The notes below the pieces were generated by a model. That model saw nothing but the letters and a program-made list of their open reading frames with translations. It was not told the DNA's origin and did no database searches. From Phaeobacter sp. A36a-5a (GTDB lineage Bacteria > Pseudomonadota > Alphaproteobacteria > Rhodobacterales > Rhodobacteraceae), in the NCBI RefSeq assembly GCF_037911135.1, contig NZ_JBBLYU010000001.1:310001-374000 (forward strand): a DNA stretch of 64,000 bases. The letters run 5' to 3'. Positions 1-64,000 of this stretch are shown piece after piece (position 1 is the first letter of the stretch; each line of letters begins with the position of its first letter). Made by a program: the position numbers and the translations under genes.

Positions 1-768
1 GACGTCATTGCCCAGGCGCGCTGTGCTGCCCTGCTTCACGATTGGGGCGGTGTTGATCGGCGGATCGGAGAATACGCGCGCCGCTGCGACATTATCGGGG
101 TTGCGATAGATATCGGCAGTGGTACCGAACTGGGTGACGCGGCCATCCTGCATCAGCGCGGTCTTCCCACCCAGCAGCAGCGCCTCTTCCGGTTCGGAGG
201 TTGCATAGACCACAACGGCGCCACGACCAGCAAACAGCTCGGGCAGCTGATCGCGCAGCTCTTCGCGCAGCTTGTAGTCGAGGTTCGCCAGCGGCTCATC
301 CAGGAACACCGCACGGCTTTCCTTGGCAATTGCGCGGGCCAGCGCGGTTCGCTGCTGCTGACCACCGGACAGCTCATGCGGGCGACGGTGCAGCATCGGG
401 CGCAGCTGCAGGATGTCTGCGGCTTCTTCGACGCGGCCTTCGATCTCGGACTTCGCCATACCAGCCACCTTCAGCGGCGAGGCGATGTTCTCGTAGACGG
501 TCATATGGGGGTAGTTGATGAAAAACTGGTGCACCAGGCTGATATTGCGCTTCTGAGTGCTGAGCGAGGTCACATCCTGACCATCCATCAGCACCTGTCC
601 GCTGGCAATCGGGTCAAGACCCGCCATCATCTTGATAAGAGAGGTCTTGCCTGACCCGGTGGCGCCCAGAAGGACGTTGAAGTGACCTGGCTCCAGCACA
701 AGGGAGGTTTCCTTGATATGCAGCTGGGCGCCGACGCGTTTGGTCACGTTTCTGAGTTCGAGTGCCAT
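1..768 (-). CDS. ABC transporter ATP-binding protein (sugar/polyol type), 3' end cut by window
   Basis: This is the ATPase of a carbohydrate-type ABC importer, powering uptake at the inner membrane. The translation starts MALELRNVTKRVG. It shows a Walker A GATGSGKTSL near residue 40, the signature LSGGQQQRTALARA and a Walker B AVFLDEPLANLD, in the order of the MalK/UgpC family. The C-terminal regulatory domain runs past base 1, so the gene is partial. It lies 152 bases downstream of the solute-binding protein gene on the same strand and is surely part of the same transporter. Two hairpins sit between the two genes. In glycerol transporters of the Rhizobium GlpS/GlpT kind there are two such ATPases, and a second could lie beyond the window. 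The substrate is not provable from this piece. Confidence 0.9.
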   Translation of the reverse strand, partial: MALELRNVTKRVGAQLHIKETSLVLEPGHFNVLLGATGSGKTSLIKMMAGLDPIASGQVLMDGQDVTSLSTQKRNISLVHQFFINYPHMTVYENIASPLKVAGMAKSEIEGRVEEAADILQLRPMLHRRPHELSGGQQQRTALARAIAKESRAVFLDEPLANLDYKLREELRDQLPELFAGRGAVVVYATSEPEEALLLGGKTALMQDGRVTQFGTTADIYRNPDNVAAARVFSDPPINTAPIVKQGSTARLGNDV

Positions 769-828
769 CTTGCTTTGACTTTCCGGCGGACGGCCTGTTG
801 CGCGCGGCATGCGCGATCTAATTTTGGG

Positions 829-867
829 AAAAAATTGCCCCGGAGAGGGCCAGCCACGCTCCGGGGC
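829..867 (-). terminator. Rho-independent terminator-like hairpin within the ABC operon
   Basis: On the minus strand a 9-base-pair stem (837-845 with 859-867, GCCCCGGAG/CTCCGGGGC) is followed by AA and a run of six T (834-829). It lies between the binding-protein gene and the ATPase gene, so it probably gives partial termination and a higher level of binding protein than of membrane parts. Confidence 0.65.
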
Positions 868-873
868 GAAAGC

Positions 874-906
874 GGGGAGCGCAGCGGATAGGTCCGCGCG
901 CTCCCC
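874..906 (-). other. Strong intergenic stem-loop after the binding-protein gene
   Basis: GGGGAGCGC (874-882) pairs with GCGCTCCCC (898-906), and the inner GCGGA (884-888) pairs with TCCGC (893-897), giving a stem of about 14 pairs with one bulged A. No T-run follows directly. Hairpins placed just 3' of binding-protein genes commonly protect the upstream mRNA segment from 3' exonucleases. That role is inferred here. Confidence 0.6.
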
Positions 907-920
907 ACGGGGAGGAGGGG

Positions 921-2654
921 TTACTCAGATGCCCAGCGGGCAACCAGCTCGTCATAGTTGACGGTCTGGCCCTGCGGCTTCTCATTCTCCAGTTTCGGCT
1001 TGGCGCCGCCATTGGCATACCACCACTCGGCGTCTTTCTCTTCGTTCAGACGCGGGCCGCAGCCGCCATAGACATTCGCCTGCTCGTCTGCACGCTGCAT
1101 ACGGGCCATGGTGATGTCCATTTCCTCGGCCAGACGGTCCATGGCTTCCTGCGGGGTGAAGGCGCCGGAGTTCACGTCACCGATCTGCTGCCACCAGATC
1201 TGGGCCAGCTTCGGATAGTCAGGCACGTTCACGCCGGTCGGGGACCATGCAACGCGGTCGGGCGAACGGTAGAATTCGACCAGACCACCCAGCTTGGGCG
1301 CACGCTCGGTGAAGCTCTCGTGGTTCACGGAAGAGTCACGGATGAAGGTCAGACCAACGTGGGATTTTTTCACGTCAACGGTCTTGGACACAACAAACTG
1401 AGCATAGAGCCAGGCCGCCTTGGCGCGATCAACCGGGGTGGATTTCAGGAAGGTCCAGGAACCCACGTCCTGATAGCCAACCTTCTGGCCTTCTTCCCAG
1501 TAGGGACCATGCGGGCTGGGCGCCATCCGCCACAGCGGGTTGCCCTCGTCGTCAACAGTGTTGTTGCCTTCGGACTTCGGCTTCACCATATCGGCGGTGA
1601 AGGCGGTGTACCAGAAGATCTGCTGGGCTACGTTGCCCTGTGCCAGAGCGGGCAGCGACTGGTAGAAGTCATAGGATGCAGCACCCGGAGGGGCGTATTT
1701 GCGCAGCCATTCGTCCCACTTGCGGATCGCATAGACCGCAGCCGGACCATTGGCAGCACCACCGCGGGTCACGCTTGCACCGGCAGGGTTGCAGGAATCC
1801 GCTTCCATGCGGATGCCCCATTCGTCGATCGGCACACCGTTCGGCTCACCTTTCGAACCGGCACCGGCCATCGACAGCCAGGCGTCGGTCATCCGCCAGC
1901 CAAGGTCAGGCGCGCGCTTGCCGTAGTCCATGTGACCAAAGATTGTGGTCCCGTCGATTTCCTTGACGTCTTCGCTGAAGAATTCGGCGATGTCTTCATA
2001 TGCGGACCAGTTGACCGGAACGCCCAGATCATAGCCGTATTTCTCTTTGAACGCGGCCTGCAGGTCTTCGCGGTCAAACCAGTCCTTGCGGAACCAGTAG
2101 AGGTTCGCAAACTGCTGATCGGGCAGCTGGTAGAGATCGCCATCTGGACCCGTGGTGAACTGGGTGCCCATGAAATCGCCGAGATCCAGACCGGGGTTGG
2201 TGACGTCGAAGAAGTCGCCTTCCATCATGTCGGTCAGGTTATAGGCCAGTTGCAGGCGCGAGTGGGTGCCGATCAGGTCGGAATCGTTGACATAGGCGTC
2301 ATACAGGTTCCGCTTGGTCTGCATTTGCGTCTGCACGGCCTGAACCACTTCACCCTCGCCGAGGATCTGGTGATTCACCTTGATGCCGGTGATTTCCTCG
2401 AACGCTTTGGTCAGCACCTCGGATTCGTAGCTATGCGTCGGAATGCCTTCGGACAGGACGTTGATTTCCATGCCCTTGAACGGCTCGGACGCCTTGATGA
2501 ACCATTGCATCTCCGAGAGCTGTTCATCCTTGGTCAGAACCGAGGGCTGGAACTCTTCGTCGATCCATTTCTTGGCAGCGGCCTCATCGGCATAGGCTGC
2601 CTGTCCCGCGACCACGGCAATAACCGCGGCTGCGGACAAAAGATACTTCCGCAT
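921..2654 (-). CDS. ABC transporter extracellular solute-binding protein, probably glycerol/polyol (GlpV-like)
   Basis: Periplasmic binding protein of about 577 residues that captures the substrate for the ABC importer. The N-terminus MRKYLLSAAAVIAVVAGQAAYA is a clear Sec signal peptide with probable cleavage after AYA. The mature part has the features of a family 1 binding protein (the TKAFEEITGIKVNHQILGEG region near residue 75, many surface aromatics, a C-terminal WARWASE-like tail). Its unusual length, well over the usual 400-430 for sugar binding proteins, matches the GlpV group of glycerol transporters known from Rhizobium; the assignment rests on that and is moderate. The start is chosen at 2654 because GGGAGGAG lies 5 bases upstream on the minus strand, and the longer reading would precede the signal peptide. 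It is the first gene of the operon, with the ATPase following. Confidence 0.85.
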   Translation of the reverse strand: MRKYLLSAAAVIAVVAGQAAYADEAAAKKWIDEEFQPSVLTKDEQLSEMQWFIKASEPFKGMEINVLSEGIPTHSYESEVLTKAFEEITGIKVNHQILGEGEVVQAVQTQMQTKRNLYDAYVNDSDLIGTHSRLQLAYNLTDMMEGDFFDVTNPGLDLGDFMGTQFTTGPDGDLYQLPDQQFANLYWFRKDWFDREDLQAAFKEKYGYDLGVPVNWSAYEDIAEFFSEDVKEIDGTTIFGHMDYGKRAPDLGWRMTDAWLSMAGAGSKGEPNGVPIDEWGIRMEADSCNPAGASVTRGGAANGPAAVYAIRKWDEWLRKYAPPGAASYDFYQSLPALAQGNVAQQIFWYTAFTADMVKPKSEGNNTVDDEGNPLWRMAPSPHGPYWEEGQKVGYQDVGSWTFLKSTPVDRAKAAWLYAQFVVSKTVDVKKSHVGLTFIRDSSVNHESFTERAPKLGGLVEFYRSPDRVAWSPTGVNVPDYPKLAQIWWQQIGDVNSGAFTPQEAMDRLAEEMDITMARMQRADEQANVYGGCGPRLNEEKDAEWWYANGGAKPKLENEKPQGQTVNYDELVARWASE

Positions 2655-2981
2655 CTTTCTCCTCCCTAGTGATTTATTGTGGCCAAAGATGCCCCGTGGC
2701 ACCCGGCTGACAAACAGGTTCCATACCGCAGTCTATCTTGTCAAACTAATTTTTTAGTTTATCGTAAGGCGCTGAATTTTAAAGATAAGTAAATCCACCT
2801 TGAGGCGAGTGATCTGACCGTGCGGATGGGCTCTGCGGTGCTGCATCGCGGCAATCGTCGCGGGAATCCCACAGTGCGCGATCCGCACTTGCGTGCACGG
2901 CAACGGTAGCGGCCATTGCCGCCGCGCCGAATGGCGAAATTTGCCGTCGCTGACAGGGGGTTTTGCCGCTAAGGAGAGGTC
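2655..2981. promoter_or_regulatory. Divergent promoter region between the binding-protein gene and the rRNA methyltransferase gene
   Basis: No credible gene is seen here. The part nearest the binding-protein gene is AT-rich. A TTGACA box (2744-2739, minus strand) could be the -35 of the transporter operon; I see no convincing -10 at the ideal spacing. The 18-base palindrome at 2743-2760 abuts and overlaps it. Confidence 0.5.
2743..2760. promoter_or_regulatory. Candidate operator: perfect palindrome AAACTAATTTTTTAGTTT
   Basis: AAACTA and TAGTTT are perfect inverted arms around a T-rich centre. The site overlaps the TTGACA box of the transporter promoter by two bases, the right place for a transcription factor. 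A near-identical palindrome stands at 51105-51122 before the glutamine-synthetase-like gene. The regulator is unknown; ROK or IclR families are possible. Confidence 0.55.
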
Positions 2982-4112
2982 ATGGATACATGTGATACAT
3001 TCGAGATCTTCCTGACCGCCCCTCCGGGGATGGAGCAGACCCTGCAGCGCGAAGCGACGGAGGCTGGCTTTGCCGGTGCCAAAACGGTACCCGGTGGCGT
3101 CACTTTTGAAGGCGGCTGGCCCGATGTCTGGCGCGCCAATCTGCAATTGCGCGGCGCCGCGCGCGTGCTGGCCCGTATCGGTTCTTTCCGTGCGTTTCAC
3201 CTCGCGCAGCTCGACAAGCGCGCCCGCAAATTTCCCTGGTCGGATGTGCTGCGCGCGGATGTCCCGGTCCGCGTGGAGACCACAACCAACAAGAAATCCA
3301 AGATCTACCACGCAGGTGCGGCCACCCAGCGTATCGAACGTGCGATCACAGAGGAGCTTGGCGCCGAGATCAGCGCCGATGCCCCCATCACGGTGAAACT
3401 GCGGATCGAGGATAATCTCTGCACCTTCAGCGTCGATACCTCCGGCGAGGGGCTGCACAAGCGCGGTCACAAGACAGCCGTGGGCAAGGCGCCGATGCGC
3501 GAGAACCTCGCCGCTCTGTTCCTGCGGGACTGCGGGTATGACGGGCAGGAGCCCGTGGTGGATCCGATGTGCGGCTCCGGCACCTTTGTGATCGAGGCGG
3601 CCGAGATCGCCAGAGGGCTGTTTCCCGGCCGCAGCCGCAGTTTTGCGTTTGAACAGATGGCCAGCTTTGATCCCGATGCTTGGCAGGCCCTGCGTGCTGA
3701 GCAGAACCCGCGCCAGACCAGCGCACGCTGCTACGGATCCGACCGCAATGATGGCGCGGTTGACATGGCCACCGCCAATGCCGAACGGGCAGGGGTCGGC
3801 GATCTGGTGACCATTGTTCAGCAGGCGGTCAGCGACCTGACGCCACCGGATCTGGGTCCGGAGGGCAAACCGGGTCTGGTGATCGTGAACCCGCCTTATG
3901 GCGCGCGGATCGGCAACAAGAAGCTGCTCTATGCGCTCTATGCGGCGCTTGGGGAAACGCTGATGGTCCGTTTCAGTGGTTGGCGCGTCGGCATCGTTAC
4001 CAGCGAGACCTCCTTGGCCAAGGCGACGAATTTGCCCTTCAAACCCTTTGGTCCGCCGGTGGCCCATGGCGGTTTGAAGATCCGGCTGTTCCAGACCAAT
4101 CCGCTGCCATAG
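2982..4112 (+). CDS. THUMP-domain class I RNA methyltransferase (RlmL N-domain/YcbY-like)
   Basis: SAM-dependent N2-guanosine methyltransferase of the RlmL type, acting on 23S rRNA in the family members studied. The protein has 376 residues. The N-terminal ~160 residues form the ferredoxin-like plus THUMP part (FEIFLTAPPGMEQTLQREA at 8-26). The catalytic half has the SAM motif VVDPMCGSGTFVIEAAEIA (about 190-208) and the base-flipping motif IVNPPYGARIG (about 300-310), as in the family. It is shorter than E. coli RlmKL, which carries a second methyltransferase domain. The start ATG follows TAAGGAGAGG, a strong ribosome binding site. It stands divergent from the transporter operon and convergent with the DgoK-like gene, so it is probably monocistronic. 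Exact target position is inferred from family only. Confidence 0.9.
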   Translation: MDTCDTFEIFLTAPPGMEQTLQREATEAGFAGAKTVPGGVTFEGGWPDVWRANLQLRGAARVLARIGSFRAFHLAQLDKRARKFPWSDVLRADVPVRVETTTNKKSKIYHAGAATQRIERAITEELGAEISADAPITVKLRIEDNLCTFSVDTSGEGLHKRGHKTAVGKAPMRENLAALFLRDCGYDGQEPVVDPMCGSGTFVIEAAEIARGLFPGRSRSFAFEQMASFDPDAWQALRAEQNPRQTSARCYGSDRNDGAVDMATANAERAGVGDLVTIVQQAVSDLTPPDLGPEGKPGLVIVNPPYGARIGNKKLLYALYAALGETLMVRFSGWRVGIVTSETSLAKATNLPFKPFGPPVAHGGLKIRLFQTNPLP

Positions 4113-4127
4113 GCGCTCTGGCAGATC

Positions 4128-5036
4128 CTAGGATGTGATGCCCCGCCAGGCCCGGACCAGACCGGCCAGAGCCATGCGATCGGCGTCGGTACGGGTAACC
4201 GGCACGCCCTGGTGATTGAGCGCAAGACAATAGGGCACATCCAGCGGCGCAGCTGCGATCAGGGCAACATTCTGCCCTAACCAATAGGGGCGCGCCGCCG
4301 ACAGCTCTGCACCAAGGAGCAGCCCCCAAAGACGCGCAGAGGTTTCGCTGTCTGATCCGTCCCGCAGAACCTGAAGCTCGGCCAAACGCGCGGCCAGGGC
4401 TTCAGGTTTGGACTGGATGGTTTCCATCGCCGCTGTCAGAGCGGTGCGCTCGGCACTCTGAAATTCTGCGCCCCCCTCAATGCCCAATCCCGGCGCCAGG
4501 CTGCGCCACAGTCCGGGTGTCAGAAAGCTCTGAAAACTGACCACTTCCTCTGCGCTGATCAGTGCCCAATGGGTCGTCACCCCAGCAATGCAGATCACGC
4601 CGTCCCAGTCGGGGTTGAGGCTGAGGAACCCCGCAATGCGATTGACGGCACCGCGCATCACTCCAACCGGAGCGCTTTGTGACAGCCCGCCAAGCAGCCG
4701 CAGCGGGTGCGTCCCCAGCATCGCCTCTCCCATCGGCAGCTCCGTGACCTTGGCAGGCACCGCGATCGTGCCCGTCGTGCCGCCCCGCAGGCTGTCATCA
4801 TTGAGCAGGATCGGCGTCTCCGGGGCGCAGCCATGCAGCGTGCCAACCAGCCCGGCCAGATCCGCCATCAAATCGGCGCCTGTGCTGGCGGAGACATGTT
4901 GCACTGCGTCCCCTTCGTTCATCAGCCAGACCATCAAGCGACCGTCTGCGTGATCCGCAGCCACCCAGTTGGCAGATTTCATCGGGGCGGCCCCGGCGGT
5001 TGATGCAGAGAATGGCTCAGAAGATGCAGCGCACAT
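4128..5036 (-). CDS. 2-dehydro-3-deoxygalactonokinase (DgoK)-like protein, possibly not an active kinase
   Basis: About 302 residues, resembling DgoK along most of its length: HPLRLLGGLSQSAPVGVMRGAVNRIAGFL and IAGVTTHWALISAEEVVSFQSFLTP equal the family blocks around the GEETQ/GTHSKW motifs. DgoK phosphorylates 2-keto-3-deoxygalactonate in galactose breakdown. The expected N-terminal nucleotide-phosphate motif of the family (WGTT/WGSS after a conserved Asp) reads NWVAADHADGRLMVWLM here, so the Thr/Ser-rich phosphate loop is lost; the middle motif reads IAGVTTHWA rather than a GTHSKW form. It may therefore be a degenerate paralogue. The start at 5036 was chosen for AAAAGGA eight bases upstream; MKSANW downstream is an alternative. 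No other galactonate gene is nearby. Confidence 0.65.
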   Translation of the reverse strand: MCAASSEPFSASTAGAAPMKSANWVAADHADGRLMVWLMNEGDAVQHVSASTGADLMADLAGLVGTLHGCAPETPILLNDDSLRGGTTGTIAVPAKVTELPMGEAMLGTHPLRLLGGLSQSAPVGVMRGAVNRIAGFLSLNPDWDGVICIAGVTTHWALISAEEVVSFQSFLTPGLWRSLAPGLGIEGGAEFQSAERTALTAAMETIQSKPEALAARLAELQVLRDGSDSETSARLWGLLLGAELSAARPYWLGQNVALIAAAPLDVPYCLALNHQGVPVTRTDADRMALAGLVRAWRGITS

Positions 5037-5855
5037 GTTGATGTCCTTTTGCCCGGATCCCGAAACGGGAATGCGGTGACGGCGGTTTCCGGCACCAAGC
5101 CCCTCCTTGCCAAGTTCCGGGTCAATGATCAACGTCAGCCCCGGATTTGGCGCCATTTGGCTTCAGGCGACAATCGGGCCCGGATTGGCGCTATTTTTGT
5201 TTCGGCAATGGCGGGGAAATGGTTAACGGATCCAGCCGCCCGATGAAGAAGGTTAACATTCCTTATTGGATAAGCCGGGCGTGGACTCGAATTTAGCCAT
5301 GAGTCTTGGTTGATTCCTTATACTTTTGGGTAGGCTGCGGAGATAGTTCCTATCCTTTAGAGGAATTGTTTCTCAGTTGGCGCCCTGATTTACTGAAAAT
5401 TGAGCGAATACTGCCCTATCTCCGATTTTACTGAGATTTGCGTAAAATTGCTTTATTAAGAAATGGCCGCAATTGCGGTTCGGAGGGCGACCTGAACGGG
5501 CCGCCTGATTGGGACGAAGGTGCCAGCCTCATGGGGGTGCGGCTGGAGAAGAACCATCGATCTTATTGGACTTGGGACCCGGGGCGCTGTCGTGCCGGGA
5601 TACTCAGATTGGTGCGAGTACGCCCGCTTTGGCGGGGCAATGTCGCTGTTGTTTCAGCGCACGGGTGAGGATCGCGGGGGCGGTCCTAGATTGGGGTTGG
5701 AAATGAAGGATTTCGTGCAAGAGGGGGCTGCTCGCCCGTCTGGTGTTGCGGTCGGTCGGGCGACATGGTCGCGCTGGCCGTTGGTCGGAAACGGCTATCC
5801 TGTGGCATTGGTCAGGGAAGCGCGTTTTGTGTCTGTCGCCAAGTCCGTTGCCAAT
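5037..5855. promoter_or_regulatory. Long leader/promoter region of the exopolysaccharide locus
   Basis: No convincing gene is visible up to the sugar transferase. From about 5240 to 5465 the sequence is clearly more AT-rich than the flanks, as expected for promoters. TTTACTGA occurs twice (5389-5396 and 5427-5434) in similar 18-base surroundings, and a perfect 12-base palindrome CCGCAATTGCGG lies at 5467-5478. These are candidate regulator sites for the polysaccharide genes. The part from 5500 to 5855 is open in the frame of the sugar transferase and may encode an N-terminal extension if translation starts at 5703 or earlier. Confidence 0.4.
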
Positions 5856-6572
5856 ATGAATGCAGAGATTTCGGCGCGATCATCTTCGCCGCGCCGGGCG
5901 CTCGACAGTCACCTGACCGGACTGCGCGACGACGTTCAGGCCCAGTCCTCGAAAATGTCTCGTCAGGGTTATGCCGTTTTCGGCAAACGTATGCTCGATA
6001 TCACGCTGGTTCTGCTCACACTGCCGATCAGTCTGCCCTTGATCCTGATGGCCGCGCTTGCGCTTTGGCTGGAAGGGGGCAATCCCTTCTACACGCAGGA
6101 TCGCCTTGGCCAGCGCGGGCGGGTATTCTCGATCCTGAAACTGCGCACCATGGTGCGCGATGCCGACAAGCTGCTGGAGCGTTATCTCGCCAGCAATCCG
6201 GCCATGCGGCGCGAATGGGACGAGACGCAGAAGCTGAAGGCAGATCCGCGCATCACGCCGGTCGGCCGCTTCCTGCGCACCACGTCACTGGATGAGCTGC
6301 CACAGCTGTGGAATGTTCTGATCGGTGAGATGAGCCTGGTTGGCCCGCGTCCGATGATGCCCGATCAACTGTCGCTCTATGGCGATGCCACCGCCTATTT
6401 CGATCTCAAACCCGGGATTACCGGTCTCTGGCAGGTCTCGGTGCGTAATGAGAGTGGATTTGCCACCCGCGCCCGCGCCGATACCAGCTATCACGGCGAC
6501 CTGAGCCTGCGCACGGATGTCGATCTTTTGCTGCGGACGGTGGGTGTCGTTCTGCGAGGCACGGGATATTAA
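5856..6572 (+). CDS. Sugar transferase (undecaprenyl-phosphate hexose-1-phosphate transferase, ExoY/WbaP C-domain type)
   Basis: Membrane enzyme that starts repeat-unit synthesis by moving a sugar-1-phosphate onto the lipid carrier at the inner face of the inner membrane. The protein has a membrane-reentrant helix near residues 40-65 ([26 protein letters not shown]), then [42 protein letters not shown] and [12 protein letters not shown], all family hallmarks. With the start at MNAEIS it has 238 residues, near the 226 of ExoY. No good ribosome binding site precedes this ATG, and an in-frame ATG at 5703 (MKDFVQ) would add 51 residues, so the start is uncertain. It is the first gene of the polysaccharide locus and is followed on the same strand by the kinase-like and Wzz genes. 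Confidence 0.9.
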
Positions 6573-6647
6573 CCGATCGCATCTAACTGTGATGGGCCGG
6601 ACTATAGGCGCATCTTGCCTAACGTGGTAGAACTGCGAGGGGGTTTC

Positions 6648-7706
6648 ATGAAAGATGCGATCAACGACGCGGAGGCCCCTGGCACCTGTGGACAGAAACT
6701 GGAGTGGGACGACCCCATTGCAATGACGCAACAAGGCTTTAAGAGATTTCGCCGCCGCAAGGGGCGCAACTCCTCGGACCCAGAGCATGACACGGCTCTG
6801 ACCGGGCAGCCTCAGTCTGCGCCGAACGCGCCACAACAGGGCGGTGAAAATGCCCGAGAAATGGCGGCTGCCGCGCGCAGCGCGCAGGCCGATGAAGGCA
6901 GACGTTTTGCCCGGCGCCCTGAGAGCAGCAGAAACAGGCCGCTCGAAGGGATCTCAGATACGGATCCAAAGCCGCAGCGCCTGCCCGCGAACCTGCCCGA
7001 GATGTGGGAGCGTCTCCACCGCGTCCCACTGGACATTCGCGGTCATCAGGTGGCGCGCTCGCCGCTGGTGAATTTCTTTCGCAACTCCCCCACCGCAAAC
7101 GCCTTTGACCTGCTGCGCACCCGCCTGCTTCACAGTCTGAAGGCACAGGGCTGGAAGCGGGTTGCCGTCGCGGCGCCGACAGCCGGGTGCGGGGCCACGT
7201 TCTCTGCCGTCAACCTCGCGCTCAGCATGGCGCGGGTTCCGGGGACACGCACGGTGCTGATGGATCTGAATTTTCGCAGACCCGGTGTCGCCTCCGCGCT
7301 GAAACTGCCACCGGCCGGCGATATGCCGGGCTTTCTATCAGGGGAGCTGACACTGGCAGAGCATCTGATCCGCCCCGCCGCGTCTCTGGCCGTCGGGCTG
7401 ACCGCAGCCCCGGACCGCAACGCCGCCGAAATCCTGCATGACGGGCGGTGCGCCAGCGTGATCGACGACATGGTGCTAAGCACGAGCGCGGATGTGACAT
7501 TGTTCGATCTGCCGCCGGTTCTGGAACATGACGATACCGCCGCCTTTCTGCCGCAGGTCGATGGCGTTCTGCTGATTGCCGACGGCACCCGTACCACGGC
7601 GGCACATCTCGCGGCCTGTGAAAAACTCTTTGATGGTCAAACCCAGTTGCTGGGCGTCAGCCTGAACCGCGCGCGGGGCGCCGGTTTGCTGCAATTTGGC
7701 CAATAG
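6648..7706 (+). CDS. CpsD/CapB-type tyrosine-kinase-like ATPase with degenerate Walker A
   Basis: Cytoplasmic partner of the Wzz co-polymerase, of the bacterial tyrosine kinase fold; 352 residues. The first ~120 residues are hydrophilic and low in complexity. The ATPase part follows: APTAGCGATFSAVNLALSMA at about 176-195, the Walker A' TVLMDLNFRRP and the Walker B-like VTLFDLPPV. The usual Lys of the GxGK(S/T) loop is replaced by Ala183 (GCGAT), and the C-terminus ARGAGLLQFGQ has no Tyr cluster. ATP hydrolysis and autophosphorylation are therefore doubtful; a regulatory role by fold alone is possible. The start at 6648 has GAGGGGG seven bases upstream. It sits between the sugar transferase and the Wzz gene, the normal place for such a protein. 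Confidence 0.8.
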   Translation: MKDAINDAEAPGTCGQKLEWDDPIAMTQQGFKRFRRRKGRNSSDPEHDTALTGQPQSAPNAPQQGGENAREMAAAARSAQADEGRRFARRPESSRNRPLEGISDTDPKPQRLPANLPEMWERLHRVPLDIRGHQVARSPLVNFFRNSPTANAFDLLRTRLLHSLKAQGWKRVAVAAPTAGCGATFSAVNLALSMARVPGTRTVLMDLNFRRPGVASALKLPPAGDMPGFLSGELTLAEHLIRPAASLAVGLTAAPDRNAAEILHDGRCASVIDDMVLSTSADVTLFDLPPVLEHDDTAAFLPQVDGVLLIADGTRTTAAHLAACEKLFDGQTQLLGVSLNRARGAGLLQFGQ

Positions 7707-7809
7707 ATCCGACCGGGGACCTCGCCGAGGTCCCTGATCCCGCCTCCCGGCGCGCGCGCCGTTTCTGAACCGACGACCAACCGCAACCAACCATCAAACG
7801 AGCCGACAC

Positions 7810-9096
7810 ATGGGACCGATCCGCACTCTGGATGACATTTTGGATATGCTGCGACGGCGCGCGTCGGTGATCCTTTGGGTTGTCCTGCTGGGTGCCATGG
7901 TGTCGCTATGGGTCGCGGCAAAGCAGCAGCATTTCTACGAAAGCTCGGCGGTCCTGCAGATCACCCGGCCGAAGATCGCCGACGAACTTGCCAAATCCAC
8001 CGTTGACGGATCTTCGGCGCGGCGGCTGCAACTGATCGAGCAGCGTCTGATGGCGCGTGGTTCGGTCCTGGAAATCATCGAGAAATACGGTCTCTACAAG
8101 GAACTGCCAGGCCTTGTCCCCTCTGAAAAGGTGGCGCTGCTGCGCGACTCCGTCTCGCTGACCGGGGTTGCTGCCGCGAGGGAGGGGTTTGCCGATGACG
8201 GCACGATTTCGGTGCTGACCATCTCGGCGCTGATGCCGACGCCGGAACAGGCGCAGGCCGTTGCCAGTGAATTCGCCACCCGCACGATTGAACTGAGCCA
8301 GAGCTCGCGCATCGAACAGGCCCGGGAAACCCTGACCTTTTTTGCCGACAAGGAAGCCGCGCTCATCGGCGAGGTGGCCGAGCTCGAGAATGAGATCACC
8401 GCCTATCGCAACGCCAATAACGTTGCACTTCCCGGCGGGATCGAGATGCGCCGCGAGGAGATTTCATCGCTCAATACCGGCTTGCTGGAGATCGAGCGCG
8501 AGCAGATCGAGCTGCGCAGACAGGCGGATCAGACCACATCGAACCAGCGTCAGGCCACGGCCCGTCGCATGCTTGAAGTCTTTGAGGAGAAACTGGCCAC
8601 GCTGGACGCGCAGCGCGAACTGCTGCTGAACCGCAGGTCGACGCTTGAGCGATCGCTGGAAACCACACCGGAGGTGGAGCGCCAGCTCGGCGTCTATGAG
8701 CGCAGGATGAGCCAGCTGCAAAGCGAGCTGGATGCGATTTCTCAGCGCCGGACCGAGGCGGAAGTGGGCTTTCGTCTGGAAGCCTCGCGCCAGTCGGAGC
8801 GCTTGAATATCATCGAATCCGCGCCGCTTCCGGACTATCCGGCAACAGGCGGGCGCAAGAAAAAGGCACTGATGGGCGGTGTTGCCAGTATCGGACTGGC
8901 CCTTGGCATCGCCTTCCTGCTTGAGCTGCGGCACCCGGTGCTGCGCAGCGTGGCGCAGATGGAGCGGGAAACGGGCCTGACACCGGTTGTTGCGATCCCC
9001 TATCTGGACACGGCACCCCGGCGGCGCGGCTTCCTCGCGCGGCTGCGCAGAGGCTTCAACAGGCGGCGCCCGCCGGGGGCCGAAGCAAGCGGCTGA
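7810..9096 (+). CDS. Polysaccharide co-polymerase / chain-length determinant (Wzz-GumC family)
   Basis: Inner-membrane protein that sets chain length and links Wzy polymerisation to export. Its 428 residues follow the family plan: a short cytoplasmic start (TLDDILDMLRRRASV), a first membrane helix around 20-38, a large periplasmic part with long coiled coil (about 150-330, rich in Glu, Arg and Leu heptads), the Pro-rich stretch APLPDYPATGGRKKK before the second helix (about 349-367), and a basic cytoplasmic tail ending in Arg-rich sequence. The tail contains no ATPase domain, so the separate kinase-like protein upstream would be the partner. The gene is 103 bases after that gene and convergent with the flippase gene. 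Confidence 0.9.
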   Translation: MGPIRTLDDILDMLRRRASVILWVVLLGAMVSLWVAAKQQHFYESSAVLQITRPKIADELAKSTVDGSSARRLQLIEQRLMARGSVLEIIEKYGLYKELPGLVPSEKVALLRDSVSLTGVAAAREGFADDGTISVLTISALMPTPEQAQAVASEFATRTIELSQSSRIEQARETLTFFADKEAALIGEVAELENEITAYRNANNVALPGGIEMRREEISSLNTGLLEIEREQIELRRQADQTTSNQRQATARRMLEVFEEKLATLDAQRELLLNRRSTLERSLETTPEVERQLGVYERRMSQLQSELDAISQRRTEAEVGFRLEASRQSERLNIIESAPLPDYPATGGRKKKALMGGVASIGLALGIAFLLELRHPVLRSVAQMERETGLTPVVAIPYLDTAPRRRGFLARLRRGFNRRRPPGAEASG

Positions 9097-9118
9097 AAGA
9101 GGCGTTCGGTCCTGGTTC

Positions 9119-10483
9119 TTAGCCAACCGCGGCGATCATCGCCGTCAGCCTGTCCCAGTGCCACCAGATCGCGGACAGGCCAACCATCAGAGCCAGAACC
9201 ATAAACAGCAGGTCATGCAGCGGATCCCAGACATGGTGTTTGCAGGCCAGCCAGATCATCACCGGATAGGCCATTACCATCGCCAGCCCCAGCGCGGCGA
9301 TCCCGCCTGTCAGGCCAAACAGCATCACCCCGGCCAGAAACAGCACCGTCTGCGCAATCCCTCGCGCCGCCGTAAAAACAAAGAATGACCGGCTGTCCCC
9401 GGCGGCCAACGCGGCCTGATCATAGGTCATGGTGATCACAGCCGGAGCCATGGCAAGCGCGATCAGAACCACCATCGGACCGGCATCGCCATATCGCGCA
9501 TCATAGAGCAGATCGACAAGCCAAGGGCCAAGCCAGGCCATCGTCAGCAGGATCGACAGGATCATCATGCTCAGCCCGGCGCGCAGCTGGCGCTGTTTGC
9601 GCCGGTACTCCGGTGCGGCATGGGCAGGCTTGTCGCGGTAAACCGGGATCATCAGCCGCTGGTTCACCGCATGGCCGAGTGCCATCGGGAAGCTCGCCAG
9701 GAAAAATCCGATATTGTAGATACCAAGCACGTCCAGCGGGACGAACTTGCCCAGAATGGCCCGATCGCCCTGCGAGGTCAGAAACCAGAAGGCGGTCGAC
9801 AGGAAAATCCATTTGCCGAAATGCAGCAATTCACGCAGCGCCGTCGGCTCCCATCGAAACCGGCTGGGCCGTCCCGGCAGTCCCAGATGCATGCTCAGCA
9901 GGAATACGCCTGCCTGCAGGACACTGCCCAGGACCAAGGCCAGAACCGATTGCGTCCACCAGGCCAGCAGAACCATGGCGCCAATGCCAATGGCCTGGCT
10001 GATCAGCTCCAGCGCCGTTAGTCGACCGACCAGCAAATGGCGATGGGCCGTCTCCACGCGGATCGGGTCAAATCCGTTGAGCACCAGCGCGATACCGGCA
10101 ATCGGCAGGTACCACAGCAATTCCGCTGCGCCATAGAATTGCGAAACAGGCCAGGCCAACAGCAGGGTCAACCCCCACAGGACAAAGCCACGCACCACCT
10201 GCACGCTCCAGGCCGTGTCGAGGAAATCCGGATCGTCGCCGCGCTTGCTCTGGGCAATGGACGGACCGATCCCCATATCGGAAAACAGCGCCAGCCCGGT
10301 GACCACAACGCTGACCAGCGCCATCAGGCCAAAGGCTTCGGGGAACAGCAGCCGCGTCATCACCAGATTCGCCGCCAACCGCAGCGCCTGACTGCCGCCA
10401 TAGCCGATCATCAGCCAGGAGGCCGAGCGCAACACGCGGGCGGCGAGGCGTTCTCCTTGGAAAAGCGACAGGACCTGCGGCAT
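9119..10483 (-). CDS. Oligosaccharide flippase (Wzx, polysaccharide transporter family)
   Basis: Multi-spanning membrane protein (about 454 residues, some twelve hydrophobic segments) that turns lipid-linked repeat units across the inner membrane. LRSASWLMIGYGGSQALRLAANLVMTRLLFPEAFGLMALV near the N-terminus is the typical first-helix signature of this family, as is SQGDRAILGKFVPLDVLGIYNIGFFLA in the middle. Start 10483 (MPQVLSLFQGERL) is preferred over a longer reading because CGAGGATATTG precedes it. It is transcribed against the Wzz gene (22 bases between stops) and divergent from the GT4 gene, so it has its own promoter between 10484 and 10627. Confidence 0.9.
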   Translation of the reverse strand: MPQVLSLFQGERLAARVLRSASWLMIGYGGSQALRLAANLVMTRLLFPEAFGLMALVSVVVTGLALFSDMGIGPSIAQSKRGDDPDFLDTAWSVQVVRGFVLWGLTLLLAWPVSQFYGAAELLWYLPIAGIALVLNGFDPIRVETAHRHLLVGRLTALELISQAIGIGAMVLLAWWTQSVLALVLGSVLQAGVFLLSMHLGLPGRPSRFRWEPTALRELLHFGKWIFLSTAFWFLTSQGDRAILGKFVPLDVLGIYNIGFFLASFPMALGHAVNQRLMIPVYRDKPAHAAPEYRRKQRQLRAGLSMMILSILLTMAWLGPWLVDLLYDARYGDAGPMVVLIALAMAPAVITMTYDQAALAAGDSRSFFVFTAARGIAQTVLFLAGVMLFGLTGGIAALGLAMVMAYPVMIWLACKHHVWDPLHDLLFMVLALMVGLSAIWWHWDRLTAMIAAVG

Positions 10484-10627
10484 CAATATCCTCGAGGTTT
10501 TGCGATACACTTGCGATACTGATCCCAAAAGGCGTCAATTCCGCGGCATGATCGCGGCAATGCTGGGCAAGTGTGACAACTGACGATAGCCTGCGACAAG
10601 TCTTGCATAAAATGGGCCATCGTCCTC

Positions 10628-11845
10628 GTGAAAATAGCGTATATTCTCAATACCTATCCGCAGCCGTCGCATAGTTTCATCCGGCGCGAGGTACAGGCGC
10701 TGGAGCGCCAGGGTCACGTGATCCATCGGATCGCCATGCGGCGCAGCAGTGCCCCTCTGGTGGATCCCGGCGATCAGGCCGAGCAGGCGCGCACCATCTA
10801 CGTCCTCGACCGGGGTGCAATCGGTCTGCTCCGGGCGCTGATGCGGTCTGCTCGCAGGACGCCGCGACGTCTGATCGGCGCGCTCTGTATGGCCTGGCGC
10901 CTGGGGGCGGCGTCGCACGTGGGGCGTCTGCGTCATCTGATCTATCTGGCCGAGGCTGCCTACGTCGCCGATTATGCCGCGCAGCAGGAGATCGCTCACC
11001 TGCACGCGCATTTCGGCACCAATGCGACCACCGTTGCACTTCTGGCCTCTGAACTGGGCGGGCCGGGCTATAGTTTCACCACCCACGGGCCAGAGGAATT
11101 CGACGCGCCGCAACCCTTGTCCCTGGGGGAGAAACTGAACCGCGCCAGATTTGCGGTAGCCATCAGCAGTTTTGGCCGCAGTCAACTGAGCCGATGGGCG
11201 GCCTTTGGCAGCTGGGAGCGGTTGAAGGTGGTGCATTGCGGGATTGAGCCTGCACGTTTTGCAGATCCCGCGCCATTGCCGGAAGGCGCATTGCGGATTG
11301 CCGCCATCGGTCGCTTTGTGGAGCAGAAAGGCCAGATGATGCTGATCGAGGCCATGGAGCGTCTGGTCGCGGATTATCCCGATCTGCATCTTGCGCTGAT
11401 CGGCGATGGTGAGATGCGCCCCGATCTGGAGGCCGCCATAGCGAAGCACCGGCTTGGCGATCATGTCACGCTGACCGGCTGGCTCTCCGAGGCTGATGTC
11501 AGGGCCGAACTGGCCCGCGCGCAGGCGCTGGTGATGCCCTCCTTTGCCGAAGGTCTGCCCATGGTGGTGATGGAGGCCATGGCAGCCGCACGTCCGGTTA
11601 TTGCCACCTATATCGCGGGTACGCCTGAACTGGTGCTGCCGGGAGAGACCGGCTGGCTGGTGCCTGCGGGTGATCCTGCTGCTCTGGCGCAGGCCATCCG
11701 GGATCTGGCAGCGACGCCCCATGCCAAACGGGTTGCCATGGGGCAGGCCGGGCGCGCCCGGGTTCTGGAGCGGCACGACAGCGACACAGAGGCCGCAAAG
11801 CTGGCGGCGCATTTCCGATCGGCGATTGCTGGGCAGTCCAGCTAG
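10628..11845 (+). CDS. Glycosyltransferase family 4 (GT-B fold)
   Basis: Cytoplasmic glycosyltransferase that would add a sugar from a nucleotide sugar to the growing repeat unit. The 405-residue protein starts MKIAYILNTYPQPSHSFIRREV, which is typical of GT4 enzymes of the exopolysaccharide type. It has AHFGTNATTVALLAS, the acceptor loop FTTHGPEEFD, and the GT4 nucleotide-sugar site PSFAEGLPMVVMEAMAAARPVIAT with the E-x7-E pair. The start is GTG at 10628. It is convergent with the next gene (18 bases between). Donor and acceptor sugars cannot be read from sequence. Confidence 0.88.
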   Translation: MKIAYILNTYPQPSHSFIRREVQALERQGHVIHRIAMRRSSAPLVDPGDQAEQARTIYVLDRGAIGLLRALMRSARRTPRRLIGALCMAWRLGAASHVGRLRHLIYLAEAAYVADYAAQQEIAHLHAHFGTNATTVALLASELGGPGYSFTTHGPEEFDAPQPLSLGEKLNRARFAVAISSFGRSQLSRWAAFGSWERLKVVHCGIEPARFADPAPLPEGALRIAAIGRFVEQKGQMMLIEAMERLVADYPDLHLALIGDGEMRPDLEAAIAKHRLGDHVTLTGWLSEADVRAELARAQALVMPSFAEGLPMVVMEAMAAARPVIATYIAGTPELVLPGETGWLVPAGDPAALAQAIRDLAATPHAKRVAMGQAGRARVLERHDSDTEAAKLAAHFRSAIAGQSS

Positions 11846-11863
11846 GCCAGCGCAATGGCCCGC

Positions 11864-12706
11864 CTAGCGGCCCCGCGTCCAGCGGGTTTCCTGTCGGCCG
11901 CGAAACAGCGGCGACTTCACCGCGATGGCAACAGCCGCATAGGACATAAATCCCGCCGGGTCGCGCAGCGCCCGCGCCCCAATTGCTGCGGGGCCAGGGC
12001 GGGTGACGTCCTCATTGGCCAGCAGTGCGGGGAACCGCGCGGCAATCTCTGCAACCCCGGCATTCTGGCGTCTGCGCACGCGCACCAGATTGCGAAACCC
12101 CTCGATCAGCGGCCATTGGTAGCTTGCCTCTAGCCGGAGCCGCTCGTGGGGCGCAAAGCTGAGGCGCGCGTAGATATCGTCGGCGATTATGTCCGGCCAG
12201 TCTTCCCAGCGCCCGCGCCCGGCCCGGTTCATCGCAAAGAGGCCAAACCCCGGCACCCCCTGCTGGACAAAGGGCAGTGTTTCCCAGAACCGCCCGTAAA
12301 GGCGGCTGATCAGGCTCTTGGCCGGAGCCAGCCGGGGCGACCCGCTGGCATAGCGCGGCGCGGTGCAATCCAGCGCGTGGCATATCTGCGCCATCAGCGG
12401 TGGGGCGACACACACATCGGCGTCAAGATATACCAAGATGCCACCGGTGGCCTGCGCTTCTCCCCGTTGAAGAGCCCCGATCTTGCCGCCCTCGCGCCGA
12501 TCAATCACCCTGCAATCCCACCCGGGCGGCACCGTCACCGCCTGCGCCGCCGCGACCGTGGTGTCAGTGCAACCGTTGGCGATCACCAAGACCTCGGCGG
12601 TGGCACCATCCGGCAGCGGATCACTGGCAAACAGCGCCGACAGACACGACCCGATATAGCCCGCCTCATTATGTGCGGGGATCAGCACGCTCAACAGCGG
12701 TTTCAT
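11864..12706 (-). CDS. Glycosyltransferase family 2, last gene of the NRPS-PKS operon
   Basis: GT-A type enzyme, 280 residues from MKPLLSVLIPAHNEAGYIGSCLSALF. It has the metal-binding YLDADVCV and the later DDIYARLSF region. The final part (RPGPAAIGARALRDPAGFMSYAAVAIAVK) lacks a strong membrane helix pair. Its start overlaps the stop of the upstream SGNH-glycosidase gene by four bases, so it is translationally coupled and belongs to the operon that runs down from the PKS. The family also includes enzymes that hand sugars to lipids or to secondary metabolites; which one applies is unknown. Confidence 0.85.
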   Translation of the reverse strand: MKPLLSVLIPAHNEAGYIGSCLSALFASDPLPDGATAEVLVIANGCTDTTVAAAQAVTVPPGWDCRVIDRREGGKIGALQRGEAQATGGILVYLDADVCVAPPLMAQICHALDCTAPRYASGSPRLAPAKSLISRLYGRFWETLPFVQQGVPGFGLFAMNRAGRGRWEDWPDIIADDIYARLSFAPHERLRLEASYQWPLIEGFRNLVRVRRRQNAGVAEIAARFPALLANEDVTRPGPAAIGARALRDPAGFMSYAAVAIAVKSPLFRGRQETRWTRGR

Positions 12707-15276
12707 TTCGCCGCCTCCACAGCGCGCCAGCGCGGGTTGTCGTCGGTCAGATAGCGCAGGCTGCCCCAGCTGCCCCATTTTCCGGGTGTCGAAACATCCG
12801 AATAGGCGGTGAACAGACTTCCGCCCAAGGCGGGCCAGCCCTGCAACAGGCTGCGATACAGGCCGCCCATCTCCTCGGTGTAATTGAAATGGCTGAAAAA
12901 ACCGGTCAGCATGTCGTCATCGACCATCGGACCCAAGCCAACCACATGGCTGCCGCCCTCATACATGATCAGGTCGAGCCCGTTGGCCTCTGCAACTTTG
13001 GCATGATAGGGCAGAACCCGGCCCAGAAGATCGCTGATCGTGTCGTCTGAACTGCCGGAAACCAGCCCGTCCTGCAATTCTGCCGCGGCCAATGCGCTGG
13101 CGGCATCATATTGATGCGCCTCGACAAAATCGGCTGCGGCGGTTCCGCTGAGACCCTTGGCCCTGGCGGCGGCCTCAGCCTGCTCGCGGCTCTGGGCAAT
13201 CCAGGCGCGCAGAATTGGCGCGCGTTCCGGCAGGCCGAGAACGCCGCCGAAATAGCCGGTCACCGCATAGGCGTCAAAAGCGCGGGCCGGCGGTCGGCGC
13301 GTGGCATCTTCGGCAACCCAGAGCGGCGCGGTCAGCACCTGTTCCTCCAGCCCCAGCCACCCGGTCTGGGTAGAGATAACGCGCACCAGCCGGTCATCGG
13401 CCGCCGCGCCAAAAACCTCCGTCCAGATCGCGGCAACCTCGGCAGCGCGGCCACCGTAGAATTGCATCCACAGATCCTGGCCACCCCAGCGGCCGCGGGC
13501 CTGATCATCAGCCCAGACCGCCTGTTCGAATTGCCAGTTCCAGACCTCGTTGGAATATTCCACATAGGCGGTCAGCGCGGGGTCCAGCTGCTCCCGCACC
13601 AGCCGCGCGTAGTTACGGACATAGCTGTCGTCGGCCATATGGGGCAGGGTGAACCAGGGCGCGGTGCCAAGCTGATTGGCCAGCGCCACCAGCACCTCCG
13701 CTGGCGCACCTTTGGCCGCCCAGCTGTAGTCCTGCACCCTTGGGCGATCCTCCCAGCCAACCTGCGTGCTGTCGTTGGTGGCCATCCAGTCCATGAATCG
13801 CAGCGCTGCAAACCCACGCATCCGCGCCATGAAATCCGGATTGAAGATGGCGCCGGCCTGCCAGTCCGACAGGTGTTTTTCCATCACCACCGCGATGTTG
13901 CGGATGTAGTCACCGGTTCCCTGCCGGTCGCTGCGCTGAATGCGGATTTCGACCGCGCCGGGACCGGGCGTATAGTCAAAGCGGATTTCGGTCTTGCCGT
14001 AGCGGATGTTCTTGGCCCGCCCCGTCACCTCGACAATCCCGTCGCCGTCAAACAGCAGGACATAGCGCCCAGCGAGGCTGGCGGCCTCCGCAGGCAAATC
14101 GGTGAGGATCAGCGTCCCGACCGAGCCAAGCTCCGGTGGAATTGCGGTCGGCCAGCCATCAGGGTCCAGATATCCCGCTGCTGCAAGATCGGCATAATCC
14201 GCGCCCCCCCATTGCCCGGCCAGATGACCAATCCACGGACGGGCAGTTTTGAAATGGTCGAGAAACGGAGCCTGCGGGCTCCAATCGGCAATCGAGGCCA
14301 GGTTCATCGCAATCGGCTGAGGCGGCACCTCGGCGCCCTGGGGCAGCCCCTGCGCTGCGGCGATGTCGCGCGGCGCGCTGGTCTGGCTGGCCGGAACCAC
14401 TCGGTTCAGCGCAGGCAGCATCGGGTCGTCGGGCAGCGGCGGCGGATCGGCAGGCAGGGCTGCCCGCTGTGTTCGGTCCTGAGCGGCATCCCAGGCAATC
14501 TCCTGCAGTCGTCGCGCCAGGTCCGCCGCGGGCGCCTCGTAGCGACCGCCCCATTTGGAGCGCAGCTGGTGCGGCAGCCCCACCGGAGACTGACCGGTCA
14601 GCACCGCGTATTGCAGCGCCGACAGAAAATAAAACCCAAGATCATTGGGGTGGATATCATCGGCAAAGACATCTTCGATCCGTGCAAGGCCCGGCACCGT
14701 ACCTGCCTGTATGGCGTCATCCAGTCGCGCCATCGCCTGACCGGCCTTGAGCAGCCTGATCTCTCCGCTGGTCTTTTTGTTGACCGTGTCGACGACGTTT
14801 TGCCAGCGCGGCAGATCCGCCGCCAGCCGGTCGCGCCATTGCATGGTCGCCCCCGGATCAAAAGGCACCTCAACCCCGGTTCCGCTGTTCAGGCTGTGCC
14901 AGGTTTCCTGCAGATAGACCTCAACCTCAGGGTTGGCGGTGTGGGCAAGGTTGTAGAACTGCGTCAGCGCCCCCTCGGTATCGCTCCACTTCAGATGGTT
15001 GGTGAGGGGGATCGCCTCGGTCACGATCAGCGCATCCACGCCTTCGGCCAGACGGGTGCGGGCATTGATCCCCTCGGCCTGATCGGCATGTGTCCAATTG
15101 TAGCTGAGCGGCGCGCCGTTGATGATCTGCGCCTCGACCCTGACCTCTTCGGCGATCTGTCCGGCAGTCGCGGCCGGTTGCCGGGCCAGGAGCTGGTCCA
15201 GCATCACCGGATTGTCGGGTCCGAACAGGGAATGCCCGACCATGACGACACTGGCCACCAGATCTGCCAGCGTCAT
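12703..15276 (-). CDS. Two-domain protein: SGNH-hydrolase-like domain fused to a glycosidase-like (GH-A type) barrel
   Basis: Unusual 857-residue protein. Residues 1-280 resemble SGNH hydrolases: Ser16 in GHSLFG (the usual Asp of GDSL is His here) and Asp206/His209 in DDIHPNDLG. Residues ~440-857 look like a glycosidase TIM barrel: VEYSNEVWNW with Glu577 as candidate acid/base, and MYEGGSH with Glu773 as candidate nucleophile. That is the NE...YEGG layout of clan GH-A. A Pro-rich linker (~285-320) and a beta-rich segment lie between. Its N-terminal domain is a paralogue of the protein encoded just upstream (shared ETWH, IHxNDLG and PVGLPHQL blocks), so a duplication is likely. No signal peptide is visible, though the neighbour has one. 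It overlaps both neighbours by four bases. I infer a role in trimming or acylating the polysaccharide, not proven. Confidence 0.75.
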   Translation of the reverse strand: MTLADLVASVVMVGHSLFGPDNPVMLDQLLARQPAATAGQIAEEVRVEAQIINGAPLSYNWTHADQAEGINARTRLAEGVDALIVTEAIPLTNHLKWSDTEGALTQFYNLAHTANPEVEVYLQETWHSLNSGTGVEVPFDPGATMQWRDRLAADLPRWQNVVDTVNKKTSGEIRLLKAGQAMARLDDAIQAGTVPGLARIEDVFADDIHPNDLGFYFLSALQYAVLTGQSPVGLPHQLRSKWGGRYEAPAADLARRLQEIAWDAAQDRTQRAALPADPPPLPDDPMLPALNRVVPASQTSAPRDIAAAQGLPQGAEVPPQPIAMNLASIADWSPQAPFLDHFKTARPWIGHLAGQWGGADYADLAAAGYLDPDGWPTAIPPELGSVGTLILTDLPAEAASLAGRYVLLFDGDGIVEVTGRAKNIRYGKTEIRFDYTPGPGAVEIRIQRSDRQGTGDYIRNIAVVMEKHLSDWQAGAIFNPDFMARMRGFAALRFMDWMATNDSTQVGWEDRPRVQDYSWAAKGAPAEVLVALANQLGTAPWFTLPHMADDSYVRNYARLVREQLDPALTAYVEYSNEVWNWQFEQAVWADDQARGRWGGQDLWMQFYGGRAAEVAAIWTEVFGAAADDRLVRVISTQTGWLGLEEQVLTAPLWVAEDATRRPPARAFDAYAVTGYFGGVLGLPERAPILRAWIAQSREQAEAAARAKGLSGTAAADFVEAHQYDAASALAAAELQDGLVSGSSDDTISDLLGRVLPYHAKVAEANGLDLIMYEGGSHVVGLGPMVDDDMLTGFFSHFNYTEEMGGLYRSLLQGWPALGGSLFTAYSDVSTPGKWGSWGSLRYLTDDNPRWRAVEAAK

Positions 15277-16175
15277 GGGGAAACACCGGTGCGGGGGTGG
15301 CGCGTGACCACCTGCCAGACGATCTCCTGCACCTGCCGCGCGGCTTTGGCGCTGAAAGCATCCGCAGGCGAGCCATCGGCGCGTTGCAGCTGATGCGGCA
15401 GGCCAACCGGGTTTTTGTGATAAAGCACGCTGACATGGGTCAGCGCCACAACATAGGCGCCCAGATCGTTGATATGGATCGGGTCGAGCGCCCCCTCGGA
15501 TGTGCGGGCAAAAAGCGCCTCGCGATGAGTCATCCCGTCGATCTGGCCGTCCTCGGCGGCGCGCACGACGGCGGCCATCACCTGTCCTGCGGGGATCAGA
15601 TAGGCGGGACGTCTCGGATTGCGGCGGCTGTCAGATCCGGCCAGCCCGCCCAGCCAGAGCTGTTCCAGATCACCGTCGATCCGCTTCAGCCAGCCATCCG
15701 GCGTATCCAGCGGGTGCCAGGTTTCATAGAGGTATATCCGCGTCCGATCCGACCCCGCCCGGGCCAGATCAGCCCAGCGGCGAAAGTATCGCGCGCCTTT
15801 GAAATAGCGCAGCGCGTCGCGCAGTTCGACCATCTCCGTCAGGATCACGGCGTCATACTCACCGGAGCCAACCGCCTCGCGTGCATCCCGCCAGACCGGA
15901 GGGTGATTGACCTGATAGAAATGCAGGATATCCAGATCCGGCTCCCAGTGATCCTGCAACGGGGTGCCCGATCCCAGCTGGCTGTTGTAGCTGTGCCCTT
16001 CCGGTGCCAGCTGCCGCACCATATGCGGCATATCGCGACCAACCAGCGAATGGCCAAGGTGGAACACCCGCATTGGGCCCGTCGGGGCCTTCAACAAGGG
16101 CAGGGCAAAGGGGCTGGCCTGCGCGCGCAGTGGCAGCAGCGACAAGAGGGCGAGAAATCCGCGCCGTCCGATCAT
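15273..16175 (-). CDS. SGNH-hydrolase-like exported protein (GHSL variant)
   Basis: A 300-residue protein with an N-terminal export signal MIGRRGFLALLSLLPLRAQAS; the RRGFL core resembles a twin-arginine signal, but Sec export is also possible. After the signal come Ser43 in LGHSLVG (block I, His instead of Asp), IYLYETWHPLD, and DPIHINDLGAY near residue 236 carrying the likely catalytic Asp/His. These are the pieces of an SGNH esterase or O-acyltransferase fold. The end (PVGLPHQLQRADG...VQEIVWQVV) matches the same region of the larger downstream protein. It overlaps the phosphopantetheinyl transferase gene and the 857-residue gene by four bases each. It may remove or transfer acyl groups on the exported polysaccharide; substrate unknown. 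Confidence 0.75.
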   Translation of the reverse strand: MIGRRGFLALLSLLPLRAQASPFALPLLKAPTGPMRVFHLGHSLVGRDMPHMVRQLAPEGHSYNSQLGSGTPLQDHWEPDLDILHFYQVNHPPVWRDAREAVGSGEYDAVILTEMVELRDALRYFKGARYFRRWADLARAGSDRTRIYLYETWHPLDTPDGWLKRIDGDLEQLWLGGLAGSDSRRNPRRPAYLIPAGQVMAAVVRAAEDGQIDGMTHREALFARTSEGALDPIHINDLGAYVVALTHVSVLYHKNPVGLPHQLQRADGSPADAFSAKAARQVQEIVWQVVTRHPRTGVSP

Positions 16176-16885
16176 CGTACCTGTGGCAGCTGTGCGGCGG
16201 TCGCGATCAGCCCCTCCCCGATAACAAAACGCCCGTCAATGGCGTCGCCTTTTCGAAACGGCAGCTGATCCGCCGTGAACCGCGCGCAAAACGTCCCGCT
16301 GATCTGATCGGTGCCCTGCGCCAAATCCATCTCCAGTTCCATCCCGTCAAAGCCAAAGAACCGCTCGCTCAGGCGGTACTGACATTTATAAGCCGCTTCC
16401 TTGGCCGAGAATATCACTTTGGCGAGCTGGCCGGGGCTGTTTTGTTGTGCGAGCCAGTCACGCTCGGCGGGGCGGCAGATCTGCGGGATCAGGTCATCCG
16501 CCAGCGGCGTGTCCTCCTCCACGTCGACCCCGATCCCGCGCATCTGTTGGGGCAGGGCCATAACGGCGACGGCGGCGCTGTGACAATGGCTGATCGAGCC
16601 GACAACCTCAGGCGGCCAGACCGGCGCCCGTTTGGGGCCGACCGGAATGGCGCTGGGCGTCATGCCGAGGGACGACATCGCGCGATGCGCGGCAGCGCGG
16701 CCCGCCGCAAACTCGCGCCGCCGCTTCTCCACGGCATTTGGCGACAGGCAGGCGGCCTCCTCAGGGAAGGGCGGAGGCGGATCGTCCTGCGGATCACAGG
16801 TTTCCACCACGACACAGGCGTCAAACAACCGGCGGATCAGCGCCTTGTGCCGGGCGCTGCGTGAGAGCGGATCGGCAAGGCTCAT
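16172..16885 (-). CDS. 4'-phosphopantetheinyl transferase (Sfp/EntD type)
   Basis: Activates carrier domains by moving phosphopantetheine from coenzyme A onto their Ser; needed by the NRPS and PKS of the same operon. The 237-residue protein has the three family motifs: the WPPEVVGSISHCHSAAVAV region near 90-108, GIGVDVEED near 117-125 (metal-binding Asp and Glu), and IFSAKEAAYKCQY near 158-170 (Glu and Lys essential in the family). The N-terminal region with GRAAAHRAM is of the EntD kind. It overlaps the NRPS stop and the SGNH gene start by four bases, so it is made with its target enzymes. Confidence 0.95.
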   Translation of the reverse strand: MSLADPLSRSARHKALIRRLFDACVVVETCDPQDDPPPPFPEEAACLSPNAVEKRRREFAAGRAAAHRAMSSLGMTPSAIPVGPKRAPVWPPEVVGSISHCHSAAVAVMALPQQMRGIGVDVEEDTPLADDLIPQICRPAERDWLAQQNSPGQLAKVIFSAKEAAYKCQYRLSERFFGFDGMELEMDLAQGTDQISGTFCARFTADQLPFRKGDAIDGRFVIGEGLIATAAQLPQVR

Positions 16886-19800
16886 CCGCTGCGGGCCTTG
16901 CGGTTGGCCCGCATCGCGCGGCGTTTCGACATCATATCGGATTTTGCCGCCGCATCGACCGCGGGGGCGGCGGTGTCCTCTGCCGGGGCCGCTCCGGTCA
17001 GCGTGTCGATATGGCTGGCCAGCCCCGACAGCGTCGGAAACCGGAAGATATCCGTGATCGAGAGCTTCGGCACATCCAGAGCGCCGCGAATGTCGCGATG
17101 GGCCTGCACGGCCAGCAAGGAATGACCGCCCAGGGTGAAGAAATTGTCCTCCGCCCCGATACCGCTGACCCCAAGGATCCCGGCCCAGATCTCGGCAATC
17201 TTGCTCTGTGCTCCGGCGCTGAGCGGGGTGTCGGAGGTGGGAGCAGTGATCCGCACCGGTTTCGGGTCCGGCAGGGCCTTACGGTCGATCTTCTTGTTCG
17301 GCGTCAGCGGGAAGGCGGCGAGATGTTCGATATGGCTTGGCACCATGACGGCAGCGAGCTGCTGCGCCAGCGCGGCCTTGAGCGCTGCCTGATCCGGCGG
17401 CAGCGCGCCGGTGACATAGGCAACCAGCCGGGTGTCTGCCCCGCTGTCGCGCGCCACCACAACCGCGCCGGTTATCCCGTCCATGGCAGCAAGCGCGGCC
17501 TCGATTTCGCCCAGCTCGATCCGCTGGCCCCGGATCTTGACCTGATGGTCACTACGGCCGAGGAATTCCAGCTGGCCATCGCCGCGCCAGCGGACCAGAT
17601 CGCCGGTGCGATACAGACGGGTCGAGGTCACCCCGGCGCCCGCATCACCAAAGGGATCGGGAATAAACCGTTCCGCAGTCAGCTCGGGGCGCTGCCAATA
17701 CCCGGCGGTGACGCCTGCGCCGCCGATCAGCAGCTCCCCCGGCACTCCGACCGGCTGCGGAGACAGATCCTCCTTGACGACATAAACAGTGGTATTGGCA
17801 ATCGGCGCCCCGATTTGGGCGGTCCCGGCGGGCACGCCGGATAGGGTCTGCATGGTTGACCAGATCGTCGTCTCGGTCGGTCCGTACATATTGTGGATCT
17901 CTGCGCTGGTCGCCCCGCGCAGATCCGCGACCAGATCTCCCGGCAGCGCCTCCCCGCCGATCAGCAGGTGCGACAGCCGCCCCAGCACCGGGCGCGCATC
18001 GGCATCCGCGGTGATCATCCGCGCCATCGACGGGGTGCATTGCATATGGGTGACGCCATGGCGCAGGATCTGTGCCGCCAGCGAGACATCCTCCGCCGCC
18101 AGTTCCTGCGGGGCATTGGCAAGACGCAGCACCTCCGCAAGGGGTTTCAGCCCCTCCAGCACCACCTCGGGCGCGATGCCATAGTCGATCAGACAGGCGA
18201 TTTCATCAACGCCAATCCGCTTCAGCTGTTCGACCCGCTGCATGGCATCGGCAATGGTTCCAAACAGGCCGGAGTCTTCGAAATACCGTTCAAAGGCGAA
18301 GTCCAGAATGGCCTCCAGCTCCTCTGTCGAGAGCATCCCGAGATCCATTTCAAACGGGTTTTTCACCCCCTCGGGTTTCTTGAACGCGGGGAAGGCCCAG
18401 GCGTATTGCTTGATCAGACCGGCCGCTGCGCGCAGGTAATCCTTCATCGGTTCACGGGCCGTGGCGCGGGCTTCCTCGCGGGTATCGGCAAGATAGCTGT
18501 GTAGCATCAACGTGACCTTGTGATCGCGCGGATCATGACCAGCCGCGCGCAGGGCGTCGTGGTATATGGCGATCTTGCCCGCGACTTCGTCGATGCTCTG
18601 GCCCAGCAGATGGGTCAGCACATTGGCCCCGATGCTGCCCGCTTCGCGCCAGGTCTCGGGGTTGCCGGCCGTTGTCACCCAGACCGGCAGTTCCTTTGAC
18701 ACCGGGCGCGGCTGGGTCAGCACCGCGTGGTCGCCGCCATCCTTGCGCGGGAAGGCAACCTCCTCGCCGCGCCAGAGCTTGCGCACGGTCTCGATCGCCT
18801 CAAACAGCGCAGGCTTGTTGGCGGGGGGGGTGTTTTCGGGGCGCAGGATGAAATCATCCGGCTGCCAGCCCGAGGCAAAGCCAATACCGGCGCGGCCGCC
18901 GGTCAGATTGTCGATCACCGACCATTCCTCGGCAATCCGGGCCGGGTGGTGCAGCGGCGCCACGCAGGAGCCCGCGCGCACCCCGATATTCTTCGTCACC
19001 GCAGCCACCGCCGCGCCGGTTACCGCCGGGTTCGGATAGGGGCCGCCAAAGGCGTGGAAATGCCGCTCCGGTGTCCAGACCGCGTTGAACCCGTGCTGAT
19101 CGGCGAATTTCGCGCCCTCCAGCAGCAGTTCATATTTGCGCGGACCGGGGCCGTCGTCATTGCCCCAATAGAACAGGTTGAAGTCCATGCCCCGGTCGCT
19201 GGTTGCGATGGGGCCATTGGACAGCTGCAACCGAGCCTCATCACTGGACAGCACCAGCTTGAAGCCGCGCGACAGGGTCCAGAACAGCTCAAGCACGGAG
19301 ATATCAAACGACAGGCTGGTCACTGCCAGCCAGCAATCGCCCGGCTGATGCGGAACCCGCTGGTCCATTGCAGCAAAGAAATTTGCCACATTGCCATGGC
19401 GCACCATCACCCCCTTTGGGGTGCCGGTAGAGCCGGAGGTATAGATCAGATAAGCCAGATCCTGCGGTCCCGGCTGGGTGGTCGGCCCACCGCTGCCTGC
19501 GGGTGTCTCCGGCAGATCATCCAGGCAGAGAACATCGGCAGATGCGGTGCCGGGCAGCTGGTCGCGCAGACGGCTGTCGGTCAGGATCACACTGGCCGCG
19601 CTGTCGGTGATGAAATGCGCGATCCGATCCGCCGGATAGGCCGGATCAAGCGGCACATAGGCCCCGCCCGCGGCCATGGTCGCCAGCGCCGCGATGACCA
19701 GCGCAGGGCTCCGCCCCAGATAGATGCCGACATGGCTGCCCGGCGCAACACCCCGGTGGCGCAGCAGCGCCGCCAGTTGTTCGACCTCCTCAGATAGCTC

Positions 19801-21519
19801 CGCGTAGGTCAGGCTTTGATTTTCGTAGACCAGCGCTGTGGCCTCCGGGGTCCGCGCCACCTGGGCTGCAAATTCTGCCGGGATGGTGGTGTCCTGCGTC
19901 CCGGTCAGAGCGGTTTCATTCCAGGCCACCAGCATCTGTTGCCGTTCGGTCTCTGGCAGCACGGGCAGATCGGCAAAAGTCCCCTCGGCCGCTGCGTCGC
20001 GCGCTGCGACCAGCATGTTGATCCGAGCGATCAGCAGGTCGACGGCCTGCGCATCAAGGCGTGTGCTATCGGCCTCCAGAGTCAGCCTGCCATCCGTCAG
20101 GCAAAGCGTCGCCGCACATCTCGCAATGTGCCGGTCGCTCCCCAGATTGCAGCCGATGTCGGGGCAAAGGCCGCTGCCTGCGGTCTGCCGCAGCTCTGGT
20201 GCGCGGGCGATCAGATCGGATGCGAATCCGCCGCTGTTGCGGATGCTGTCGAGATCCTCGCGCAGGCGGGTTTGCAGGTCTGCCAGGTAGCTGTCGCGGC
20301 TGGATTGCATCGGCACCCAGTCACAGATCATCCCTGTGATCGCCGCCTGTTGCAGCGCATCATTGCTAAGCGCGATCCCCGCAGCCCCGGACCCTGAACT
20401 GCACAGCGCCAGGGCAAGCGCCGTGGTCACCGCATCGGCCTCCGTCATGGCATGGCCGTCGGGCAGGTTCAGCGCGTGGCTGGTGATATCGACTCTGGCA
20501 TCGCCCGCGGGTCTGGCAAGCGGCAGATCCGTGGCAGGCAGCGCGGCGAGGGCCGCGCGCCATCTGGCTTCGCTTGCCTGTGTTGCGGCCAGCCGCCCTG
20601 TCAGATCGCGGCGCGTCTCCGCATCCAGCTGCCGCAGCACATCCCCGATTTGGACATGGGTGCCGGCGCGGATCAGGCGACCATCGCTATGGTGCAACCC
20701 CAGCAGCCGCAGCGCGCCGTCGCCGCAGGCCAGCGTGACGCTGGTGTCGTCGATGGCTAGCACGGTGCCCGGTGCCGCCGATCCCGGCACCACCTCGGCA
20801 GAGCCGATCAGTACCACCGGCGCGCTGTCCTCCGTGCCCAGATGTAGCTTGGCCGCGCAGAGCGGGTTCCAATAGCCGTTGAAATCAAGCGCGCGGATCA
20901 GCCGGTGCACATCAGCCGCGGGCTGCGACAGGTCCAGCAGGGCGCCGGCTTCGGGCCGATCAGCGCGGGTATAGAGCTTGCGGGTGCTGAAATCCTGCGC
21001 CTGCCGCGCCAGCGTGTCGGTTTCCAGCTGGCTCAGCACATCGCCGAAGCTGTCCATCGCCGCGGCGTAGCATTTGGCGTTTAGACTATAGGCCGTCTCA
21101 TCCCCGGCAATCTCAAACAGGCGCTGGGCGAGGATGTCGCCCTCATCCACACCGCCCTCGATCATATGCCAGGTGATACCGTATTCCGTCGCCCCTTCGA
21201 TCAGGGCCCAGTTCGGCGTATTGAGACCGGCATAGCGCGGCAACGGTCCATCATGGAAATTGACGCCGCCCTTGGTCGCGCGGCTCAGCACGCTGTCGGG
21301 GATGATTTCGAGATTGGCAATCGACAGCAGCCAGTCCACCGATCCGCCAAAGTCGCGCGCATCCTCCAGCACGCTCAGCCCCTTGTCAGCGGCCCACTGG
21401 CGGATTTCGGCGTCTTTGGTCACCACGGCGGCGATGCTGTGGCCACGGGCCATCAAGGTGTCGGCACAGGCGACAAGCAGCGATTCATTGCCAAGCACGA
21501 TACAGGAGAATGGGGTCAT
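16882..21519 (-). CDS. NRPS: formyltransferase - degenerate C - A with inserted luciferase-like monooxygenase - carrier
   Basis: A 1545-residue single-module synthetase. Domains, roughly: formyltransferase 1-310 (NFHDGPLPRYAGLNTPNWALIEG); a C-like region 320-540 with no HHxxxDG motif; adenylation 545-1425 (YTSGSTGTPKG about 695, YGPTETTIWS, the RGQRIELGEIEAAL region about 1330, NKKIDRKAL about 1406); carrier around 1435-1500 with Ser1467 in GGHSLL. Between A-domain motifs A4 (FDISVLELFW) and A5 a luciferase-like FMN monooxygenase is inserted (about 778-1125, starting MDFNLFYWGNDDG); this is the known MupA/Atu3671 type of insertion. Pocket residues read by eye give DILQLGMIWK, close to the glycine code. 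There is no thioesterase, so the chain should pass to the KS of the PKS encoded two genes upstream. Coupled by four-base overlaps on both sides. Confidence 0.93.
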   Translation of the reverse strand: MTPFSCIVLGNESLLVACADTLMARGHSIAAVVTKDAEIRQWAADKGLSVLEDARDFGGSVDWLLSIANLEIIPDSVLSRATKGGVNFHDGPLPRYAGLNTPNWALIEGATEYGITWHMIEGGVDEGDILAQRLFEIAGDETAYSLNAKCYAAAMDSFGDVLSQLETDTLARQAQDFSTRKLYTRADRPEAGALLDLSQPAADVHRLIRALDFNGYWNPLCAAKLHLGTEDSAPVVLIGSAEVVPGSAAPGTVLAIDDTSVTLACGDGALRLLGLHHSDGRLIRAGTHVQIGDVLRQLDAETRRDLTGRLAATQASEARWRAALAALPATDLPLARPAGDARVDITSHALNLPDGHAMTEADAVTTALALALCSSGSGAAGIALSNDALQQAAITGMICDWVPMQSSRDSYLADLQTRLREDLDSIRNSGGFASDLIARAPELRQTAGSGLCPDIGCNLGSDRHIARCAATLCLTDGRLTLEADSTRLDAQAVDLLIARINMLVAARDAAAEGTFADLPVLPETERQQMLVAWNETALTGTQDTTIPAEFAAQVARTPEATALVYENQSLTYAELSEEVEQLAALLRHRGVAPGSHVGIYLGRSPALVIAALATMAAGGAYVPLDPAYPADRIAHFITDSAASVILTDSRLRDQLPGTASADVLCLDDLPETPAGSGGPTTQPGPQDLAYLIYTSGSTGTPKGVMVRHGNVANFFAAMDQRVPHQPGDCWLAVTSLSFDISVLELFWTLSRGFKLVLSSDEARLQLSNGPIATSDRGMDFNLFYWGNDDGPGPRKYELLLEGAKFADQHGFNAVWTPERHFHAFGGPYPNPAVTGAAVAAVTKNIGVRAGSCVAPLHHPARIAEEWSVIDNLTGGRAGIGFASGWQPDDFILRPENTPPANKPALFEAIETVRKLWRGEEVAFPRKDGGDHAVLTQPRPVSKELPVWVTTAGNPETWREAGSIGANVLTHLLGQSIDEVAGKIAIYHDALRAAGHDPRDHKVTLMLHSYLADTREEARATAREPMKDYLRAAAGLIKQYAWAFPAFKKPEGVKNPFEMDLGMLSTEELEAILDFAFERYFEDSGLFGTIADAMQRVEQLKRIGVDEIACLIDYGIAPEVVLEGLKPLAEVLRLANAPQELAAEDVSLAAQILRHGVTHMQCTPSMARMITADADARPVLGRLSHLLIGGEALPGDLVADLRGATSAEIHNMYGPTETTIWSTMQTLSGVPAGTAQIGAPIANTTVYVVKEDLSPQPVGVPGELLIGGAGVTAGYWQRPELTAERFIPDPFGDAGAGVTSTRLYRTGDLVRWRGDGQLEFLGRSDHQVKIRGQRIELGEIEAALAAMDGITGAVVVARDSGADTRLVAYVTGALPPDQAALKAALAQQLAAVMVPSHIEHLAAFPLTPNKKIDRKALPDPKPVRITAPTSDTPLSAGAQSKIAEIWAGILGVSGIGAEDNFFTLGGHSLLAVQAHRDIRGALDVPKLSITDIFRFPTLSGLASHIDTLTGAAPAEDTAAPAVDAAAKSDMMSKRRAMRANRKARSG

Positions 21520-22595
21520 TTCTGCTCCTCCGGTTGAGACGGGGTCTGGCGCGTTTCCATAGGCTGGGTTTGGCGGCGGAGAAAGATCGCGCGGCTATGA
21601 TGAACGATCAGGTCCCGCAGAAAATAGGGCGGATCCGAGGCGGGTTTGTCCGACACCAGCCGCCGCAGCCCATAGAGCAGGCTGCCCGTGATCAGCGCCA
21701 ATGTGGCTCCGACCGTATAGGCGCGCCCATGGGTGCTGAGAAAGTAGTGCAGCCTGCTGTCGAACCAGTATTGCGGTGTGCGCTGCCAATCCTTCATCCC
21801 GGTTGAGGCGGATCCCACATGGGCCACCTCGCTTTCCGGCAGATAATGCGTGCTCCATCCGGCGCGGGCGGCACGGTGGCACAATTCGGTTTCCTCGAAA
21901 TAGAGAAAGAAGGTCTCGTCAAAACCTCCAACCGCCTCGATCACCTCGCGTCGGATCATCAGGCTGGCACCAGCGGTCCAATCCAGCTGAGTTGGCTCGG
22001 TCGGGATCTCCATGGGCACCACGGCATCTTTCAGCAGGCGGGTCACGATGCCGGTCCGCACCGAGGATTCGAATTCCCCCGCAATGGTCGGGAACCGGAA
22101 GGCGGTGCAATGCGGCGTCCCATCGGTGCCCCGCACATAAGAGCCGACCAGCCCGGCGGTTGGTGTGGCCTGCAAGAAATCCCGCAATGCGCGGATCGCT
22201 CCCGGCTGCACAAAGGCATCCGAGTTCAGCAGATAATAAAACTCAGGCGCGCTGCCATCGGCGAGGCCGAGGCGAAAGCCGATGTTCATGCCCGCCCCAA
22301 ACCCGCCGTTGCGGTCGCTGGCGATCAGGCGCAGGCGGCCGCTGTCCAGCCAGCCACGCTCCTGCACCGCCGTCAGTAATTTGTCATAGGACCCATCGCC
22401 AGAGCCATTGTCTATGATCACCACCTCACCTTGCAGCGCGTTCACCTGCTCCAGCGCGGCGGCGGCACAGTCCAGCGTCATTTCGGGCGTCTTGTAGTTC
22501 AGGATGATGGTCAGAATACGCGCCTGTTCGGCCCCGGCTGCCGGGCGCGCGCAGGTCTCCGTCTGCTGTGGGGCGGGGCTGTCGGTCATGGTCAT
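21516..22595 (-). CDS. Glycosyltransferase family 2 (rhamnosyltransferase-like) between PKS and NRPS
   Basis: A 359-residue GT-A enzyme: ILTIILNYKTPEMTLDC near 27-43, IIDNGSGDGS, NGGFGAGMNIGF, the metal-binding LLNSDAFVQP, and WTAGASLMIRREVIEAVGGFDETFFLYFEETELC, which is characteristic of bacterial rhamnosyltransferase-type GT2 enzymes. A single hydrophobic stretch (TVGATLALITGSLLYGL, about 295-312) may anchor it to the membrane. It sits exactly between the PKS and NRPS genes with four-base overlaps at both ends. This placement suggests that the product of the assembly line is glycosylated or that the enzymes act on a common lipid-linked intermediate; this is inference. Confidence 0.88.
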   Translation of the reverse strand: MTMTDSPAPQQTETCARPAAGAEQARILTIILNYKTPEMTLDCAAAALEQVNALQGEVVIIDNGSGDGSYDKLLTAVQERGWLDSGRLRLIASDRNGGFGAGMNIGFRLGLADGSAPEFYYLLNSDAFVQPGAIRALRDFLQATPTAGLVGSYVRGTDGTPHCTAFRFPTIAGEFESSVRTGIVTRLLKDAVVPMEIPTEPTQLDWTAGASLMIRREVIEAVGGFDETFFLYFEETELCHRAARAGWSTHYLPESEVAHVGSASTGMKDWQRTPQYWFDSRLHYFLSTHGRAYTVGATLALITGSLLYGLRRLVSDKPASDPPYFLRDLIVHHSRAIFLRRQTQPMETRQTPSQPEEQK

Positions 22596-25500
22596 TCTGC
22601 CGCCTTTGGCGCGCTTTGGCGCAGCGCGGCGGCGTCGGCTGCATCAAGCCGCGCCTTGACCTCGCCTGCCAGCACGCTGACGTTGGGCACCAGCACCATG
22701 CTGTCGTGATCACCCGGCACCTCGACGACCTCGATCGCTGGCGCCCAGCGGGTCCAGTCGTTGTCGTCGTAGACATATTCGCGCTCGCGGCTGACCCAGT
22801 TCCCTGCCGAGACCTGCCAATGGCGATCAAGCGGCGGGCGGAACAATGTGAGAGGTCCGCTCCACGGGCGCAGCTCATAAGCGGGCAAGGCGGCGCGGAA
22901 GGCCAGTTCGACCTTGCGGTTGTTGAACACCGGTGCGCTGCTGTCTTCGCTGGCGGCATACCGGCGTTTTTCGATCTCCCAGGCGATGCGATTGCCGATC
23001 CATTCGCCCAGATACCCGATGCCCTTGTGGCGCAGCTCGGCCCATTTGATCAGCGCCTTGTCGCGGCGGTTCAACTCAGGTCGCATCGGCAACGGTGTGT
23101 CCAGCAGGATCAGCGCGGCGGTGTCTTCGCCGCTGGCGCGCAATTGCTGGGCCATTTCATAGGCGGTCAGCCCGCCGCCGGAAAACCCGCCCAATAGATA
23201 AGGCCCCTCCGGCTGGATGCTGCGGATTTCGGCGAGATAGTCGCGGGCTGCCGCATCAAGCCGGTCATGCGGGGCGTCGTCGCCGATCAGGCCACGGGCC
23301 TGCAGCCCGTAGACCGGGCGGTCCTTGCCAACCATCAGCGCCAGATGGCGCAGGTTCAGAACGTTGCCGAACATGCCGGCCACCAGAAAGAAAGGCCGTC
23401 GCCCGGTGCCATCGCCGGGGTGGAGCTGCACCAGATGGGTATATGCCGGCGTCTCGGCCTGGGGCGTGCCTGTGTGGTCGGCAGAGGTTTCGGTGGTGAG
23501 GCCGCCGCCGGTGCGGGCGATCACCAGTTCGGCGAGCCTCGCGACGGAGGGTGCCTCAAACAGGGTGGAAATAGCCAGATCGACTCCAAAGCTGCGCTTG
23601 ATCTGTGCAAAAAGCCGGACCGCGACAAGGGAATGGCCGCCAAGGTCGAAGAAGCTGTCGTCGACCCCGACCTGCGCCACCCCAAGCAGCCGGGCAAACT
23701 GCGCCGCGATCTCCTCCTCTACCGCGTTGCGCGGGGCGAGGTAGTCGGTGTCGAGCTGTGGCCGTTCGAAGCTCTGGCTGTCCTCGCGCGCCTGCTGCGG
23801 AGGCTGATCGGCCTGTGCCATCAGATCCGGCAGCGCGAGGGAGGATACCACCACCTGCGACAGGCCAGTCGCCAGCGCCCGGCGCAGCGCGTCCGGGCCT
23901 TCTTCGGCGCGGATGCCCTGGCTGATATTGCGATGCAGTCGGCGTTCCTCGGGCGACAGCGGCTGTGCGCCCGGCGATGCGGCCAGCCCCAGATCCGCGC
24001 CGCTGGCGTCTGCTCCCTCTGCCGGGGCCAGTTTGGTTGCACCGGGCAGCTGCTGCATCTGAAAGCCCCGGACCTCAACCAGCACGGTGCCATCTTCGGT
24101 GGTCAGGGTGATGTCGAACCGGGCACTGGTCGCATCGCTGTCCATCAGCCGCATATGGCTGAGCACGTCGCAGGGCAGCGGAGCAAAGACCTCGATACCG
24201 TCATAGGACACCGGCACCCAGAGCGCGGCACCGCGATAGGCGGGAATCAGGTCAATCGCCCATCCGGTGGCAAGATCCATCAGGCCGGGTGGCAGCAGCG
24301 TGCCGTCCTTGGCGGCGATGGCCGGCAGTTGCAGCCGGGCAATGCCTTCGCCCGTCCCCTGTCGCATCTGTTGCAGGACATGCCAGCGCGGGCCGAACTT
24401 CAGATGCGCCTCCTGTGGTGTCCGTAGCCGTTCGCGCTTGGTACAGGGTGACGTTTCGATGGCCACCGGTAGCAGATCGGGCAGGGGGTGCCGACCGGGC
24501 TGCCGCGCCGCGATATCCGTCTCCAGCAGCGCTTGAACATGCAGGGCATAGCCCTCCGCCGTGCGGCTGTAGACGGCAAACTCATAACCGCGCTCGACCG
24601 GCAGCAGCCGCACGACCATATCGCAGGGGGCTGTCTCCGAGACCACGAGCGGGCGCAGGAAATAGAGATCACGCAGGGCAAAAGGCGCCTCATGCCCCAG
24701 TTCGGCAAGTGCCTCGGCGGCATATTCGATGTAGCCGGTGCCGGGGATCAATGCAGTGCCATCCTTGGTGCGGTGTTCATCAAGGATCCACTGGTCGCTG
24801 CTCAGCCGACGATGAAACAGCACCCCGCCATCCGGGGCAAACTGGCGGCTGTCAAACAACGGCTGATCACAGGGGATCGGATCATCACCGACCTCCTGCT
24901 GGCGGGCGCCAATGGCATCTGCCGCCATGCCGACATCTGCCCAGACCCCCCAATCGACGGCAACGACACGGGTTGTGTTGCCCGCAGCCCCGGCACCGCT
25001 GCGGTGCTTGGCAAAGGCGTTGAGATATTCATTCGCGGCGACGTAATCGACCTGGCCGATCGGGCGCGTCACCGTCGAGGAGGAGGAGAACAGCACCATC
25101 AGCTCCAGCGTGTCGGTGCCGAAAATGGCGTCCAGTACCCGCAACCCGCTGACTTTCGGGGCGAGCACCTGGGAAATGTCGTCCTCGGTCTTGGCCAGAA
25201 CCGGCGCGTCATTGATCTGGCCTGCGCCATGGATGACACCGGTGATGGGGCCAAAGGCGGTCTCGGCCTTGGCGACGGCGGCGCGCATCTGTTCGCTGTT
25301 GCAGACATCGGCTGCCAGCGGCAAGACCCGGCCCCTGCCAATGGCGTCCAATGCCATCACGGCGCGGATGCGCTGGGCGGTTGTATTGGCCGGGCTGTGG
25401 CGGTTCAGATAGCTGTCCCACTGGTCACGCGGGGGCAGGCCACCGCGCGAGATCAGCACCACATTGGCGCCATAGCTCTGCATCAGATCCGCGGCGATGG

Positions 25501-28500
25501 TGCGTCCGATGCCGCCGTAGCCGCCGGTGATCAGATAGGTGCCACCCTCGCGGAAGCCGGGGAGTGACGATGTGATCTGATCCTCCTCCGACAGCTCCAC
25601 AGGGCGCCACCGCAGGGTGTAGCGCTTGTCACCACGCCAGAGTGCGGTGTCATTTGCAGGCTCCGCCAGCAGCTCCTCCAGCAGGCGATCCGCAATCGAC
25701 GCGGGCTGGTCCTCCGCCAGCCAGCGCCGCAGCCCACCGGGGCGGCGCGGCAGTTCGATATCGACCGTGGCGCAGGTAAGGTCGGGAATTTCGCGCGGCA
25801 GCACACCGGCAGGGCCGGCGATCATCGCCTTTTCGGGGTAGGGCAGCGGCTCGTCGCGCAGCTGGGCCGCGCCAGTGGTAAACACTGTCATATGCAGTGG
25901 CTGCGGTAGGTCGATCTGGGCCAGAGCCTGCCCCAGCGCGGTCAGCGCATAAAATCCCATCTCCAGATTGCGATCAAAGAAGGAGGCGCCGGGCCGGAAG
26001 GTCTCGCCCTCGGTTACCAGCCAGAAATGGCCGATACGGCTGGGCAGAAGATCGGCCAGCGCCAGATCGGCAAGCAGCGCATCGTAGCCCGCGCGCCCCT
26101 GTTCGGGCGCCAGCATATAGCGGGTCTCGCTCAGTTGCGCATAGGTGTCGCCGGGGCACACCCGCACCACCCGGTGGCCAGCCTGATCCAGCCTTGCGGC
26201 CAGTTCAGAGCAGAGTCCGGCGTCGTCTTCAAACAGCAACCAGGTTTCGGGCTGCTGATCCAGTTCGCCGGTGACGTCCAGGTCGCAGCTTGCCAATGCG
26301 GGCCGCCAGCTGGGGCGCGATCCCCAGTGCGACAGCTGGTCGTGGCGGGCCGGGGTGATGATGGCAGCCTCGGCGCGGGCCGGGGCCGCGGGCTCGATGA
26401 AATAGCGGCTGCGCTGAAACGCATAGGTTGGCAGCGGCAGGCGCTGACGCCGTGCATCGCCCCAGATCTGATCCCAATCGGCGTCCAGCCCGCAGGCCCA
26501 GAGCCGTCCGATCACCCCAAAGAAATAGGCATCATCCGCCATCATCTGCTCGGGATGGCGCAATGAGCTGAGCACCTGACCGGGTTTGATCTTCGGCGCC
26601 ATCTGCGCCAGCGAGGACAGCGCCTTACCGGGGCCGACCTCCAGATAGATGCGGTTCGGCACGTCAGCCAGCGTATCAAGACAGGCGGCGAACATGACCG
26701 TATTGCGCAGCTGGGCAACCCAGTATTCGGGATCGGTGGCCTCGGCGTCGGTCAGGATCTGGCCGCTGCGGTTCGACAGGATCGGGCGTCCTGGTGCTGT
26801 CAGGGTCAACCCGCGCAGGAACTGGCGGTATTCATCCAGAATGCCCTCCAGCATTCGGCTATGGGCAGCAATATCAATCTGGATCCGCTGGTGATCCACC
26901 TCATCGGCGGTGAGCTGAGCCGCAAGCGCATCCAGCGCCTCCTGCGGGCCGGACACGGCAGTGAGGCGTGGGGCATTGACGCTGGCGATGTCCAGATCCG
27001 GCGAAAGCCGGGCCTCAACCCCATCCAGTGGAAGGGAAATCGACAGCATCCCGCCGGCAGGCACCTTGTCGAACAGCCGTCCGCGCAGCAGCACCAGATC
27101 GATGCAATCCTCAAACGACAGCACACCGGCCAGACAGGCGGCGGTGTTTTCACCCATCGAATGTCCCACCAGCGCGGCAGGGCGGATGCCCCAGCTGATC
27201 CAGAGCTGCGCCAGCGCAAATTCCACGATCATGATCAGCGGCAATTGCACCGACGGCTGTTGCAGCCGGGCATTGGCGGCGTCTTCTTCCCCCGGTTCCG
27301 GCAGCCACAGCGCGCGGATGTCATAGTCCAGCTGCGCCTGAAGGTGGTCGAGGCCCCGGTCCATCCAATCGGCAAAGACAGGCTCGGTTTCGTAGAGATC
27401 CCGCGCCATACCCGCATATTGCGCGCCGCCGCCGGGGAACATGAAAACCACCTCCGGCGGACGGTCGGCGCTGTCGTGGTCAAACACGCGTCTGGGGTCG
27501 CCCGCCTCAAGCAGCGCGGCGGCCTCCTCGGCGGTTTCGGCGACTAGGGTGCGACGCTTGGCAAAGCTTCGGCGGCCCTCCTTCAGCGTATAGGCCACAT
27601 CGGCTAGAGGCAGATCCGGGTTCGCGCGCAGATGCGCGGCCAGGGCACTGGCATTGGCATTCAGCGCGGCCTTCGAATGGCCCGAGAGGCAGAGCACCTG
27701 AAACGGAAAATCGCTGTCCTCCGGTGCGGGGCGGGGTGCGGCCTGTTCCAGCACGACATGGGCATTGGTGCCGCCCACCCCGAGGGCGTTGACCGCAGCG
27801 CGGCGCGGTCCCTTGACCGAGGTCCAGTCTCGCAACCGGTCATTGACCACAAAAGGCGCGGTTTCAAAATCAATCGCCGGATTGGGTGCCTCATAGCCGA
27901 GGCTGGGCGGGATCTGACCATGATGCAGCGACAAGGCGGTCTTGATCAGCCCGGCGACGCCGGCGGCGGTATCCAGATGGCCGATATTGGTCTTGACCGA
28001 TCCGATACGGCAGTAACCCACGGCGGCGGTGGTTTCGCGGTAGGCTTCGGTCAGCGCGGTGACCTCGATCGGGTCACCAAGATAGGTGCCAGTGCCGTGG
28101 CATTCGACATAGTCGATGGTGTCCGGCGGGGTCTTGGCGGCGCGCAGCGCCTGTCGCACGGCGCTGGCCTGCCCCTCGACCGAGGGGGCCAGATAGCCGG
28201 CCTTGTCGGCGCCATCATTGTTGATCGCAGAGCCTTTGATCACCGCCCAGATATGATCGCCATCCGCCAGCGCATCTTCCAGCCTGCGCAGGGCAACCGC
28301 ACCGGCACCGGAGCCAAAGACCGTGCCCTGTGCGCGGTGGTCAAAGGCGTGGCAGTGGCCGTCGGGCGACAGGATCTCGTTTTCCTTGAACAGGTAGCCG
28401 CGGCCCTGTGGCAGTTCGATGGTGACGCCGCCGGCAAGAGCCATGTCGCAGTCGCCCTCGCGCAGGGCCTTGCTGGCATAATGCACCGCCACCAGCGAGG

Positions 28501-29092
28501 TGGAGCAGGCCGTCTGAATGTTGACCGATGGTCCCTTCAGATCAAAGACATGGCTGACGCGGGTCGACAGGAAATCCTTGTCGTTGCCGGTATGGCGCAG
28601 CAGGAACATGCCCACGTCATCCACCAGCGGTTTATTGGAGCAGATGTTGAAGTAGAAATAGCTGCCCATGCCGCAGCCCGCATAAACCCCGATGGGGCCG
28701 TTCTGGCTTTCGGGCGGGTGACCTGCATCCTCCATCGCGCCCCAGGCGACTTCGAGGAATTTGCGGTGCTGAGGGTCGAGAATGGCCGCCTCTTTTGGGC
28801 TGAAGCCAAAGAACTCGGCGTCAAATTCGGCGTAGCCGTCCAGCGCAGCGGTAGCGGCGACGTAATTGGGGTCGGACAGCGTCTCGGGGTCTTCGCCTGC
28901 GGCCAGCAGATCCTGCTCGCTGACGGGTTTGATCGATTCCACACCGTCACGCAGGTTTTGCCAGAACGCCTGCGGCGACTGCGCTCCCGGCACGCAGAGC
29001 GACATGCCGACAATGGCGATATCGCCACTGTAGCGTGACGCGTCAAACGGAGTGCGATCTGTGGTTTTCGCGGATGTTTTCAATTGCCCCAA
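22592..29092 (-). CDS. Type I polyketide synthase, KS-AT-KR-DH-ACP-TE
   Basis: A 2166-residue single-module PKS. KS about 22-450 with Cys196 in TACSTSLVAVH and the two His in HGTGT and NIGHLD. AT about 555-850 with Ser645 in GHSMGE and IAAHSRML where specificity is read. KR with its structural subdomain about 880-1380 (TGGYGGIG at 1189-1196, Tyr1350 in DYVAANEYLN). A DH-like domain about 1400-1690 (His1440 in DEHRTKDG, Asp in LMDLATGWAI) stands after KR, not before it as usual. Carrier with Ser1821 in GGHSLVA; thioesterase with Ser1971 in GFSGGG and His2129 in GDHDSMV. No methyltransferase or ER is seen. With the NRPS it could form a short, reduced amino-acyl ketide. Start is TTG at 29092 (GAGGA close upstream; TTG at 29083 also possible). 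First gene of the seven-gene operon. Confidence 0.95.
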   Translation of the reverse strand: MGQLKTSAKTTDRTPFDASRYSGDIAIVGMSLCVPGAQSPQAFWQNLRDGVESIKPVSEQDLLAAGEDPETLSDPNYVAATAALDGYAEFDAEFFGFSPKEAAILDPQHRKFLEVAWGAMEDAGHPPESQNGPIGVYAGCGMGSYFYFNICSNKPLVDDVGMFLLRHTGNDKDFLSTRVSHVFDLKGPSVNIQTACSTSLVAVHYASKALREGDCDMALAGGVTIELPQGRGYLFKENEILSPDGHCHAFDHRAQGTVFGSGAGAVALRRLEDALADGDHIWAVIKGSAINNDGADKAGYLAPSVEGQASAVRQALRAAKTPPDTIDYVECHGTGTYLGDPIEVTALTEAYRETTAAVGYCRIGSVKTNIGHLDTAAGVAGLIKTALSLHHGQIPPSLGYEAPNPAIDFETAPFVVNDRLRDWTSVKGPRRAAVNALGVGGTNAHVVLEQAAPRPAPEDSDFPFQVLCLSGHSKAALNANASALAAHLRANPDLPLADVAYTLKEGRRSFAKRRTLVAETAEEAAALLEAGDPRRVFDHDSADRPPEVVFMFPGGGAQYAGMARDLYETEPVFADWMDRGLDHLQAQLDYDIRALWLPEPGEEDAANARLQQPSVQLPLIMIVEFALAQLWISWGIRPAALVGHSMGENTAACLAGVLSFEDCIDLVLLRGRLFDKVPAGGMLSISLPLDGVEARLSPDLDIASVNAPRLTAVSGPQEALDALAAQLTADEVDHQRIQIDIAAHSRMLEGILDEYRQFLRGLTLTAPGRPILSNRSGQILTDAEATDPEYWVAQLRNTVMFAACLDTLADVPNRIYLEVGPGKALSSLAQMAPKIKPGQVLSSLRHPEQMMADDAYFFGVIGRLWACGLDADWDQIWGDARRQRLPLPTYAFQRSRYFIEPAAPARAEAAIITPARHDQLSHWGSRPSWRPALASCDLDVTGELDQQPETWLLFEDDAGLCSELAARLDQAGHRVVRVCPGDTYAQLSETRYMLAPEQGRAGYDALLADLALADLLPSRIGHFWLVTEGETFRPGASFFDRNLEMGFYALTALGQALAQIDLPQPLHMTVFTTGAAQLRDEPLPYPEKAMIAGPAGVLPREIPDLTCATVDIELPRRPGGLRRWLAEDQPASIADRLLEELLAEPANDTALWRGDKRYTLRWRPVELSEEDQITSSLPGFREGGTYLITGGYGGIGRTIAADLMQSYGANVVLISRGGLPPRDQWDSYLNRHSPANTTAQRIRAVMALDAIGRGRVLPLAADVCNSEQMRAAVAKAETAFGPITGVIHGAGQINDAPVLAKTEDDISQVLAPKVSGLRVLDAIFGTDTLELMVLFSSSSTVTRPIGQVDYVAANEYLNAFAKHRSGAGAAGNTTRVVAVDWGVWADVGMAADAIGARQQEVGDDPIPCDQPLFDSRQFAPDGGVLFHRRLSSDQWILDEHRTKDGTALIPGTGYIEYAAEALAELGHEAPFALRDLYFLRPLVVSETAPCDMVVRLLPVERGYEFAVYSRTAEGYALHVQALLETDIAARQPGRHPLPDLLPVAIETSPCTKRERLRTPQEAHLKFGPRWHVLQQMRQGTGEGIARLQLPAIAAKDGTLLPPGLMDLATGWAIDLIPAYRGAALWVPVSYDGIEVFAPLPCDVLSHMRLMDSDATSARFDITLTTEDGTVLVEVRGFQMQQLPGATKLAPAEGADASGADLGLAASPGAQPLSPEERRLHRNISQGIRAEEGPDALRRALATGLSQVVVSSLALPDLMAQADQPPQQAREDSQSFERPQLDTDYLAPRNAVEEEIAAQFARLLGVAQVGVDDSFFDLGGHSLVAVRLFAQIKRSFGVDLAISTLFEAPSVARLAELVIARTGGGLTTETSADHTGTPQAETPAYTHLVQLHPGDGTGRRPFFLVAGMFGNVLNLRHLALMVGKDRPVYGLQARGLIGDDAPHDRLDAAARDYLAEIRSIQPEGPYLLGGFSGGGLTAYEMAQQLRASGEDTAALILLDTPLPMRPELNRRDKALIKWAELRHKGIGYLGEWIGNRIAWEIEKRRYAASEDSSAPVFNNRKVELAFRAALPAYELRPWSGPLTLFRPPLDRHWQVSAGNWVSREREYVYDDNDWTRWAPAIEVVEVPGDHDSMVLVPNVSVLAGEVKARLDAADAAALRQSAPKAAE

Positions 29093-29349
29093 TCGTCCTC
29101 AACCCATGTGTCCGAGACAAGAGCCTTGCCCGGACGTAACCCTAACCAATCAACAACACTGACCCTGCGAGCGCAAAGGTCTTGCAACAGTGGCACGAAT
29201 TGGTCCCCAATCTGTGAACAGGGCGTGCGCCCGCTGGCCCCCAAGCCGACGGATTACCCTGTGCGCAGTGTGAACCCTGCAAAATATATACGGTATCGAT
29301 AGGGACAGATTGTGTCCAATTCGGCCTGAATTGCGAAGAGAATGCGGCA
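29093..29349 (-). promoter_or_regulatory. Promoter region of the NRPS-PKS operon
   Basis: The region lies between the polymerase gene and the PKS gene, both on the minus strand. An AT-rich stretch (plus-strand AAAATATATACGG near 29280-29292) gives TATATT on the minus strand as a possible -10. Upstream of it the inverted repeat GGACA-GATTG-TGTCC (29303-29317) is a candidate regulator site. I see no open reading frame that looks real here. Confidence 0.45.
29303..29317. promoter_or_regulatory. Inverted repeat GGACAGATTGTGTCC, candidate operator for the NRPS-PKS operon
   Basis: Perfect 5-base arms GGACA/TGTCC are separated by five bases. The site is upstream of the putative -10 of the PKS operon, where an activator or repressor could act. 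No regulator gene lies inside the polysaccharide locus, so the binding protein is unknown. Confidence 0.4.
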
Positions 29350-30813
29350 TCACAGCACACTGCGCCGTGCCTTGGCCAGCGGCGCGGTGGCGAGCGCCTG
29401 ATGGCCGTCGAACAGCTGCCGTTTTGGCGTGAACAGGCCGGGGTATCGCAGGCGCTCAGCATAGCCAAGCACCGACCCGGCACAGAGCCAGGTCACCGGG
29501 GTCAGCGTCGCGTTCAGCAGCATATCGACCAGCGTCGCCGCCAGCATCAGCGCCAGAGGCGCGGCAAAGGGCGACAGCGTTGCAGCCGCATGGCGGCGCA
29601 TCTGTTGCCACAGCAGCACCAAGGGCCCGGCCAGAAGGCCCATCTCCGCGATATAGCCAACCCAGCCAAAGGTACCAAAGACAAGGATCCAGCGACCGTC
29701 CGGGATCGATTCGATCTCTCCACTTTCGAGGTTGCGTACCAGATTGCGCCCCCAGCCGCCCCAGCCGAACCAGGGTTTGTCGGCGGCGCGATCCAGCATC
29801 AGCGCCTCATTGGTGAACCGAAAGCCCAGCGATTGCGCGCGTTCGGGACTGAAGGCCTGGGCCTGCGCAAGGATGGCATCCACGGGCACCAGCCCGAGGT
29901 TGCGCAGCATCGGATAGACAATCGCCACCACCCCCAATGCCAGCGCCAGCCGCATCTGCATCCGGTAGGAAGCCGTCGCCACAATGGGTGTGAAGATCAG
30001 GCCATAGACCAGCGAGGCGATGCTCTTGCACAGGATCAGCACCGCAAAAAGGTAAATCGCCGCCATGGTATAGCGTCGCTTGTCCGGGCCTTCGGCACTG
30101 CGGGCCAGCGATGTTGCGGCCAGCACTGACATCAGCACGAACAGCGCCAGCCACAGACTATGGGGCAGGAATACAATCGGTCGGAACCCGCCCTGACGCA
30201 TGGTCTGGCTGAAATCATGCTGAAAGAACCCATAAACCCAGGTGTTTATCTGCGGGCTGAACCGGACTTCGAACAGCGAGGGTATCGAATAGCTCAGCCC
30301 GGCCACCATCAGCACCATCACCAGCTGCCGCTGCTGGTCGGGATGTGAGAGGTAGCGGCGCGCCAGAAAGAATGGCAGCAAGACGATCAACTGGTTGATC
30401 ATCACCGATCCGAGGTCGCGCCAGCGCAGCCCGGGCAGGGCATAGGTCGGAAAGACGATGGGTTCGGCGTTTTCAAGAACGCGGAACACGATCGGGTCAC
30501 CATTGGTCAGCACGGTTGCAATGACCGAACCGAGAAAGAGAGCCACAAGCGCCCGCATCACCGGATGGCGGGGCCAGATCTCCACCCGCTTACGCAGGAT
30601 ATAGACACAGATCACAAAAGCGACGACGGCCGGAATGGAATCCTTGTCCATATCCGGGACCAATGGCAGGTCGAACACCGCAAGCGGTGGCAGGAACAGA
30701 TAGCCGCCGATGACGCACCAAAGAATAGCCTGCTGCAACGGCAGACGCCGAAACAGTTTGTATGCGATCACCGGCCAGGCGATCAGCATAAGATAGGCCA
30801 AAGCATTTGGCAT
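29350..30813 (-). CDS. O-antigen/exopolysaccharide polymerase (Wzy-like membrane protein)
   Basis: A 487-residue integral membrane protein with about ten to twelve hydrophobic segments and a large soluble loop in the middle-late part (about 170-215 and 330-385: PWFGWGGWGRNLV). The layout and the RFTNEALMLDRAADKPWFGWGG motif match the O-antigen ligase/polymerase superfamily. Because the locus has Wzx and Wzz partners, a polymerase that joins repeat units in the periplasm is the best call. It is upstream of the PKS operon on the same strand with a 257-base gap, and divergent from the WecG-type gene. A ligase function is the alternative. Confidence 0.8.
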   Translation of the reverse strand: MPNALAYLMLIAWPVIAYKLFRRLPLQQAILWCVIGGYLFLPPLAVFDLPLVPDMDKDSIPAVVAFVICVYILRKRVEIWPRHPVMRALVALFLGSVIATVLTNGDPIVFRVLENAEPIVFPTYALPGLRWRDLGSVMINQLIVLLPFFLARRYLSHPDQQRQLVMVLMVAGLSYSIPSLFEVRFSPQINTWVYGFFQHDFSQTMRQGGFRPIVFLPHSLWLALFVLMSVLAATSLARSAEGPDKRRYTMAAIYLFAVLILCKSIASLVYGLIFTPIVATASYRMQMRLALALGVVAIVYPMLRNLGLVPVDAILAQAQAFSPERAQSLGFRFTNEALMLDRAADKPWFGWGGWGRNLVRNLESGEIESIPDGRWILVFGTFGWVGYIAEMGLLAGPLVLLWQQMRRHAAATLSPFAAPLALMLAATLVDMLLNATLTPVTWLCAGSVLGYAERLRYPGLFTPKRQLFDGHQALATAPLAKARRSVL

Positions 30814-30971
30814 CGCGTGCGGCCCTGCGCTCCTGTATTTGCCCCCGTGACCATAAGTTTAGCCCCAGATGTCTGCGCTGTCGCCCGCATTCGTATTCTG
30901 AGGTAAACTCTTGAAACAGATGCAAGGCCATGTGATCGAAGAGGGGCGTCGCTTTTGGCGCATGAGGGGGG

Positions 30972-31730
30972 ATGCGGGTGTATTTTGATATTCGGGACAC
31001 ACGGATTGATGTGAACATTGCCGATCCGGCGCGGCTGGAACAGGCGGTGATGGGGCATTTCCAGACCCGTCGTGGCTTTGCGCTGGCGACGGTGAATTTG
31101 GATCACCTGGTGAAAATGCACAGCTCGCCTGCCTTTCTGAAAGCCTATGCCGCACAGGATTTCGTGGTGGCTGATGGGCGGCCCATTGTCTGGCTGTCAC
31201 GGCTGGCACAACGACCGGTGGCGCTGATGCCGGGCTCCGACATGGTGCTGCCGCTTTGTCGTTGGGCCGCGCGCGCCGGGGTGCCTGTTGCTCTTGTGGG
31301 CAGCACCGAAGCCGCGCTTCAGGATGCCTCCGCGGCATTGAAAGCTGAGGTGCCGGGGCTTGAAATCGCCTGGTGCCACGCGCCGCCGACGGGCTTTGAC
31401 CCCGGCAGCGAGGCTGCGGAGCAGATCCTGCGCGAGCTTGCGCGCAAGCAGATTGGCCTGTGTTTTCTGGCGCTTGGCGCCCCCAAACAGGAGATCATGG
31501 CCGCCCGTGGTCGCGCTCTTGCGCCCGAGGTCGGCTTTGCCTCAGTTGGCGCGGGGCTTGATTTTCTGGGCGGCCATCAGAAAAGAGCGCCCGCCTGGGT
31601 GCGCCGATTGGCCCTGGAATGGCTGTGGCGGGCGCTGAGCAGCCCGCGCCGCCTGGGTCCGCGCTATCTGCGCTGTCTGGCAATCCTGCCGGGTCAGCTG
31701 CTTCACGCGCTCAGGCTGCGCCACCCCTGA
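30972..31730 (+). CDS. Glycosyltransferase family 26 (WecG/TagA/CpsF)
   Basis: Transfers an N-acetylmannosamine-type or related sugar to the lipid-linked first sugar; 252 residues. Signs of the family are TVNLDHLVKMHSSPAFLKAY (about 40-59) with VVADGRPIVWLSRL, GSDMVLPLC, FLALGAPKQEIMAA (about 155-168) and the end VGAGLDFLGGHQKRAPAWVRRLALEWLWRALSSPRRLGPRY, a nearly universal C-terminal signature. The ATG follows GAGGGGG. In the pathway it would act right after the initiating sugar transferase. It is convergent with the following glycosyltransferase pair and has its own promoter in the gap to the polymerase gene. Confidence 0.93.
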   Translation: MRVYFDIRDTRIDVNIADPARLEQAVMGHFQTRRGFALATVNLDHLVKMHSSPAFLKAYAAQDFVVADGRPIVWLSRLAQRPVALMPGSDMVLPLCRWAARAGVPVALVGSTEAALQDASAALKAEVPGLEIAWCHAPPTGFDPGSEAAEQILRELARKQIGLCFLALGAPKQEIMAARGRALAPEVGFASVGAGLDFLGGHQKRAPAWVRRLALEWLWRALSSPRRLGPRYLRCLAILPGQLLHALRLRHP

Positions 31731-31736
31731 CGGAAA

Positions 31737-31764
31737 CTGGCCTGACCGGATCTGGCCTGACCGG
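31737..31764. repeat. Short tandem direct repeat CTGGCCTGACCGG x2
   Basis: Two identical 13-base copies (31737-31749 and 31752-31764) separated by AT fill most of the 45-base gap between two convergent genes. They may be a duplication slip. No hairpin with a T-run is seen, so they are not a standard terminator. Confidence 0.6.
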
Positions 31765-31775
31765 GGTGGCGGCAG

Positions 31776-32762
31776 TTATTTGTATTCCATCAATCCGCGT
31801 TTGCGCCCCCGCAGTCGCAGCCAGTGATATTCCATCGCGCCCTGTGCCTCGGCAAATTTGCCGAGAATGGAATAGAATGCGCGACGACGGCCCATCCGGG
31901 TAGCCAGCCGCAGGAACTGCACCGGGTAGACCAGCAACAATAGCAGCGCCCAACCGGAAAACGGCAGCAGCATCAAGATGAAGGCCGGGATTCCGGCGCC
32001 CCAGATCAGCGCCCGCCGGGTTTCCGCAACCCAATGGCGTTCGGGACCGGCGCCATGCAGCGCCGCCCCCTCGGCAAAGGCGAAACCCGCACGGCGGCTG
32101 CGCTGCCACCACTGCGAAAACCGCAGCATCTGGGCATCGTGCAATGTCATCTCGGCATCCAGCCGCCAGATTGACCACCCCGCGCGTGCCAGACGCAGGC
32201 ACAGCTCAGGCTCTTCGCCCGCGATCAGGTCGTTGCGATAGCCGCCAACCTCCTGCAGGGCGCGAAGCCGCATCAGGGCGTCGCCGCCACAGGCCTTCGC
32301 CGGGCCGACCGGAGTGTCCCATTCGTGATCGCAGAGCTGGTTGTAGATCGAGCTGTCGGGGTGACGTTCGCGCCGCCGCCCACAGACCACCGCCAGCCGG
32401 GGATCAGCCTCCAGCCGCGCGGTTGCGCTGGCGATCCAGCCCGGCACCACCTCGCAATCGCCATCCACCAGCTGCACATAGGTACAGTCGCCGTCGAGAT
32501 GGGCCAGACCTGCATTGCGGGCGCGGGCAGCGGTGAACCGCTCGCTCATATCGAGGCTGACAATCTTTACCCCCAGCGCCTCGGCCGCGGCGACCGACCC
32601 ATCCGTCGACCCGCTGTCGACGTAGATCACCTGACGCAGCTGACCTTGCAGGCTGCGCAGGCAGGCCAGCAGCCGCGCCCCTTCGTTGCGGCCGATGACG
32701 ACAGCATCGACAATCGGCGGCGTCTGGGCGGCGACCGGCGGATCCTGCACATCTCGGGTCAT
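31776..32762 (-). CDS. Glycosyltransferase family 2 with C-terminal membrane helices
   Basis: A 328-residue GT-A enzyme: VDAVVIGRNEGARLLACLRSL near the start, YVDSGSTDGS, the metal site LVDGDCEVVPG, and the acceptor-side GGYRNDLIAGEEPELCLRLARAGW, as in cellulose-synthase-related GT2 enzymes. A hydrophobic segment at about 250-285 (IWGAGIPAFILMLLPFSGWALLLLLVYPVQFL) probably forms two membrane helices. It overlaps the upstream family 92 gene by four bases, so the two are one transcription unit, read against the WecG-type gene. Confidence 0.88.
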   Translation of the reverse strand: MTRDVQDPPVAAQTPPIVDAVVIGRNEGARLLACLRSLQGQLRQVIYVDSGSTDGSVAAAEALGVKIVSLDMSERFTAARARNAGLAHLDGDCTYVQLVDGDCEVVPGWIASATARLEADPRLAVVCGRRRERHPDSSIYNQLCDHEWDTPVGPAKACGGDALMRLRALQEVGGYRNDLIAGEEPELCLRLARAGWSIWRLDAEMTLHDAQMLRFSQWWQRSRRAGFAFAEGAALHGAGPERHWVAETRRALIWGAGIPAFILMLLPFSGWALLLLLVYPVQFLRLATRMGRRRAFYSILGKFAEAQGAMEYHWLRLRGRKRGLMEYK

Positions 32763-33874
32763 GCTGCGCTCTCCGCCAGATAACGCGGGGAAACCTGCAG
32801 GAAACCGGCCTCGCGCAGCTGTTGCGGCCCGGTTTCCGGCCCGTCATAGCGCTGAGCCTTTTCGGACCATAGGCTGAGATCCGGCGTCGTGGCAAAGCCC
32901 GCAACACGCAGCGCATCCTCGCCATGGGAGATGGCCGCGCGGGACAGGGAGGCTTGATCCCGCGCCATCGGATCATTGGCAAATTTATAGTGTTTCAGAA
33001 CTGCCATCGTGTCGGCGACCTGCACACCGGTCGACAGATGCGGATGCACCGCCGGGCCGACGTCTGCACCGACAAAAACCAACGGGTGTTTGCTGAGGCA
33101 ACAGTTCTCTCCAAAAACCGCGCCGCGAATGCCACCGAACTGCATTCTGGGTGCAGGCGCGGGCGCATCTGGCAGCCGGTTCTGGGACAGGAAGAACCCC
33201 AGCCCGGTAGCCGGATCATGGTAGGGCAGGGCGCGCACCGCGCTGATGTCGTAGTGGCAGAAGCTCTGCTGCACCTCCGGGTAGGCGTGCTGCGCGACCG
33301 ATTGCAGCGGCGCCTTGGGAAACATTTCCAGCATCTGCGCCATCATCGCGCTATACCCATGCCGATCCAGATAGCGCACCAGCCCGGTCAGGCCGAGCTG
33401 CGCCTGCCCCTCGAATTCAAGGATTTCGTCCATATCGGCGAAAAGACACCAGCGACCGGCGCAAAACTTCCGCGCCGCATAACCGCGAAAGATATTTTCA
33501 AAGCGGCCCCAGGGCAGGCGGGATTGCAGCACCGTGACATCCGGTTCTGCCGCCAGCCGGGCCAGCGTGCCGTCGCTGGAGCCGGTGTCGCAGAAGACGA
33601 AATGCGCCGCCCCAAGCGCGCGGTAATGGGCGAGAAAAACATCAAGGTAATAGGCTCCGTCCCGCACCAGCGCGACCACGGTAACCGCTTCGCGCGGTTG
33701 ATGAATTTGACGCGGCCCCGACAGGTGCCGGAGCGTTGCACGAAACCGCAGGCGATCAAATGGCATGACGATCCTGCTGTCGAACCGATCCGCAAGACGG
33801 GCACGAAACCGGCGGGTCAGCCCATCGGGCGCTTTCGGTGCGGCGGGGCTGGGAGGATCATCTGTGCCGGTCAT
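32759..33874 (-). CDS. Glycosyltransferase family 2/92-like protein
   Basis: A 371-residue protein. The central part EAVTVVALVRDGAYYLDVFLAHYRALGAAHFVFCDTGSSDGT, followed by CLFADMDEILEFEG, is the hallmark of the GT92-type glycosyltransferases (a DxD-like metal site in the ADMDEIL motif). No signal peptide or membrane helix is evident. It is the first gene of a two-gene unit with the following GT2 gene, and is divergent from glucokinase with a shared upstream region that contains a LacI-type palindrome. Sugar specificity is unknown. Confidence 0.82.
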   Translation of the reverse strand: MTGTDDPPSPAAPKAPDGLTRRFRARLADRFDSRIVMPFDRLRFRATLRHLSGPRQIHQPREAVTVVALVRDGAYYLDVFLAHYRALGAAHFVFCDTGSSDGTLARLAAEPDVTVLQSRLPWGRFENIFRGYAARKFCAGRWCLFADMDEILEFEGQAQLGLTGLVRYLDRHGYSAMMAQMLEMFPKAPLQSVAQHAYPEVQQSFCHYDISAVRALPYHDPATGLGFFLSQNRLPDAPAPAPRMQFGGIRGAVFGENCCLSKHPLVFVGADVGPAVHPHLSTGVQVADTMAVLKHYKFANDPMARDQASLSRAAISHGEDALRVAGFATTPDLSLWSEKAQRYDGPETGPQQLREAGFLQVSPRYLAESAA

Positions 33875-33942
33875 CGTGGCTCCTGGTCGGACAGTTCCAA
33901 CTGTGCAAAAACATCGATCCGTGGCAAGTATATTGCATTATG

Positions 33943-33952
33943 TTAGCGCTAA
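33943..33952. promoter_or_regulatory. LacI-family operator-like palindrome TTAGCGCTAA
   Basis: The palindrome TTAGCGCTAA, in the wider context TGTTAGCGCTAAAA, has the central CG and flanking WW typical of LacI-family sites in alphaproteobacterial sugar regulons. It lies 84 bases upstream of the glucokinase start and 69 bases upstream of the family 92 gene on the other strand. Control of glk by a sugar-responsive repressor encoded elsewhere is the likely reading. Confidence 0.6.
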
Positions 33953-34035
33953 AACTATGACCGTCGCAGAATTGCATTTCGACGCTGAATACGGCAGTGT
34001 CTCGCAAAAATCGGACATGCAGAGGGACAGAGCAC

Positions 34036-34986
34036 ATGGGCTCGGACATGACAGTGCTGGTTGGCGACGTGGGCGGCAGCAATACGCGGCTGGCCCTTGC
34101 CGGTCCTGAAATCGGCGTCACGGCGCTGCAAAGCTTTGCTAATGATAGCTTTTCCAGTCTCGATGACGTGCTTGCAGCCTATTGCTCGCAGCCCGATCTG
34201 CCGCCTTTGGCCGGTGCCTGCATCGCGGTGGCGGGGCCTGTCTATGGCAACGAATATCAGCTGACCAACCGCAACTGGCAGGGGACGGCAGCGGACCTGA
34301 GCCGACAGTTGCAGCTAGGCGAGGGCGCGCGGGTTGACGTGATCAACGATTTGGCCGCGCTCGGGCATTCGCTGCCCGCACTGATCCCGGGCCAGCTGTC
34401 GTCGCTGCGGGCGGGACACCAGCGCGGACAGCAGGCGCTGGTGGCGGGCATTGGCACCGGCTTCAACGTGTCCTTGTCGGTGGATGGCCACACTGCCGAA
34501 GCCGAGATGGGCCATACCAGCCTGTCGGCGCCTGTCGCGCGTGGTCTGGTCGAACGGCTTGGAGAGCGAGCTGCCGGTTTTGCAACCAATGAGGATCTGT
34601 TCTCCGGGCGCGGGCTGGTGCGCTATCATCAGGCGTGGCATGGCGTCGCGGCAGAGGGCGGCGCGCAGATCGTCGCGGATTATCTTGCCGATGCCGACAG
34701 CCCTGCCGCCGAGACGGTGACCAGCTGGGCGCGGCTGCTGGGGGATTTTGCCCGCGAATTGGTGCCGACCTATATGCCGGGACAGGGGATCTTTTTTGCC
34801 GGCAGCGTGGCACGGGGCGTGCTCGGCACCCCGGCCTGCGAGATATTCCTCAAAAGCTTCCTGCAACCTGCGACCGGCGTGCAGAGCCGGTGTGAAACCA
34901 CGCCGCTGTGGTTGATCACCGACGATGCCGCTGGCGTCAGCGGGGCGGCGCGTTTTGCAATCGAAATGGCCGGCCGCAGTCGCTGA
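34036..34986 (+). CDS. glk: Glucokinase
   Basis: Phosphorylates glucose with ATP to glucose 6-phosphate in the cytoplasm, feeding the Entner-Doudoroff pathway and sugar-nucleotide supply. The 316-residue protein has the phosphate-1 loop VGDVGGSNTRLAL, the Asn-Asp catalytic region VINDLAALGHSL with the general-base Asp, the phosphate-2 GIGTGFNVSLSV, and the sugar-binding EAEMGHTSL. It is the GLK type, not ROK: no CxCGxxGC zinc motif. The start at 34036 has GAGGGA eight bases upstream; ATG at 34048 is also possible. A LacI-type site upstream suggests induction by a sugar. It may supply glucose 6-phosphate to the adjacent polysaccharide locus. Confidence 0.92.
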   Translation: MGSDMTVLVGDVGGSNTRLALAGPEIGVTALQSFANDSFSSLDDVLAAYCSQPDLPPLAGACIAVAGPVYGNEYQLTNRNWQGTAADLSRQLQLGEGARVDVINDLAALGHSLPALIPGQLSSLRAGHQRGQQALVAGIGTGFNVSLSVDGHTAEAEMGHTSLSAPVARGLVERLGERAAGFATNEDLFSGRGLVRYHQAWHGVAAEGGAQIVADYLADADSPAAETVTSWARLLGDFARELVPTYMPGQGIFFAGSVARGVLGTPACEIFLKSFLQPATGVQSRCETTPLWLITDDAAGVSGAARFAIEMAGRSR

Positions 34987-35011
34987 ACCGCGCCCATGGC
35001 TGGGGCGCAGA

Positions 35012-38000
35012 TCAATAGTCGCGTTTGAAGAAGAGGCCGATCCCGGTCTCGCCTTCGCCATCCACCTTGCCGGTGACGGTGAGGCTCTTGCTCACATCCA
35101 GATTGATGCTCAGCTCACTGTCGCCGCGGGTGTTGACATTGAAATCGGTATAGACGTTCTCCGACACATAGCCGCCGATATCCAGAAGGCCCGCGCCGAT
35201 ATTGTCGAGACCCAGCTCAACATTGCTGGCGCCGGTTTCATCGCGCAGTTTGCTCTCGGCCCGATTGCTGCCGCCGCGCCCGCTGAGCGTGGCGACGGAG
35301 CTCGCCAGCCGTGCCAGCGCCAGCGGGGAGAGGTCCTGAATATTGTCGCCAAACAGCAATAGCGCCAATGCCTCCTCGCTCGGGCGTTCCGGCTCGGAGG
35401 TCACCTTGATCGAGGGGCTGTCGATCAGCCCGGAGAGTTCGAGCGTCGCGGTGCCTTCGGAGGTCGCTGCCGAGGAGCGCAAGAGCAGATAGGGGCGCAA
35501 GTCGCCTTGCAAGGTGATCTGCCCCTCATCAAGCGCCAGCCGTCGTCCAAGAATATCAAAGGTGCCACGGATCAGGCTGATCTGGCCTGATGGCGCCAGG
35601 TTCGCGGTGCTGCCGCGCAGCTGGATCTGGCCGCCCAGCTCGGCACGAACGCCACGCCCACGGGCGTTGATGCGATTGGGCGCGCTGATCAGCACGTCAA
35701 GCAGGGTTCGGCCAGCCCCGCCACCGCCGCCGCCGGTGTTGATCAGCCCGGCACGGGCGCGCGTGCGGCGCACCTCGGCAGGCTCACCCTGATGGCGGAT
35801 ATCCGGGATCGGCGCTGCGGTAACGGAGCCGCCTGCGGTCGCAAGGTTGATATTGGTCTCGCCCACATCAATCCGCCCTGACAGGCTTTTGGTTCCGATC
35901 AGCCCCCCGGTCAGAGACAGCGCACCAGAGAGTTGCGTGTCATAGGACAGCTGATCGCTGAGACCGACATTGGTGAGCGCGATCTGCAACTGCGCATCAA
36001 AGGGCGCGATCAGCCCGATGGGTCCGCTGACCCGCAGCTGGCCGCCATCGCGGGGCTGCGCCGTCAGCTGAAGATCGGCTCTGGACCGCGCTATAGAGAC
36101 GGTGGCTGTGATGTCATCTATCCGCTGGGCGGCAGCCGGAATTGCCAGCGACGTCCCACTGGTACGGATCTGCCCGCTGAGGTTGGCCAGCGATGGCTCC
36201 CCTTCCAGCGAGAGATCGAACTGGGCGGGGCCACGGATCAGATTGGGTGACATGAAGGGGTTCAGCCCCTCCAAACGCAGCTGTCCCCTGGCATCAATAT
36301 CGGCACGGCCCTGCACCTCGTCCCAGCTGCCCGCAACGGTGCTGGTGACGCCAGCCGGGCCAATCGCGCGGCTATCGATCTGCCAGACCCCATCGCGGCG
36401 ACGGGCGGTGCCTTCGGCGGTCAGCCGCCCCGGCAGCCCGGGAACGAAGCGCTGTACCTCGGCCACCAGCGCGTCAAAGGTAATATCAGCGTCCCCTTTG
36501 TTTTCGGAGACCGTACCATCGAGATCAGCCGACAGCCCCGCCGGTCCTTCGGCCGCGCCGTCAAAGGTCCAGACCCCGGCGCGGCGGCTGGCAGTGCCCT
36601 TGGCGCTCAATGATCCGGCGAGGGTCGGTACAAAACGTTCAAGCGCGTTGATCGCGGCGTCGAACTCCAGATCGCCATCGCCGTTGATATTGATCTGGCC
36701 GGTCAGTTCCGCGCGGGAGGATTTCGGGCCTTGCAGCTCGGCAATGCCAGAAAACGTCTGGTTCTCGCGGGTGATATCCGCGCTGAATTGCAGCGCTCCG
36801 GGGGCCTGCGGCAGGACCTTCTCCAGCTGCTTCAGCGTGGCGCCGAGGGACAGGTTGCCGCTGGTGCTGCCCAGTTGCCCATTGGCCCGTGCGCTCAGCC
36901 CTTTGGCCTCCAGCGCGAAGCTGTCGATGCTGAGCCCGGCCTCGTCCCGGCCGGCCTTGAGCGCAATGGTGGTGGTGCCGCCGATCAGGTCATCGACAGG
37001 CCGCAATCCCGCCGAGAGGTCCTGACCCCGAACTGCGAGGTCAATGTCAAAGGCCCCAGACAGCGGGGTGGTGGAGCCGACGGCCTTTGCCGTCATCCGC
37101 CCGTCCAGAGATTGTCCCGCAAGGCTGGAGAAACGCGCAAGATTCTGGGCGTTGGCGTCGATATCGGCGGAGATGCGCAGCCCGCTTTCCAGACCGTCGA
37201 TGGTGACCGCCCCGGTCGCACCGTAATCCGCGCCCAACAGCAGCATATTGGTGATACGCAGCGCGCCGGGTCCATCTGTGGTGACCTGCCCGTCAAAGGT
37301 GATTGCCGCCCCCAGGGCCTCGGCCAATGCAGGGTCGGTGGGGCGCAGCCCGGTCAGCGCGGCGGCGATCTGCCCATCCAGCGCCAGACCGCTGCTCTGG
37401 TCCAGGGTGCCGGTCATCTCCAACTCGGCACGGGCAATGCGCAGCGCGGGGTTGGCCAGCCGTTTCATCCGTGCGGTCACGGTCCAGTCGCGGCCAGCGG
37501 GTTTCCGTGCATGGAGCGCAAGGTCGGTGACCGTGGTCGAACCGCCTGCCACCGGCAGGACCACCGCTTCCTGTCCCGGCGGAGGGGTGACCGCAGCGCT
37601 CAGATCGGCGCTTTCAAGTTCGCCACCGGCGGCCATTTCAACAAAACCGGAAACCTCCAGCGCCTGTGTCGAAAGCGCCAGATCGTCGATCATCACCCCG
37701 CCCATGGCGCGGGTCTGGCCGCGCAGCCGGGCGCGCATGTCTGGGCCGAAGAACGGCTGATAGACCGGATCGACCAGCGCGGTGATATCGCCGTTCAGAT
37801 CCGCACGAAAGCCAATGGGGCGGCTGCCCGCGCTGGGATCCGCCGGGGCGTCGCCGGCAGGCGACAGAACAACAGTACCGCCGAGGCGTCGGGTGCCGTC
37901 GGTATCCAGTGCCAGTTCGGCGCTGAAATCCTCAACCGGTCCGCGTCCTTGCAGGGCGAGACGGATATCGGGGCCGCCCGGCAGGCCAAGCGCGGTGGAC

Positions 38001-38674
38001 ACAAGCCCGCCGTCTTCCTCCTGCAACACCATATCAACCGTGATATTGCCGGTGTCATTGGCAAAACCCGCCTCCAGGGTGAGCTGATCACTGTCGCGGT
38101 CCAACCGGGTGATCTGCAAGGCGCTATCGAGCGCGCCATTGGCAAGGCTCATCGAACCATCAAGGGTCAGCACCGCCGCCACCCCGACCAGATCCTGCCC
38201 AAGTGTCAGCCGCCCAACCTTGATTTCACCGATATTGATCGACACCGGCAGCTCCGGCAGCTGGAACGGCGCCGCCTCGGGGGTTGGCAGGTTGGGGTCG
38301 TCCAGCGGCGCAGCGGGTGCGCGTTCGATATGAATGCGATCCGCCTTTAGCGTGTTGATGGAGAAATCACCGCGCAGCAGGCCTAGGCGGTTCCAGTCCA
38401 GTTCTGCGCCCTCAATGGTCAGCCAGATGCCTTCGCTATCTGCCACGGTCAGCTTTTGCAGCGTAGCCTGCGAGGACAGCGCCCCCTCCAGCCCGGTAAC
38501 GCGGATCGCGCGGCTCTCGCCCGAGAGCGTGTCTTCGAGAAAATCAACCAGCAGGCCACCGCTCTCTTGGCGCTCCTGCGCGGGTGTTTCCAGAGGGGCC
38601 ATTGTCAGCGCCACAGCCACGAGCAGCGGCGAGAACAGGGTGGCAGGGCGGAGGGCTGCGAGAAGATGTTTCAA
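35012..38674 (-). CDS. tamB: Translocation and assembly module subunit TamB
   Basis: Very long periplasm-spanning protein, 1220 residues, that partners TamA and, in family members studied, helps outer-membrane protein assembly and lipid transport. The N-terminus MKHLLAALRPATLFSPLLVAVALTMA is a signal/anchor. The middle is repetitive beta-rich sequence with recurring SADLDGTV, GRADIDARGQLRLEGL and VNQ-like units. The C-terminal part (~850-1220) is the DUF490 region with LDVLISAPNRINARGRGVRAELGGQIQLRGS, SPSIKVTSEPERPSEEALALLLFG and the end GETGIGLFFKRDY. Its start overlaps the tamA stop by four bases, so the two are made together. Length fits the family. Confidence 0.93.
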   Translation of the reverse strand: MKHLLAALRPATLFSPLLVAVALTMAPLETPAQERQESGGLLVDFLEDTLSGESRAIRVTGLEGALSSQATLQKLTVADSEGIWLTIEGAELDWNRLGLLRGDFSINTLKADRIHIERAPAAPLDDPNLPTPEAAPFQLPELPVSINIGEIKVGRLTLGQDLVGVAAVLTLDGSMSLANGALDSALQITRLDRDSDQLTLEAGFANDTGNITVDMVLQEEDGGLVSTALGLPGGPDIRLALQGRGPVEDFSAELALDTDGTRRLGGTVVLSPAGDAPADPSAGSRPIGFRADLNGDITALVDPVYQPFFGPDMRARLRGQTRAMGGVMIDDLALSTQALEVSGFVEMAAGGELESADLSAAVTPPPGQEAVVLPVAGGSTTVTDLALHARKPAGRDWTVTARMKRLANPALRIARAELEMTGTLDQSSGLALDGQIAAALTGLRPTDPALAEALGAAITFDGQVTTDGPGALRITNMLLLGADYGATGAVTIDGLESGLRISADIDANAQNLARFSSLAGQSLDGRMTAKAVGSTTPLSGAFDIDLAVRGQDLSAGLRPVDDLIGGTTTIALKAGRDEAGLSIDSFALEAKGLSARANGQLGSTSGNLSLGATLKQLEKVLPQAPGALQFSADITRENQTFSGIAELQGPKSSRAELTGQININGDGDLEFDAAINALERFVPTLAGSLSAKGTASRRAGVWTFDGAAEGPAGLSADLDGTVSENKGDADITFDALVAEVQRFVPGLPGRLTAEGTARRRDGVWQIDSRAIGPAGVTSTVAGSWDEVQGRADIDARGQLRLEGLNPFMSPNLIRGPAQFDLSLEGEPSLANLSGQIRTSGTSLAIPAAAQRIDDITATVSIARSRADLQLTAQPRDGGQLRVSGPIGLIAPFDAQLQIALTNVGLSDQLSYDTQLSGALSLTGGLIGTKSLSGRIDVGETNINLATAGGSVTAAPIPDIRHQGEPAEVRRTRARAGLINTGGGGGGAGRTLLDVLISAPNRINARGRGVRAELGGQIQLRGSTANLAPSGQISLIRGTFDILGRRLALDEGQITLQGDLRPYLLLRSSAATSEGTATLELSGLIDSPSIKVTSEPERPSEEALALLLFGDNIQDLSPLALARLASSVATLSGRGGSNRAESKLRDETGASNVELGLDNIGAGLLDIGGYVSENVYTDFNVNTRGDSELSINLDVSKSLTVTGKVDGEGETGIGLFFKRDY

Positions 38675-40524
38675 AATGCCTGTCCTATCCCGATGTAGAA
38701 TTGCAAGCCGTCGTCGCTGCCACCGTCTACCGGATAGGCCAGATCCAGACGGATGGCGCCGATCCCGGCCACGTCGTAGCGCAGCCCGAACCCGGCGCCG
38801 GCATGGCGGGCCGAGTCCGAGGAGACAAAACTCTCCGCATCCACCAGCCCGACATCGTAAAAGCCGACAAGGGTGAATTTCTCGCCGATCCGCCCGCGCA
38901 CCTCGCCCGATAGGGCCAGATAGCCGCGCCCGCCGGAGATCCCGCCCGCCGCAGGCACGCCCAGCGACTGGAATTCCTGACCGCGCACCGATCCTGCGCC
39001 GCCGGAGTAAAACAGCAGGGTGGGCGAAACCTCAGACAGCGACGGGCCGATCACCGATCCCATCTGCAACCGCCCGGCCAGCACGATGCGGTCACTGCTG
39101 CCAAGCGCCTTATAGGCGCGCCCGTCGAATTTCAGCTGAAGCCCGGATTTGCTGCCATCCACGCCGATAAAGGGCAGGGCGCGGGCATCCAGATAATATC
39201 CGCTGGTGGCGCTCAGGCTGCTGTCGCGCCCGTCGTATTCCGCCCGCAGCTGCCCGACCAGATATTTGAAACGTCGCTTGCCGAAGACGTCTTCGGCGAG
39301 CACGCTCTCAAAGCCAACGGAGGCCTCGGCAAAAAGCTGGTCGGAATAGACCCGGCGCAGACCGACCGCGCCCAGTCCACGGGTGGCGGTGTAATGTTCT
39401 TCGTCCAGCCTCTCGGCCTCAAGCAGGTAGAACTGGCTGTCATCGGGACCAAAAGCGGCAGGCCGGTCCAGCCGCAGCGCCACGCGCCCGTCCAGATCAT
39501 TTGCACTGCCAATGCCCGACAACCGGGCCTCAAATCGCAGGCGCTCGGCACCGCCAAAGAGATTGCGGTGCATCCAGGAACCACTCACCTCCAGCCCGTC
39601 AGAGGAGCTGAGTTCAGCCCCAAAGGTAAATCGCCGGGGCGGCTGATCCTCGATCCTGGCGACATAATCCAGCGTACCGTCGGGATTGGCGCGTTCGGCA
39701 GGGCGAATGGTGACAGCGGCAAAAGCCCCGGTGCGGCGCAACCGTGTCGCGGACCGCGACAGAAGATCGGGGTGAAACACCTCGCCTGTCGGGAAGCCTG
39801 CGATCCGCTGTATCGCCTCTGCCCGCACGTTCGAGGGTGTGGCCAGTTTCAAACGACCAAAACGCAGCTGCGGTCCCGGCGCCAGGCGCAGACTCGCATT
39901 CAGTCTGGCGGCCACATGGTTGGCGGTGATCGACTGCGCGCCGACCTTGGCCTGCGGGTGACCGGCATAGCGCCAGTTTTCCACACCCGCGTTTGCGGCA
40001 TCGCGCAGGACTGCGGTGGTGGCGGTGCGACCGGTGGCAAATTCTTCGGGGATCTCAACCGCTCGCCGCTGTGGGAGGGGGGCAATCTCAGCGGTGCCAA
40101 AGGTGAATTTCGGACCTGCCTTGACGGTGATGTCTATCTTCTTGATCTCACGCGGAAGGTTCAGGGGCTGGATCCGGGCCGCCTCGCGCCCATCGACGCT
40201 TATCTGCACCACCGGTGAGAAATATCCCTGATCGTAAAGCACCTGCACCAGCGTGCGATAATCCGAGAGCGCCGCCGCCATCAGCGGCTGCACGCCGGTC
40301 TCGCCGCGTGCGCTGGTCGCCAGCGTGGCAGAAGCATCCTGCAGGAGGTCGCGCAAATCGCCGTCCGACCCCGGCGCGACCAGCCGGGCGTCCGCCGCAG
40401 ACAGCGCCAATGTGCCGCCAAAGAACAAGGCCGTTGCCAGGGCGACCTTGCGGCCCAGCTGAGCAAAACCCCGAGGTTGAGTGACATGGCAAAGGGAGCG
40501 GCGGAAGGATCGGCGATAGAACAT
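38671..40524 (-). CDS. tamA: Outer-membrane assembly factor TamA (Omp85 family)
   Basis: Outer-membrane barrel protein of the Omp85 family, paired with TamB. The protein has about 617 residues from MFYRRSFRRSL; a signal sequence RKVALATALFFGGTLALSAADA is within the first 45 residues. POTRA domains follow (TLVQVLYDQGYFSPVVQISVDGREAARIQ, then KIDITVKAGPKFTFGTAEIAPL), and the last ~300 residues are a 16-stranded barrel with the family motif SAGGAGSVRGQEFQSLG and the C-terminal aromatic end YIGIGQAF needed for barrel assembly. A longer reading from 40626 is possible but its added stretch is not a signal. It is the first gene of a tamA-tamB operon. Confidence 0.92.
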   Translation of the reverse strand: MFYRRSFRRSLCHVTQPRGFAQLGRKVALATALFFGGTLALSAADARLVAPGSDGDLRDLLQDASATLATSARGETGVQPLMAAALSDYRTLVQVLYDQGYFSPVVQISVDGREAARIQPLNLPREIKKIDITVKAGPKFTFGTAEIAPLPQRRAVEIPEEFATGRTATTAVLRDAANAGVENWRYAGHPQAKVGAQSITANHVAARLNASLRLAPGPQLRFGRLKLATPSNVRAEAIQRIAGFPTGEVFHPDLLSRSATRLRRTGAFAAVTIRPAERANPDGTLDYVARIEDQPPRRFTFGAELSSSDGLEVSGSWMHRNLFGGAERLRFEARLSGIGSANDLDGRVALRLDRPAAFGPDDSQFYLLEAERLDEEHYTATRGLGAVGLRRVYSDQLFAEASVGFESVLAEDVFGKRRFKYLVGQLRAEYDGRDSSLSATSGYYLDARALPFIGVDGSKSGLQLKFDGRAYKALGSSDRIVLAGRLQMGSVIGPSLSEVSPTLLFYSGGAGSVRGQEFQSLGVPAAGGISGGRGYLALSGEVRGRIGEKFTLVGFYDVGLVDAESFVSSDSARHAGAGFGLRYDVAGIGAIRLDLAYPVDGGSDDGLQFYIGIGQAF

Positions 40525-40753
40525 GGGACGCTCCGGACAGGCTACAAGATCGGTCCCCGGTCTCGGGCGGATCGGCGCTGACGCCACCGAGACATGTGGA
40601 CCGGGATCAGACCTAACATAGGGCAAACCCGGTGTGTAACGTCAATGTCGCGTGATAGGTTCCCGCGCCAATTCGTGATCAAGCCTCTGACAGATCGGCG
40701 ACAGATCGGCGCTGATGCGCGCCCCCGGTTGGAGCTGACGGGCTGACGACCGG

Positions 40754-41986
40754 CTACATCTGCGCGGCGCGGAACCAGGCCCGGATCGCAGCGCGATCCT
40801 CGGGCGCCATATAGGTGATATTGGCAGGTGGCATCGCATGGGTCACACCCGCCTGCAGGTAAATCTCACCGGCGCGGCGGGCCACATCCGCTTCGGTCTC
40901 CAGCAAGACACCCTTGGGGGCGGTGCGGATCCCGTCCCAGAAGGGTTCGCGGGCATGGCACATGCTGCATCGGCCCAGAACGATTTCATGCACCTCGGCA
41001 AAGCCTTCGGTCTGGGCCATGGTCAGCGCGGTGCCGCTCAGCGCGGCCTCCTCCGGGGCATCGTCGCCCTCATGCTCAAGCCCCAGCGACGACAGGATGA
41101 TCACGCCCAGGAACAACAGCGCCGTCGCCAGCCAGGTCCAGGTCGGATCACCTGCACGGGCATGGCGTGTGTTGAAATAATGCCGGATGGTCACCCCCAT
41201 CAGGAACACCAGCGCCGCGATCAGCCAGTTGTATTCGCTGGCAAATGCCAGCGGGTAGTGGTTCGACAGCATCAGAAACACCACCGGCAGCGTCAGATAG
41301 TTGTTATGGGTCGAGCGCAGCTTGGCGATCTTGCCATATTTGGCGTCCGGCGCGCGGCCTTCCTGCAGATCCTTCACCACGATGCGCTGGTTGGGCATGA
41401 TGATGAAAAACACATTCGCCGTCATGATGGTGGCGGTAAAGGCACCGAGATGCAGCATCATGGCGCGACCGGTGAACACCTGATTGAGACCCCAGCCCAT
41501 GGCCACGAGCATCACGAACAACAGCACCATCAGCAGGGTCGGGCGCTCAGCCAGACCGGATTTGCACAGACGGTCATAGACCAGCCAGCCCACCGAGAGC
41601 GTCGCGGCTGAAATCAGGATCCCCTGCCACAGCGCCAGATCCGCCTTCGACTGGTCGATGAGATACAGCTCGCCACCGACCCAATAGACCACCATCAACA
41701 GCGCAAAACCCGAAAGCCATGTCATATAGCTTTCCCATTTGAACCAGGTCAGATGGTCAGGCATCTCGGCGGGGGCGACCAGATATTTGCGGATGTGATA
41801 AAAACCGCCACCATGGACCTGCCATTCCTCGCCATGGGCGCCCACCGGCAGATCCGGTGCCTTGCGCAGCCCCAGATCCAGCGCGATGAAATAGAAGGAG
41901 GAGCCGATCCAGGCGATGGCGGTGATCACATGCAGCCAGCGGATGGCAAAGCCCAGCCAATCCCACATCATCAACAGCTCAAACAT
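40754..41986 (-). CDS. puuD: Urate hydroxylase PuuD (membrane urate oxidase with cytochrome c tail)
   Basis: Membrane enzyme that oxidises urate to 5-hydroxyisourate, passing electrons to the respiratory chain rather than to oxygen directly; this is established for the PuuD family. The 410-residue protein has eight or more helices in the first ~320 residues (WDWLGFAIRWLHVITAIAWIGSSFYFIALDLGLR, NHYPLAF) and a C-terminal cytochrome c domain with the heme site CSMCH (about 345-349) and distal region HAMPPANITYMAPEDRAAIRAWF. It heads the purine block, divergent from the LysR gene, whose candidate site lies between them. The product is handled by the uraH and uraD activities encoded next door. Confidence 0.95.
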   Translation of the reverse strand: MFELLMMWDWLGFAIRWLHVITAIAWIGSSFYFIALDLGLRKAPDLPVGAHGEEWQVHGGGFYHIRKYLVAPAEMPDHLTWFKWESYMTWLSGFALLMVVYWVGGELYLIDQSKADLALWQGILISAATLSVGWLVYDRLCKSGLAERPTLLMVLLFVMLVAMGWGLNQVFTGRAMMLHLGAFTATIMTANVFFIIMPNQRIVVKDLQEGRAPDAKYGKIAKLRSTHNNYLTLPVVFLMLSNHYPLAFASEYNWLIAALVFLMGVTIRHYFNTRHARAGDPTWTWLATALLFLGVIILSSLGLEHEGDDAPEEAALSGTALTMAQTEGFAEVHEIVLGRCSMCHAREPFWDGIRTAPKGVLLETEADVARRAGEIYLQAGVTHAMPPANITYMAPEDRAAIRAWFRAAQM

Positions 41987-42165
41987 TCAGATCCGGTCCT
42001 TTGTCGCCCAATGCGCATTGCTGCGGCCGGGGCTGGGTTAACAGTCAGTCGCTGCGCGTCCTGCGGGCGCCGATGCCGCCCGGTGGTTCGGGCCGGGCGG
42101 GGCGCAATCTGGCCTAGCGCAGCCCTGCCACACTAGGCAAAGCGGGGTTTCTTCGGTATTCCCAT

Positions 42166-42182
42166 ATACTGCCAAACTGTAT
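42166..42182. promoter_or_regulatory. Candidate LysR box ATAC-N9-GTAT in the puuD/lysR intergenic region
   Basis: ATAC (42166-42169) and GTAT (42179-42182) form an inverted repeat with the T-N11-A geometry typical of LysR-type binding sites. The site lies 33 bases upstream of the lysR start and in the divergent promoter region of puuD, a common autoregulatory position. Confidence 0.6.
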
Positions 42183-42214
42183 CAAAAAATCTGGAACAAT
42201 CGCAGGCCTCTGTC

Positions 42215-43192
42215 ATGTCTTACCTCGACAATATCCGCACCTTCGTTCGGGTCTATGAACTGGGCTCGATGTCGGCCGCAGGGCGCGACCTCAGGGTGTC
42301 GCCTGCAGTCACCTCGGCGCGGATCTCGCAGCTGGAGGAATACCTCGGCGTGCGGCTGTTCCAGCGCACCACCCGCAATCTCACCGCAACCGAGCAGGGG
42401 CGAGCCTTCTATGACGGGGCGGTTGCGGTGCTGGATGCGGTGGATCTGGCGGAGGCCAGGGTGATGCATCTGACCGATACCCCGCGCGGCACCCTGTTTG
42501 TGGCGGCACCTCTGGGGCTGGGGCGGCGGCTGCTGGCGCCGCAGACGCCGGAATTCCTGGCCACCTACCCGGAGATCAACCTGCGTCTGCGGCTGTCGGA
42601 CCGTGCGGTGGATCTGACCAGCGAGGGGCTGGATCTGGCATTCTTCCTGGGCCAGCCAGAGGACAGCAACCTGCGCATTCGCAAGATTGCGGATTGCCAG
42701 CGGGTGCTCTGCGCCGCGCCCGCCTATGTCGCGCGGCGCGGGTTGCCCGCAGATGGTGACGCGCTGCTGCGGGATGGGCATAATTGTCTGAACCTGCGCT
42801 ACCCCGGCGCCAGCGAGTTTCAGTGGCTGTTGCAGACCGGCGATGGCCCGCGCCGTTTTGCGGTGAGCGGGCGCTACGAATGCGATGATGGCGATGTGCT
42901 GACCGATTGGGCGCTGGCAGGGGAGGGCGTGATCCTGAAACCCCTCTTCGAGGTTGCCGAGCATCTGGCGGCAGGACGTCTGGTGCCGGTCGCCGAGGCC
43001 ACGCCACCGGTGCCCGTCCAGCTGGCCTGTCTTTATACCCATCGCCGCCATCAGGATCCGAAGACCAGATTGTTCATGGAATATATGACCGCGCGGCTGG
43101 CCTCAGTGCTGCGTGTCGATGGGCTGCGTGTCGATGGCGCGCAACCGGGGCGTGCTGCCGACCCCGCGCAGGCAGGAACGCCCCAGACCTGA
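42215..43192 (+). CDS. LysR-family transcriptional regulator, likely of the urate genes
   Basis: A 325-residue regulator. The N-terminal winged helix-turn-helix is complete: IRTFVRVYELGSMSAAGRDLRVSPAVTSARISQLEEYLGVRLFQRTTRNLTATEQG (about 6-60). The effector domain follows (~90-300). The last ~25 residues include a duplicated LRVDGLRVDG, encoded by a 15-base tandem repeat, and are probably not functional. It is divergent from puuD and convergent with uraH. Control of puuD and the other purine genes, with urate or a related ureide as ligand, is inferred from position alone. Confidence 0.88.
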   Translation: MSYLDNIRTFVRVYELGSMSAAGRDLRVSPAVTSARISQLEEYLGVRLFQRTTRNLTATEQGRAFYDGAVAVLDAVDLAEARVMHLTDTPRGTLFVAAPLGLGRRLLAPQTPEFLATYPEINLRLRLSDRAVDLTSEGLDLAFFLGQPEDSNLRIRKIADCQRVLCAAPAYVARRGLPADGDALLRDGHNCLNLRYPGASEFQWLLQTGDGPRRFAVSGRYECDDGDVLTDWALAGEGVILKPLFEVAEHLAAGRLVPVAEATPPVPVQLACLYTHRRHQDPKTRLFMEYMTARLASVLRVDGLRVDGAQPGRAADPAQAGTPQT

Positions 43193-43219
43193 GCGACCCG
43201 CAGCAGCTCCCGCCCGCCC

Positions 43220-43241
43220 CGGCGCTCCTGTCGGAGCGCCG
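43220..43241. terminator. Hairpin between convergent lysR and uraH genes
   Basis: CGGCGCTCC (43220-43228) pairs with GGAGCGCCG (43233-43241) around TGTC. A perfect 9-pair stem between two convergent genes is probably a bidirectional transcription stop, although no T-run follows on either strand. Confidence 0.5.
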
Positions 43242-43279
43242 TGTCCGTTGGGCATGGCCGCGCCAGGGCGCGGCAGCGC

Positions 43280-43651
43280 TCAGCTGCCGCGATAGGTGGA
43301 ATAGCCGAAAGGCGACAGCAGCAGGGGCACGTGGTAATGCGCGCTCTCATCGGTGATGCCAAAGCGGATCGGAATTTCGTCCAGAAACAGCATCTCGCCG
43401 GAGGCCTGGCCATTGGTGCGCAGGTATTCCCCGGCCTCGAACACCAGCTCGTAGAGACCGGTCACAAAATCCTTCTTCGGCAGGATCGGACTGTCGGTCC
43501 GCCCATCGGCATTTGTCAGCATCTGCGCGATCTCGGTGCGCCCGCCTGCATCCAGCCGGTACAGCCGGATCGGCAGTCCGGCGGCGGGGCAGCCGCGCGC
43601 GGTGTCCAGCACATGTGTGGTGAGATACCCGGGCTCTGTCCTTGTGCTCAT
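43280..43651 (-). CDS. uraH: 5-Hydroxyisourate hydrolase
   Basis: Transthyretin-related enzyme that hydrolyses 5-hydroxyisourate, the PuuD product, to OHCU. The protein is 123 residues, typical length. It has the family start [25 protein letters not shown] with the catalytic His, the Arg-containing middle [11 protein letters not shown], the [19 protein letters not shown] block, and the C-terminal YRGS signature that separates the enzyme from vertebrate transthyretin. It is divergent from the puuE-uraD gene, with the next step of the pathway there; the two likely share a regulatory region between 43652 and 43806. Confidence 0.97.
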
Positions 43652-43806
43652 TCTTAAGTCCTCCTGCTATGGGGCTACCTCTGCCTGATGGCGGCGGGGC
43701 CTGCAAACCTGTGCAATCTGATAGTGTATTCGGGAAAATTTGAAAGATAGCCGTGATCTTCTGCCATAGTAATGACCTGGAGTTGTTTGAAAAGAGGCCC
43801 CCGGCA

Positions 43807-45222
43807 ATGAACAGATACCCTCGCAACATGATCGGATATGGCGCGACGCCGCCCGATGCAGCCTGGCCCGGCAATGCCAAGGTCGCGGTGCAGTTCGTGT
43901 TGAACTATGAAGAGGGCGGGGAGAACAATATCCTGCATGGTGATGCGGGATCGGAGGCGTTTCTGTCTGACATCGCCGGGGCGGCGCCCTGGCCAGGACA
44001 GCGGCACTGGAACATGGAATCGATCTACGACTACGGCGCCCGCGCCGGGTTCTGGCGGCTGCATCGCATGTTCACCGCTGCGGATATCCCGGTCACCATC
44101 TATGGTGTCGCCAGCGCATTGGCGCGCTCTCCCGAACAGGTCGCGGCGATGAAGGCTGCGCAGTGGGAGATCGCGTCACACGGGCTGAAATGGGTCGAAC
44201 ACAAGGATATGGCAGAGGCCGACGAACGCGCCGCCATTGCCGAGGCGATCCGCCTGCATACCGAGGTGGTCGGAGAGCGTCCGCGTGGCTGGTACACTGG
44301 CCGGTGCAGTGAAAACACCGTGCGTCTGGTGGCGGAGGAGGGCGGTTTTGACTATATCTCGGACACCTACGACGATGATCTGCCCTATTGGCTGGAGGTC
44401 GGCGAACGCGATCAGCTGATCATCCCCTATACGCTGGAAGCCAACGACATGCGCTTTGCCACCGCACCTGGCTACATCACTGGCGAACAGTTTTATCAGT
44501 ATCTCAAGGACGCCTTTGACCTGCTCTATGCCGAGGGTGAAGAAGGTGCGCCGAAAATGATGTCGATCGGGCTGCATTGCCGCCTGATCGGCCGCCCGGG
44601 CAAGGCGGCGGGGCTGAAACGGTTTATCGACTATATCCGGGGGTTCGACGGGGTCTGGTGCCCGCGCCGCATTGATATCGCCGATCATTGGGCGAAAACC
44701 CATCCACATCAGCGCCGTGAACGCCCCAGCCAGATGAGCCGCGCGCGATTTGTCGAGGCCTATGGCGGGATCTTTGAACACTCCCCCTGGATTGCCGAAC
44801 AGGCGCATGATCTGGAACTGGGACCAGCCCATGACCGCGCGGCGGGGCTGCATAATGCGCTGTGCCGGATGTTCCGCTCTGCCAGCGAGGCGGAGCGGTT
44901 GGGCGTGCTGACAGCGCACCCGGATCTGGCAGGCAAGCTGGCCGCCGCCAAACGTCTCACGGCGGAGAGCACCAGCGAGCAGGCCTCCGCCGGGCTGGAT
45001 GCGCTGACTGATGCGGAACGCACACGGTTTACGCAATTGAACAGCGCCTATGTGGAAAAACACGGCTTTCCCTTCATCATTGCGGTGCGCGACCACGATA
45101 AGACGTCGATTCTTGCAGCATTTGAACGGCGTATCGCCAATGATCGCGACAGCGAATTTGCCGAAGCCTGTCGGCAGGTCGAACGTATCGCCGAGTTCCG
45201 CCTGCGGGATGTGCTGCCGTGA
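43807..45222 (+). CDS. puuE: Fusion of allantoinase PuuE (polysaccharide-deacetylase fold) with OHCU decarboxylase UraD
   Basis: Bifunctional 471-residue protein. The N-terminal ~310 residues are the cofactor-independent allantoinase: the NRYPRNMIGYGATPPDAAWPG start, VQFVLNYEEGGENN, the EIASHGLKW motif with the metal/His site, and DDLPYW. Residues ~315-471 are the OHCU decarboxylase: MSRARFVEAYGGIFEHSPWIAEQA with the active His near 336, LGVLTAHPDLAGKLA and the NSAYVEKHGFPFIIAVR end. The second half catalyses the step before the first half: OHCU to allantoin, then allantoin to allantoate. A fused enzyme is known in several alphaproteobacteria. Start 43807 has GAGG nine bases upstream. It is followed by allA and the permease. 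Confidence 0.95.
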   Translation: MNRYPRNMIGYGATPPDAAWPGNAKVAVQFVLNYEEGGENNILHGDAGSEAFLSDIAGAAPWPGQRHWNMESIYDYGARAGFWRLHRMFTAADIPVTIYGVASALARSPEQVAAMKAAQWEIASHGLKWVEHKDMAEADERAAIAEAIRLHTEVVGERPRGWYTGRCSENTVRLVAEEGGFDYISDTYDDDLPYWLEVGERDQLIIPYTLEANDMRFATAPGYITGEQFYQYLKDAFDLLYAEGEEGAPKMMSIGLHCRLIGRPGKAAGLKRFIDYIRGFDGVWCPRRIDIADHWAKTHPHQRRERPSQMSRARFVEAYGGIFEHSPWIAEQAHDLELGPAHDRAAGLHNALCRMFRSASEAERLGVLTAHPDLAGKLAAAKRLTAESTSEQASAGLDALTDAERTRFTQLNSAYVEKHGFPFIIAVRDHDKTSILAAFERRIANDRDSEFAEACRQVERIAEFRLRDVLP

Positions 45223-45250
45223 GGGACTGCCAGCTATGCCGGAGACCGCG

Positions 45251-45736
45251 ATGAAGATGCTTGAGATCCAGCCGATCACAGCCGAGGGCTTTGCCCCCTT
45301 TGGCGATCTGATCGACTGCACCGGAGCGCCGGACAAGATCATCAACCAGGGGCTCTGCGGACGGTATCACGATCGGGCCACCATGGAGTTCAGCGCCGGT
45401 CGTGCGGGTCTCAGCCTGTTCAACGCCGAGCCGCGTGAACTGCCGATGCCCCTGCGGATGGTCGAGCGCCACCCGGACGGCAGTCAGGCCTTCATCCCGA
45501 TGAGTGAAACCGGATTTCTGGTGATCGTCGCCCCGGATCGCGGTGGTGTGCCGGGACTGCCGCTTGCCTTTGAAACGCAACCCGGACAGGCGATCAACTT
45601 CCACCGGGGCACTTGGCACGGGGTGCTGACGCCCCTGACGGCGCCGGGCCTGTTTGCCGTGGTGGATCGGATCGGAGAGGGCGCCAATCTGGAAGAACAC
45701 TGGTTTGAAAGCCCCTATCAGGTGATCCGACCCTGA
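45251..45736 (+). CDS. allA: Ureidoglycolate lyase
   Basis: Splits ureidoglycolate into glyoxylate and urea in the cytoplasm, the last step of the ureide pathway. The 161-residue protein opens MKMLEIQPITAEGFAPFGDLID, which is the AllA start, and carries the cupin-like metal and substrate motifs RMVERHPDGSQAFIPM, NFHRGTWHGVLTPL and VVDRIGEG. Start 45251 was chosen because GGAG is six bases upstream and the family opening fits; ATG at 45236 with GAGGGA is also possible. It lies 28 bases after the puuE-uraD gene in one operon, ended by a hairpin terminator. Confidence 0.93.
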   Translation: MKMLEIQPITAEGFAPFGDLIDCTGAPDKIINQGLCGRYHDRATMEFSAGRAGLSLFNAEPRELPMPLRMVERHPDGSQAFIPMSETGFLVIVAPDRGGVPGLPLAFETQPGQAINFHRGTWHGVLTPLTAPGLFAVVDRIGEGANLEEHWFESPYQVIRP

Positions 45737-45746
45737 TCTGACAATC

Positions 45747-45786
45747 AAAGGCGCAGCGACCCAGCGGGTCTTGCGCCTTTTTCTTT
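45747..45786 (+). terminator. Rho-independent terminator after allA
   Basis: AAAGGCGCA (45747-45755) pairs with TGCGCCTTT (45772-45780), with inner GACCC/GGGTC pairs, and T-rich TTTTTCTTT follows. It closes the puuE-uraD-allA unit before the permease gene, which then has its own promoter. Confidence 0.85.
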
Positions 45787-45872
45787 CGCAACAGGCACTC
45801 CGCCAAATGAGAGTGTCATCACAACACCGACCAAGACCAACAGAATAAGCAACAACAGAGAGGACCAGATCC

Positions 45873-47300
45873 ATGGCCGATGGCTCAATCGGAACGCCGG
45901 CGCAGCTGCGCGATCCCAATTACACTCCACCGCTGGCAAAGGCTGTGCCACTGGGCATCCAGCATGTGCTGGCCATGTTTGTCTCAAATGTCACCCCGGC
46001 GATCATCGTGGCCGGGGCGGCGGGATTTGGCTTTGGCTCTAATTCCCCCGATTTTCCCGAACTGCTCTATCTGATCCAGATGTCGATGCTGTTTGCCGGG
46101 GCGGCGACGCTGCTGCAGACACTGACCATCGGGCCGATTGGTGCGGCGCTGCCGATTGTGCAGGGCACCAGTTTTGCCTTCTTGCCGATCATGATCCCGC
46201 TGGTCGCGGGCAAGGGGGTTGATGCGCTGGCGGCGCTATTCGGCGGGGTGCTGATCGGCGGGCTGTTTCATGCCGCATTGGGGCTGGTGATCGGGCGTAT
46301 CCGCTTTGCCCTGCCGCCGCTGGTCACCGGGCTGGTGGTCACCATGATCGGTCTGGCGCTGGTCAAGGTCGGCATTCAATATGCCGCCGGAGGCGTGCCA
46401 GCGATCGGGACACCGGAATATGGCTCGCTGCTGAACTGGTCGGCAGCGCTGGTGGTGATCATCGTCACCCTGGGTCTGAAGTTCTTTGCCCGAGGGATGC
46501 TGTCGATCTCGGCGGTGCTGCTCGGGCTGATTGTCGGCTATCTCTATGCGATGATGATGGGCATGGTCACGGTCGAGGCCATTGGCACCAGCTGGTCGCG
46601 CGCCAGCGCCTTTGCGCTGCCGATGCCGTTCAAATACGGGATCGAGTTTTCCTTTGCCGCGATTGTCGGTTTTTGCCTGATGGGGCTGGTATCGGCGGTT
46701 GAAACCGTGGGCGATGTCAGCGGTATCGCCCGTGGCGGTGCAGGCCGGGAAGCCACCGACAAGGAGATTTCCGGCGCCACCTATGCGGACGGTTTCGGCT
46801 CGGCGCTGGCGGGCGTGTTTGGCGGGTTGCCCAATACCTCCTTCAGCCAGAACGTGGGCCTGATCGCCATGACCGGCGTCATGAGCCGTCATGTGGTCAC
46901 GATCGGCGCGCTGTTCCTGATCCTCTGCGGGCTGGTCCCGAAGGTTGGCGCGATCATCCGCACCATTCCGATTGAGGTGCTGGGCGGCGGTGTTATCGTC
47001 ATGTTCGGCATGGTGGTGGCTGCTGGTATTTCGATGCTGTCGGATGTCGACTGGAACCGCCGCAATATGGTGATCTTTGCCATTTCCCTCTCCATCGGAT
47101 TGGGGCTGCAGCTGGAACCGGGTGCGGTGCAGCACCTGCCGGATACGCTGCGGGTCCTGATGACCTCGGGCTTGCTGCCGGCGGCGCTCATTGCGGTTGT
47201 GCTCAATCTGGTGCTGCCGCAGGAGCTTGCCAGCGAGGCCACGGAAGAGGTCTCTGGCGGCCTGTCAGGACAGGGGCGCGGTAGCCTGCCGGGCGAGTAA
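45873..47300 (+). CDS. Nucleobase:cation symporter-2 family permease, urate/xanthine type
   Basis: Inner-membrane importer, 475 residues, about fourteen helices, of the family of UacT, XanQ and UraA. The opening PPLAKAVPLGIQHVLAMFVSNVTPAIIVAGA, the QGTSFAFLP segment, the VSAVETVGDVSGIA motif with the substrate-binding Glu, and GGLPNTSFSQNVGLIAMTGVMSRHV (the NTSFSQNVG signature) are all family landmarks. The Asn-Thr-Ser-Phe-Ser-Gln-Asn form is that of urate/xanthine rather than uracil carriers. Its place beside the urate genes argues for urate or xanthine uptake. It is preceded by a terminator and followed by a bidirectional one. Confidence 0.92.
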   Translation: MADGSIGTPAQLRDPNYTPPLAKAVPLGIQHVLAMFVSNVTPAIIVAGAAGFGFGSNSPDFPELLYLIQMSMLFAGAATLLQTLTIGPIGAALPIVQGTSFAFLPIMIPLVAGKGVDALAALFGGVLIGGLFHAALGLVIGRIRFALPPLVTGLVVTMIGLALVKVGIQYAAGGVPAIGTPEYGSLLNWSAALVVIIVTLGLKFFARGMLSISAVLLGLIVGYLYAMMMGMVTVEAIGTSWSRASAFALPMPFKYGIEFSFAAIVGFCLMGLVSAVETVGDVSGIARGGAGREATDKEISGATYADGFGSALAGVFGGLPNTSFSQNVGLIAMTGVMSRHVVTIGALFLILCGLVPKVGAIIRTIPIEVLGGGVIVMFGMVVAAGISMLSDVDWNRRNMVIFAISLSIGLGLQLEPGAVQHLPDTLRVLMTSGLLPAALIAVVLNLVLPQELASEATEEVSGGLSGQGRGSLPGE

Positions 47301-47323
47301 CCGCAGCTCTTGAGTGTGCAACG

Positions 47324-47361
47324 AACAGGGGCCGCAGCAGATATGCGCGGCCCCTTTGTTC
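47324..47361. terminator. Bidirectional terminator between permease and GAPDH genes
   Basis: GGGGCCGC (47328-47335) pairs with GCGGCCCC (47347-47354), and outer AACA/TTTGTT can extend the stem. T-rich bases follow on the plus side. The two flanking genes converge here. Confidence 0.7.
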
Positions 47362-47385
47362 ATGGTCGCAGACAGTCGCCTCTTT

Positions 47386-48375
47386 TCAGCTCTGCCCTGC
47401 CATCAGCGCGGCCATATCCAGCATTCGCGCGGAAAATCCCCATTCATTGTCATACCAGCCAAACACCCGCAGCTGGTGATCGCCGATCCGACGGGTTTCC
47501 GGCCCGGCAAGGACCAGCGATTCAGCTCGGGCACGTAGATCGGATGAGACCAGCGGCTGCTCGGTCCATCCCAGAACCTGCGAAGCCTCGATCGCAGTGC
47601 GCAGGGTGGTATCGGCGAAGTCTGCCGCCATCGGGTGGCTGGTCCTGACCACCAGATCCACCGCAGACACGCTGGCGGTTGGCACTCGCACCGCAGCACC
47701 ACTGATGCGACCAGCCAGATGCGGCAGTACCTCGTCGATCAGATGGGTGGCAGAGGTCGTGGTCGGCACCATCGACAGCGCCCCGGCACGGGAGCGGGCA
47801 AAATCGCCGCGCGGTGCATCCACCATCGGCTGCGAATTGGTGTAGCAGTGGATCGTGGTCATATGGGCGCTGTCGATGCCCAGCAGCATGTCCAGCAGCT
47901 TGACCAGCGGGGCCAGCCCGTTGGTGGTGCAGGAGGCATTGGAGATGATCGCGCCATCGCCCAGATCGGCCTCGTTTGCGCCCAGCACAATCGTGCGTTC
48001 GGCGGCGGGCGAGGGGCCGGAGATCAGCACCTTGCGCGCCCCGGCCGTCAGCCCCCGTCCCGCCACATCCGATGTTCGCGCGATGCCGGTGCATTCCAGC
48101 ACCACATCGACGCCTGTGAGATCCAGCGTGCTGAGGTCGGCTGTCTGGTGGAACCGGATCACCCGGTCGGCAATCCGCAGGTTGTTGCCCTCGATCGCAA
48201 CCGCGTCGGGATAGGGGCCAAAGGTGCTATCGTATTGAAACAGATAGGCGCACATGTCCAAGGGTGCGATATCGTTGATGCAGACCAGCTCAATCCCGGC
48301 ACCGCGCGGCGTCGTCAGGATCTGGCGCAGAATAGCGCGGCCGATGCGGCCGAATCCGTTGATTGCAAGTTTCAT
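47386..48375 (-). CDS. Glyceraldehyde-3-phosphate dehydrogenase family (type I), possible paralogue
   Basis: NAD(P)-dependent dehydrogenase of about 329 residues. The Rossmann opening is KLAINGFGRIGRAILRQ, the catalytic Cys149 is in SNASCTTNGLAPL, and WYDNEWGFSARM closes the family pattern. The sugar-phosphate site has HCYTNSQPMVDAP where the usual text is HAYTxxQxxxD. It is divergent from standard glycolytic Gap and could be a second enzyme (erythrose 4-phosphate or a paralogous Gap); the sequence does not settle it. Start 48375 (ATG) preferred to TTG six bases earlier. It is an unrelated insertion between purine genes, convergent with the permease gene. Confidence 0.85.
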   Translation of the reverse strand: MKLAINGFGRIGRAILRQILTTPRGAGIELVCINDIAPLDMCAYLFQYDSTFGPYPDAVAIEGNNLRIADRVIRFHQTADLSTLDLTGVDVVLECTGIARTSDVAGRGLTAGARKVLISGPSPAAERTIVLGANEADLGDGAIISNASCTTNGLAPLVKLLDMLLGIDSAHMTTIHCYTNSQPMVDAPRGDFARSRAGALSMVPTTTSATHLIDEVLPHLAGRISGAAVRVPTASVSAVDLVVRTSHPMAADFADTTLRTAIEASQVLGWTEQPLVSSDLRARAESLVLAGPETRRIGDHQLRVFGWYDNEWGFSARMLDMAALMAGQS

Positions 48376-48520
48376 GGCCAAGCTATGACAGGGCGCGGCG
48401 CGCGGCTCAATCCGCTAGAGCGGCAATCCTGCTCCGGTTTCGGTCACATTTTCCCGCGCGGTGTTTCAAATCGACGCCTGTGCCGCGGGGCGGGGCCACG
48501 CGAACCACGGCGGAGTGCGC

Positions 48521-49024
48521 CTAGGGGCAGGCCAACCGTGCGAAATACGTCCCATTGATGGAGCGCACCATCGTCTCGACCCGGACCCGGCACCCGGTTG
48601 CAGCGTGAAAGGCGCGCACGGCCTGCCGCGCTGTCAGAACCGCAGGCGGGCGAAACGGCTGTAGCTCCGCGTTCTGGCGCTGCGCCATGTAGCGTCCCGT
48701 CGCGCTGCCGGTGTTGCGACCTGTGTCTGTCACCTCCGGGGCCACATGCCAGCTGCGCCCCAGCACATTGACCACGGTCACCTGTGCCTCCGATTCGGTG
48801 CCAGCATCAGCCGGACCCGGCAGGGTGAGCAGCAACGGTCCCGTCACCGCGGCAAAGGCGATGCCAGTCATCTTGCGGCCAGCGGCCCTGCGCGGGGCGG
48901 CGGCAGCGGCGGCGATGGTTGCCGGGCGACCCGCACGGGTGCTCGGCACCGCCAGCAGGCTCATCAGCCCCAGCGCAAGACCTGTGAACACGATAGATAT
49001 GATCGACATTGGCGCAGGCTCCAT
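48521..49024 (-). CDS. Hypothetical small membrane-anchored protein
   Basis: I do not recognise a family. The 167-residue protein begins with a hydrophobic segment (IISIVFTGLALGLMSLLAVPS) likely to be a membrane anchor, then an Ala/Arg-rich linker and a second hydrophobic stretch (GIAFAAVTGPLLLTLPGPADAG). The last ~100 residues are polar with two Cys (ATGCRVRVETMVRS and LACP) that could form a disulfide. Start 49024 has a weak AGG upstream; ATG at 49009 is also possible. It stands alone between the GAPDH and ureidoglycine aminohydrolase genes, on the same strand. Confidence 0.55.
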   Translation of the reverse strand: MEPAPMSIISIVFTGLALGLMSLLAVPSTRAGRPATIAAAAAAPRRAAGRKMTGIAFAAVTGPLLLTLPGPADAGTESEAQVTVVNVLGRSWHVAPEVTDTGRNTGSATGRYMAQRQNAELQPFRPPAVLTARQAVRAFHAATGCRVRVETMVRSINGTYFARLACP

Positions 49025-49126
49025 GGCTGACCTCGCGGGGCGAGATCGACCCGCGAGACTGTCTTGCAACATGTCACTTACCTTAGCGCAGCTGTGCGTT
49101 CTGGCAATGGCGATGCGCCGCCTTGG

Positions 49127-49957
49127 TTAGCGCGGTGGGCTTAGTGGCATGTGCCGGTTGACGTCCTTGTATAGCAGGTAACGGAAGCGTCCCGGTCCCC
49201 CGGCATAGCAGGCCTGCGGGCAGAAGGCGCGCAGCCACATGAAATCACCGGCCTCAACTTCGACCCAATCCTGGTTAAGGCGGTAGACGGCCTTGCCCTC
49301 CAGAACATAGAGCCCGTGTTCCATCACATGGGTCTCGGGGAAAGGGATGACGCCGCCCGGTTCAAAGGTCACGATAGTGACATGCATGTCATGCGACAAA
49401 TCTGCCGGATCGACAAAACGGGTGGTGGCCCAGCGACCCTCGGTGTCGGGCATGACGCTGGGGGCGATGTCGCGCTCGTTGGTGACCAGAACTGCGGGTT
49501 TCTCGACGCCCGGCGCCGGTTCCCAGCGTTTGCGGATCCAGTGAAACCCAGCGGTGCTGTCGCTGCTGTTGTGCAGGGTCCAGGCCGCCCCGGCCGGGAT
49601 ATAGGCATAGCCGCCCGGTTCCAGGTGATGCGCGGCGCCATCGACGGTCAGATCCAGCTTGCCCTCCGTCACGAACAGCACGGATTGCGCGGCGCTGTCA
49701 TGTTCGGGGCTGTCGGAGCCGCCACCCGGTTGCAGCTCAACGATATATTGCGAGAACGTCTCGGCAAAGCCACTCATGGGGCGGGCGATGACCCACATCC
49801 GCATCCCCTGCCAGCCCGGCAGATATGAGGTGGTGATATCGCGCATTGTGCCCTTGGGGATGACGGCATAGGCATCGGTGAACATGGCGCGGTCGGTCAG
49901 CAGCTGCTCCTGACCGGGGTGGCCTCCCTTGGGGGTGAAATAACGCGGCGCGGTCAT
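49127..49957 (-). CDS. allE: (S)-Ureidoglycine aminohydrolase (bicupin)
   Basis: Releases ammonia from ureidoglycine to form ureidoglycolate, the step before AllA. The 276-residue protein has two cupin domains: the first around VELQPGGGSDSPEHDSAAQSVLFVTEGKLDLTVDG, the second around VTFEPGGVIPFPETHVMEHGLYVLEGKAVYRLNQDW with the metal-binding His, Glu and Gln set of the family; the end CPQACYAGGPGRFRYLLYKDVNRHMPL is characteristic. Start 49957 (MTAPRYFTPKGGHPG) is chosen because the family begins here; a longer reading has no similarity. It is upstream of the hypothetical gene on the same strand and downstream of the IclR gene. Allantoate amidohydrolase, which makes its substrate, is not in the window. 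Confidence 0.92.
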   Translation of the reverse strand: MTAPRYFTPKGGHPGQEQLLTDRAMFTDAYAVIPKGTMRDITTSYLPGWQGMRMWVIARPMSGFAETFSQYIVELQPGGGSDSPEHDSAAQSVLFVTEGKLDLTVDGAAHHLEPGGYAYIPAGAAWTLHNSSDSTAGFHWIRKRWEPAPGVEKPAVLVTNERDIAPSVMPDTEGRWATTRFVDPADLSHDMHVTIVTFEPGGVIPFPETHVMEHGLYVLEGKAVYRLNQDWVEVEAGDFMWLRAFCPQACYAGGPGRFRYLLYKDVNRHMPLSPPR

Positions 49958-50071
49958 CGGCGATCCTTTCGTGATGGGTGCCGTATTTATGCGGGCTTGC
50001 CGATGGGGGTCCAAGAGGGGCGCTGCGGATAACATCCTTCGCGAAATTTTGAATATCGGATGCGGGCAGCG

Positions 50072-50842
50072 TTACAGATCTGCCAGCGCCTGGCTCTGGC
50101 GCAGCTCCGCCGCGCAGAGCTGCAACGCGCGCAGCGAGATTTCGGTGTCCTGTGCCGGGTTCATCCCCCGCGGGGACGAACTGCCAACCACGATAGGCCG
50201 TTGATCGGGGCGCGAGACCGGCACGGCGTAACCGATGATCCCGGTTTCGAACTCACTGTCGGTCACCGCATAGCCCCGCTGCCGCGCGGTGCGCACCCGG
50301 TCGAGGATTTGATCCACCTCGGTCAGGGATTGCTCGGTGTGGCGGGGGATATCCGCCGTCGCCAACGTTTCGGCAGCCGCGTCGTCCGACAGGCAGCCCA
50401 TCAGCATCCGCCCCAGGCTGGTATGGACCAGCGGGATATGAGCGCCGGCGGTAAACCCATAGGTGACCGGTGCATGTTCGACCGTGGATTGCGCCAGCAG
50501 CAACACCCGCCCCTGATCCAGCGTCGCAAGCGTAATCTCAGCGCCAAGGCTGCGGGCATGGCGGTTCAGCACCGGCTGCACCTTGCGGCCAAACTGATTG
50601 GCCTGAAGAAACCCGCCGGACAGCGCCAGCACCTGCGGCGTCAGCGACAGGACCCGGCCCTGCTGGCGCAGATACCCGGCCTGTACAAGCGTCAGCGCCC
50701 CGCGTCGCGCCGTGGCGCGATCCTGACCGGTGCGCCGTGCGATATCTGCCAGCGTCAGCGTCGGAGTAGCCGCGTCAAACGCCGCCAGAACAGCCAGCCC
50801 CTTGGCAAAGCTTGAGGAAATATTACGGTCTTGTTCACTCAT
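50072..50842 (-). CDS. IclR-family transcriptional regulator
   Basis: Repressor/activator of 256 residues. The N-terminal helix-turn-helix is SFAKGLAVLAAFDAATPTLTLADIARRTGQDRATARRGALTLVQAGYL (about 10-57). The effector domain carries QVLALSGGFLQANQFGRKVQPVL and GAEITLATLDQGRVLLLAQST, typical of IclR. Start 50842 (MSEQDRN) chosen; an in-frame ATG seven codons earlier is possible. It is upstream of the ureidoglycine aminohydrolase gene on the same strand and divergent from the glutamine-synthetase-like gene, so its targets are probably both. The palindrome at 51105-51122 in the shared region is a candidate site. Confidence 0.88.
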   Translation of the reverse strand: MSEQDRNISSSFAKGLAVLAAFDAATPTLTLADIARRTGQDRATARRGALTLVQAGYLRQQGRVLSLTPQVLALSGGFLQANQFGRKVQPVLNRHARSLGAEITLATLDQGRVLLLAQSTVEHAPVTYGFTAGAHIPLVHTSLGRMLMGCLSDDAAAETLATADIPRHTEQSLTEVDQILDRVRTARQRGYAVTDSEFETGIIGYAVPVSRPDQRPIVVGSSSPRGMNPAQDTEISLRALQLCAAELRQSQALADL

Positions 50843-51248
50843 CTTCTCATCCAAAAAATACATGTCAGCGCGCCTGCTTGCACCGGGGGAGGGGATCAAA
50901 TGGATCGTATCCCGGTAGCACCGACCGCAGATCGAACAAGGTACGGCCCGTGTCCGCATCGGTCTGAGACATCATCGGTGTTCTGTCGGTGCCCCTGCCT
51001 CCGTCACCCTGGGTTGTCTGTCAGTTCCAGTCTTCGGCCCTGCGCTGTGCCCTGCGTTCAATTCGCAGCTTTATGTGCCTCGCCTCTGATAAGAGACTGG
51101 ACCTGAACTAGTTTTTTAGTTCAAGCTTAAATTATCCAGTTGCATAACAAAAACATTGCAAAGGGTGTGATATGGGGAAGACCGACGCAACGTCATGAGC
51201 GGCGGAGCACATATCGAAGGCGTGGACAGAAGAAGGTCAGATCACAAG
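50843..51248. promoter_or_regulatory. Divergent regulatory region between iclR and the glutamine-synthetase-like gene
   Basis: No gene is seen here. The palindrome GAACTAGTTTTTTAGTTC lies at 51105-51122. Just downstream, TTCAAG and CATAAC spaced 17 bases could be a weak -35/-10 pair for the plus-strand gene, overlapping the palindrome; that would fit repression. The rest of the region shows nothing definite. Confidence 0.45.
51105..51122. promoter_or_regulatory. Candidate operator: perfect palindrome GAACTAGTTTTTTAGTTC
   Basis: GAACTA and TAGTTC are perfect inverted arms around GTTTTT. It matches the site at 2743-2760 in 16 of 18 positions (only the outer base and the centre-left base differ). 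It sits between a regulator gene and a divergent metabolic gene. The factor that binds is unknown; the adjacent IclR protein is the nearest candidate. Confidence 0.55.
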
Positions 51249-52700
51249 ATGACGACGTCACTCATCAAGGGGGCGCTTGCGCGCAAGGGGTTGCTGACAG
51301 AGCAGGCCTGTCACGCGGCCGAGGCGGTGCTGGCGCAATGCGAAGCCGCGCGCGTGGAAACCGTGCGCGTCCTCTTTGCCGATCAACACGGCATTCTGCG
51401 GGGCAAGACGCTGGTCGCCGCCGGCCTGAGGTCGCTGTTTGAGCAGGGAATCGCGGTGCCGTCGACACTGTTGCTGAAGGATACCGCCCATCGCACCGCC
51501 TTCCCGGTGTGGAGCGAAAACCCCGAGGAGGTTGTGACGCCGATGCAGGGCGCCAGCGATGTGCTGCTGGTGCCGCGCCCGGAGACCTTTCGCGTGCTGC
51601 CATGGTCCCCACATTCGGCCTGGATCTTCTGTCATGTCGCGTTCCACGATGGCGACGTCGTCCCCTTCGGATCGGCCTATGTGCTGGAACGGGCGGTGGA
51701 GACATTGGCAGAACAGGGGCTGAAGACCGTGGTCGGGCTGGAGGTCGAATTCCAGATCTTCGAACGTGTGGACCCGGCGCTGGGCCATGCGCAGCAGGGG
51801 ATGCCCGGGGCTCCGATCGAGACCCGGAACCTCATTCAGGGCTACCAGTATCTCACCGAAACCCGCTACGGCGAGGCCGAGGCGATTCTGGACAGGTTAC
51901 GACGCAATGCGCAGGCGCTTGGCCTGCCGGTGCGCACTGTCGAGATCGAGATGGGTCCGAGCCAGTTCGAGTTCACCTTCGATCCGGCCGATCCGATGAC
52001 GCAGGCGGACGCGATGGTGATGTTCCGCACCATGGTCAAGGAAGTCTGTGCCGCTCAGGGATTACACGCCAGTTTCATGGCCAAGCCGCGGCAGGATCAC
52101 GCGATGGCCAATGGCTGGCACATCCATCAGTCGCTGATAGATCCCAGCACCGGGCGCAATCTGTTCATGCCCGAGGTTGAGGGCGAGCTGACGGAAGAGG
52201 CCAGTGGCTGGATCGCCGGGCTGCTCGCCCATGCCGAGGCGGCCTCGCTGCTGGTTGCCCCTACGGTCAATAGCTACAAAAGGTATCTGCCATACCAGCT
52301 GGCGCCCAATCGGATACAATGGGGAGAGGACAATCGCGGCGCCATGCTGCGCGGCCTGATGCGCCCCGGCGACCTCTCCAGCCGGATCGAGAATCGCGCG
52401 CCCGACAGCAGTGCCAATCCTTATTTCGCGCTGGCCGCGCAGATCATCGCGGGCAGCGAGGGACTTGCCTCCGGGCGACGCGCGCCGCCGCCCACGGCAT
52501 CGCCCTATTCCGACGACGCGCAAAAGCTGCCGCGCTCGCTTGGACAGGCGTTGCAGGCCTTCAGCGGATCCGACCTGTTTCGCGTCGCTCTGGGGGGCGA
52601 TGTGGTCGACTATCTCGCCCATCTGAAAGAGGTCGAATGGTCCCGCTACCTCGATACCGTCAGCGAATGGGAGCAGGCTGAATACTTTAACCTTTACTGA
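51249..52700 (+). CDS. Glutamine-synthetase-family ligase (type PuuA/GlnA-like), substrate unknown
   Basis: ATP-dependent amide/amine ligase of the glutamine synthetase fold, about 483 residues. Visible: FADQHGILRGKTL near 43-55, the metal-binding GLEVEFQIFE, EIEMGPSQFEF, the ATP-site NGWHIHQSL, PTVNSYKRYLP, and ENRAPDSSANPYFALAAQIIAGSEGL, all of the gamma-glutamylpolyamine synthetase/GS-like group rather than classical GlnA; the N-terminal domain is shortened. No adenylylation Tyr of GlnA is evident. Start 51249 (MTTSLIK) is preferred, but ATG at 51195 is possible; neither has a strong ribosome binding site. Divergent from the IclR gene, it may assimilate ammonia or an amine from purine breakdown; that is inference. 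Confidence 0.85.
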   Translation: MTTSLIKGALARKGLLTEQACHAAEAVLAQCEAARVETVRVLFADQHGILRGKTLVAAGLRSLFEQGIAVPSTLLLKDTAHRTAFPVWSENPEEVVTPMQGASDVLLVPRPETFRVLPWSPHSAWIFCHVAFHDGDVVPFGSAYVLERAVETLAEQGLKTVVGLEVEFQIFERVDPALGHAQQGMPGAPIETRNLIQGYQYLTETRYGEAEAILDRLRRNAQALGLPVRTVEIEMGPSQFEFTFDPADPMTQADAMVMFRTMVKEVCAAQGLHASFMAKPRQDHAMANGWHIHQSLIDPSTGRNLFMPEVEGELTEEASGWIAGLLAHAEAASLLVAPTVNSYKRYLPYQLAPNRIQWGEDNRGAMLRGLMRPGDLSSRIENRAPDSSANPYFALAAQIIAGSEGLASGRRAPPPTASPYSDDAQKLPRSLGQALQAFSGSDLFRVALGGDVVDYLAHLKEVEWSRYLDTVSEWEQAEYFNLY

Positions 52701-52830
52701 TGTTTGACCGGTTCCGGCAGGGCCGTTGCACGGTCGGTCGGCGGTGCCTGATTGCGGCGGTTCAAATGCGTTCGAGACCGCGATTGCAGCTTGAACGAGA
52801 CATCCGTTATTGGTACCGTATACAGGCGTA

Positions 52831-52996
52831 TGCGGGAGAACCATTGCAGCAGGAATTGCCTGCCGACACTGGTGCCGAAGGAGCAACCGCCCCGGAAACT
52901 CTCAGGCCAAAGGGACCGTAAACGTGACGTACTCTGGAGAGACCCTGACCACACCAGGGCGCCGAAGGGATAACGATCTCAGGCAAAGGGACAGAG
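52831..52996 (+). ncRNA. Tandem glycine riboswitch (two aptamers)
   Basis: Two glycine-type aptamers stand back to back, the form that senses glycine cooperatively. Aptamer 1 spans about 52831-52920: P1 TGCGG/CCGTA, then GGGAGAACC, GCCGAAGGAGCAA and CTCAGGCCAAAGGGACC. Aptamer 2 spans about 52932-52996: P1 CTCTG/CAGAG, with GGAGAG, GCCGAAGGGATAA and CTCAGGCAAAGGGACAG. The paired GCCGAAGG-A-AA and CTCAGGCAAAGGGAC blocks are diagnostic of the class. It precedes gcvH and gcvP, as an on-switch for glycine cleavage. The usual first gene gcvT does not follow. Confidence 0.93.
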
Positions 52997-53299
52997 GGGG
53001 CATCACATTGCGCAGGTTCTGCCTGCGTGACGATTGGATGCCGGGACCATGCCATCATTCCTGATCGGACCGGCCCTGAACTCATGGGATGGATCGGCAT
53101 GACTGCTGAGACCAGGCAAATAGGAACGATACCGGCGCCAGTCGGGCTGGCCGGGGCAGTTCCCTGCGGGCGGTGCTTGGCTCCGGCGGCTCGTGCCATG
53201 CCCGTGATGCCGCAGATTTTGACACCCAAACCGCAGCCGTCCACCAGGGCGCGCTGCCATAAGCGCTGAGATCGGCGCGATCTCCAAAGGAAGAGACTG
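52997..53299 (+). other. Leader between glycine riboswitch and gcvH, no gene seen
   Basis: I see no gcvT or fragment of it here; short open frames are not credible. Two hairpins are visible: CGCAGG/CCTGCG (53011-53016 with 53022-53027) right after aptamer 2, and GAGATC-GGCGC-GATCTC (53268-53284) just before the ribosome binding site AAGGAAGAGACTG of gcvH. Either could belong to the expression platform; the second can occlude the start region when formed. Confidence 0.5.
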
Positions 53300-53662
53300 A
53301 TGAAATACACCGAAGAACACGAATGGCTGCTGGCCGAGAGCGATGATCTGATCACGGTGGGCATCACAACCCACGCGGCAGAGCAGCTGGGCGATGTGGT
53401 CTTTGTGGAACTGCCCGAGGTCGGCACCGAAGTCTCCAAGGATGATGAAATCGTGGTCATCGAATCCGTAAAGGCAGCCTCCGATATCCTGGCGCCGCTG
53501 GACGGCGAGATCGTCGAGGTGAACGACGCCCTGATCGACAACCCCGGCAAGATCAACGAAGACCCTCAGGGCGACGCCTGGTTCTTTAAGATCAAGCCGT
53601 CCGATCTGTCCCCGATGGACGATTATATGGATGAAGCCGGCTACAAGGACTTCATCGGCTGA
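53300..53662 (+). CDS. gcvH: Glycine cleavage system H protein
   Basis: Small lipoyl carrier of the glycine cleavage complex, shuttling the aminomethyl group between P, T and L proteins. The 120-residue protein has KYTEEHEWL at the start, GITTHAAEQLGDVVFVELPEVG, and the lipoyl-Lys58 in IESVKAASD, with NPGKINEDPQGDAWFFKIK closing. Length is near the usual 125-130. The ATG has AAGGAAGAG upstream. It is the first protein gene after the glycine riboswitch and is followed by a strong terminator and then gcvP. Confidence 0.98.
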   Translation: MKYTEEHEWLLAESDDLITVGITTHAAEQLGDVVFVELPEVGTEVSKDDEIVVIESVKAASDILAPLDGEIVEVNDALIDNPGKINEDPQGDAWFFKIKPSDLSPMDDYMDEAGYKDFIG

Positions 53663-53672
53663 TCCTTTCACC

Positions 53673-53707
53673 CCGCCTGCGCCCTTCCGCGCGGCGGGGT
53701 TTTTTGA
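53673..53707 (+). terminator. Rho-independent terminator between gcvH and gcvP
   Basis: CCCCGCC (53673-53679) pairs with GGCGGGG (53695-53701), GCGC pairs inside, and six T follow (53702-53707). It is a strong stop lying inside the glycine cleavage cluster, so gcvP is expressed by readthrough or from its own promoter in 53708-53804. Confidence 0.85.
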
Positions 53708-53804
53708 TCGCTGTTCCCGCACCTATCGCGGTGCCAATCCGCACCACCGGGCCAGCCCGCAGCATTCCGCTGCCTTAACCTCCTGTTGCTGAAGAGGGCG
53801 ACAC

Positions 53805-56654
53805 ATGTCTTTTGAACCCACGGACTATCTGCCGTATGACTTTGCCAACCGCCGCCATATCGGCCCGTCTCCCGAAGAGATGGACGACATGCTTGCCGTG
53901 GTTGGCGCCGAGAGCCTGGATGCGCTGATTGACGAAACGGTGCCTGCCACCATCCGTCAGGCCGCCGCGCTGGAGTTTGGCCGTCCTCTGTCGGAACGCG
54001 AGCTGCTGCATCACATGCGTGAGGTCGCAGGCAAGAACGTTCTGAAAACCTCGCTGATCGGGCAGGGCTACCACGGCACCGTGACCCCGCCCGCCATTCA
54101 GCGCAACATCCTGGAAAACCCGGCCTGGTACACCGCCTACACGCCTTATCAGCCCGAAATCTCGCAGGGTCGTCTTGAGGCGCTGTTGAACTTCCAGACC
54201 ATGATCTCGGATCTGACCGGTCTGGAAATCGCCAATGCCTCGCTTCTGGACGAGGCCACAGCCTGCGCTGAGGCAATGACCGTCGCGCAGCGGGTCGCCA
54301 AATCGAAGGCCAAGGCGTTTTTTGTCGACCGCGACTGTCACCCGCAGAACATTGCCGTGATCCAGACCCGCGCCGAGCCTCTGGGGATCGAGGTCATCGT
54401 CGGCAACCCTGACAAGCTGGAGGCGGATAAGGTCTTTGGCGCTATCTTCCAATACCCCGGCACCTACGGTCATGTGCGCGATTTCACCGACCACATCGCG
54501 CAGCTGCACGCGCATAAGGCCATCGGCATCGTTGCGGCCGACCCGCTGTCGCTGACCCTGCTGAAAGAGCCGGGCGCCATGGGTGCCGATATCGCTGTCG
54601 GCTCGACCCAGCGCTTTGGCGTGCCGGTGGGGGCAGGCGGCCCACATGCGGCCTATATGGCGACCAAGGATGCTTACAAACGCTCGATCCCCGGCCGGAT
54701 TGTCGGTGTCTCGGTCGATGCGCATGGCAACCGCGCCTATCGCCTGTCGCTACAGACCCGTGAACAGCACATCCGCCGCGAAAAGGCGACCTCCAACGTC
54801 TGTACTGCACAGGCTCTGCTGGCGGTGATGGCGTCGATGTACGCGGTCTTCCACGGCCCCAAGGGGCTGAAAGCCATCGCGCAGCGCATCCATCGCAAGA
54901 CCGTGCGTCTGGCCCGTGGACTGGAAAGGGCAGGGTTCAGCGTTGATCCCCGATCCTTCTTCGACACGATCACCGTTGATGTGGGGCCGCTGCAATCGGC
55001 GGTGCTGAAATCGGCGGTGGACGAGGGGCTGAACCTGCGCCGCGTTGGCGAAACCCGCGTTGGTATCACATTAGATGAGGTCACCCGTTCTGAGACCATC
55101 GAAGCGGTCTGGCGCGCCTTTGGCATTCGCCGCAAGGACGAAGACTTCACCCATGAATACCGCGTGCCGGAAAACATGCACCGCACGTCTGACTATCTGA
55201 CGCATCCGATCTTCCACATGAACCGGGCCGAAACCGAGATGATGCGCTACATGCGCCGCCTCGCGGATCGTGATCTGGCGCTGGATCGGGCGATGATCCC
55301 GCTTGGCTCCTGCACGATGAAGCTCAATGCCGCCGCCGAGATGATGCCGCTCAGCTGGCCGGAGTTCGCCAATATCCACCCCTTTGCCCCTGCCGATCAG
55401 ATGCAGGGCTATGCAGAGATGGTCAGCGATCTGTCCGAGAAACTGTGCCAGATCACCGGCTATGATGCGATCTCCATGCAGCCTAACTCGGGCGCGCAGG
55501 GGGAATACGCGGGCCTTCTGTCCATTGCGGCCTATCACCGTGCCAACGGTCAGGGCCACCGCAACATCTGTCTGATCCCGATGTCGGCCCATGGCACCAA
55601 CCCGGCCTCCGCCCAGATGGTGGGGTGGAAGGTTGTCGTGGTGAAATCCGCAGAAAACGGCGATATCGACCTCGAGGATTTCCGCGAAAAGGCGGAGAAA
55701 CACGCCGAAAACCTCGCAGGCTGCATGATCACCTATCCCTCGACCCACGGCGTGTTCGAGGAAACCGTGCATGAGGTCTGCAAAATTACCCATGATCACG
55801 GCGGTCAGGTTTATATCGACGGTGCCAATATGAACGCCATGGTGGGCCTGTCCCGTCCCGGCGATCTGGGCGGCGACGTGAGCCACCTGAACCTGCACAA
55901 GACCTTTGCCATTCCCCACGGTGGTGGTGGCCCCGGCATGGGACCGATTGGCGTGAAGGCGCATCTGCAACCGCATCTGCCCGGCCACCCGGAAACCGGC
56001 GGTCAGGAAGGGCCGGTCTCGGCTGCGCCTTTCGGGTCGGCCTCTATCCTGACCATCAGCTGGGCCTATTGCCTGATGATGGGTGGTGCGGGCCTGACGC
56101 AGGCGACAAAGGTGGCGATCCTCAACGCCAACTACATCGCCAAGCGCCTCGAAGGTGCCTATGACGTACTCTACAAGGGGCCGACAGGCCGCGTTGCGCA
56201 TGAGTGTATTCTGGACACCCGCCCGTTTGAGGCCAGCGCGAACGTGACCGTGGACGATGTGGCCAAGCGACTGATCGACAGCGGTTTCCACGCACCCACC
56301 ATGTCCTGGCCCGTCGCGGGCACCCTGATGGTCGAACCCACCGAGTCCGAGACCAAGGCCGAGCTGGACCGCTTCTGCGAGGCCATGCTGTCGATCCGCG
56401 AAGAAATCCGCGCGATTGAGGCAGGCGAAATGGATGCGGAGAATAACGCATTGAAAAACGCGCCTCACACGATGGAAGATCTCGTTAAGGACTGGGATCG
56501 CCCCTATTCCCGCGAACAGGGCTGCTTCCCTCCGGGCGCGTTCCGGGTCGACAAATACTGGCCGCCGGTCAACCGCGTCGACAATGCTTACGGTGACCGC
56601 CATCTGGTCTGCACCTGCCCACCGATGGAAGACTACGCCGAGGCGGCAGAGTAA
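53805..56654 (+). CDS. gcvP: Glycine dehydrogenase (decarboxylating), P protein
   Basis: PLP enzyme that decarboxylates glycine and loads its aminomethyl group on GcvH. The 949-residue protein is the single-chain form (fused P1 and P2). The P1 half has [61 protein letters not shown]. The P2 half has the PLP-binding [19 protein letters not shown] with Lys699, and [20 protein letters not shown] near the end. Length and motifs are complete. ATG follows GAAGAGGGCG. It is separated from gcvH by a terminator and followed by another. Confidence 0.98.
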
Positions 56655-56663
56655 CCACTTGCG

Positions 56664-56689
56664 AAACGGGCCCTTCGGGGCCCGTTTTT
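56664..56689 (+). terminator. Rho-independent terminator after gcvP
   Basis: ACGGGCCC (56666-56673) pairs with GGGCCCGT (56678-56685) around TTCG, and T-rich TTTTTC follows. It is a textbook terminator. Confidence 0.9.
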
Positions 56690-56797
56690 CTGTCCTGCGA
56701 TGCCTATCCATCTGTGACGTCCCGTCACGCGGCTGGACAGCGGCACAACCCCCGCGCCATGCTGCCGCCAAGGGAAACAACACGAAGAGGCGCCGGG

Positions 56798-58036
56798 ATG
56801 GACATGAACTTGGGTATGCGCAGCGAAAACCGCGCGCTTCTGGATCGGGTGGCGGCGATGATCCGCGACGAGATCATGCCGATGGAGGCCGAGTATCACG
56901 CCGAGATCGGCAAGGGGGATCGCTGGCAGTACACCGATCGGCAGGCCGAGATCCTCGAAGGCCTGAAAGCCAAGGCCAAGGCCGACGGCCTGTGGAATTT
57001 CTGGCTCACCGACAGTGACAAGGGTTTTGGCCTCTCGACCGTCGAATATGCTTACTTTGCTGAGGAAATGGGAAAAACCCCGCTGGGGGCAGAGGTCTTC
57101 AACTGCTCCGCGCCCGACACCGGCAATATGGAAGTGTTTGAGCGCTACGGCACCGAGGCGATGAAACAGCAATGGCTGGCGCCGCTCCTTCAGGGCGAGA
57201 TCCGCTCGGCCTATCTGATGACGGAGCCGGATGTCGCCAGCTCGGACGCCACCAATATTGCCATGTCCTGCCTGCGCGACGGAGATGACTATGTGCTGAA
57301 CGGCGAAAAATGGTGGGCCTCAGGCGCAGGGGATCCGCGCTGCAAGGTCTATATCGTCATGGTGCGTACCGGCGGCGACGAGCTGCCCAAACACAAGCGC
57401 CAGTCGATGATCGTGGTGCCTGCGGATGCACCGGGGATCGAGGTGCTGCGCCCGATGGAGGTCTACGGTCACGATGACGCCCCCCACGGCCATATGCATA
57501 TCCGCTTCTCAGACGTGCGTGTGCCTGCTGAAAACATGCTGCTGGGCGAGGGGCGCGGATTTGAAATCGCGCAGGGCCGTCTTGGGCCGGGGCGCATTCA
57601 CCATTGTATGCGCGCCATCGGCCAGGCCGAAAGCGCGCTGGAACAGCTCTGCCGCCGCTCGCTGCGCCGCGAGGCCTTTGGCAAGCCGCTGGCCCAGCTT
57701 GGCGCCAACTACGATATCATCGCCGAATGCCGGATGGAGATCGAAATGGCCCGGCTCCTCTGTCTCAAGGCGGCATGGTACATGGATCAGGGCGATGCAC
57801 GCGCCGCAGCACCCTGGATCAGCCAGATCAAGGTGGTTGCCCCCCGTGTCGCGTTGAAGGTGATCGACGAGGCGGTGCAGATGCACGGAGGGCAGGGCAT
57901 CAGCCAGGACACGCCGCTGGCGCAGGCCTGGACCCATGTGCGCACCCTGCGCCTCGCCGATGGGCCGGATGCGGTGCACCGCAGGCAGGTCGCCCGCGCC
58001 GAGCTGAAAGCCTACAGTCAGGAGAATCTGGGTTAA
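56798..58036 (+). CDS. Acyl-CoA dehydrogenase (ACAD family)
   Basis: Flavoprotein that introduces a 2,3 double bond into acyl-CoA, 412 residues. It has the ACAD10/11-like layout: an alpha domain (RVAAMIRDEIMPMEAEYHAEI), the beta part with YLMTEPDVASSDATNIAMSCLRDGDDYVLNGEKWWASGAGDPRC, which is the FAD/substrate loop, and the C-terminal helices RAIGQAESALEQLCRRSLRREAFGKPLAQLGAN and DEAVQMHGGQGISQDTPLAQAWTHVRTLRLADGPDAVH. The catalytic base region is the usual Asp/Glu near GPDAVH, and the substrate is not clear. ATG at 56798 has GAGGCGCCGGG upstream. It stands alone between terminators. Confidence 0.9.
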   Translation: MDMNLGMRSENRALLDRVAAMIRDEIMPMEAEYHAEIGKGDRWQYTDRQAEILEGLKAKAKADGLWNFWLTDSDKGFGLSTVEYAYFAEEMGKTPLGAEVFNCSAPDTGNMEVFERYGTEAMKQQWLAPLLQGEIRSAYLMTEPDVASSDATNIAMSCLRDGDDYVLNGEKWWASGAGDPRCKVYIVMVRTGGDELPKHKRQSMIVVPADAPGIEVLRPMEVYGHDDAPHGHMHIRFSDVRVPAENMLLGEGRGFEIAQGRLGPGRIHHCMRAIGQAESALEQLCRRSLRREAFGKPLAQLGANYDIIAECRMEIEMARLLCLKAAWYMDQGDARAAAPWISQIKVVAPRVALKVIDEAVQMHGGQGISQDTPLAQAWTHVRTLRLADGPDAVHRRQVARAELKAYSQENLG

Positions 58037-58104
58037 CGCTTGCCCCCCCAATCCGGGCTGAGCGGCGAGGCTCCGACCAAAAAAATAGGCCTCCAGAAAT
58101 AGTC

Positions 58105-58134
58105 AGGCGCGCTCCCGGTGGAGGGCGCCTTTCT
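58105..58134 (+). terminator. Terminator after the acyl-CoA dehydrogenase gene
   Basis: AGGCGC (58105-58110) pairs with GCGCCT (58125-58130) and CTCC with GGAG inside (one mismatch), followed by TTCT. The stem is good but the T-run is short. Confidence 0.65.
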
Positions 58135-58268
58135 CATGTTAAGCCCAATGCGTTGAAAGAATGAGATTTCACCGCGTGAACTGGTCAGATCATCGGCTGA
58201 TCTGACGTCGCGGAAAAATACTGTGGATATCTTGCCGTAGTTAACGGCAGTCGCTATACGCACGCCTT

Positions 58269-58303
58269 TCCGGTCGCAGCCTACCCGGATATCAAAACAA
58301 GGA
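58269..58303 (+). ncRNA. preQ1-I riboswitch upstream of queC
   Basis: TCCGG (58269-58273) pairs with CCGGA (58285-58289) to form P1. The loop TCGCAGCCTAC follows the P1 5' arm, and the 3' tail ATCAAAACAAGG (58291-58302) is A-rich with the pseudoknot-forming end. The pattern (GGTCGCAG...CCGG...CAAAACAAGG) closely resembles the Thermoanaerobacter tengcongensis preQ1-I aptamer. The AAGGAC that serves as ribosome binding site (58299-58304) is inside the aptamer tail, so ligand binding would directly hide it: translational repression. The switch is only about 35 bases long and precedes the TTG start of queC by eight bases. Confidence 0.88.
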
Positions 58304-58311
58304 CTGAAAAC

Positions 58312-59010
58312 TTGAAAACACTTGTCATCTGCTCGGGCGGATTGGATTCGGTATCCCTCGCCTATGTACTCGCTGCCAAAGGGCAGCTGTCGCGCCTGGT
58401 CTCGTTCGACTACGGACAGCGCCACCGCAAGGAACTCGACTATGCTGCCGCCTGCGCAGAGCGGCTCGGGGTTCCCCACGAGATAATTGATATGCGTTCC
58501 ATCGGCGCGGCACTCAGCGGCTCTGCCCTGACAGACGATATTGATGTGCCGGACGGACACTACGCCGAAGATACCATGAAGGTTACGGTGGTGCCCAACC
58601 GCAATGCCATCATGCTAACCATTGCCTACGGGATTGCCGCCGCCAAGGGCGACACGGCTGTGGCAACGGCGGTGCATGGCGGCGATCACTTCATTTACCC
58701 GGACTGCCGCCCGGCCTTCACCGATGCTTTTGACGCGATGCAGCGCATGGCGCTGGACGGCTATGCCGATGTGGCGCTGGTGACACCGTTCGTGCATCGC
58801 TCCAAAGGCGACATCGTCACCGCAGGTGCGGCGGTGAACACGCCCTTTGCCGAGACCTGGTCCTGCTACAAGGGTGGCGAACATCATTGCGGGCGCTGCG
58901 GCACCTGCGTTGAACGCCGTGAGGCCTTCGATCTGGCAGGCGTTGAGGATCCGACAGTCTACGCGGACCCCGATTTCTGGCGCACAGCCATCAAGGAAGG
59001 GGCCGCCTGA
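58312..59010 (+). CDS. queC: 7-Cyano-7-deazaguanine synthase
   Basis: Converts 7-carboxy-7-deazaguanine to preQ0 with ATP and ammonia, in queuosine synthesis. The 232-residue protein has the PP-loop SGGLDSVSLAYVLA (about 8-21), FDYGQRHRKELDYA, VVPNRNAIMLTIAYGIAA, and the zinc-binding CYKGGEHHCGRCGTCVERREAF cluster near the end. The start codon is TTG, eight bases after the ribosome binding site in the preQ1 riboswitch. It is the first of four que genes; the stop (58992-59010 region) overlaps the next start by one base. Confidence 0.97.
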   Translation: MKTLVICSGGLDSVSLAYVLAAKGQLSRLVSFDYGQRHRKELDYAAACAERLGVPHEIIDMRSIGAALSGSALTDDIDVPDGHYAEDTMKVTVVPNRNAIMLTIAYGIAAAKGDTAVATAVHGGDHFIYPDCRPAFTDAFDAMQRMALDGYADVALVTPFVHRSKGDIVTAGAAVNTPFAETWSCYKGGEHHCGRCGTCVERREAFDLAGVEDPTVYADPDFWRTAIKEGAA

Positions 59011-59363
59011 TGTTCCGCATTACCAAGGAGTTCCACTTCTCCGCTTCACATCAGCTGACCCATCTGCCAGCCGATCACCAATGCGCGCGGCTGCATGGGC
59101 ATAATTACATCGTCGTGGTCGAACTGGCCGGCGCCAAGCTGAACAGCGACGGTTTTGTCCGCGATTATCACGAGCTGGCACCGCTGAAGAATTACATCGA
59201 CGGCAGCTTTGATCATCGCCATCTGAACGATGTGATGGACGGCCCCTCGACCGCCGAGAACATGGCCCGTCATTTCTACGAATGGTGTGTCGCGCGCTGG
59301 CCCGAAACCGCTGCGGTGCGGGTATCGGAGACCCCGAAAACATGGGCCGAGTACCGACCATGA
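59010..59363 (+). CDS. queD: 6-Carboxy-5,6,7,8-tetrahydropterin synthase
   Basis: Turns dihydroneopterin triphosphate into 6-carboxytetrahydropterin, the second step in queuosine synthesis. The 117-residue protein has the zinc ligands of the family ([20 protein letters not shown], about 14-33, with Cys25 and the two His of HGH) and FDHRHLND with the catalytic His/Asp. The end is [12 protein letters not shown], typical. Its ATG shares a base with the queC stop, so they are translationally coupled; the stop overlaps the queE start. Confidence 0.97.
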
Positions 59364-60067
59364 GCCTGCGCATTGCCGAAATCTTCGGACCCACGATCCA
59401 GGGAGAAGGCGCCCTGATCGGGGAGCCGACCGTCTTTGTCCGCACTGGCGGCTGCGATTACCGATGCAGCTGGTGCGACAGTCTCCACGCGGTTGACAGC
59501 AAATACCGCGAGACCTGGATCCCGATGACCACCAGCGATGTCTGGGCAGAGGTCACGCAGCTCAGCGGCGGTCAGCCGCTGACCGTCTCGCTCTCGGGTG
59601 GCAACCCGGCCATTCAGGACTTTGCCGAGCTGATCGCACGGGGAAAGGCCGAGGGCTATCGCTTTGCCTGCGAGACGCAGGGCTCGATCAACCAGCCCTG
59701 GTTTGCCCAGCTGGACACGCTGGTGCTCAGCCCGAAACCACCCTCCAGCGGCCATAAGGTGGATTGGCAGAAATTTGACCACTGCCTTCAGGCTGCAAAG
59801 GGGTGCGGGCAAACCGTGGTAAAGATCGTGATCTTCGACGACCGGGATTATGACTGGGCGCGGGCCGTTGCAAAACGCCTGCCGGACCTGCCGCTCTACC
59901 TGCAACCCGGCAACCCGGAGGTGGACCCGGATAAACCGGTGGACCTGACCGCCGCCACGGAACGTCTGCAATGGCTGATTGAAAAGGTAACCGGAGACCG
60001 CTGGTTTACCCCCCGTGTGCTGCCACAGCTTCATGTGCTGGTCTGGGGCAACAAACGCGGTGTCTAG
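59360..60067 (+). CDS. queE: 7-Carboxy-7-deazaguanine synthase (radical SAM)
   Basis: Radical SAM enzyme that rearranges 6-carboxytetrahydropterin into 7-carboxy-7-deazaguanine. The 235-residue protein has [35 protein letters not shown]: the CxxxCxxC-type cluster motif with a variant spacing of this family, and GGNPAIQDF. Start 59360 (MSLRIAEIF) is taken because it is the family start and its ATG overlaps the queD stop (ATGA); the longer reading has no similarity. It is followed by queF 26 bases later in the same operon. Confidence 0.95.
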
Positions 60068-60093
60068 GCCGAGAGACCTGAGGAGAAAAGAAG

Positions 60094-60558
60094 ATGAGTG
60101 ACGATATCTACAAGGATCTGAAACAGCTGGGCGGCGCGACCGTAATGCCCAGCAACCCCGACGAAGCAGAGCTGGAGCGGGTGCAGAACCCGCAGGCCGA
60201 CGTCGCCTACAACGTGCGCTTCACCGCGCCGGAGTTCACATCACTCTGCCCGATGACCGGCCAGCCCGATTTTGCCCATCTGGTCATCGACTACGTGCCG
60301 GGCAAATGGCTGGTCGAGAGCAAATCGCTCAAGCTGTTTCTGGGCTCCTTCCGCAACCACGGCGCCTTCCACGAAGATTGCACCGTGTCCATTGCGCGTC
60401 GGCTGGCCGATTACCTTGAGCCGCAGTGGCTGCGGATCGGCGGCTATTGGTACCCGCGTGGCGGCATTCCGATTGATGTCTTCTGGCAGACCGGACCGCT
60501 GCCGGAGGGAGTCTGGATCCCGGATCAGGGCGTGCCGCCCTATCGCGGTCGCGGCTGA
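60094..60558 (+). CDS. queF: NADPH-dependent preQ0 reductase QueF
   Basis: Reduces the nitrile of preQ0 to the amine of preQ1. The 154-residue protein is the short (type I, unimodular) form: [24 protein letters not shown] with the catalytic Cys52 that forms the thioimide, and [14 protein letters not shown] with the catalytic His-Glu set. The ATG has GAGGAGAAAAG upstream. It is the last gene of queCDEF. Its product preQ1 is the ligand of the upstream riboswitch, closing a feedback loop. Confidence 0.97.
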
Positions 60559-60570
60559 AAACGTCGCTCT

Positions 60571-60588
60571 GGCCGTCAGCCGACGGCC
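60571..60588. terminator. Hairpin after queF, between convergent genes
   Basis: GGCCGTC (60571-60577) pairs with GACGGCC (60582-60588). There is no T-run. It lies between the stops of queF and the PAS gene and may help end both transcripts. Confidence 0.4.
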
Positions 60589-60613
60589 TGATCACTGAAT
60601 GCGGGCCGGGTCG

Positions 60614-61309
60614 TCAGGCCTGACTCGCCCGCGGTCCCAGCAACGGATCGCGGGCCATGGCGGCGGCATCGACATCCTGCGGTTCCGCTCCCAGAAGATT
60701 GCCGCGACGGCGATTGAAGTAGAGATCAATCCGGCTGTAGAGCGTGTTGCGGCGCATCTCCAGACAGCGCATCAGCGCCTTGCGGGCATAGTCCAGCAGC
60801 TCATCTTTCTGATCCTGAAGGCCAATCACTTCCTCGGCCCGGTTCGATCCACCATCGGCGGCTCTCTCTGCCTCAGCTTGCGGCGCGCCAGCATCCTCGC
60901 GGTTGGCCGTCGGCGGCGGTGATGATGACAGCTGCGGCGACAGCGGAAAGTGACAGCCCAGCAGGACCACATTGCCCGGTGAAACGGTGATCGGGTCGAT
61001 ATAGGTCAGACATTCAAAGGGCTCGCCCTCGGCATTGTAGTTCCACAGCGTTTGCGACCCGCGTCTGCACATATCGCGGGCGTGTTTCAGCAGGCTCACC
61101 GAACTTTCCTGAACCGCAGGGCCCTGGAACAGCGGGCACGGCCGGTCGATCACATCCTGCGCCCGGTAGCCCGTTGCCTGTTCAAAGGCCCGGTTGACAA
61201 AAACCAGCTCCAGCTCCTCGGCTTCGGGATTGATCAGCGACAGCGGCAACGTGGAATGCCGCAGCAAAGTACCAAGAAGTTCCATCTCTTTTTCCACGTC
61301 ATCACCCAC
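60614..61309 (-). CDS. PAS-domain protein, LOV-like with conserved Cys
   Basis: A 231-residue single-PAS protein. The PAS core is RHSTLPLSLINPEAEELELVFVNRAFEQATGYRAQDVIDRPCPLFQGPA (about 17-65). The Cys58 in DRPCPLFQG lines up with the flavin-adduct Cys of LOV domains (canonical GRNCRFLQ), although the preceding Asn and following Arg are changed. A later LWNYNAEGEPFECLTYIDPITVSPGNVVLLGCHF matches the LOV beta-sheet, but the usual C-terminal Gln of GVQ is not seen (GCH). The C-terminal ~80 residues have a helical region without an evident output domain. The start is GTG at 61309; a later ATG (residue 9) is possible. It could be a blue-light or redox sensor with flavin, or a degenerate one. Confidence 0.8.
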   Translation of the reverse strand: MGDDVEKEMELLGTLLRHSTLPLSLINPEAEELELVFVNRAFEQATGYRAQDVIDRPCPLFQGPAVQESSVSLLKHARDMCRRGSQTLWNYNAEGEPFECLTYIDPITVSPGNVVLLGCHFPLSPQLSSSPPPTANREDAGAPQAEAERAADGGSNRAEEVIGLQDQKDELLDYARKALMRCLEMRRNTLYSRIDLYFNRRRGNLLGAEPQDVDAAAMARDPLLGPRASQA

Positions 61310-61457
61310 CGATTAAGCATATGATCTGTGACGAAACGCGTAACCGAACGGTTGGTTCCCGTAGGGCGCCAAAAAAACTGAAAAAATATGCCGCCCTCCG
61401 CAACAGCGGATCGCCGCTGCCGTGAAAGGTGATTTCTGAAACTATTACAGCAGTTTG

Positions 61458-62231
61458 TCAGGTTGCGGAGAAGGGGTCGTCAGGATATCCGACCCGCGCA
61501 AGATAGAGCCCATGCCCCGGGCAGACCGGTCCACAGGCGGCCCTGTCCGTCGCCTCAAGCGCAGATTTCACATCCTCAGGCGCCCAGGCTCCGGCGCCGA
61601 CCCGCTCCAGCGTGCCGACAAAACTGCGCACCTGATTGTGCAGGAACGACCGCGCCCGCACATGGAAATGGATCTCCGGCCCCGAAAAGCCCTGAACCCG
61701 TTCGACGCGCAGCTCGTCCAGCGTCTTGAGCGGGCTGGCCGCCTGGCAGATTGAGGAGCGAAACGTGGTGAAATCATGCTGGCCGATCAGATGGTGCGCG
61801 GCCTCCTGCATGGCGTCTGCATCCAGATCATGGCTCAGCTGCCAGACCTGTCCGGCGTCATGGGTGGCAGGCGCGCGGCGGATCAGGATGCGGAACAGAT
61901 ACTGCCGCTCAATGGCCGAGAACCGCGCGTGCCAATCGTCGTCCACACGGGCGCAATCCACAATCGCCACGGGGGCAGGCTTCAGATGGTAATTCAGCGC
62001 CTCGGACAGGCGGAAGGGATCCCAGTCCTTTTCCATGTCGCAATGGGCCACCTGACCCAGACCATGCACCCCGGTATCGGTGCGGCCTGCTGCGGCAATG
62101 GTATGGGGGCCGGGTTCGAGCCGCGCAAGCGCATCCTCGATCGCCCCCTGAACCGAGGGCTGATCCTTCTGGCGCTGCCACCCGGCAAAGGGTGCGCCGT
62201 GATATTCGACTTTCAAAGCAAAACGCGGCAT
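61458..62231 (-). CDS. truA: tRNA pseudouridine(38-40) synthase TruA
   Basis: Makes pseudouridine in the tRNA anticodon arm. The 257-residue protein begins [32 protein letters not shown], with [21 protein letters not shown] (catalytic Asp in RTDTGVH, about residues 52-58) and the end [17 protein letters not shown]. Start 62231 (MPRFALK) is the family start. The longer reading from 62300 adds an unlikely Arg/Cys-rich stretch. It is convergent with nothing and read away from ycjX; a 147-base gap follows its stop toward the PAS gene. Confidence 0.95.
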
Positions 62232-62376
62232 GAGCGGGCAAGTAACGCGGCAATCGCGGCGGCACAAGTCCCGGATGGCGGCCTGCCGGGGTGGTATCAT
62301 ACCCGGTCAGCCCTTATCTTGATCAAATCGAACAAGGATCCGACCCCGCAAAGGGTCGGCAAGACGGGGCAAACCT

Positions 62377-63792
62377 TTGGGATTATCATCACTGGCAGAC
62401 GGGGTCTTGCGCAGCGTCGAAGGGGCGGGCGCCGCCCTTTCGGAGAGCCTGTTTGAACCGTCGATCCGCCTTGGCGTCACGGGTCTTGCCCGCGCCGGCA
62501 AGACCGTGTTCATCACCTCACTGGTGGCCAACCTGATGAACCGGGGGCGGATGGTGCAGCTCTCGGCGGTGCGCGAAGGGCGGGTCGAGACGGCGTTTCT
62601 GCAACCCCAGCCCGATGATACCGTGCCCCGATTTGACTACGAAAACCATCTTGGCGCCCTGACCGGGCCGCGCCCCTTCTGGCCCGACAGCACGCGGGCC
62701 GTCTCTGAACTGCGCCTCAGTCTGAAGGTGCAGCCAAACGGTCTGCTGTCGGGCTTTCAGGGACCACGCACCCTGCATCTGGACATCGTCGATTATCCCG
62801 GTGAATGGCTCCTGGATCTGGCGCTGCTGGACAAGACATACGCCCAGTGGTGCGATGAGGTGCTGACCCGCATCCGCAGTCGGTCGCAGGCGGCGGCGTT
62901 TCTGGATCTGGCGCAGAAGGTTGACGCCACAGCTCCCCATGACGAACCGCTGGCGCAGGATCTGGCCGCGGCCTTTGCCGCCTATCTGCAGGCGGCCCGT
63001 GCCGCCGGCTACTATGACTGCACACCGGGGCGCTTCCTGTTGCCGGGGGATCTGGCCGGGTCGCCGGTGCTGACCTTCGCGCCGGTCCCGCTTTGCGATA
63101 GCGCCCCGCGCCGGTCGCTTCACCGCGAGATGGAACGCCGGTTTGAGGCCTATAAGTCAAAGGTCGTGAAACCCTTCTTTCGCGATCATTTCGCCCGCAT
63201 CGACCGGCAGGTGGTGCTGGTCGATGCCCTCAGCGCCATCCATTCCGGCCCCCGCGCGGTCGAGGATCTGCGCCACGCGATGACTGATATCCTTGCCGCC
63301 TTCCGTCCCGGTCGCAACGGGTTTCTGCGCCAGATCCTGCGCGGCAAGCGGGTGGAAAAGATCCTGTTCGCGGCGACCAAGGCCGATCACCTGCATCACC
63401 AGCAGCATCCGCAGCTGACCGCCATCATCGAGGCGCTGACCCGCGATGCCCGCGACCGGGCCCGCTTCGCCGGGGCCGAGACGGCGGCGCTGTCGCTTGC
63501 CGCCCTGCGCGCCACGACGGAGGAGCTGCGCCATCACAACGGGATCGAGCTGCCCTGCGTGCGTGGCACGCTTCTGGACAGCGGCAAGCCTGCGGCCTTT
63601 TATCCCGGCGCATTGCCGCAGGATCCCTCGCATCTGCTGACCCCAGCCCGGCAGGGCGCCGAGACCTGGCTCGACGGCGATTATCAGGCCATGGCCTTCG
63701 CCCCGGCTCCGCTGACCCTGCGTCCGGGCGACGGCCCACCTCACATCCGCCTCGACCGGGCGGCAGAATTCCTGATCGGAGACCGCCTTTGA
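62377..63792 (+). CDS. ycjX: YcjX-family P-loop protein
   Basis: Conserved P-loop NTPase-like protein of unknown role, partner of YcjF in many proteobacteria and linked in E. coli to envelope stress. The 471-residue protein has Walker A LGVTGLARAGKTVFITSLVANL (about 32-53) and the HLDIVDYPGEWLLDLALL switch-like segment (about 128-145), then LHREMERRFEAYKSKVVKPFFRDHFARIDRQVVLVDAL, which is a strongly conserved family block. The start is TTG at 62377; the family start fits the SSLADGVLR... region. It is followed by an overlapping acetyltransferase gene. Molecular function is not established. Confidence 0.9.
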   Translation: MGLSSLADGVLRSVEGAGAALSESLFEPSIRLGVTGLARAGKTVFITSLVANLMNRGRMVQLSAVREGRVETAFLQPQPDDTVPRFDYENHLGALTGPRPFWPDSTRAVSELRLSLKVQPNGLLSGFQGPRTLHLDIVDYPGEWLLDLALLDKTYAQWCDEVLTRIRSRSQAAAFLDLAQKVDATAPHDEPLAQDLAAAFAAYLQAARAAGYYDCTPGRFLLPGDLAGSPVLTFAPVPLCDSAPRRSLHREMERRFEAYKSKVVKPFFRDHFARIDRQVVLVDALSAIHSGPRAVEDLRHAMTDILAAFRPGRNGFLRQILRGKRVEKILFAATKADHLHHQQHPQLTAIIEALTRDARDRARFAGAETAALSLAALRATTEELRHHNGIELPCVRGTLLDSGKPAAFYPGALPQDPSHLLTPARQGAETWLDGDYQAMAFAPAPLTLRPGDGPPHIRLDRAAEFLIGDRL

Positions 63793-64000
63793 CCTGTGTC
63801 GCACAGTCTGATCCACCGCCCGCGCTGCGCCCGGCCCGCAGCACTGACGCAGGCAAGATTGCCGAAATCCTGCACGGGTTCGAAGTCGACACGCCATGGA
63901 TGCCCAAACGCCATACCGGTGCCGAGGCGATTGGCTTCTGCGGGATCATGATTGATCGCGGCTGGGTCACCGTGGTGCAGATCGGCGGCCGGATCGAAGG
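63789..64000 (+). CDS. Truncated GNAT-family acetyltransferase gene at window end
   Basis: The open frame begins at TTG 63789, overlapping the ycjX stop by four bases, and runs to the end of the window. It reads MTCVAQSDPPPALRPARSTD and then GKIAEILHGFEVDTPWMPKRH, followed by a beta-strand-like stretch with IMIDRGWVTVVQIGG. The AGKIAEIL and WMPKRHT parts are typical of the start of GNAT acetyltransferases (substrate/cofactor core follows later). The gene is incomplete here, so substrate and full length are unknown. Confidence 0.6.
   Translation, partial: MTCVAQSDPPPALRPARSTDAGKIAEILHGFEVDTPWMPKRHTGAEAIGFCGIMIDRGWVTVVQIGGRIE

Follow-up and report, generated by a model that had tools for sequence, protein, structure and literature searches.

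An NRPS-PKS assembly line within a Wzx/Wzy-type exopolysaccharide locus of Phaeobacter and related Rhodobacterales

NRPS-PKS assembly lines have been studied mainly for the free drugs and siderophores that they produce. Amino acids are also attached to surface glycans by the Dlt (D-alanyl teichoic acid) and AlmEFG (glycyl lipid A) systems, in which an adenylation enzyme and a carrier load the amino acid, and a dedicated acyltransferase moves it in bare form. A lipid anchor or carrier for polysaccharide has been proposed as the product of rhizobial RkpA, which belongs to a fatty-acid-synthase-like set that includes an enoyl reductase and has no amino-acid loader. Conglobatin synthesis starts from a formyltransferase (FT)-A(Gly)-PCP loading module ahead of a PKS, and glycine is the predicted substrate of CongA (available part of PMC4504003). 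For glycine-type A domains bearing a monooxygenase, the code DILQLGMIWK is given for four domains (excerpted text of PMC12283262), and the insertion in SolF of solanimycin lies between A8 and A9 (PMC10204066, in its available part). A literature search covering few subscription journals returned no link between this assembly line and a polysaccharide, including in the accessible portions of PMC8739492, PMC10204066, PMC4062626, PMC12283262, PMC4504003, and PMC11225332. In Phaeobacter inhibens T5, a PKS gene and an NRPS gene two locus tags apart (Inhi_1972 and Inhi_1974) are given simply as PKS/NRPS genes, with no polysaccharide link in the accessible passages of PMC4062626, where the tags of two further strains differ by 42 and 46. 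On the basis of tag spacing and genus, the T5 pair probably corresponds to the genes described here.

Gene content of the locus

The window (i.e., the whole 64-kb stretch of Phaeobacter DNA analyzed) carries seven minus-strand genes (11864-29092) inside a Wzx/Wzy-type exopolysaccharide locus. All six junctions between them are 4-base ATGA stop/start overlaps, and the seven coupled genes reported in a preliminary description of this DNA were recovered in full, each with the same position and strand. They encode a type I PKS of 2166 aa (KS-AT-KR-DH-ACP-TE by Pfam domains; 22592-29092), a GT2 glycosyltransferase located between the PKS and the NRPS (GT2a; PF00535; 21516-22595), the NRPS loading protein (16882-21519), an Sfp-type 4'-phosphopantetheinyl transferase (PPTase; PF17837 and PF01648; 16172-16885), an SGNH-hydrolase-like protein (15273-16175), a fusion of an SGNH esterase-like domain with a TIM-barrel (GH-A-like) glycosidase (12703-15276), and another GT2 glycosyltransferase (GT2b; PF00535; 11864-12706), which likely starts in the ATGA overlap at 12706.

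The surrounding genes include two components of a Wzx/Wzy locus, an initiating sugar-phosphate transferase (Bac_transf; 5520-6572, plus strand; PF02397, E 2e-57) and a Wzx flippase (9119-10528, minus; PF13440, E 4e-47). Pfam matches likewise corroborated the GT4 glycosyltransferase (10628-11845, plus; PF13692, E 4e-39), the WecG/TagA/CpsF (GT26) glycosyltransferase (30972-31730, plus; PF03808, E 2e-45), and the two further glycosyltransferases claimed previously (GT2c, 31776-32762, minus, PF00535; and GT2-like GT2d, 32759-33874, minus, PF13704). The Wzz and Wzy assignments of the preliminary description can be kept in part: the Wzz-like chain-length determinant (7810-9096, plus) scored 21.4 bits against PF02706, below the Pfam cut-off of 25.5, and the Wzy-like polymerase (29350-30813, minus) gave a weak Wzy_C match (E 0.014). 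We retain both identities because of conserved position and annotated relatives. Wzz homologs occur in 26 of 29 and 15 of 20 contexts, the Wzz ortholog in Parasedimentitalea adjoins an annotated CpsD/CapB tyrosine kinase, the Rhizobium locus carries a clear Wzy_C protein, and Wzy co-occurs with the NRPS (see below). The ortholog of the protein encoded at 6615-7706 (plus; no Pfam match) sits at the position of this Parasedimentitalea kinase, which makes it a probable CpsD/CapB-type partner of Wzz.

No Wza outer-membrane exporter was found among the scanned genes of the 64-kb window, and Pfam recognized no acyltransferase in this Phaeobacter locus; an OafB-like acyltransferase is present in 11 of 16 loci of the other type (type II). 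Two minus-strand open reading frames were rejected: the one at 10535-11812 is antisense to the true gene (GT4, plus strand), and the one at 34315-35061 has no family match, a glucokinase on the plus strand being the likely gene.

Domains of the loading protein and its partners

The NRPS consists of a formyltransferase (to residue ~290), the C-terminal lobe of a C domain (~300-540), an A domain split by a TIGR04020 luciferase-like monooxygenase (780-1130), and a PCP (1440-1504). Neither the formyltransferase nor the embedded monooxygenase was noted in the preliminary description. The formyltransferase has the Fmt/ArnA fold and is fused to A-PCP with its catalytic Asn, His, and Asp present, as in FT-A-PCP loading modules; these residues are kept in 54, 55, and 54 of 58 aligned rows, respectively (2 rows are gapped), and two proteins, those of genomes G329 and G160, carry the motif as judged by alignment column. 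LgrA was the best PDB sequence match of the NRPS overall. The C-domain remnant matched a profile of seven C domains (hhalign probability, 96.9) in the C-terminal lobe only, and the HHxxxDG condensation motif was not found in this Phaeobacter NRPS. With no working condensation domain, the NRPS can therefore only start a chain.

The monooxygenase is inserted between A4 and A5, which are 475 residues apart here and 110 and 124 residues apart in variants without it. Of 58 aligned proteins, 57 have an A-domain code of the pattern DILQ-x-G-(M/F)-(I/V)-W, the tenth code position is lysine in 57 (the remaining one has a gap), and the exact code DILQLGMIWK occurs in 16, including this Phaeobacter NRPS. 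A TIGR04020 domain between A4 and A5 together with a Gly code is the MtaG-type arrangement. The MtaG-type role (i.e., action on a growing chain with amide release) would not apply, as judged by position, because the formyltransferase comes first, no working C domain is present, and the thioesterase is on the PKS. Two natural NRPS variants lack the monooxygenase, and one of these also lacks the formyltransferase motif; in both, the code is still of glycine type and the locus of the same kind. Genome G138 retains the formyltransferase and the locus, with the monooxygenase missing.

Each of eleven catalytic residues of the PKS is kept in 54 to 56 of 56 aligned rows, the misses being mostly gaps, and the Pfam domain scan detected no enoyl reductase. 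Neither the SGNH-like protein nor the SGNH-glycosidase fusion has a Pfam match. The former has an export-signal-like N terminus (by eye), and its name is inferred from 30% identity to the N-terminal part of the fusion over 274 columns (E 3e-26). The fusion gave no match in a PDB sequence search; its Foldseek matches were GH10, GH51, and GH26 enzymes and GDSL esterases (E 1e-4 to 1e-2), and E577 (in an Asn-Glu pair) and E773 are invariant in 15 rows. This fold comparison weakly suggests a GDSL esterase joined to a TIM-barrel glycosidase.

Distribution and genomic linkage

NRPS orthologs were detected in 119 of the 345 genomes of the family, or 118 of 344 genera (roughly one-third of those sampled). 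Of 49 in-family contexts, 45 have the NRPS, GT2, and PKS genes side by side, and 45 have at least three polysaccharide-gene homologs within ~40 kb; among 80 named genomes, the corresponding numbers are 79 and 74. Gene order varies between lineages, and the association with polysaccharide genes is retained. The arrangement is not due to chance, as this set of genes is found repeatedly in the family. In a small random-stretch control (4 x 16 kb), none of the 23 query genes had a homolog.

Co-occurrence was counted over the same 345 genomes, which are related, so the counts are not independent. Wzy is present in 114 of 119 NRPS genomes versus 20 of 226 others (in 3 of these 20, a variant or fragmentary NRPS is present). 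Where NRPS and Wzy share a contig, they are at most 30 kb apart in 84 of 91 genomes and more than 60 kb apart in 6; in the five of these six that were fetched, Wzx, Wzz, and glycosyltransferase genes still adjoin the NRPS. GT2a occurs in 111 of 119 NRPS genomes versus 4 of 226 others; in 105 of those 111, at most 8 kb separate it from the NRPS. Since six inspected loci that lack the NRPS have a GT2a-like gene (31 to 34% identity) close to Wzy, this glycosyltransferase type is not confined to the assembly line. The SGNH-glycosidase fusion was found in 113 of 119 versus 13 of 226 genomes, many of the matches spanning its glycosidase part only; among 109 genomes with listed positions, it is on another contig than the NRPS in 24 and more than 60 kb away in 4. 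Pairwise-distance correlation of 13 families across the 80 named loci (r = 0.39 to 0.93) singled out no partners.

The preliminary description tied the assembly line to the polysaccharide locus, a link that would fail if the operon lay as often away from polysaccharide genes as near them. The contexts above and the co-occurrence of Wzy, GT2a, and the SGNH fusion uphold this link. As a unit, the seven-gene operon is only partly conserved: NRPS-GT2-PKS persists, usually with the PPTase nearby, while the rest is reordered and the SGNH genes are often elsewhere.

Beyond the family, NRPS homologs lie beside polysaccharide genes in the three rhizobial relatives inspected (Aminobacter, Rhizobium, and Methylobacterium), and the Wzx/Wzy/WecG-type association spans Rhodobacterales, Rhizobiales, and Hydrogenophaga. 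Two other outside relatives, G629 and G687, have one and zero, respectively, of the polysaccharide homologs of this locus. The phage collection yielded two A-domain matches only, both distant. Counter-cases include G270, in which the NRPS and PKS occur without GT2a beside cobalamin genes (no polysaccharide homolog in 40 kb), and G197, in which a 46%-identical protein is part of a multi-module NRPS/PKS cluster. With these as the exceptions, the in-family contexts do not resemble ordinary free-metabolite clusters.

Proposed pathway, alternatives, and comparison with known systems

The domain order, motifs, gene linkage, and co-occurrence observed in the sequences make it fairly probable, in our view, that this is a one-extension hybrid line dedicated to the exopolysaccharide, supplying a C4 acid to the lipid-linked repeat before export. 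In the reaction order that we infer, the PPTase would prime both carriers, the A domain of the loading protein would activate glycine, the formyltransferase would formylate its amine, and the embedded flavin monooxygenase would hydroxylate its alpha carbon. The PKS would then add one malonyl unit and reduce and dehydrate it, and its thioesterase would release or transfer the chain. The small amino-acyl-ketide acid of the preliminary description is consistent with this NRPS/PKS domain order and may be an (N-formyl-)glycine-derived C4 acid (e.g., a 4-formamido-(4-hydroxy)-but-2-enoyl group); the fate of the starter is uncertain because hydroxylation in myxothiazol-type pathways leads to glycine cleavage. 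GT2a most likely uses or receives the C4 unit, which would join the undecaprenyl-linked repeat that the initiating transferase builds together with WecG, GT4, and the GT2 enzymes. Wzx would flip the repeat, Wzy polymerize it, and Wzz set the chain length, and the SGNH esterase and the SGNH-glycosidase may trim the acylated polymer outside the cell.

A free, perhaps glycosylated, secreted small molecule (a metallophore, signal, or defense compound) is an unlikely product, although NRPS-PKS lines usually give free products, a thioesterase ends the PKS, and a glycosyltransferase gene lies between the two synthase genes. The genes could then have come to lie in a polysaccharide locus through clustering of surface functions or binding of the product to the matrix, and distant homologs in G197 and, for the A-monooxygenase part, in Nostoc and Streptomyces do belong to ordinary metabolite clusters. 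Against this, the Wzx/Wzy/WecG-type association persists across gene orders and the lineages named above, Wzy and the SGNH fusion co-occur with the NRPS, and among the gene families that 8 or more of 16 type-II loci have in common, inspection by eye, supplemented by one Pfam check, recognized neither a regulator nor any exporter but Wzx.

Still less probable is an iterative PKS that makes a special lipid as an anchor or carrier for the polysaccharide. Such a role would have a rhizobial precedent in FAS-like PKSs beside polysaccharide genes; a PKS-type lipid carrier acting alone was discarded, however, since the PKS has neither the enoyl reductase of an RkpA-like system nor its independence from an NRPS, and a strictly kept glycine-type code and FT motif would be needless for a plain carrier. 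Equally improbable is a variant in which the monooxygenase cleaves glycine to a glyoxylyl (aldehyde) starter and the resulting reactive oxo-enoic acid cross-links the polymer. The A-domain code found here is that of Gly-monooxygenase domains described as glycine-cleaving, and the insertion lies between A4 and A5, as in myxothiazol/melithiazol (available part of PMC10204066). We saw no direct sign of glycine cleavage, and because the locus and the formyltransferase persist in G138, which has no monooxygenase, cleavage is not required for the pathway as such.

If the line indeed feeds the exopolysaccharide, a mostly marine family apparently reserves an assembly line for a surface polymer; this would place roseobacter PKS/NRPS genes that have so far had no product and would predict a polysaccharide substituent so far unseen. 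The chances seem about even that these loci define a widespread exopolysaccharide class with an NRP-polyketide residue (formylated, hydroxylated glycine plus malonate) fixed in its repeat unit, a Wzy subfamily of its own, and its own esterase-glycosidase, in which case such a glycan would be produced by roughly one-third of the genera sampled in this Rhodobacterales family. The natural variants with and without the monooxygenase and the formyltransferase provide a structure-function series.

Among described systems, the FT-A(Gly)-PCP modules of CongA and oxazolomycin and LgrA of linear gramicidin likewise start a chain with an N-terminal FT, A, and PCP; the present protein differs in its embedded monooxygenase and in the C-domain lobe between FT and A, and it is accompanied by one PKS protein only, with the genes in a polysaccharide locus. 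Myxothiazol/melithiazol-type Gly A domains have the TIGR04020 domain in the same A4-A5 position, at least in the source parts available, and SolF of solanimycin and PuwE (domain 6ket) belong to the same class of glycine A domains with an embedded flavin monooxygenase. Described members act on a growing chain, several cleaving glycine to an amide, whereas here the domain is in a loading protein. In contrast to Dlt and AlmEFG, a PKS extends the amino acid, and no transferase of their kind was recognized in this locus. Finally, the initiating transferase, Wzx, Wzy-like and Wzz-like proteins, WecG, and several glycosyltransferases are shared with known Wzx/Wzy exopolysaccharide loci, from which this one differs by the absence of Wza among the scanned genes and by a complete NRPS-PKS line that has a PPTase of its own.

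Linkage of the assembly line to polysaccharide genes

The coupled seven-gene operon at 11864-29092 on the minus strand was confirmed, with an ATGA overlap at every junction (at the last one if GT2b, the outermost GT2 gene, starts at 12706), and its flanks encode the initiating sugar transferase, a Wzz-like protein, Wzx, a GT4 enzyme, a Wzy-like protein, WecG, and two GT2 enzymes. The genome holding the window comprises 4.05 Mb in 12 contigs. After the polysaccharide locus lie TamB and TamA (Omp85; 35012-40626, minus strand), and TamB was also within the fetched stretch of 8 of the 29 first-draw relatives. The plus-strand gene at 43753-45222 encodes a polysaccharide deacetylase-like domain followed by an OHCU decarboxylase in one protein; it adjoins urate oxidase and purine permease genes (i.e., a purine degradation cluster).

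The preliminary description had placed the NRPS-PKS line inside a Wzx/Wzy locus, and a search for their co-occurrence bears this out for most relatives. NRPS orthologs (E value of 1e-200 or better) were found in 119 of 345 genomes of the family Rhodobacteraceae (118 of 344 genera). Contexts were fetched for 49 places: the relatives search supplied 29, and the family search supplied 20, of which G179 contributed two. The NRPS-GT2a-PKS trio, in which GT2a is the intervening GT2 gene, was adjacent in 28 and 17 of these contexts, respectively, and at least three of nine polysaccharide gene homologs occurred within approximately 40 kb, again in 28/29 and 17/20. G034 (a 9.5-kb contig), G270, and G197 (NRPS in a large NRPS/PKS cluster) failed both counts, G179b failed trio adjacency, and G329 failed the polysaccharide count (GT4 alone in the fetched stretch; Wzy about 22 kb off). 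In G270 (L127-L128), NRPS and PKS genes lacking GT2a are surrounded by cobalamin genes and glutamine synthetase, with no polysaccharide homologs; this is possibly a subtype with another use.

Among the best 80 of at least 559 relatives from a pattern scan, a set that favors close relatives and overlaps with the fetched contexts, the trio was kept in 79 loci, and 74 had at least three polysaccharide homologs within 10-kb flanks. The other six are three short contigs (L149, L164, and L200) and L197, L207, and L221, with one, two, and zero homologs. The genera of these 80 include Leisingera, Tritonibacter, Sulfitobacter, Ruegeria, Roseovarius, Salipiger, Shimia, and the betaproteobacterium Hydrogenophaga. 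Since the arrangement of the genes flanking the trio varies strongly from lineage to lineage, retention is not merely due to short divergence. On a plasmid of Ruegeria sp. SCSIO 43209 (L096:27744-31658), genes for a UbiA prenyltransferase, a GtrA protein, an FAD oxidoreductase, and an SDR stand consecutively beside the NRPS-PKS locus, a row that we take to resemble the DprE1/DprE2/UbiA polyprenyl-arabinose set.

Across the 345 family genomes, NRPS and Wzy (E value of 1e-25) were both present in 114, with 5 having NRPS only, 20 Wzy only, and 206 neither. The corresponding numbers were 111, 8, 4, and 222 for GT2a (1e-60) and 113, 6, 13, and 213 for the SGNH-glycosidase fusion (1e-25). Fisher P values were <1e-60 for all three, not to be taken at face value because the genomes are related. 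Two of the four GT2a-only genomes, and two of the 13 with the fusion only, carry monooxygenase-less NRPS variants; 3 of the 20 with Wzy but no strong NRPS match (G138, G150, and G200) hold NRPS pieces that include the formyltransferase (FT) end. NRPS and Wzy were on different contigs in 23 of the 114 genomes; of the 91 same-contig pairs, 84 were within 30 kb, 1 within 60 kb, and 6 further apart. GT2a was no more than 8 kb from the NRPS in 105 of 111 genomes (1 within 30 kb; 5 on another contig). The fusion is more loosely linked: among 109 genomes with listed positions, it was within 30 kb in 79, within 60 kb in 2, and farther away in 4, and it was on another contig in 24. Every genome with a Wzy score above 340 bits has the NRPS, a variant, or its fragments; the top score in a genome having none of these was 337.5 bits. 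Six inspected weaker-Wzy loci without the NRPS hold Wzy, other glycosyltransferases, and a GT2a-like gene (31 to 34% identity), with no fusion gene within 20 kb.

In a class-wide set of 385 genomes, seven matched at 1e-180. Two of these, G629 and G687, come from outside the family, and their NRPS-PKS pairs have one and zero window polysaccharide homologs. Matches were found in 29 plasmid records, of which 8 were inspected. Polysaccharide genes adjoin the NRPS on plasmids of Parasedimentitalea, Ruegeria, Paracoccus, and Aminobacter; by Pfam, the Rhizobium BG6 locus carries Wzx, GT2, and Wzy_C, and the Methylobacterium locus carries GT4, an epimerase, and a Wzz/kinase protein. In Nostoc and Streptomyces, the homologs belong to ordinary clusters. 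Three Hydrogenophaga loci (L199, L202, and L224; two MAGs and one isolate) carry the trio with 54 to 55% identity to that of the window, which suggests that it was passed between classes.

Domains and natural variants of the encoded proteins

In the NRPS, an FT is followed by ~240 residues and then by an A domain into which a monooxygenase is inserted; a PCP comes last. The monooxygenase matches TIGR04020 (MupA/Atu3671 luciferase-like; 472.7 bits versus a cutoff of 244.45), and the N-terminal 545-residue model (mean pLDDT, 90.4) matched the Fmt/ArnA formyltransferase fold. Residues ~300 to 540 matched only the C-terminal lobe of condensation domains (hhalign against a profile of seven C domains: probability, 96.9; E value, 1.4e-10; FT-part control: probability, 0.1). 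Since only this lobe was matched and the window protein lacks the HHxxxDG motif, it could load a substrate but probably does not catalyze condensation. The FT catalytic Asn, His, and Asp are kept in 54, 55, and 54 of 58 rows by alignment column. Two rows are gapped at the motif, the frame being interrupted by a stop in G001 and by the contig end in G034. The letters that Nostoc and Streptomyces show in these columns are meaningless, as the FT motif is absent from both rows. G179 and G185 each carry two NRPS copies (C6 and C47; C142 and C72); in one G179 copy (G179a), the FT motif is degenerate and reads NFFDGPLP, and in the second, no GT2a separates the NRPS from the PKS.

The NRPS is fragmentary in G200. 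In G138 and G150, its frames (1,141 and 1,113 amino acids) lack the monooxygenase, with A4-A5 distances of 110 and 124 residues versus 475, and G150 additionally lacks the FT motif. Both keep a glycine-type code, as read by eye, and the same kind of locus; thus, the core appears to be glycine loading plus the PKS, and formylation and hydroxylation appear to be tailoring.

The PKS has the order KS-AT-KR-DH-ACP-TE, and each of eleven catalytic residues is conserved in 54 to 56 of 56 aligned rows. The nearest solved KS-AT structures include PDB 8xjz, an entry also holding a peptide synthetase chain. The model of the SGNH-glycosidase fusion (mean pLDDT, 79) gave weak matches to GDSL esterases and GH10/GH26/GH51 TIM barrels; its E577, which belongs to an Asn-Glu pair, and its E773 do not vary among 15 rows, a pattern that fits clan GH-A. 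The separate SGNH-like protein shares 30% identity with its N-terminal part. The family that includes the acyltransferase-3/SGNH protein of G031 occurs in 11 of 16 type-II loci.

Fate of the product

The preliminary description proposed an acid decorating the glycan. Our best reading, which we consider rather probable, is a dedicated line that would perform loading and one extension, with its product built into the lipid-linked repeat. Attachment is the weakest step, as neither the acceptor of the thioesterase nor the role of GT2a is readable from sequence. A free glycosylated metabolite seems unlikely as the product, and we regard a special lipid, or equally a glyoxylyl-derived cross-linker, as improbable.

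In the portions of the literature searched, no published link of such an assembly line to a polysaccharide was found. The accessible text on Phaeobacter inhibens T5 lists the PKS Inhi_1972 and three NRPS genes, including Inhi_1974 (PMC4062626). The spacing of these two tags fits the trio, of which they are probably the PKS and NRPS, an assignment resting on that spacing; in two other strains, the tags printed there differ by 42 and 46 (PMC4062626). For Tritonibacter, the accessible text describes a type I PKS cluster and an NRPS-like cluster dissimilar to known clusters (PMC11225332).

Starter unit and parallels in known assembly lines

The starter is likely N-formylglycine, optionally alpha-hydroxylated, as judged from the A-domain code, the site of the monooxygenase insertion, and a published loading module. 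With code positions set by eye on the basis of A-domain motifs, the window protein reads DILQLGMIWK. This exact code occurs in 16 of 58 aligned proteins and DILQMGMIWK in 26, and DILQ-x-G-(M/F)-(I/V)-W fits 57 of 58. According to the available part of one report, DILQLGMIWK is common to four glycine-activating domains with a monooxygenase (PMC12283262). The loading module of conglobatin is given, in the part of the source available, as FT-A(Gly)-PCP, argued from the formylation demonstrated in linear gramicidin (PMC4504003). In myxothiazol and melithiazol, as described in the accessible text, a monooxygenase between A4 and A5 accompanies hydroxylation of the glycine alpha position (PMC10204066), and the insertion in the window NRPS is in this same place.
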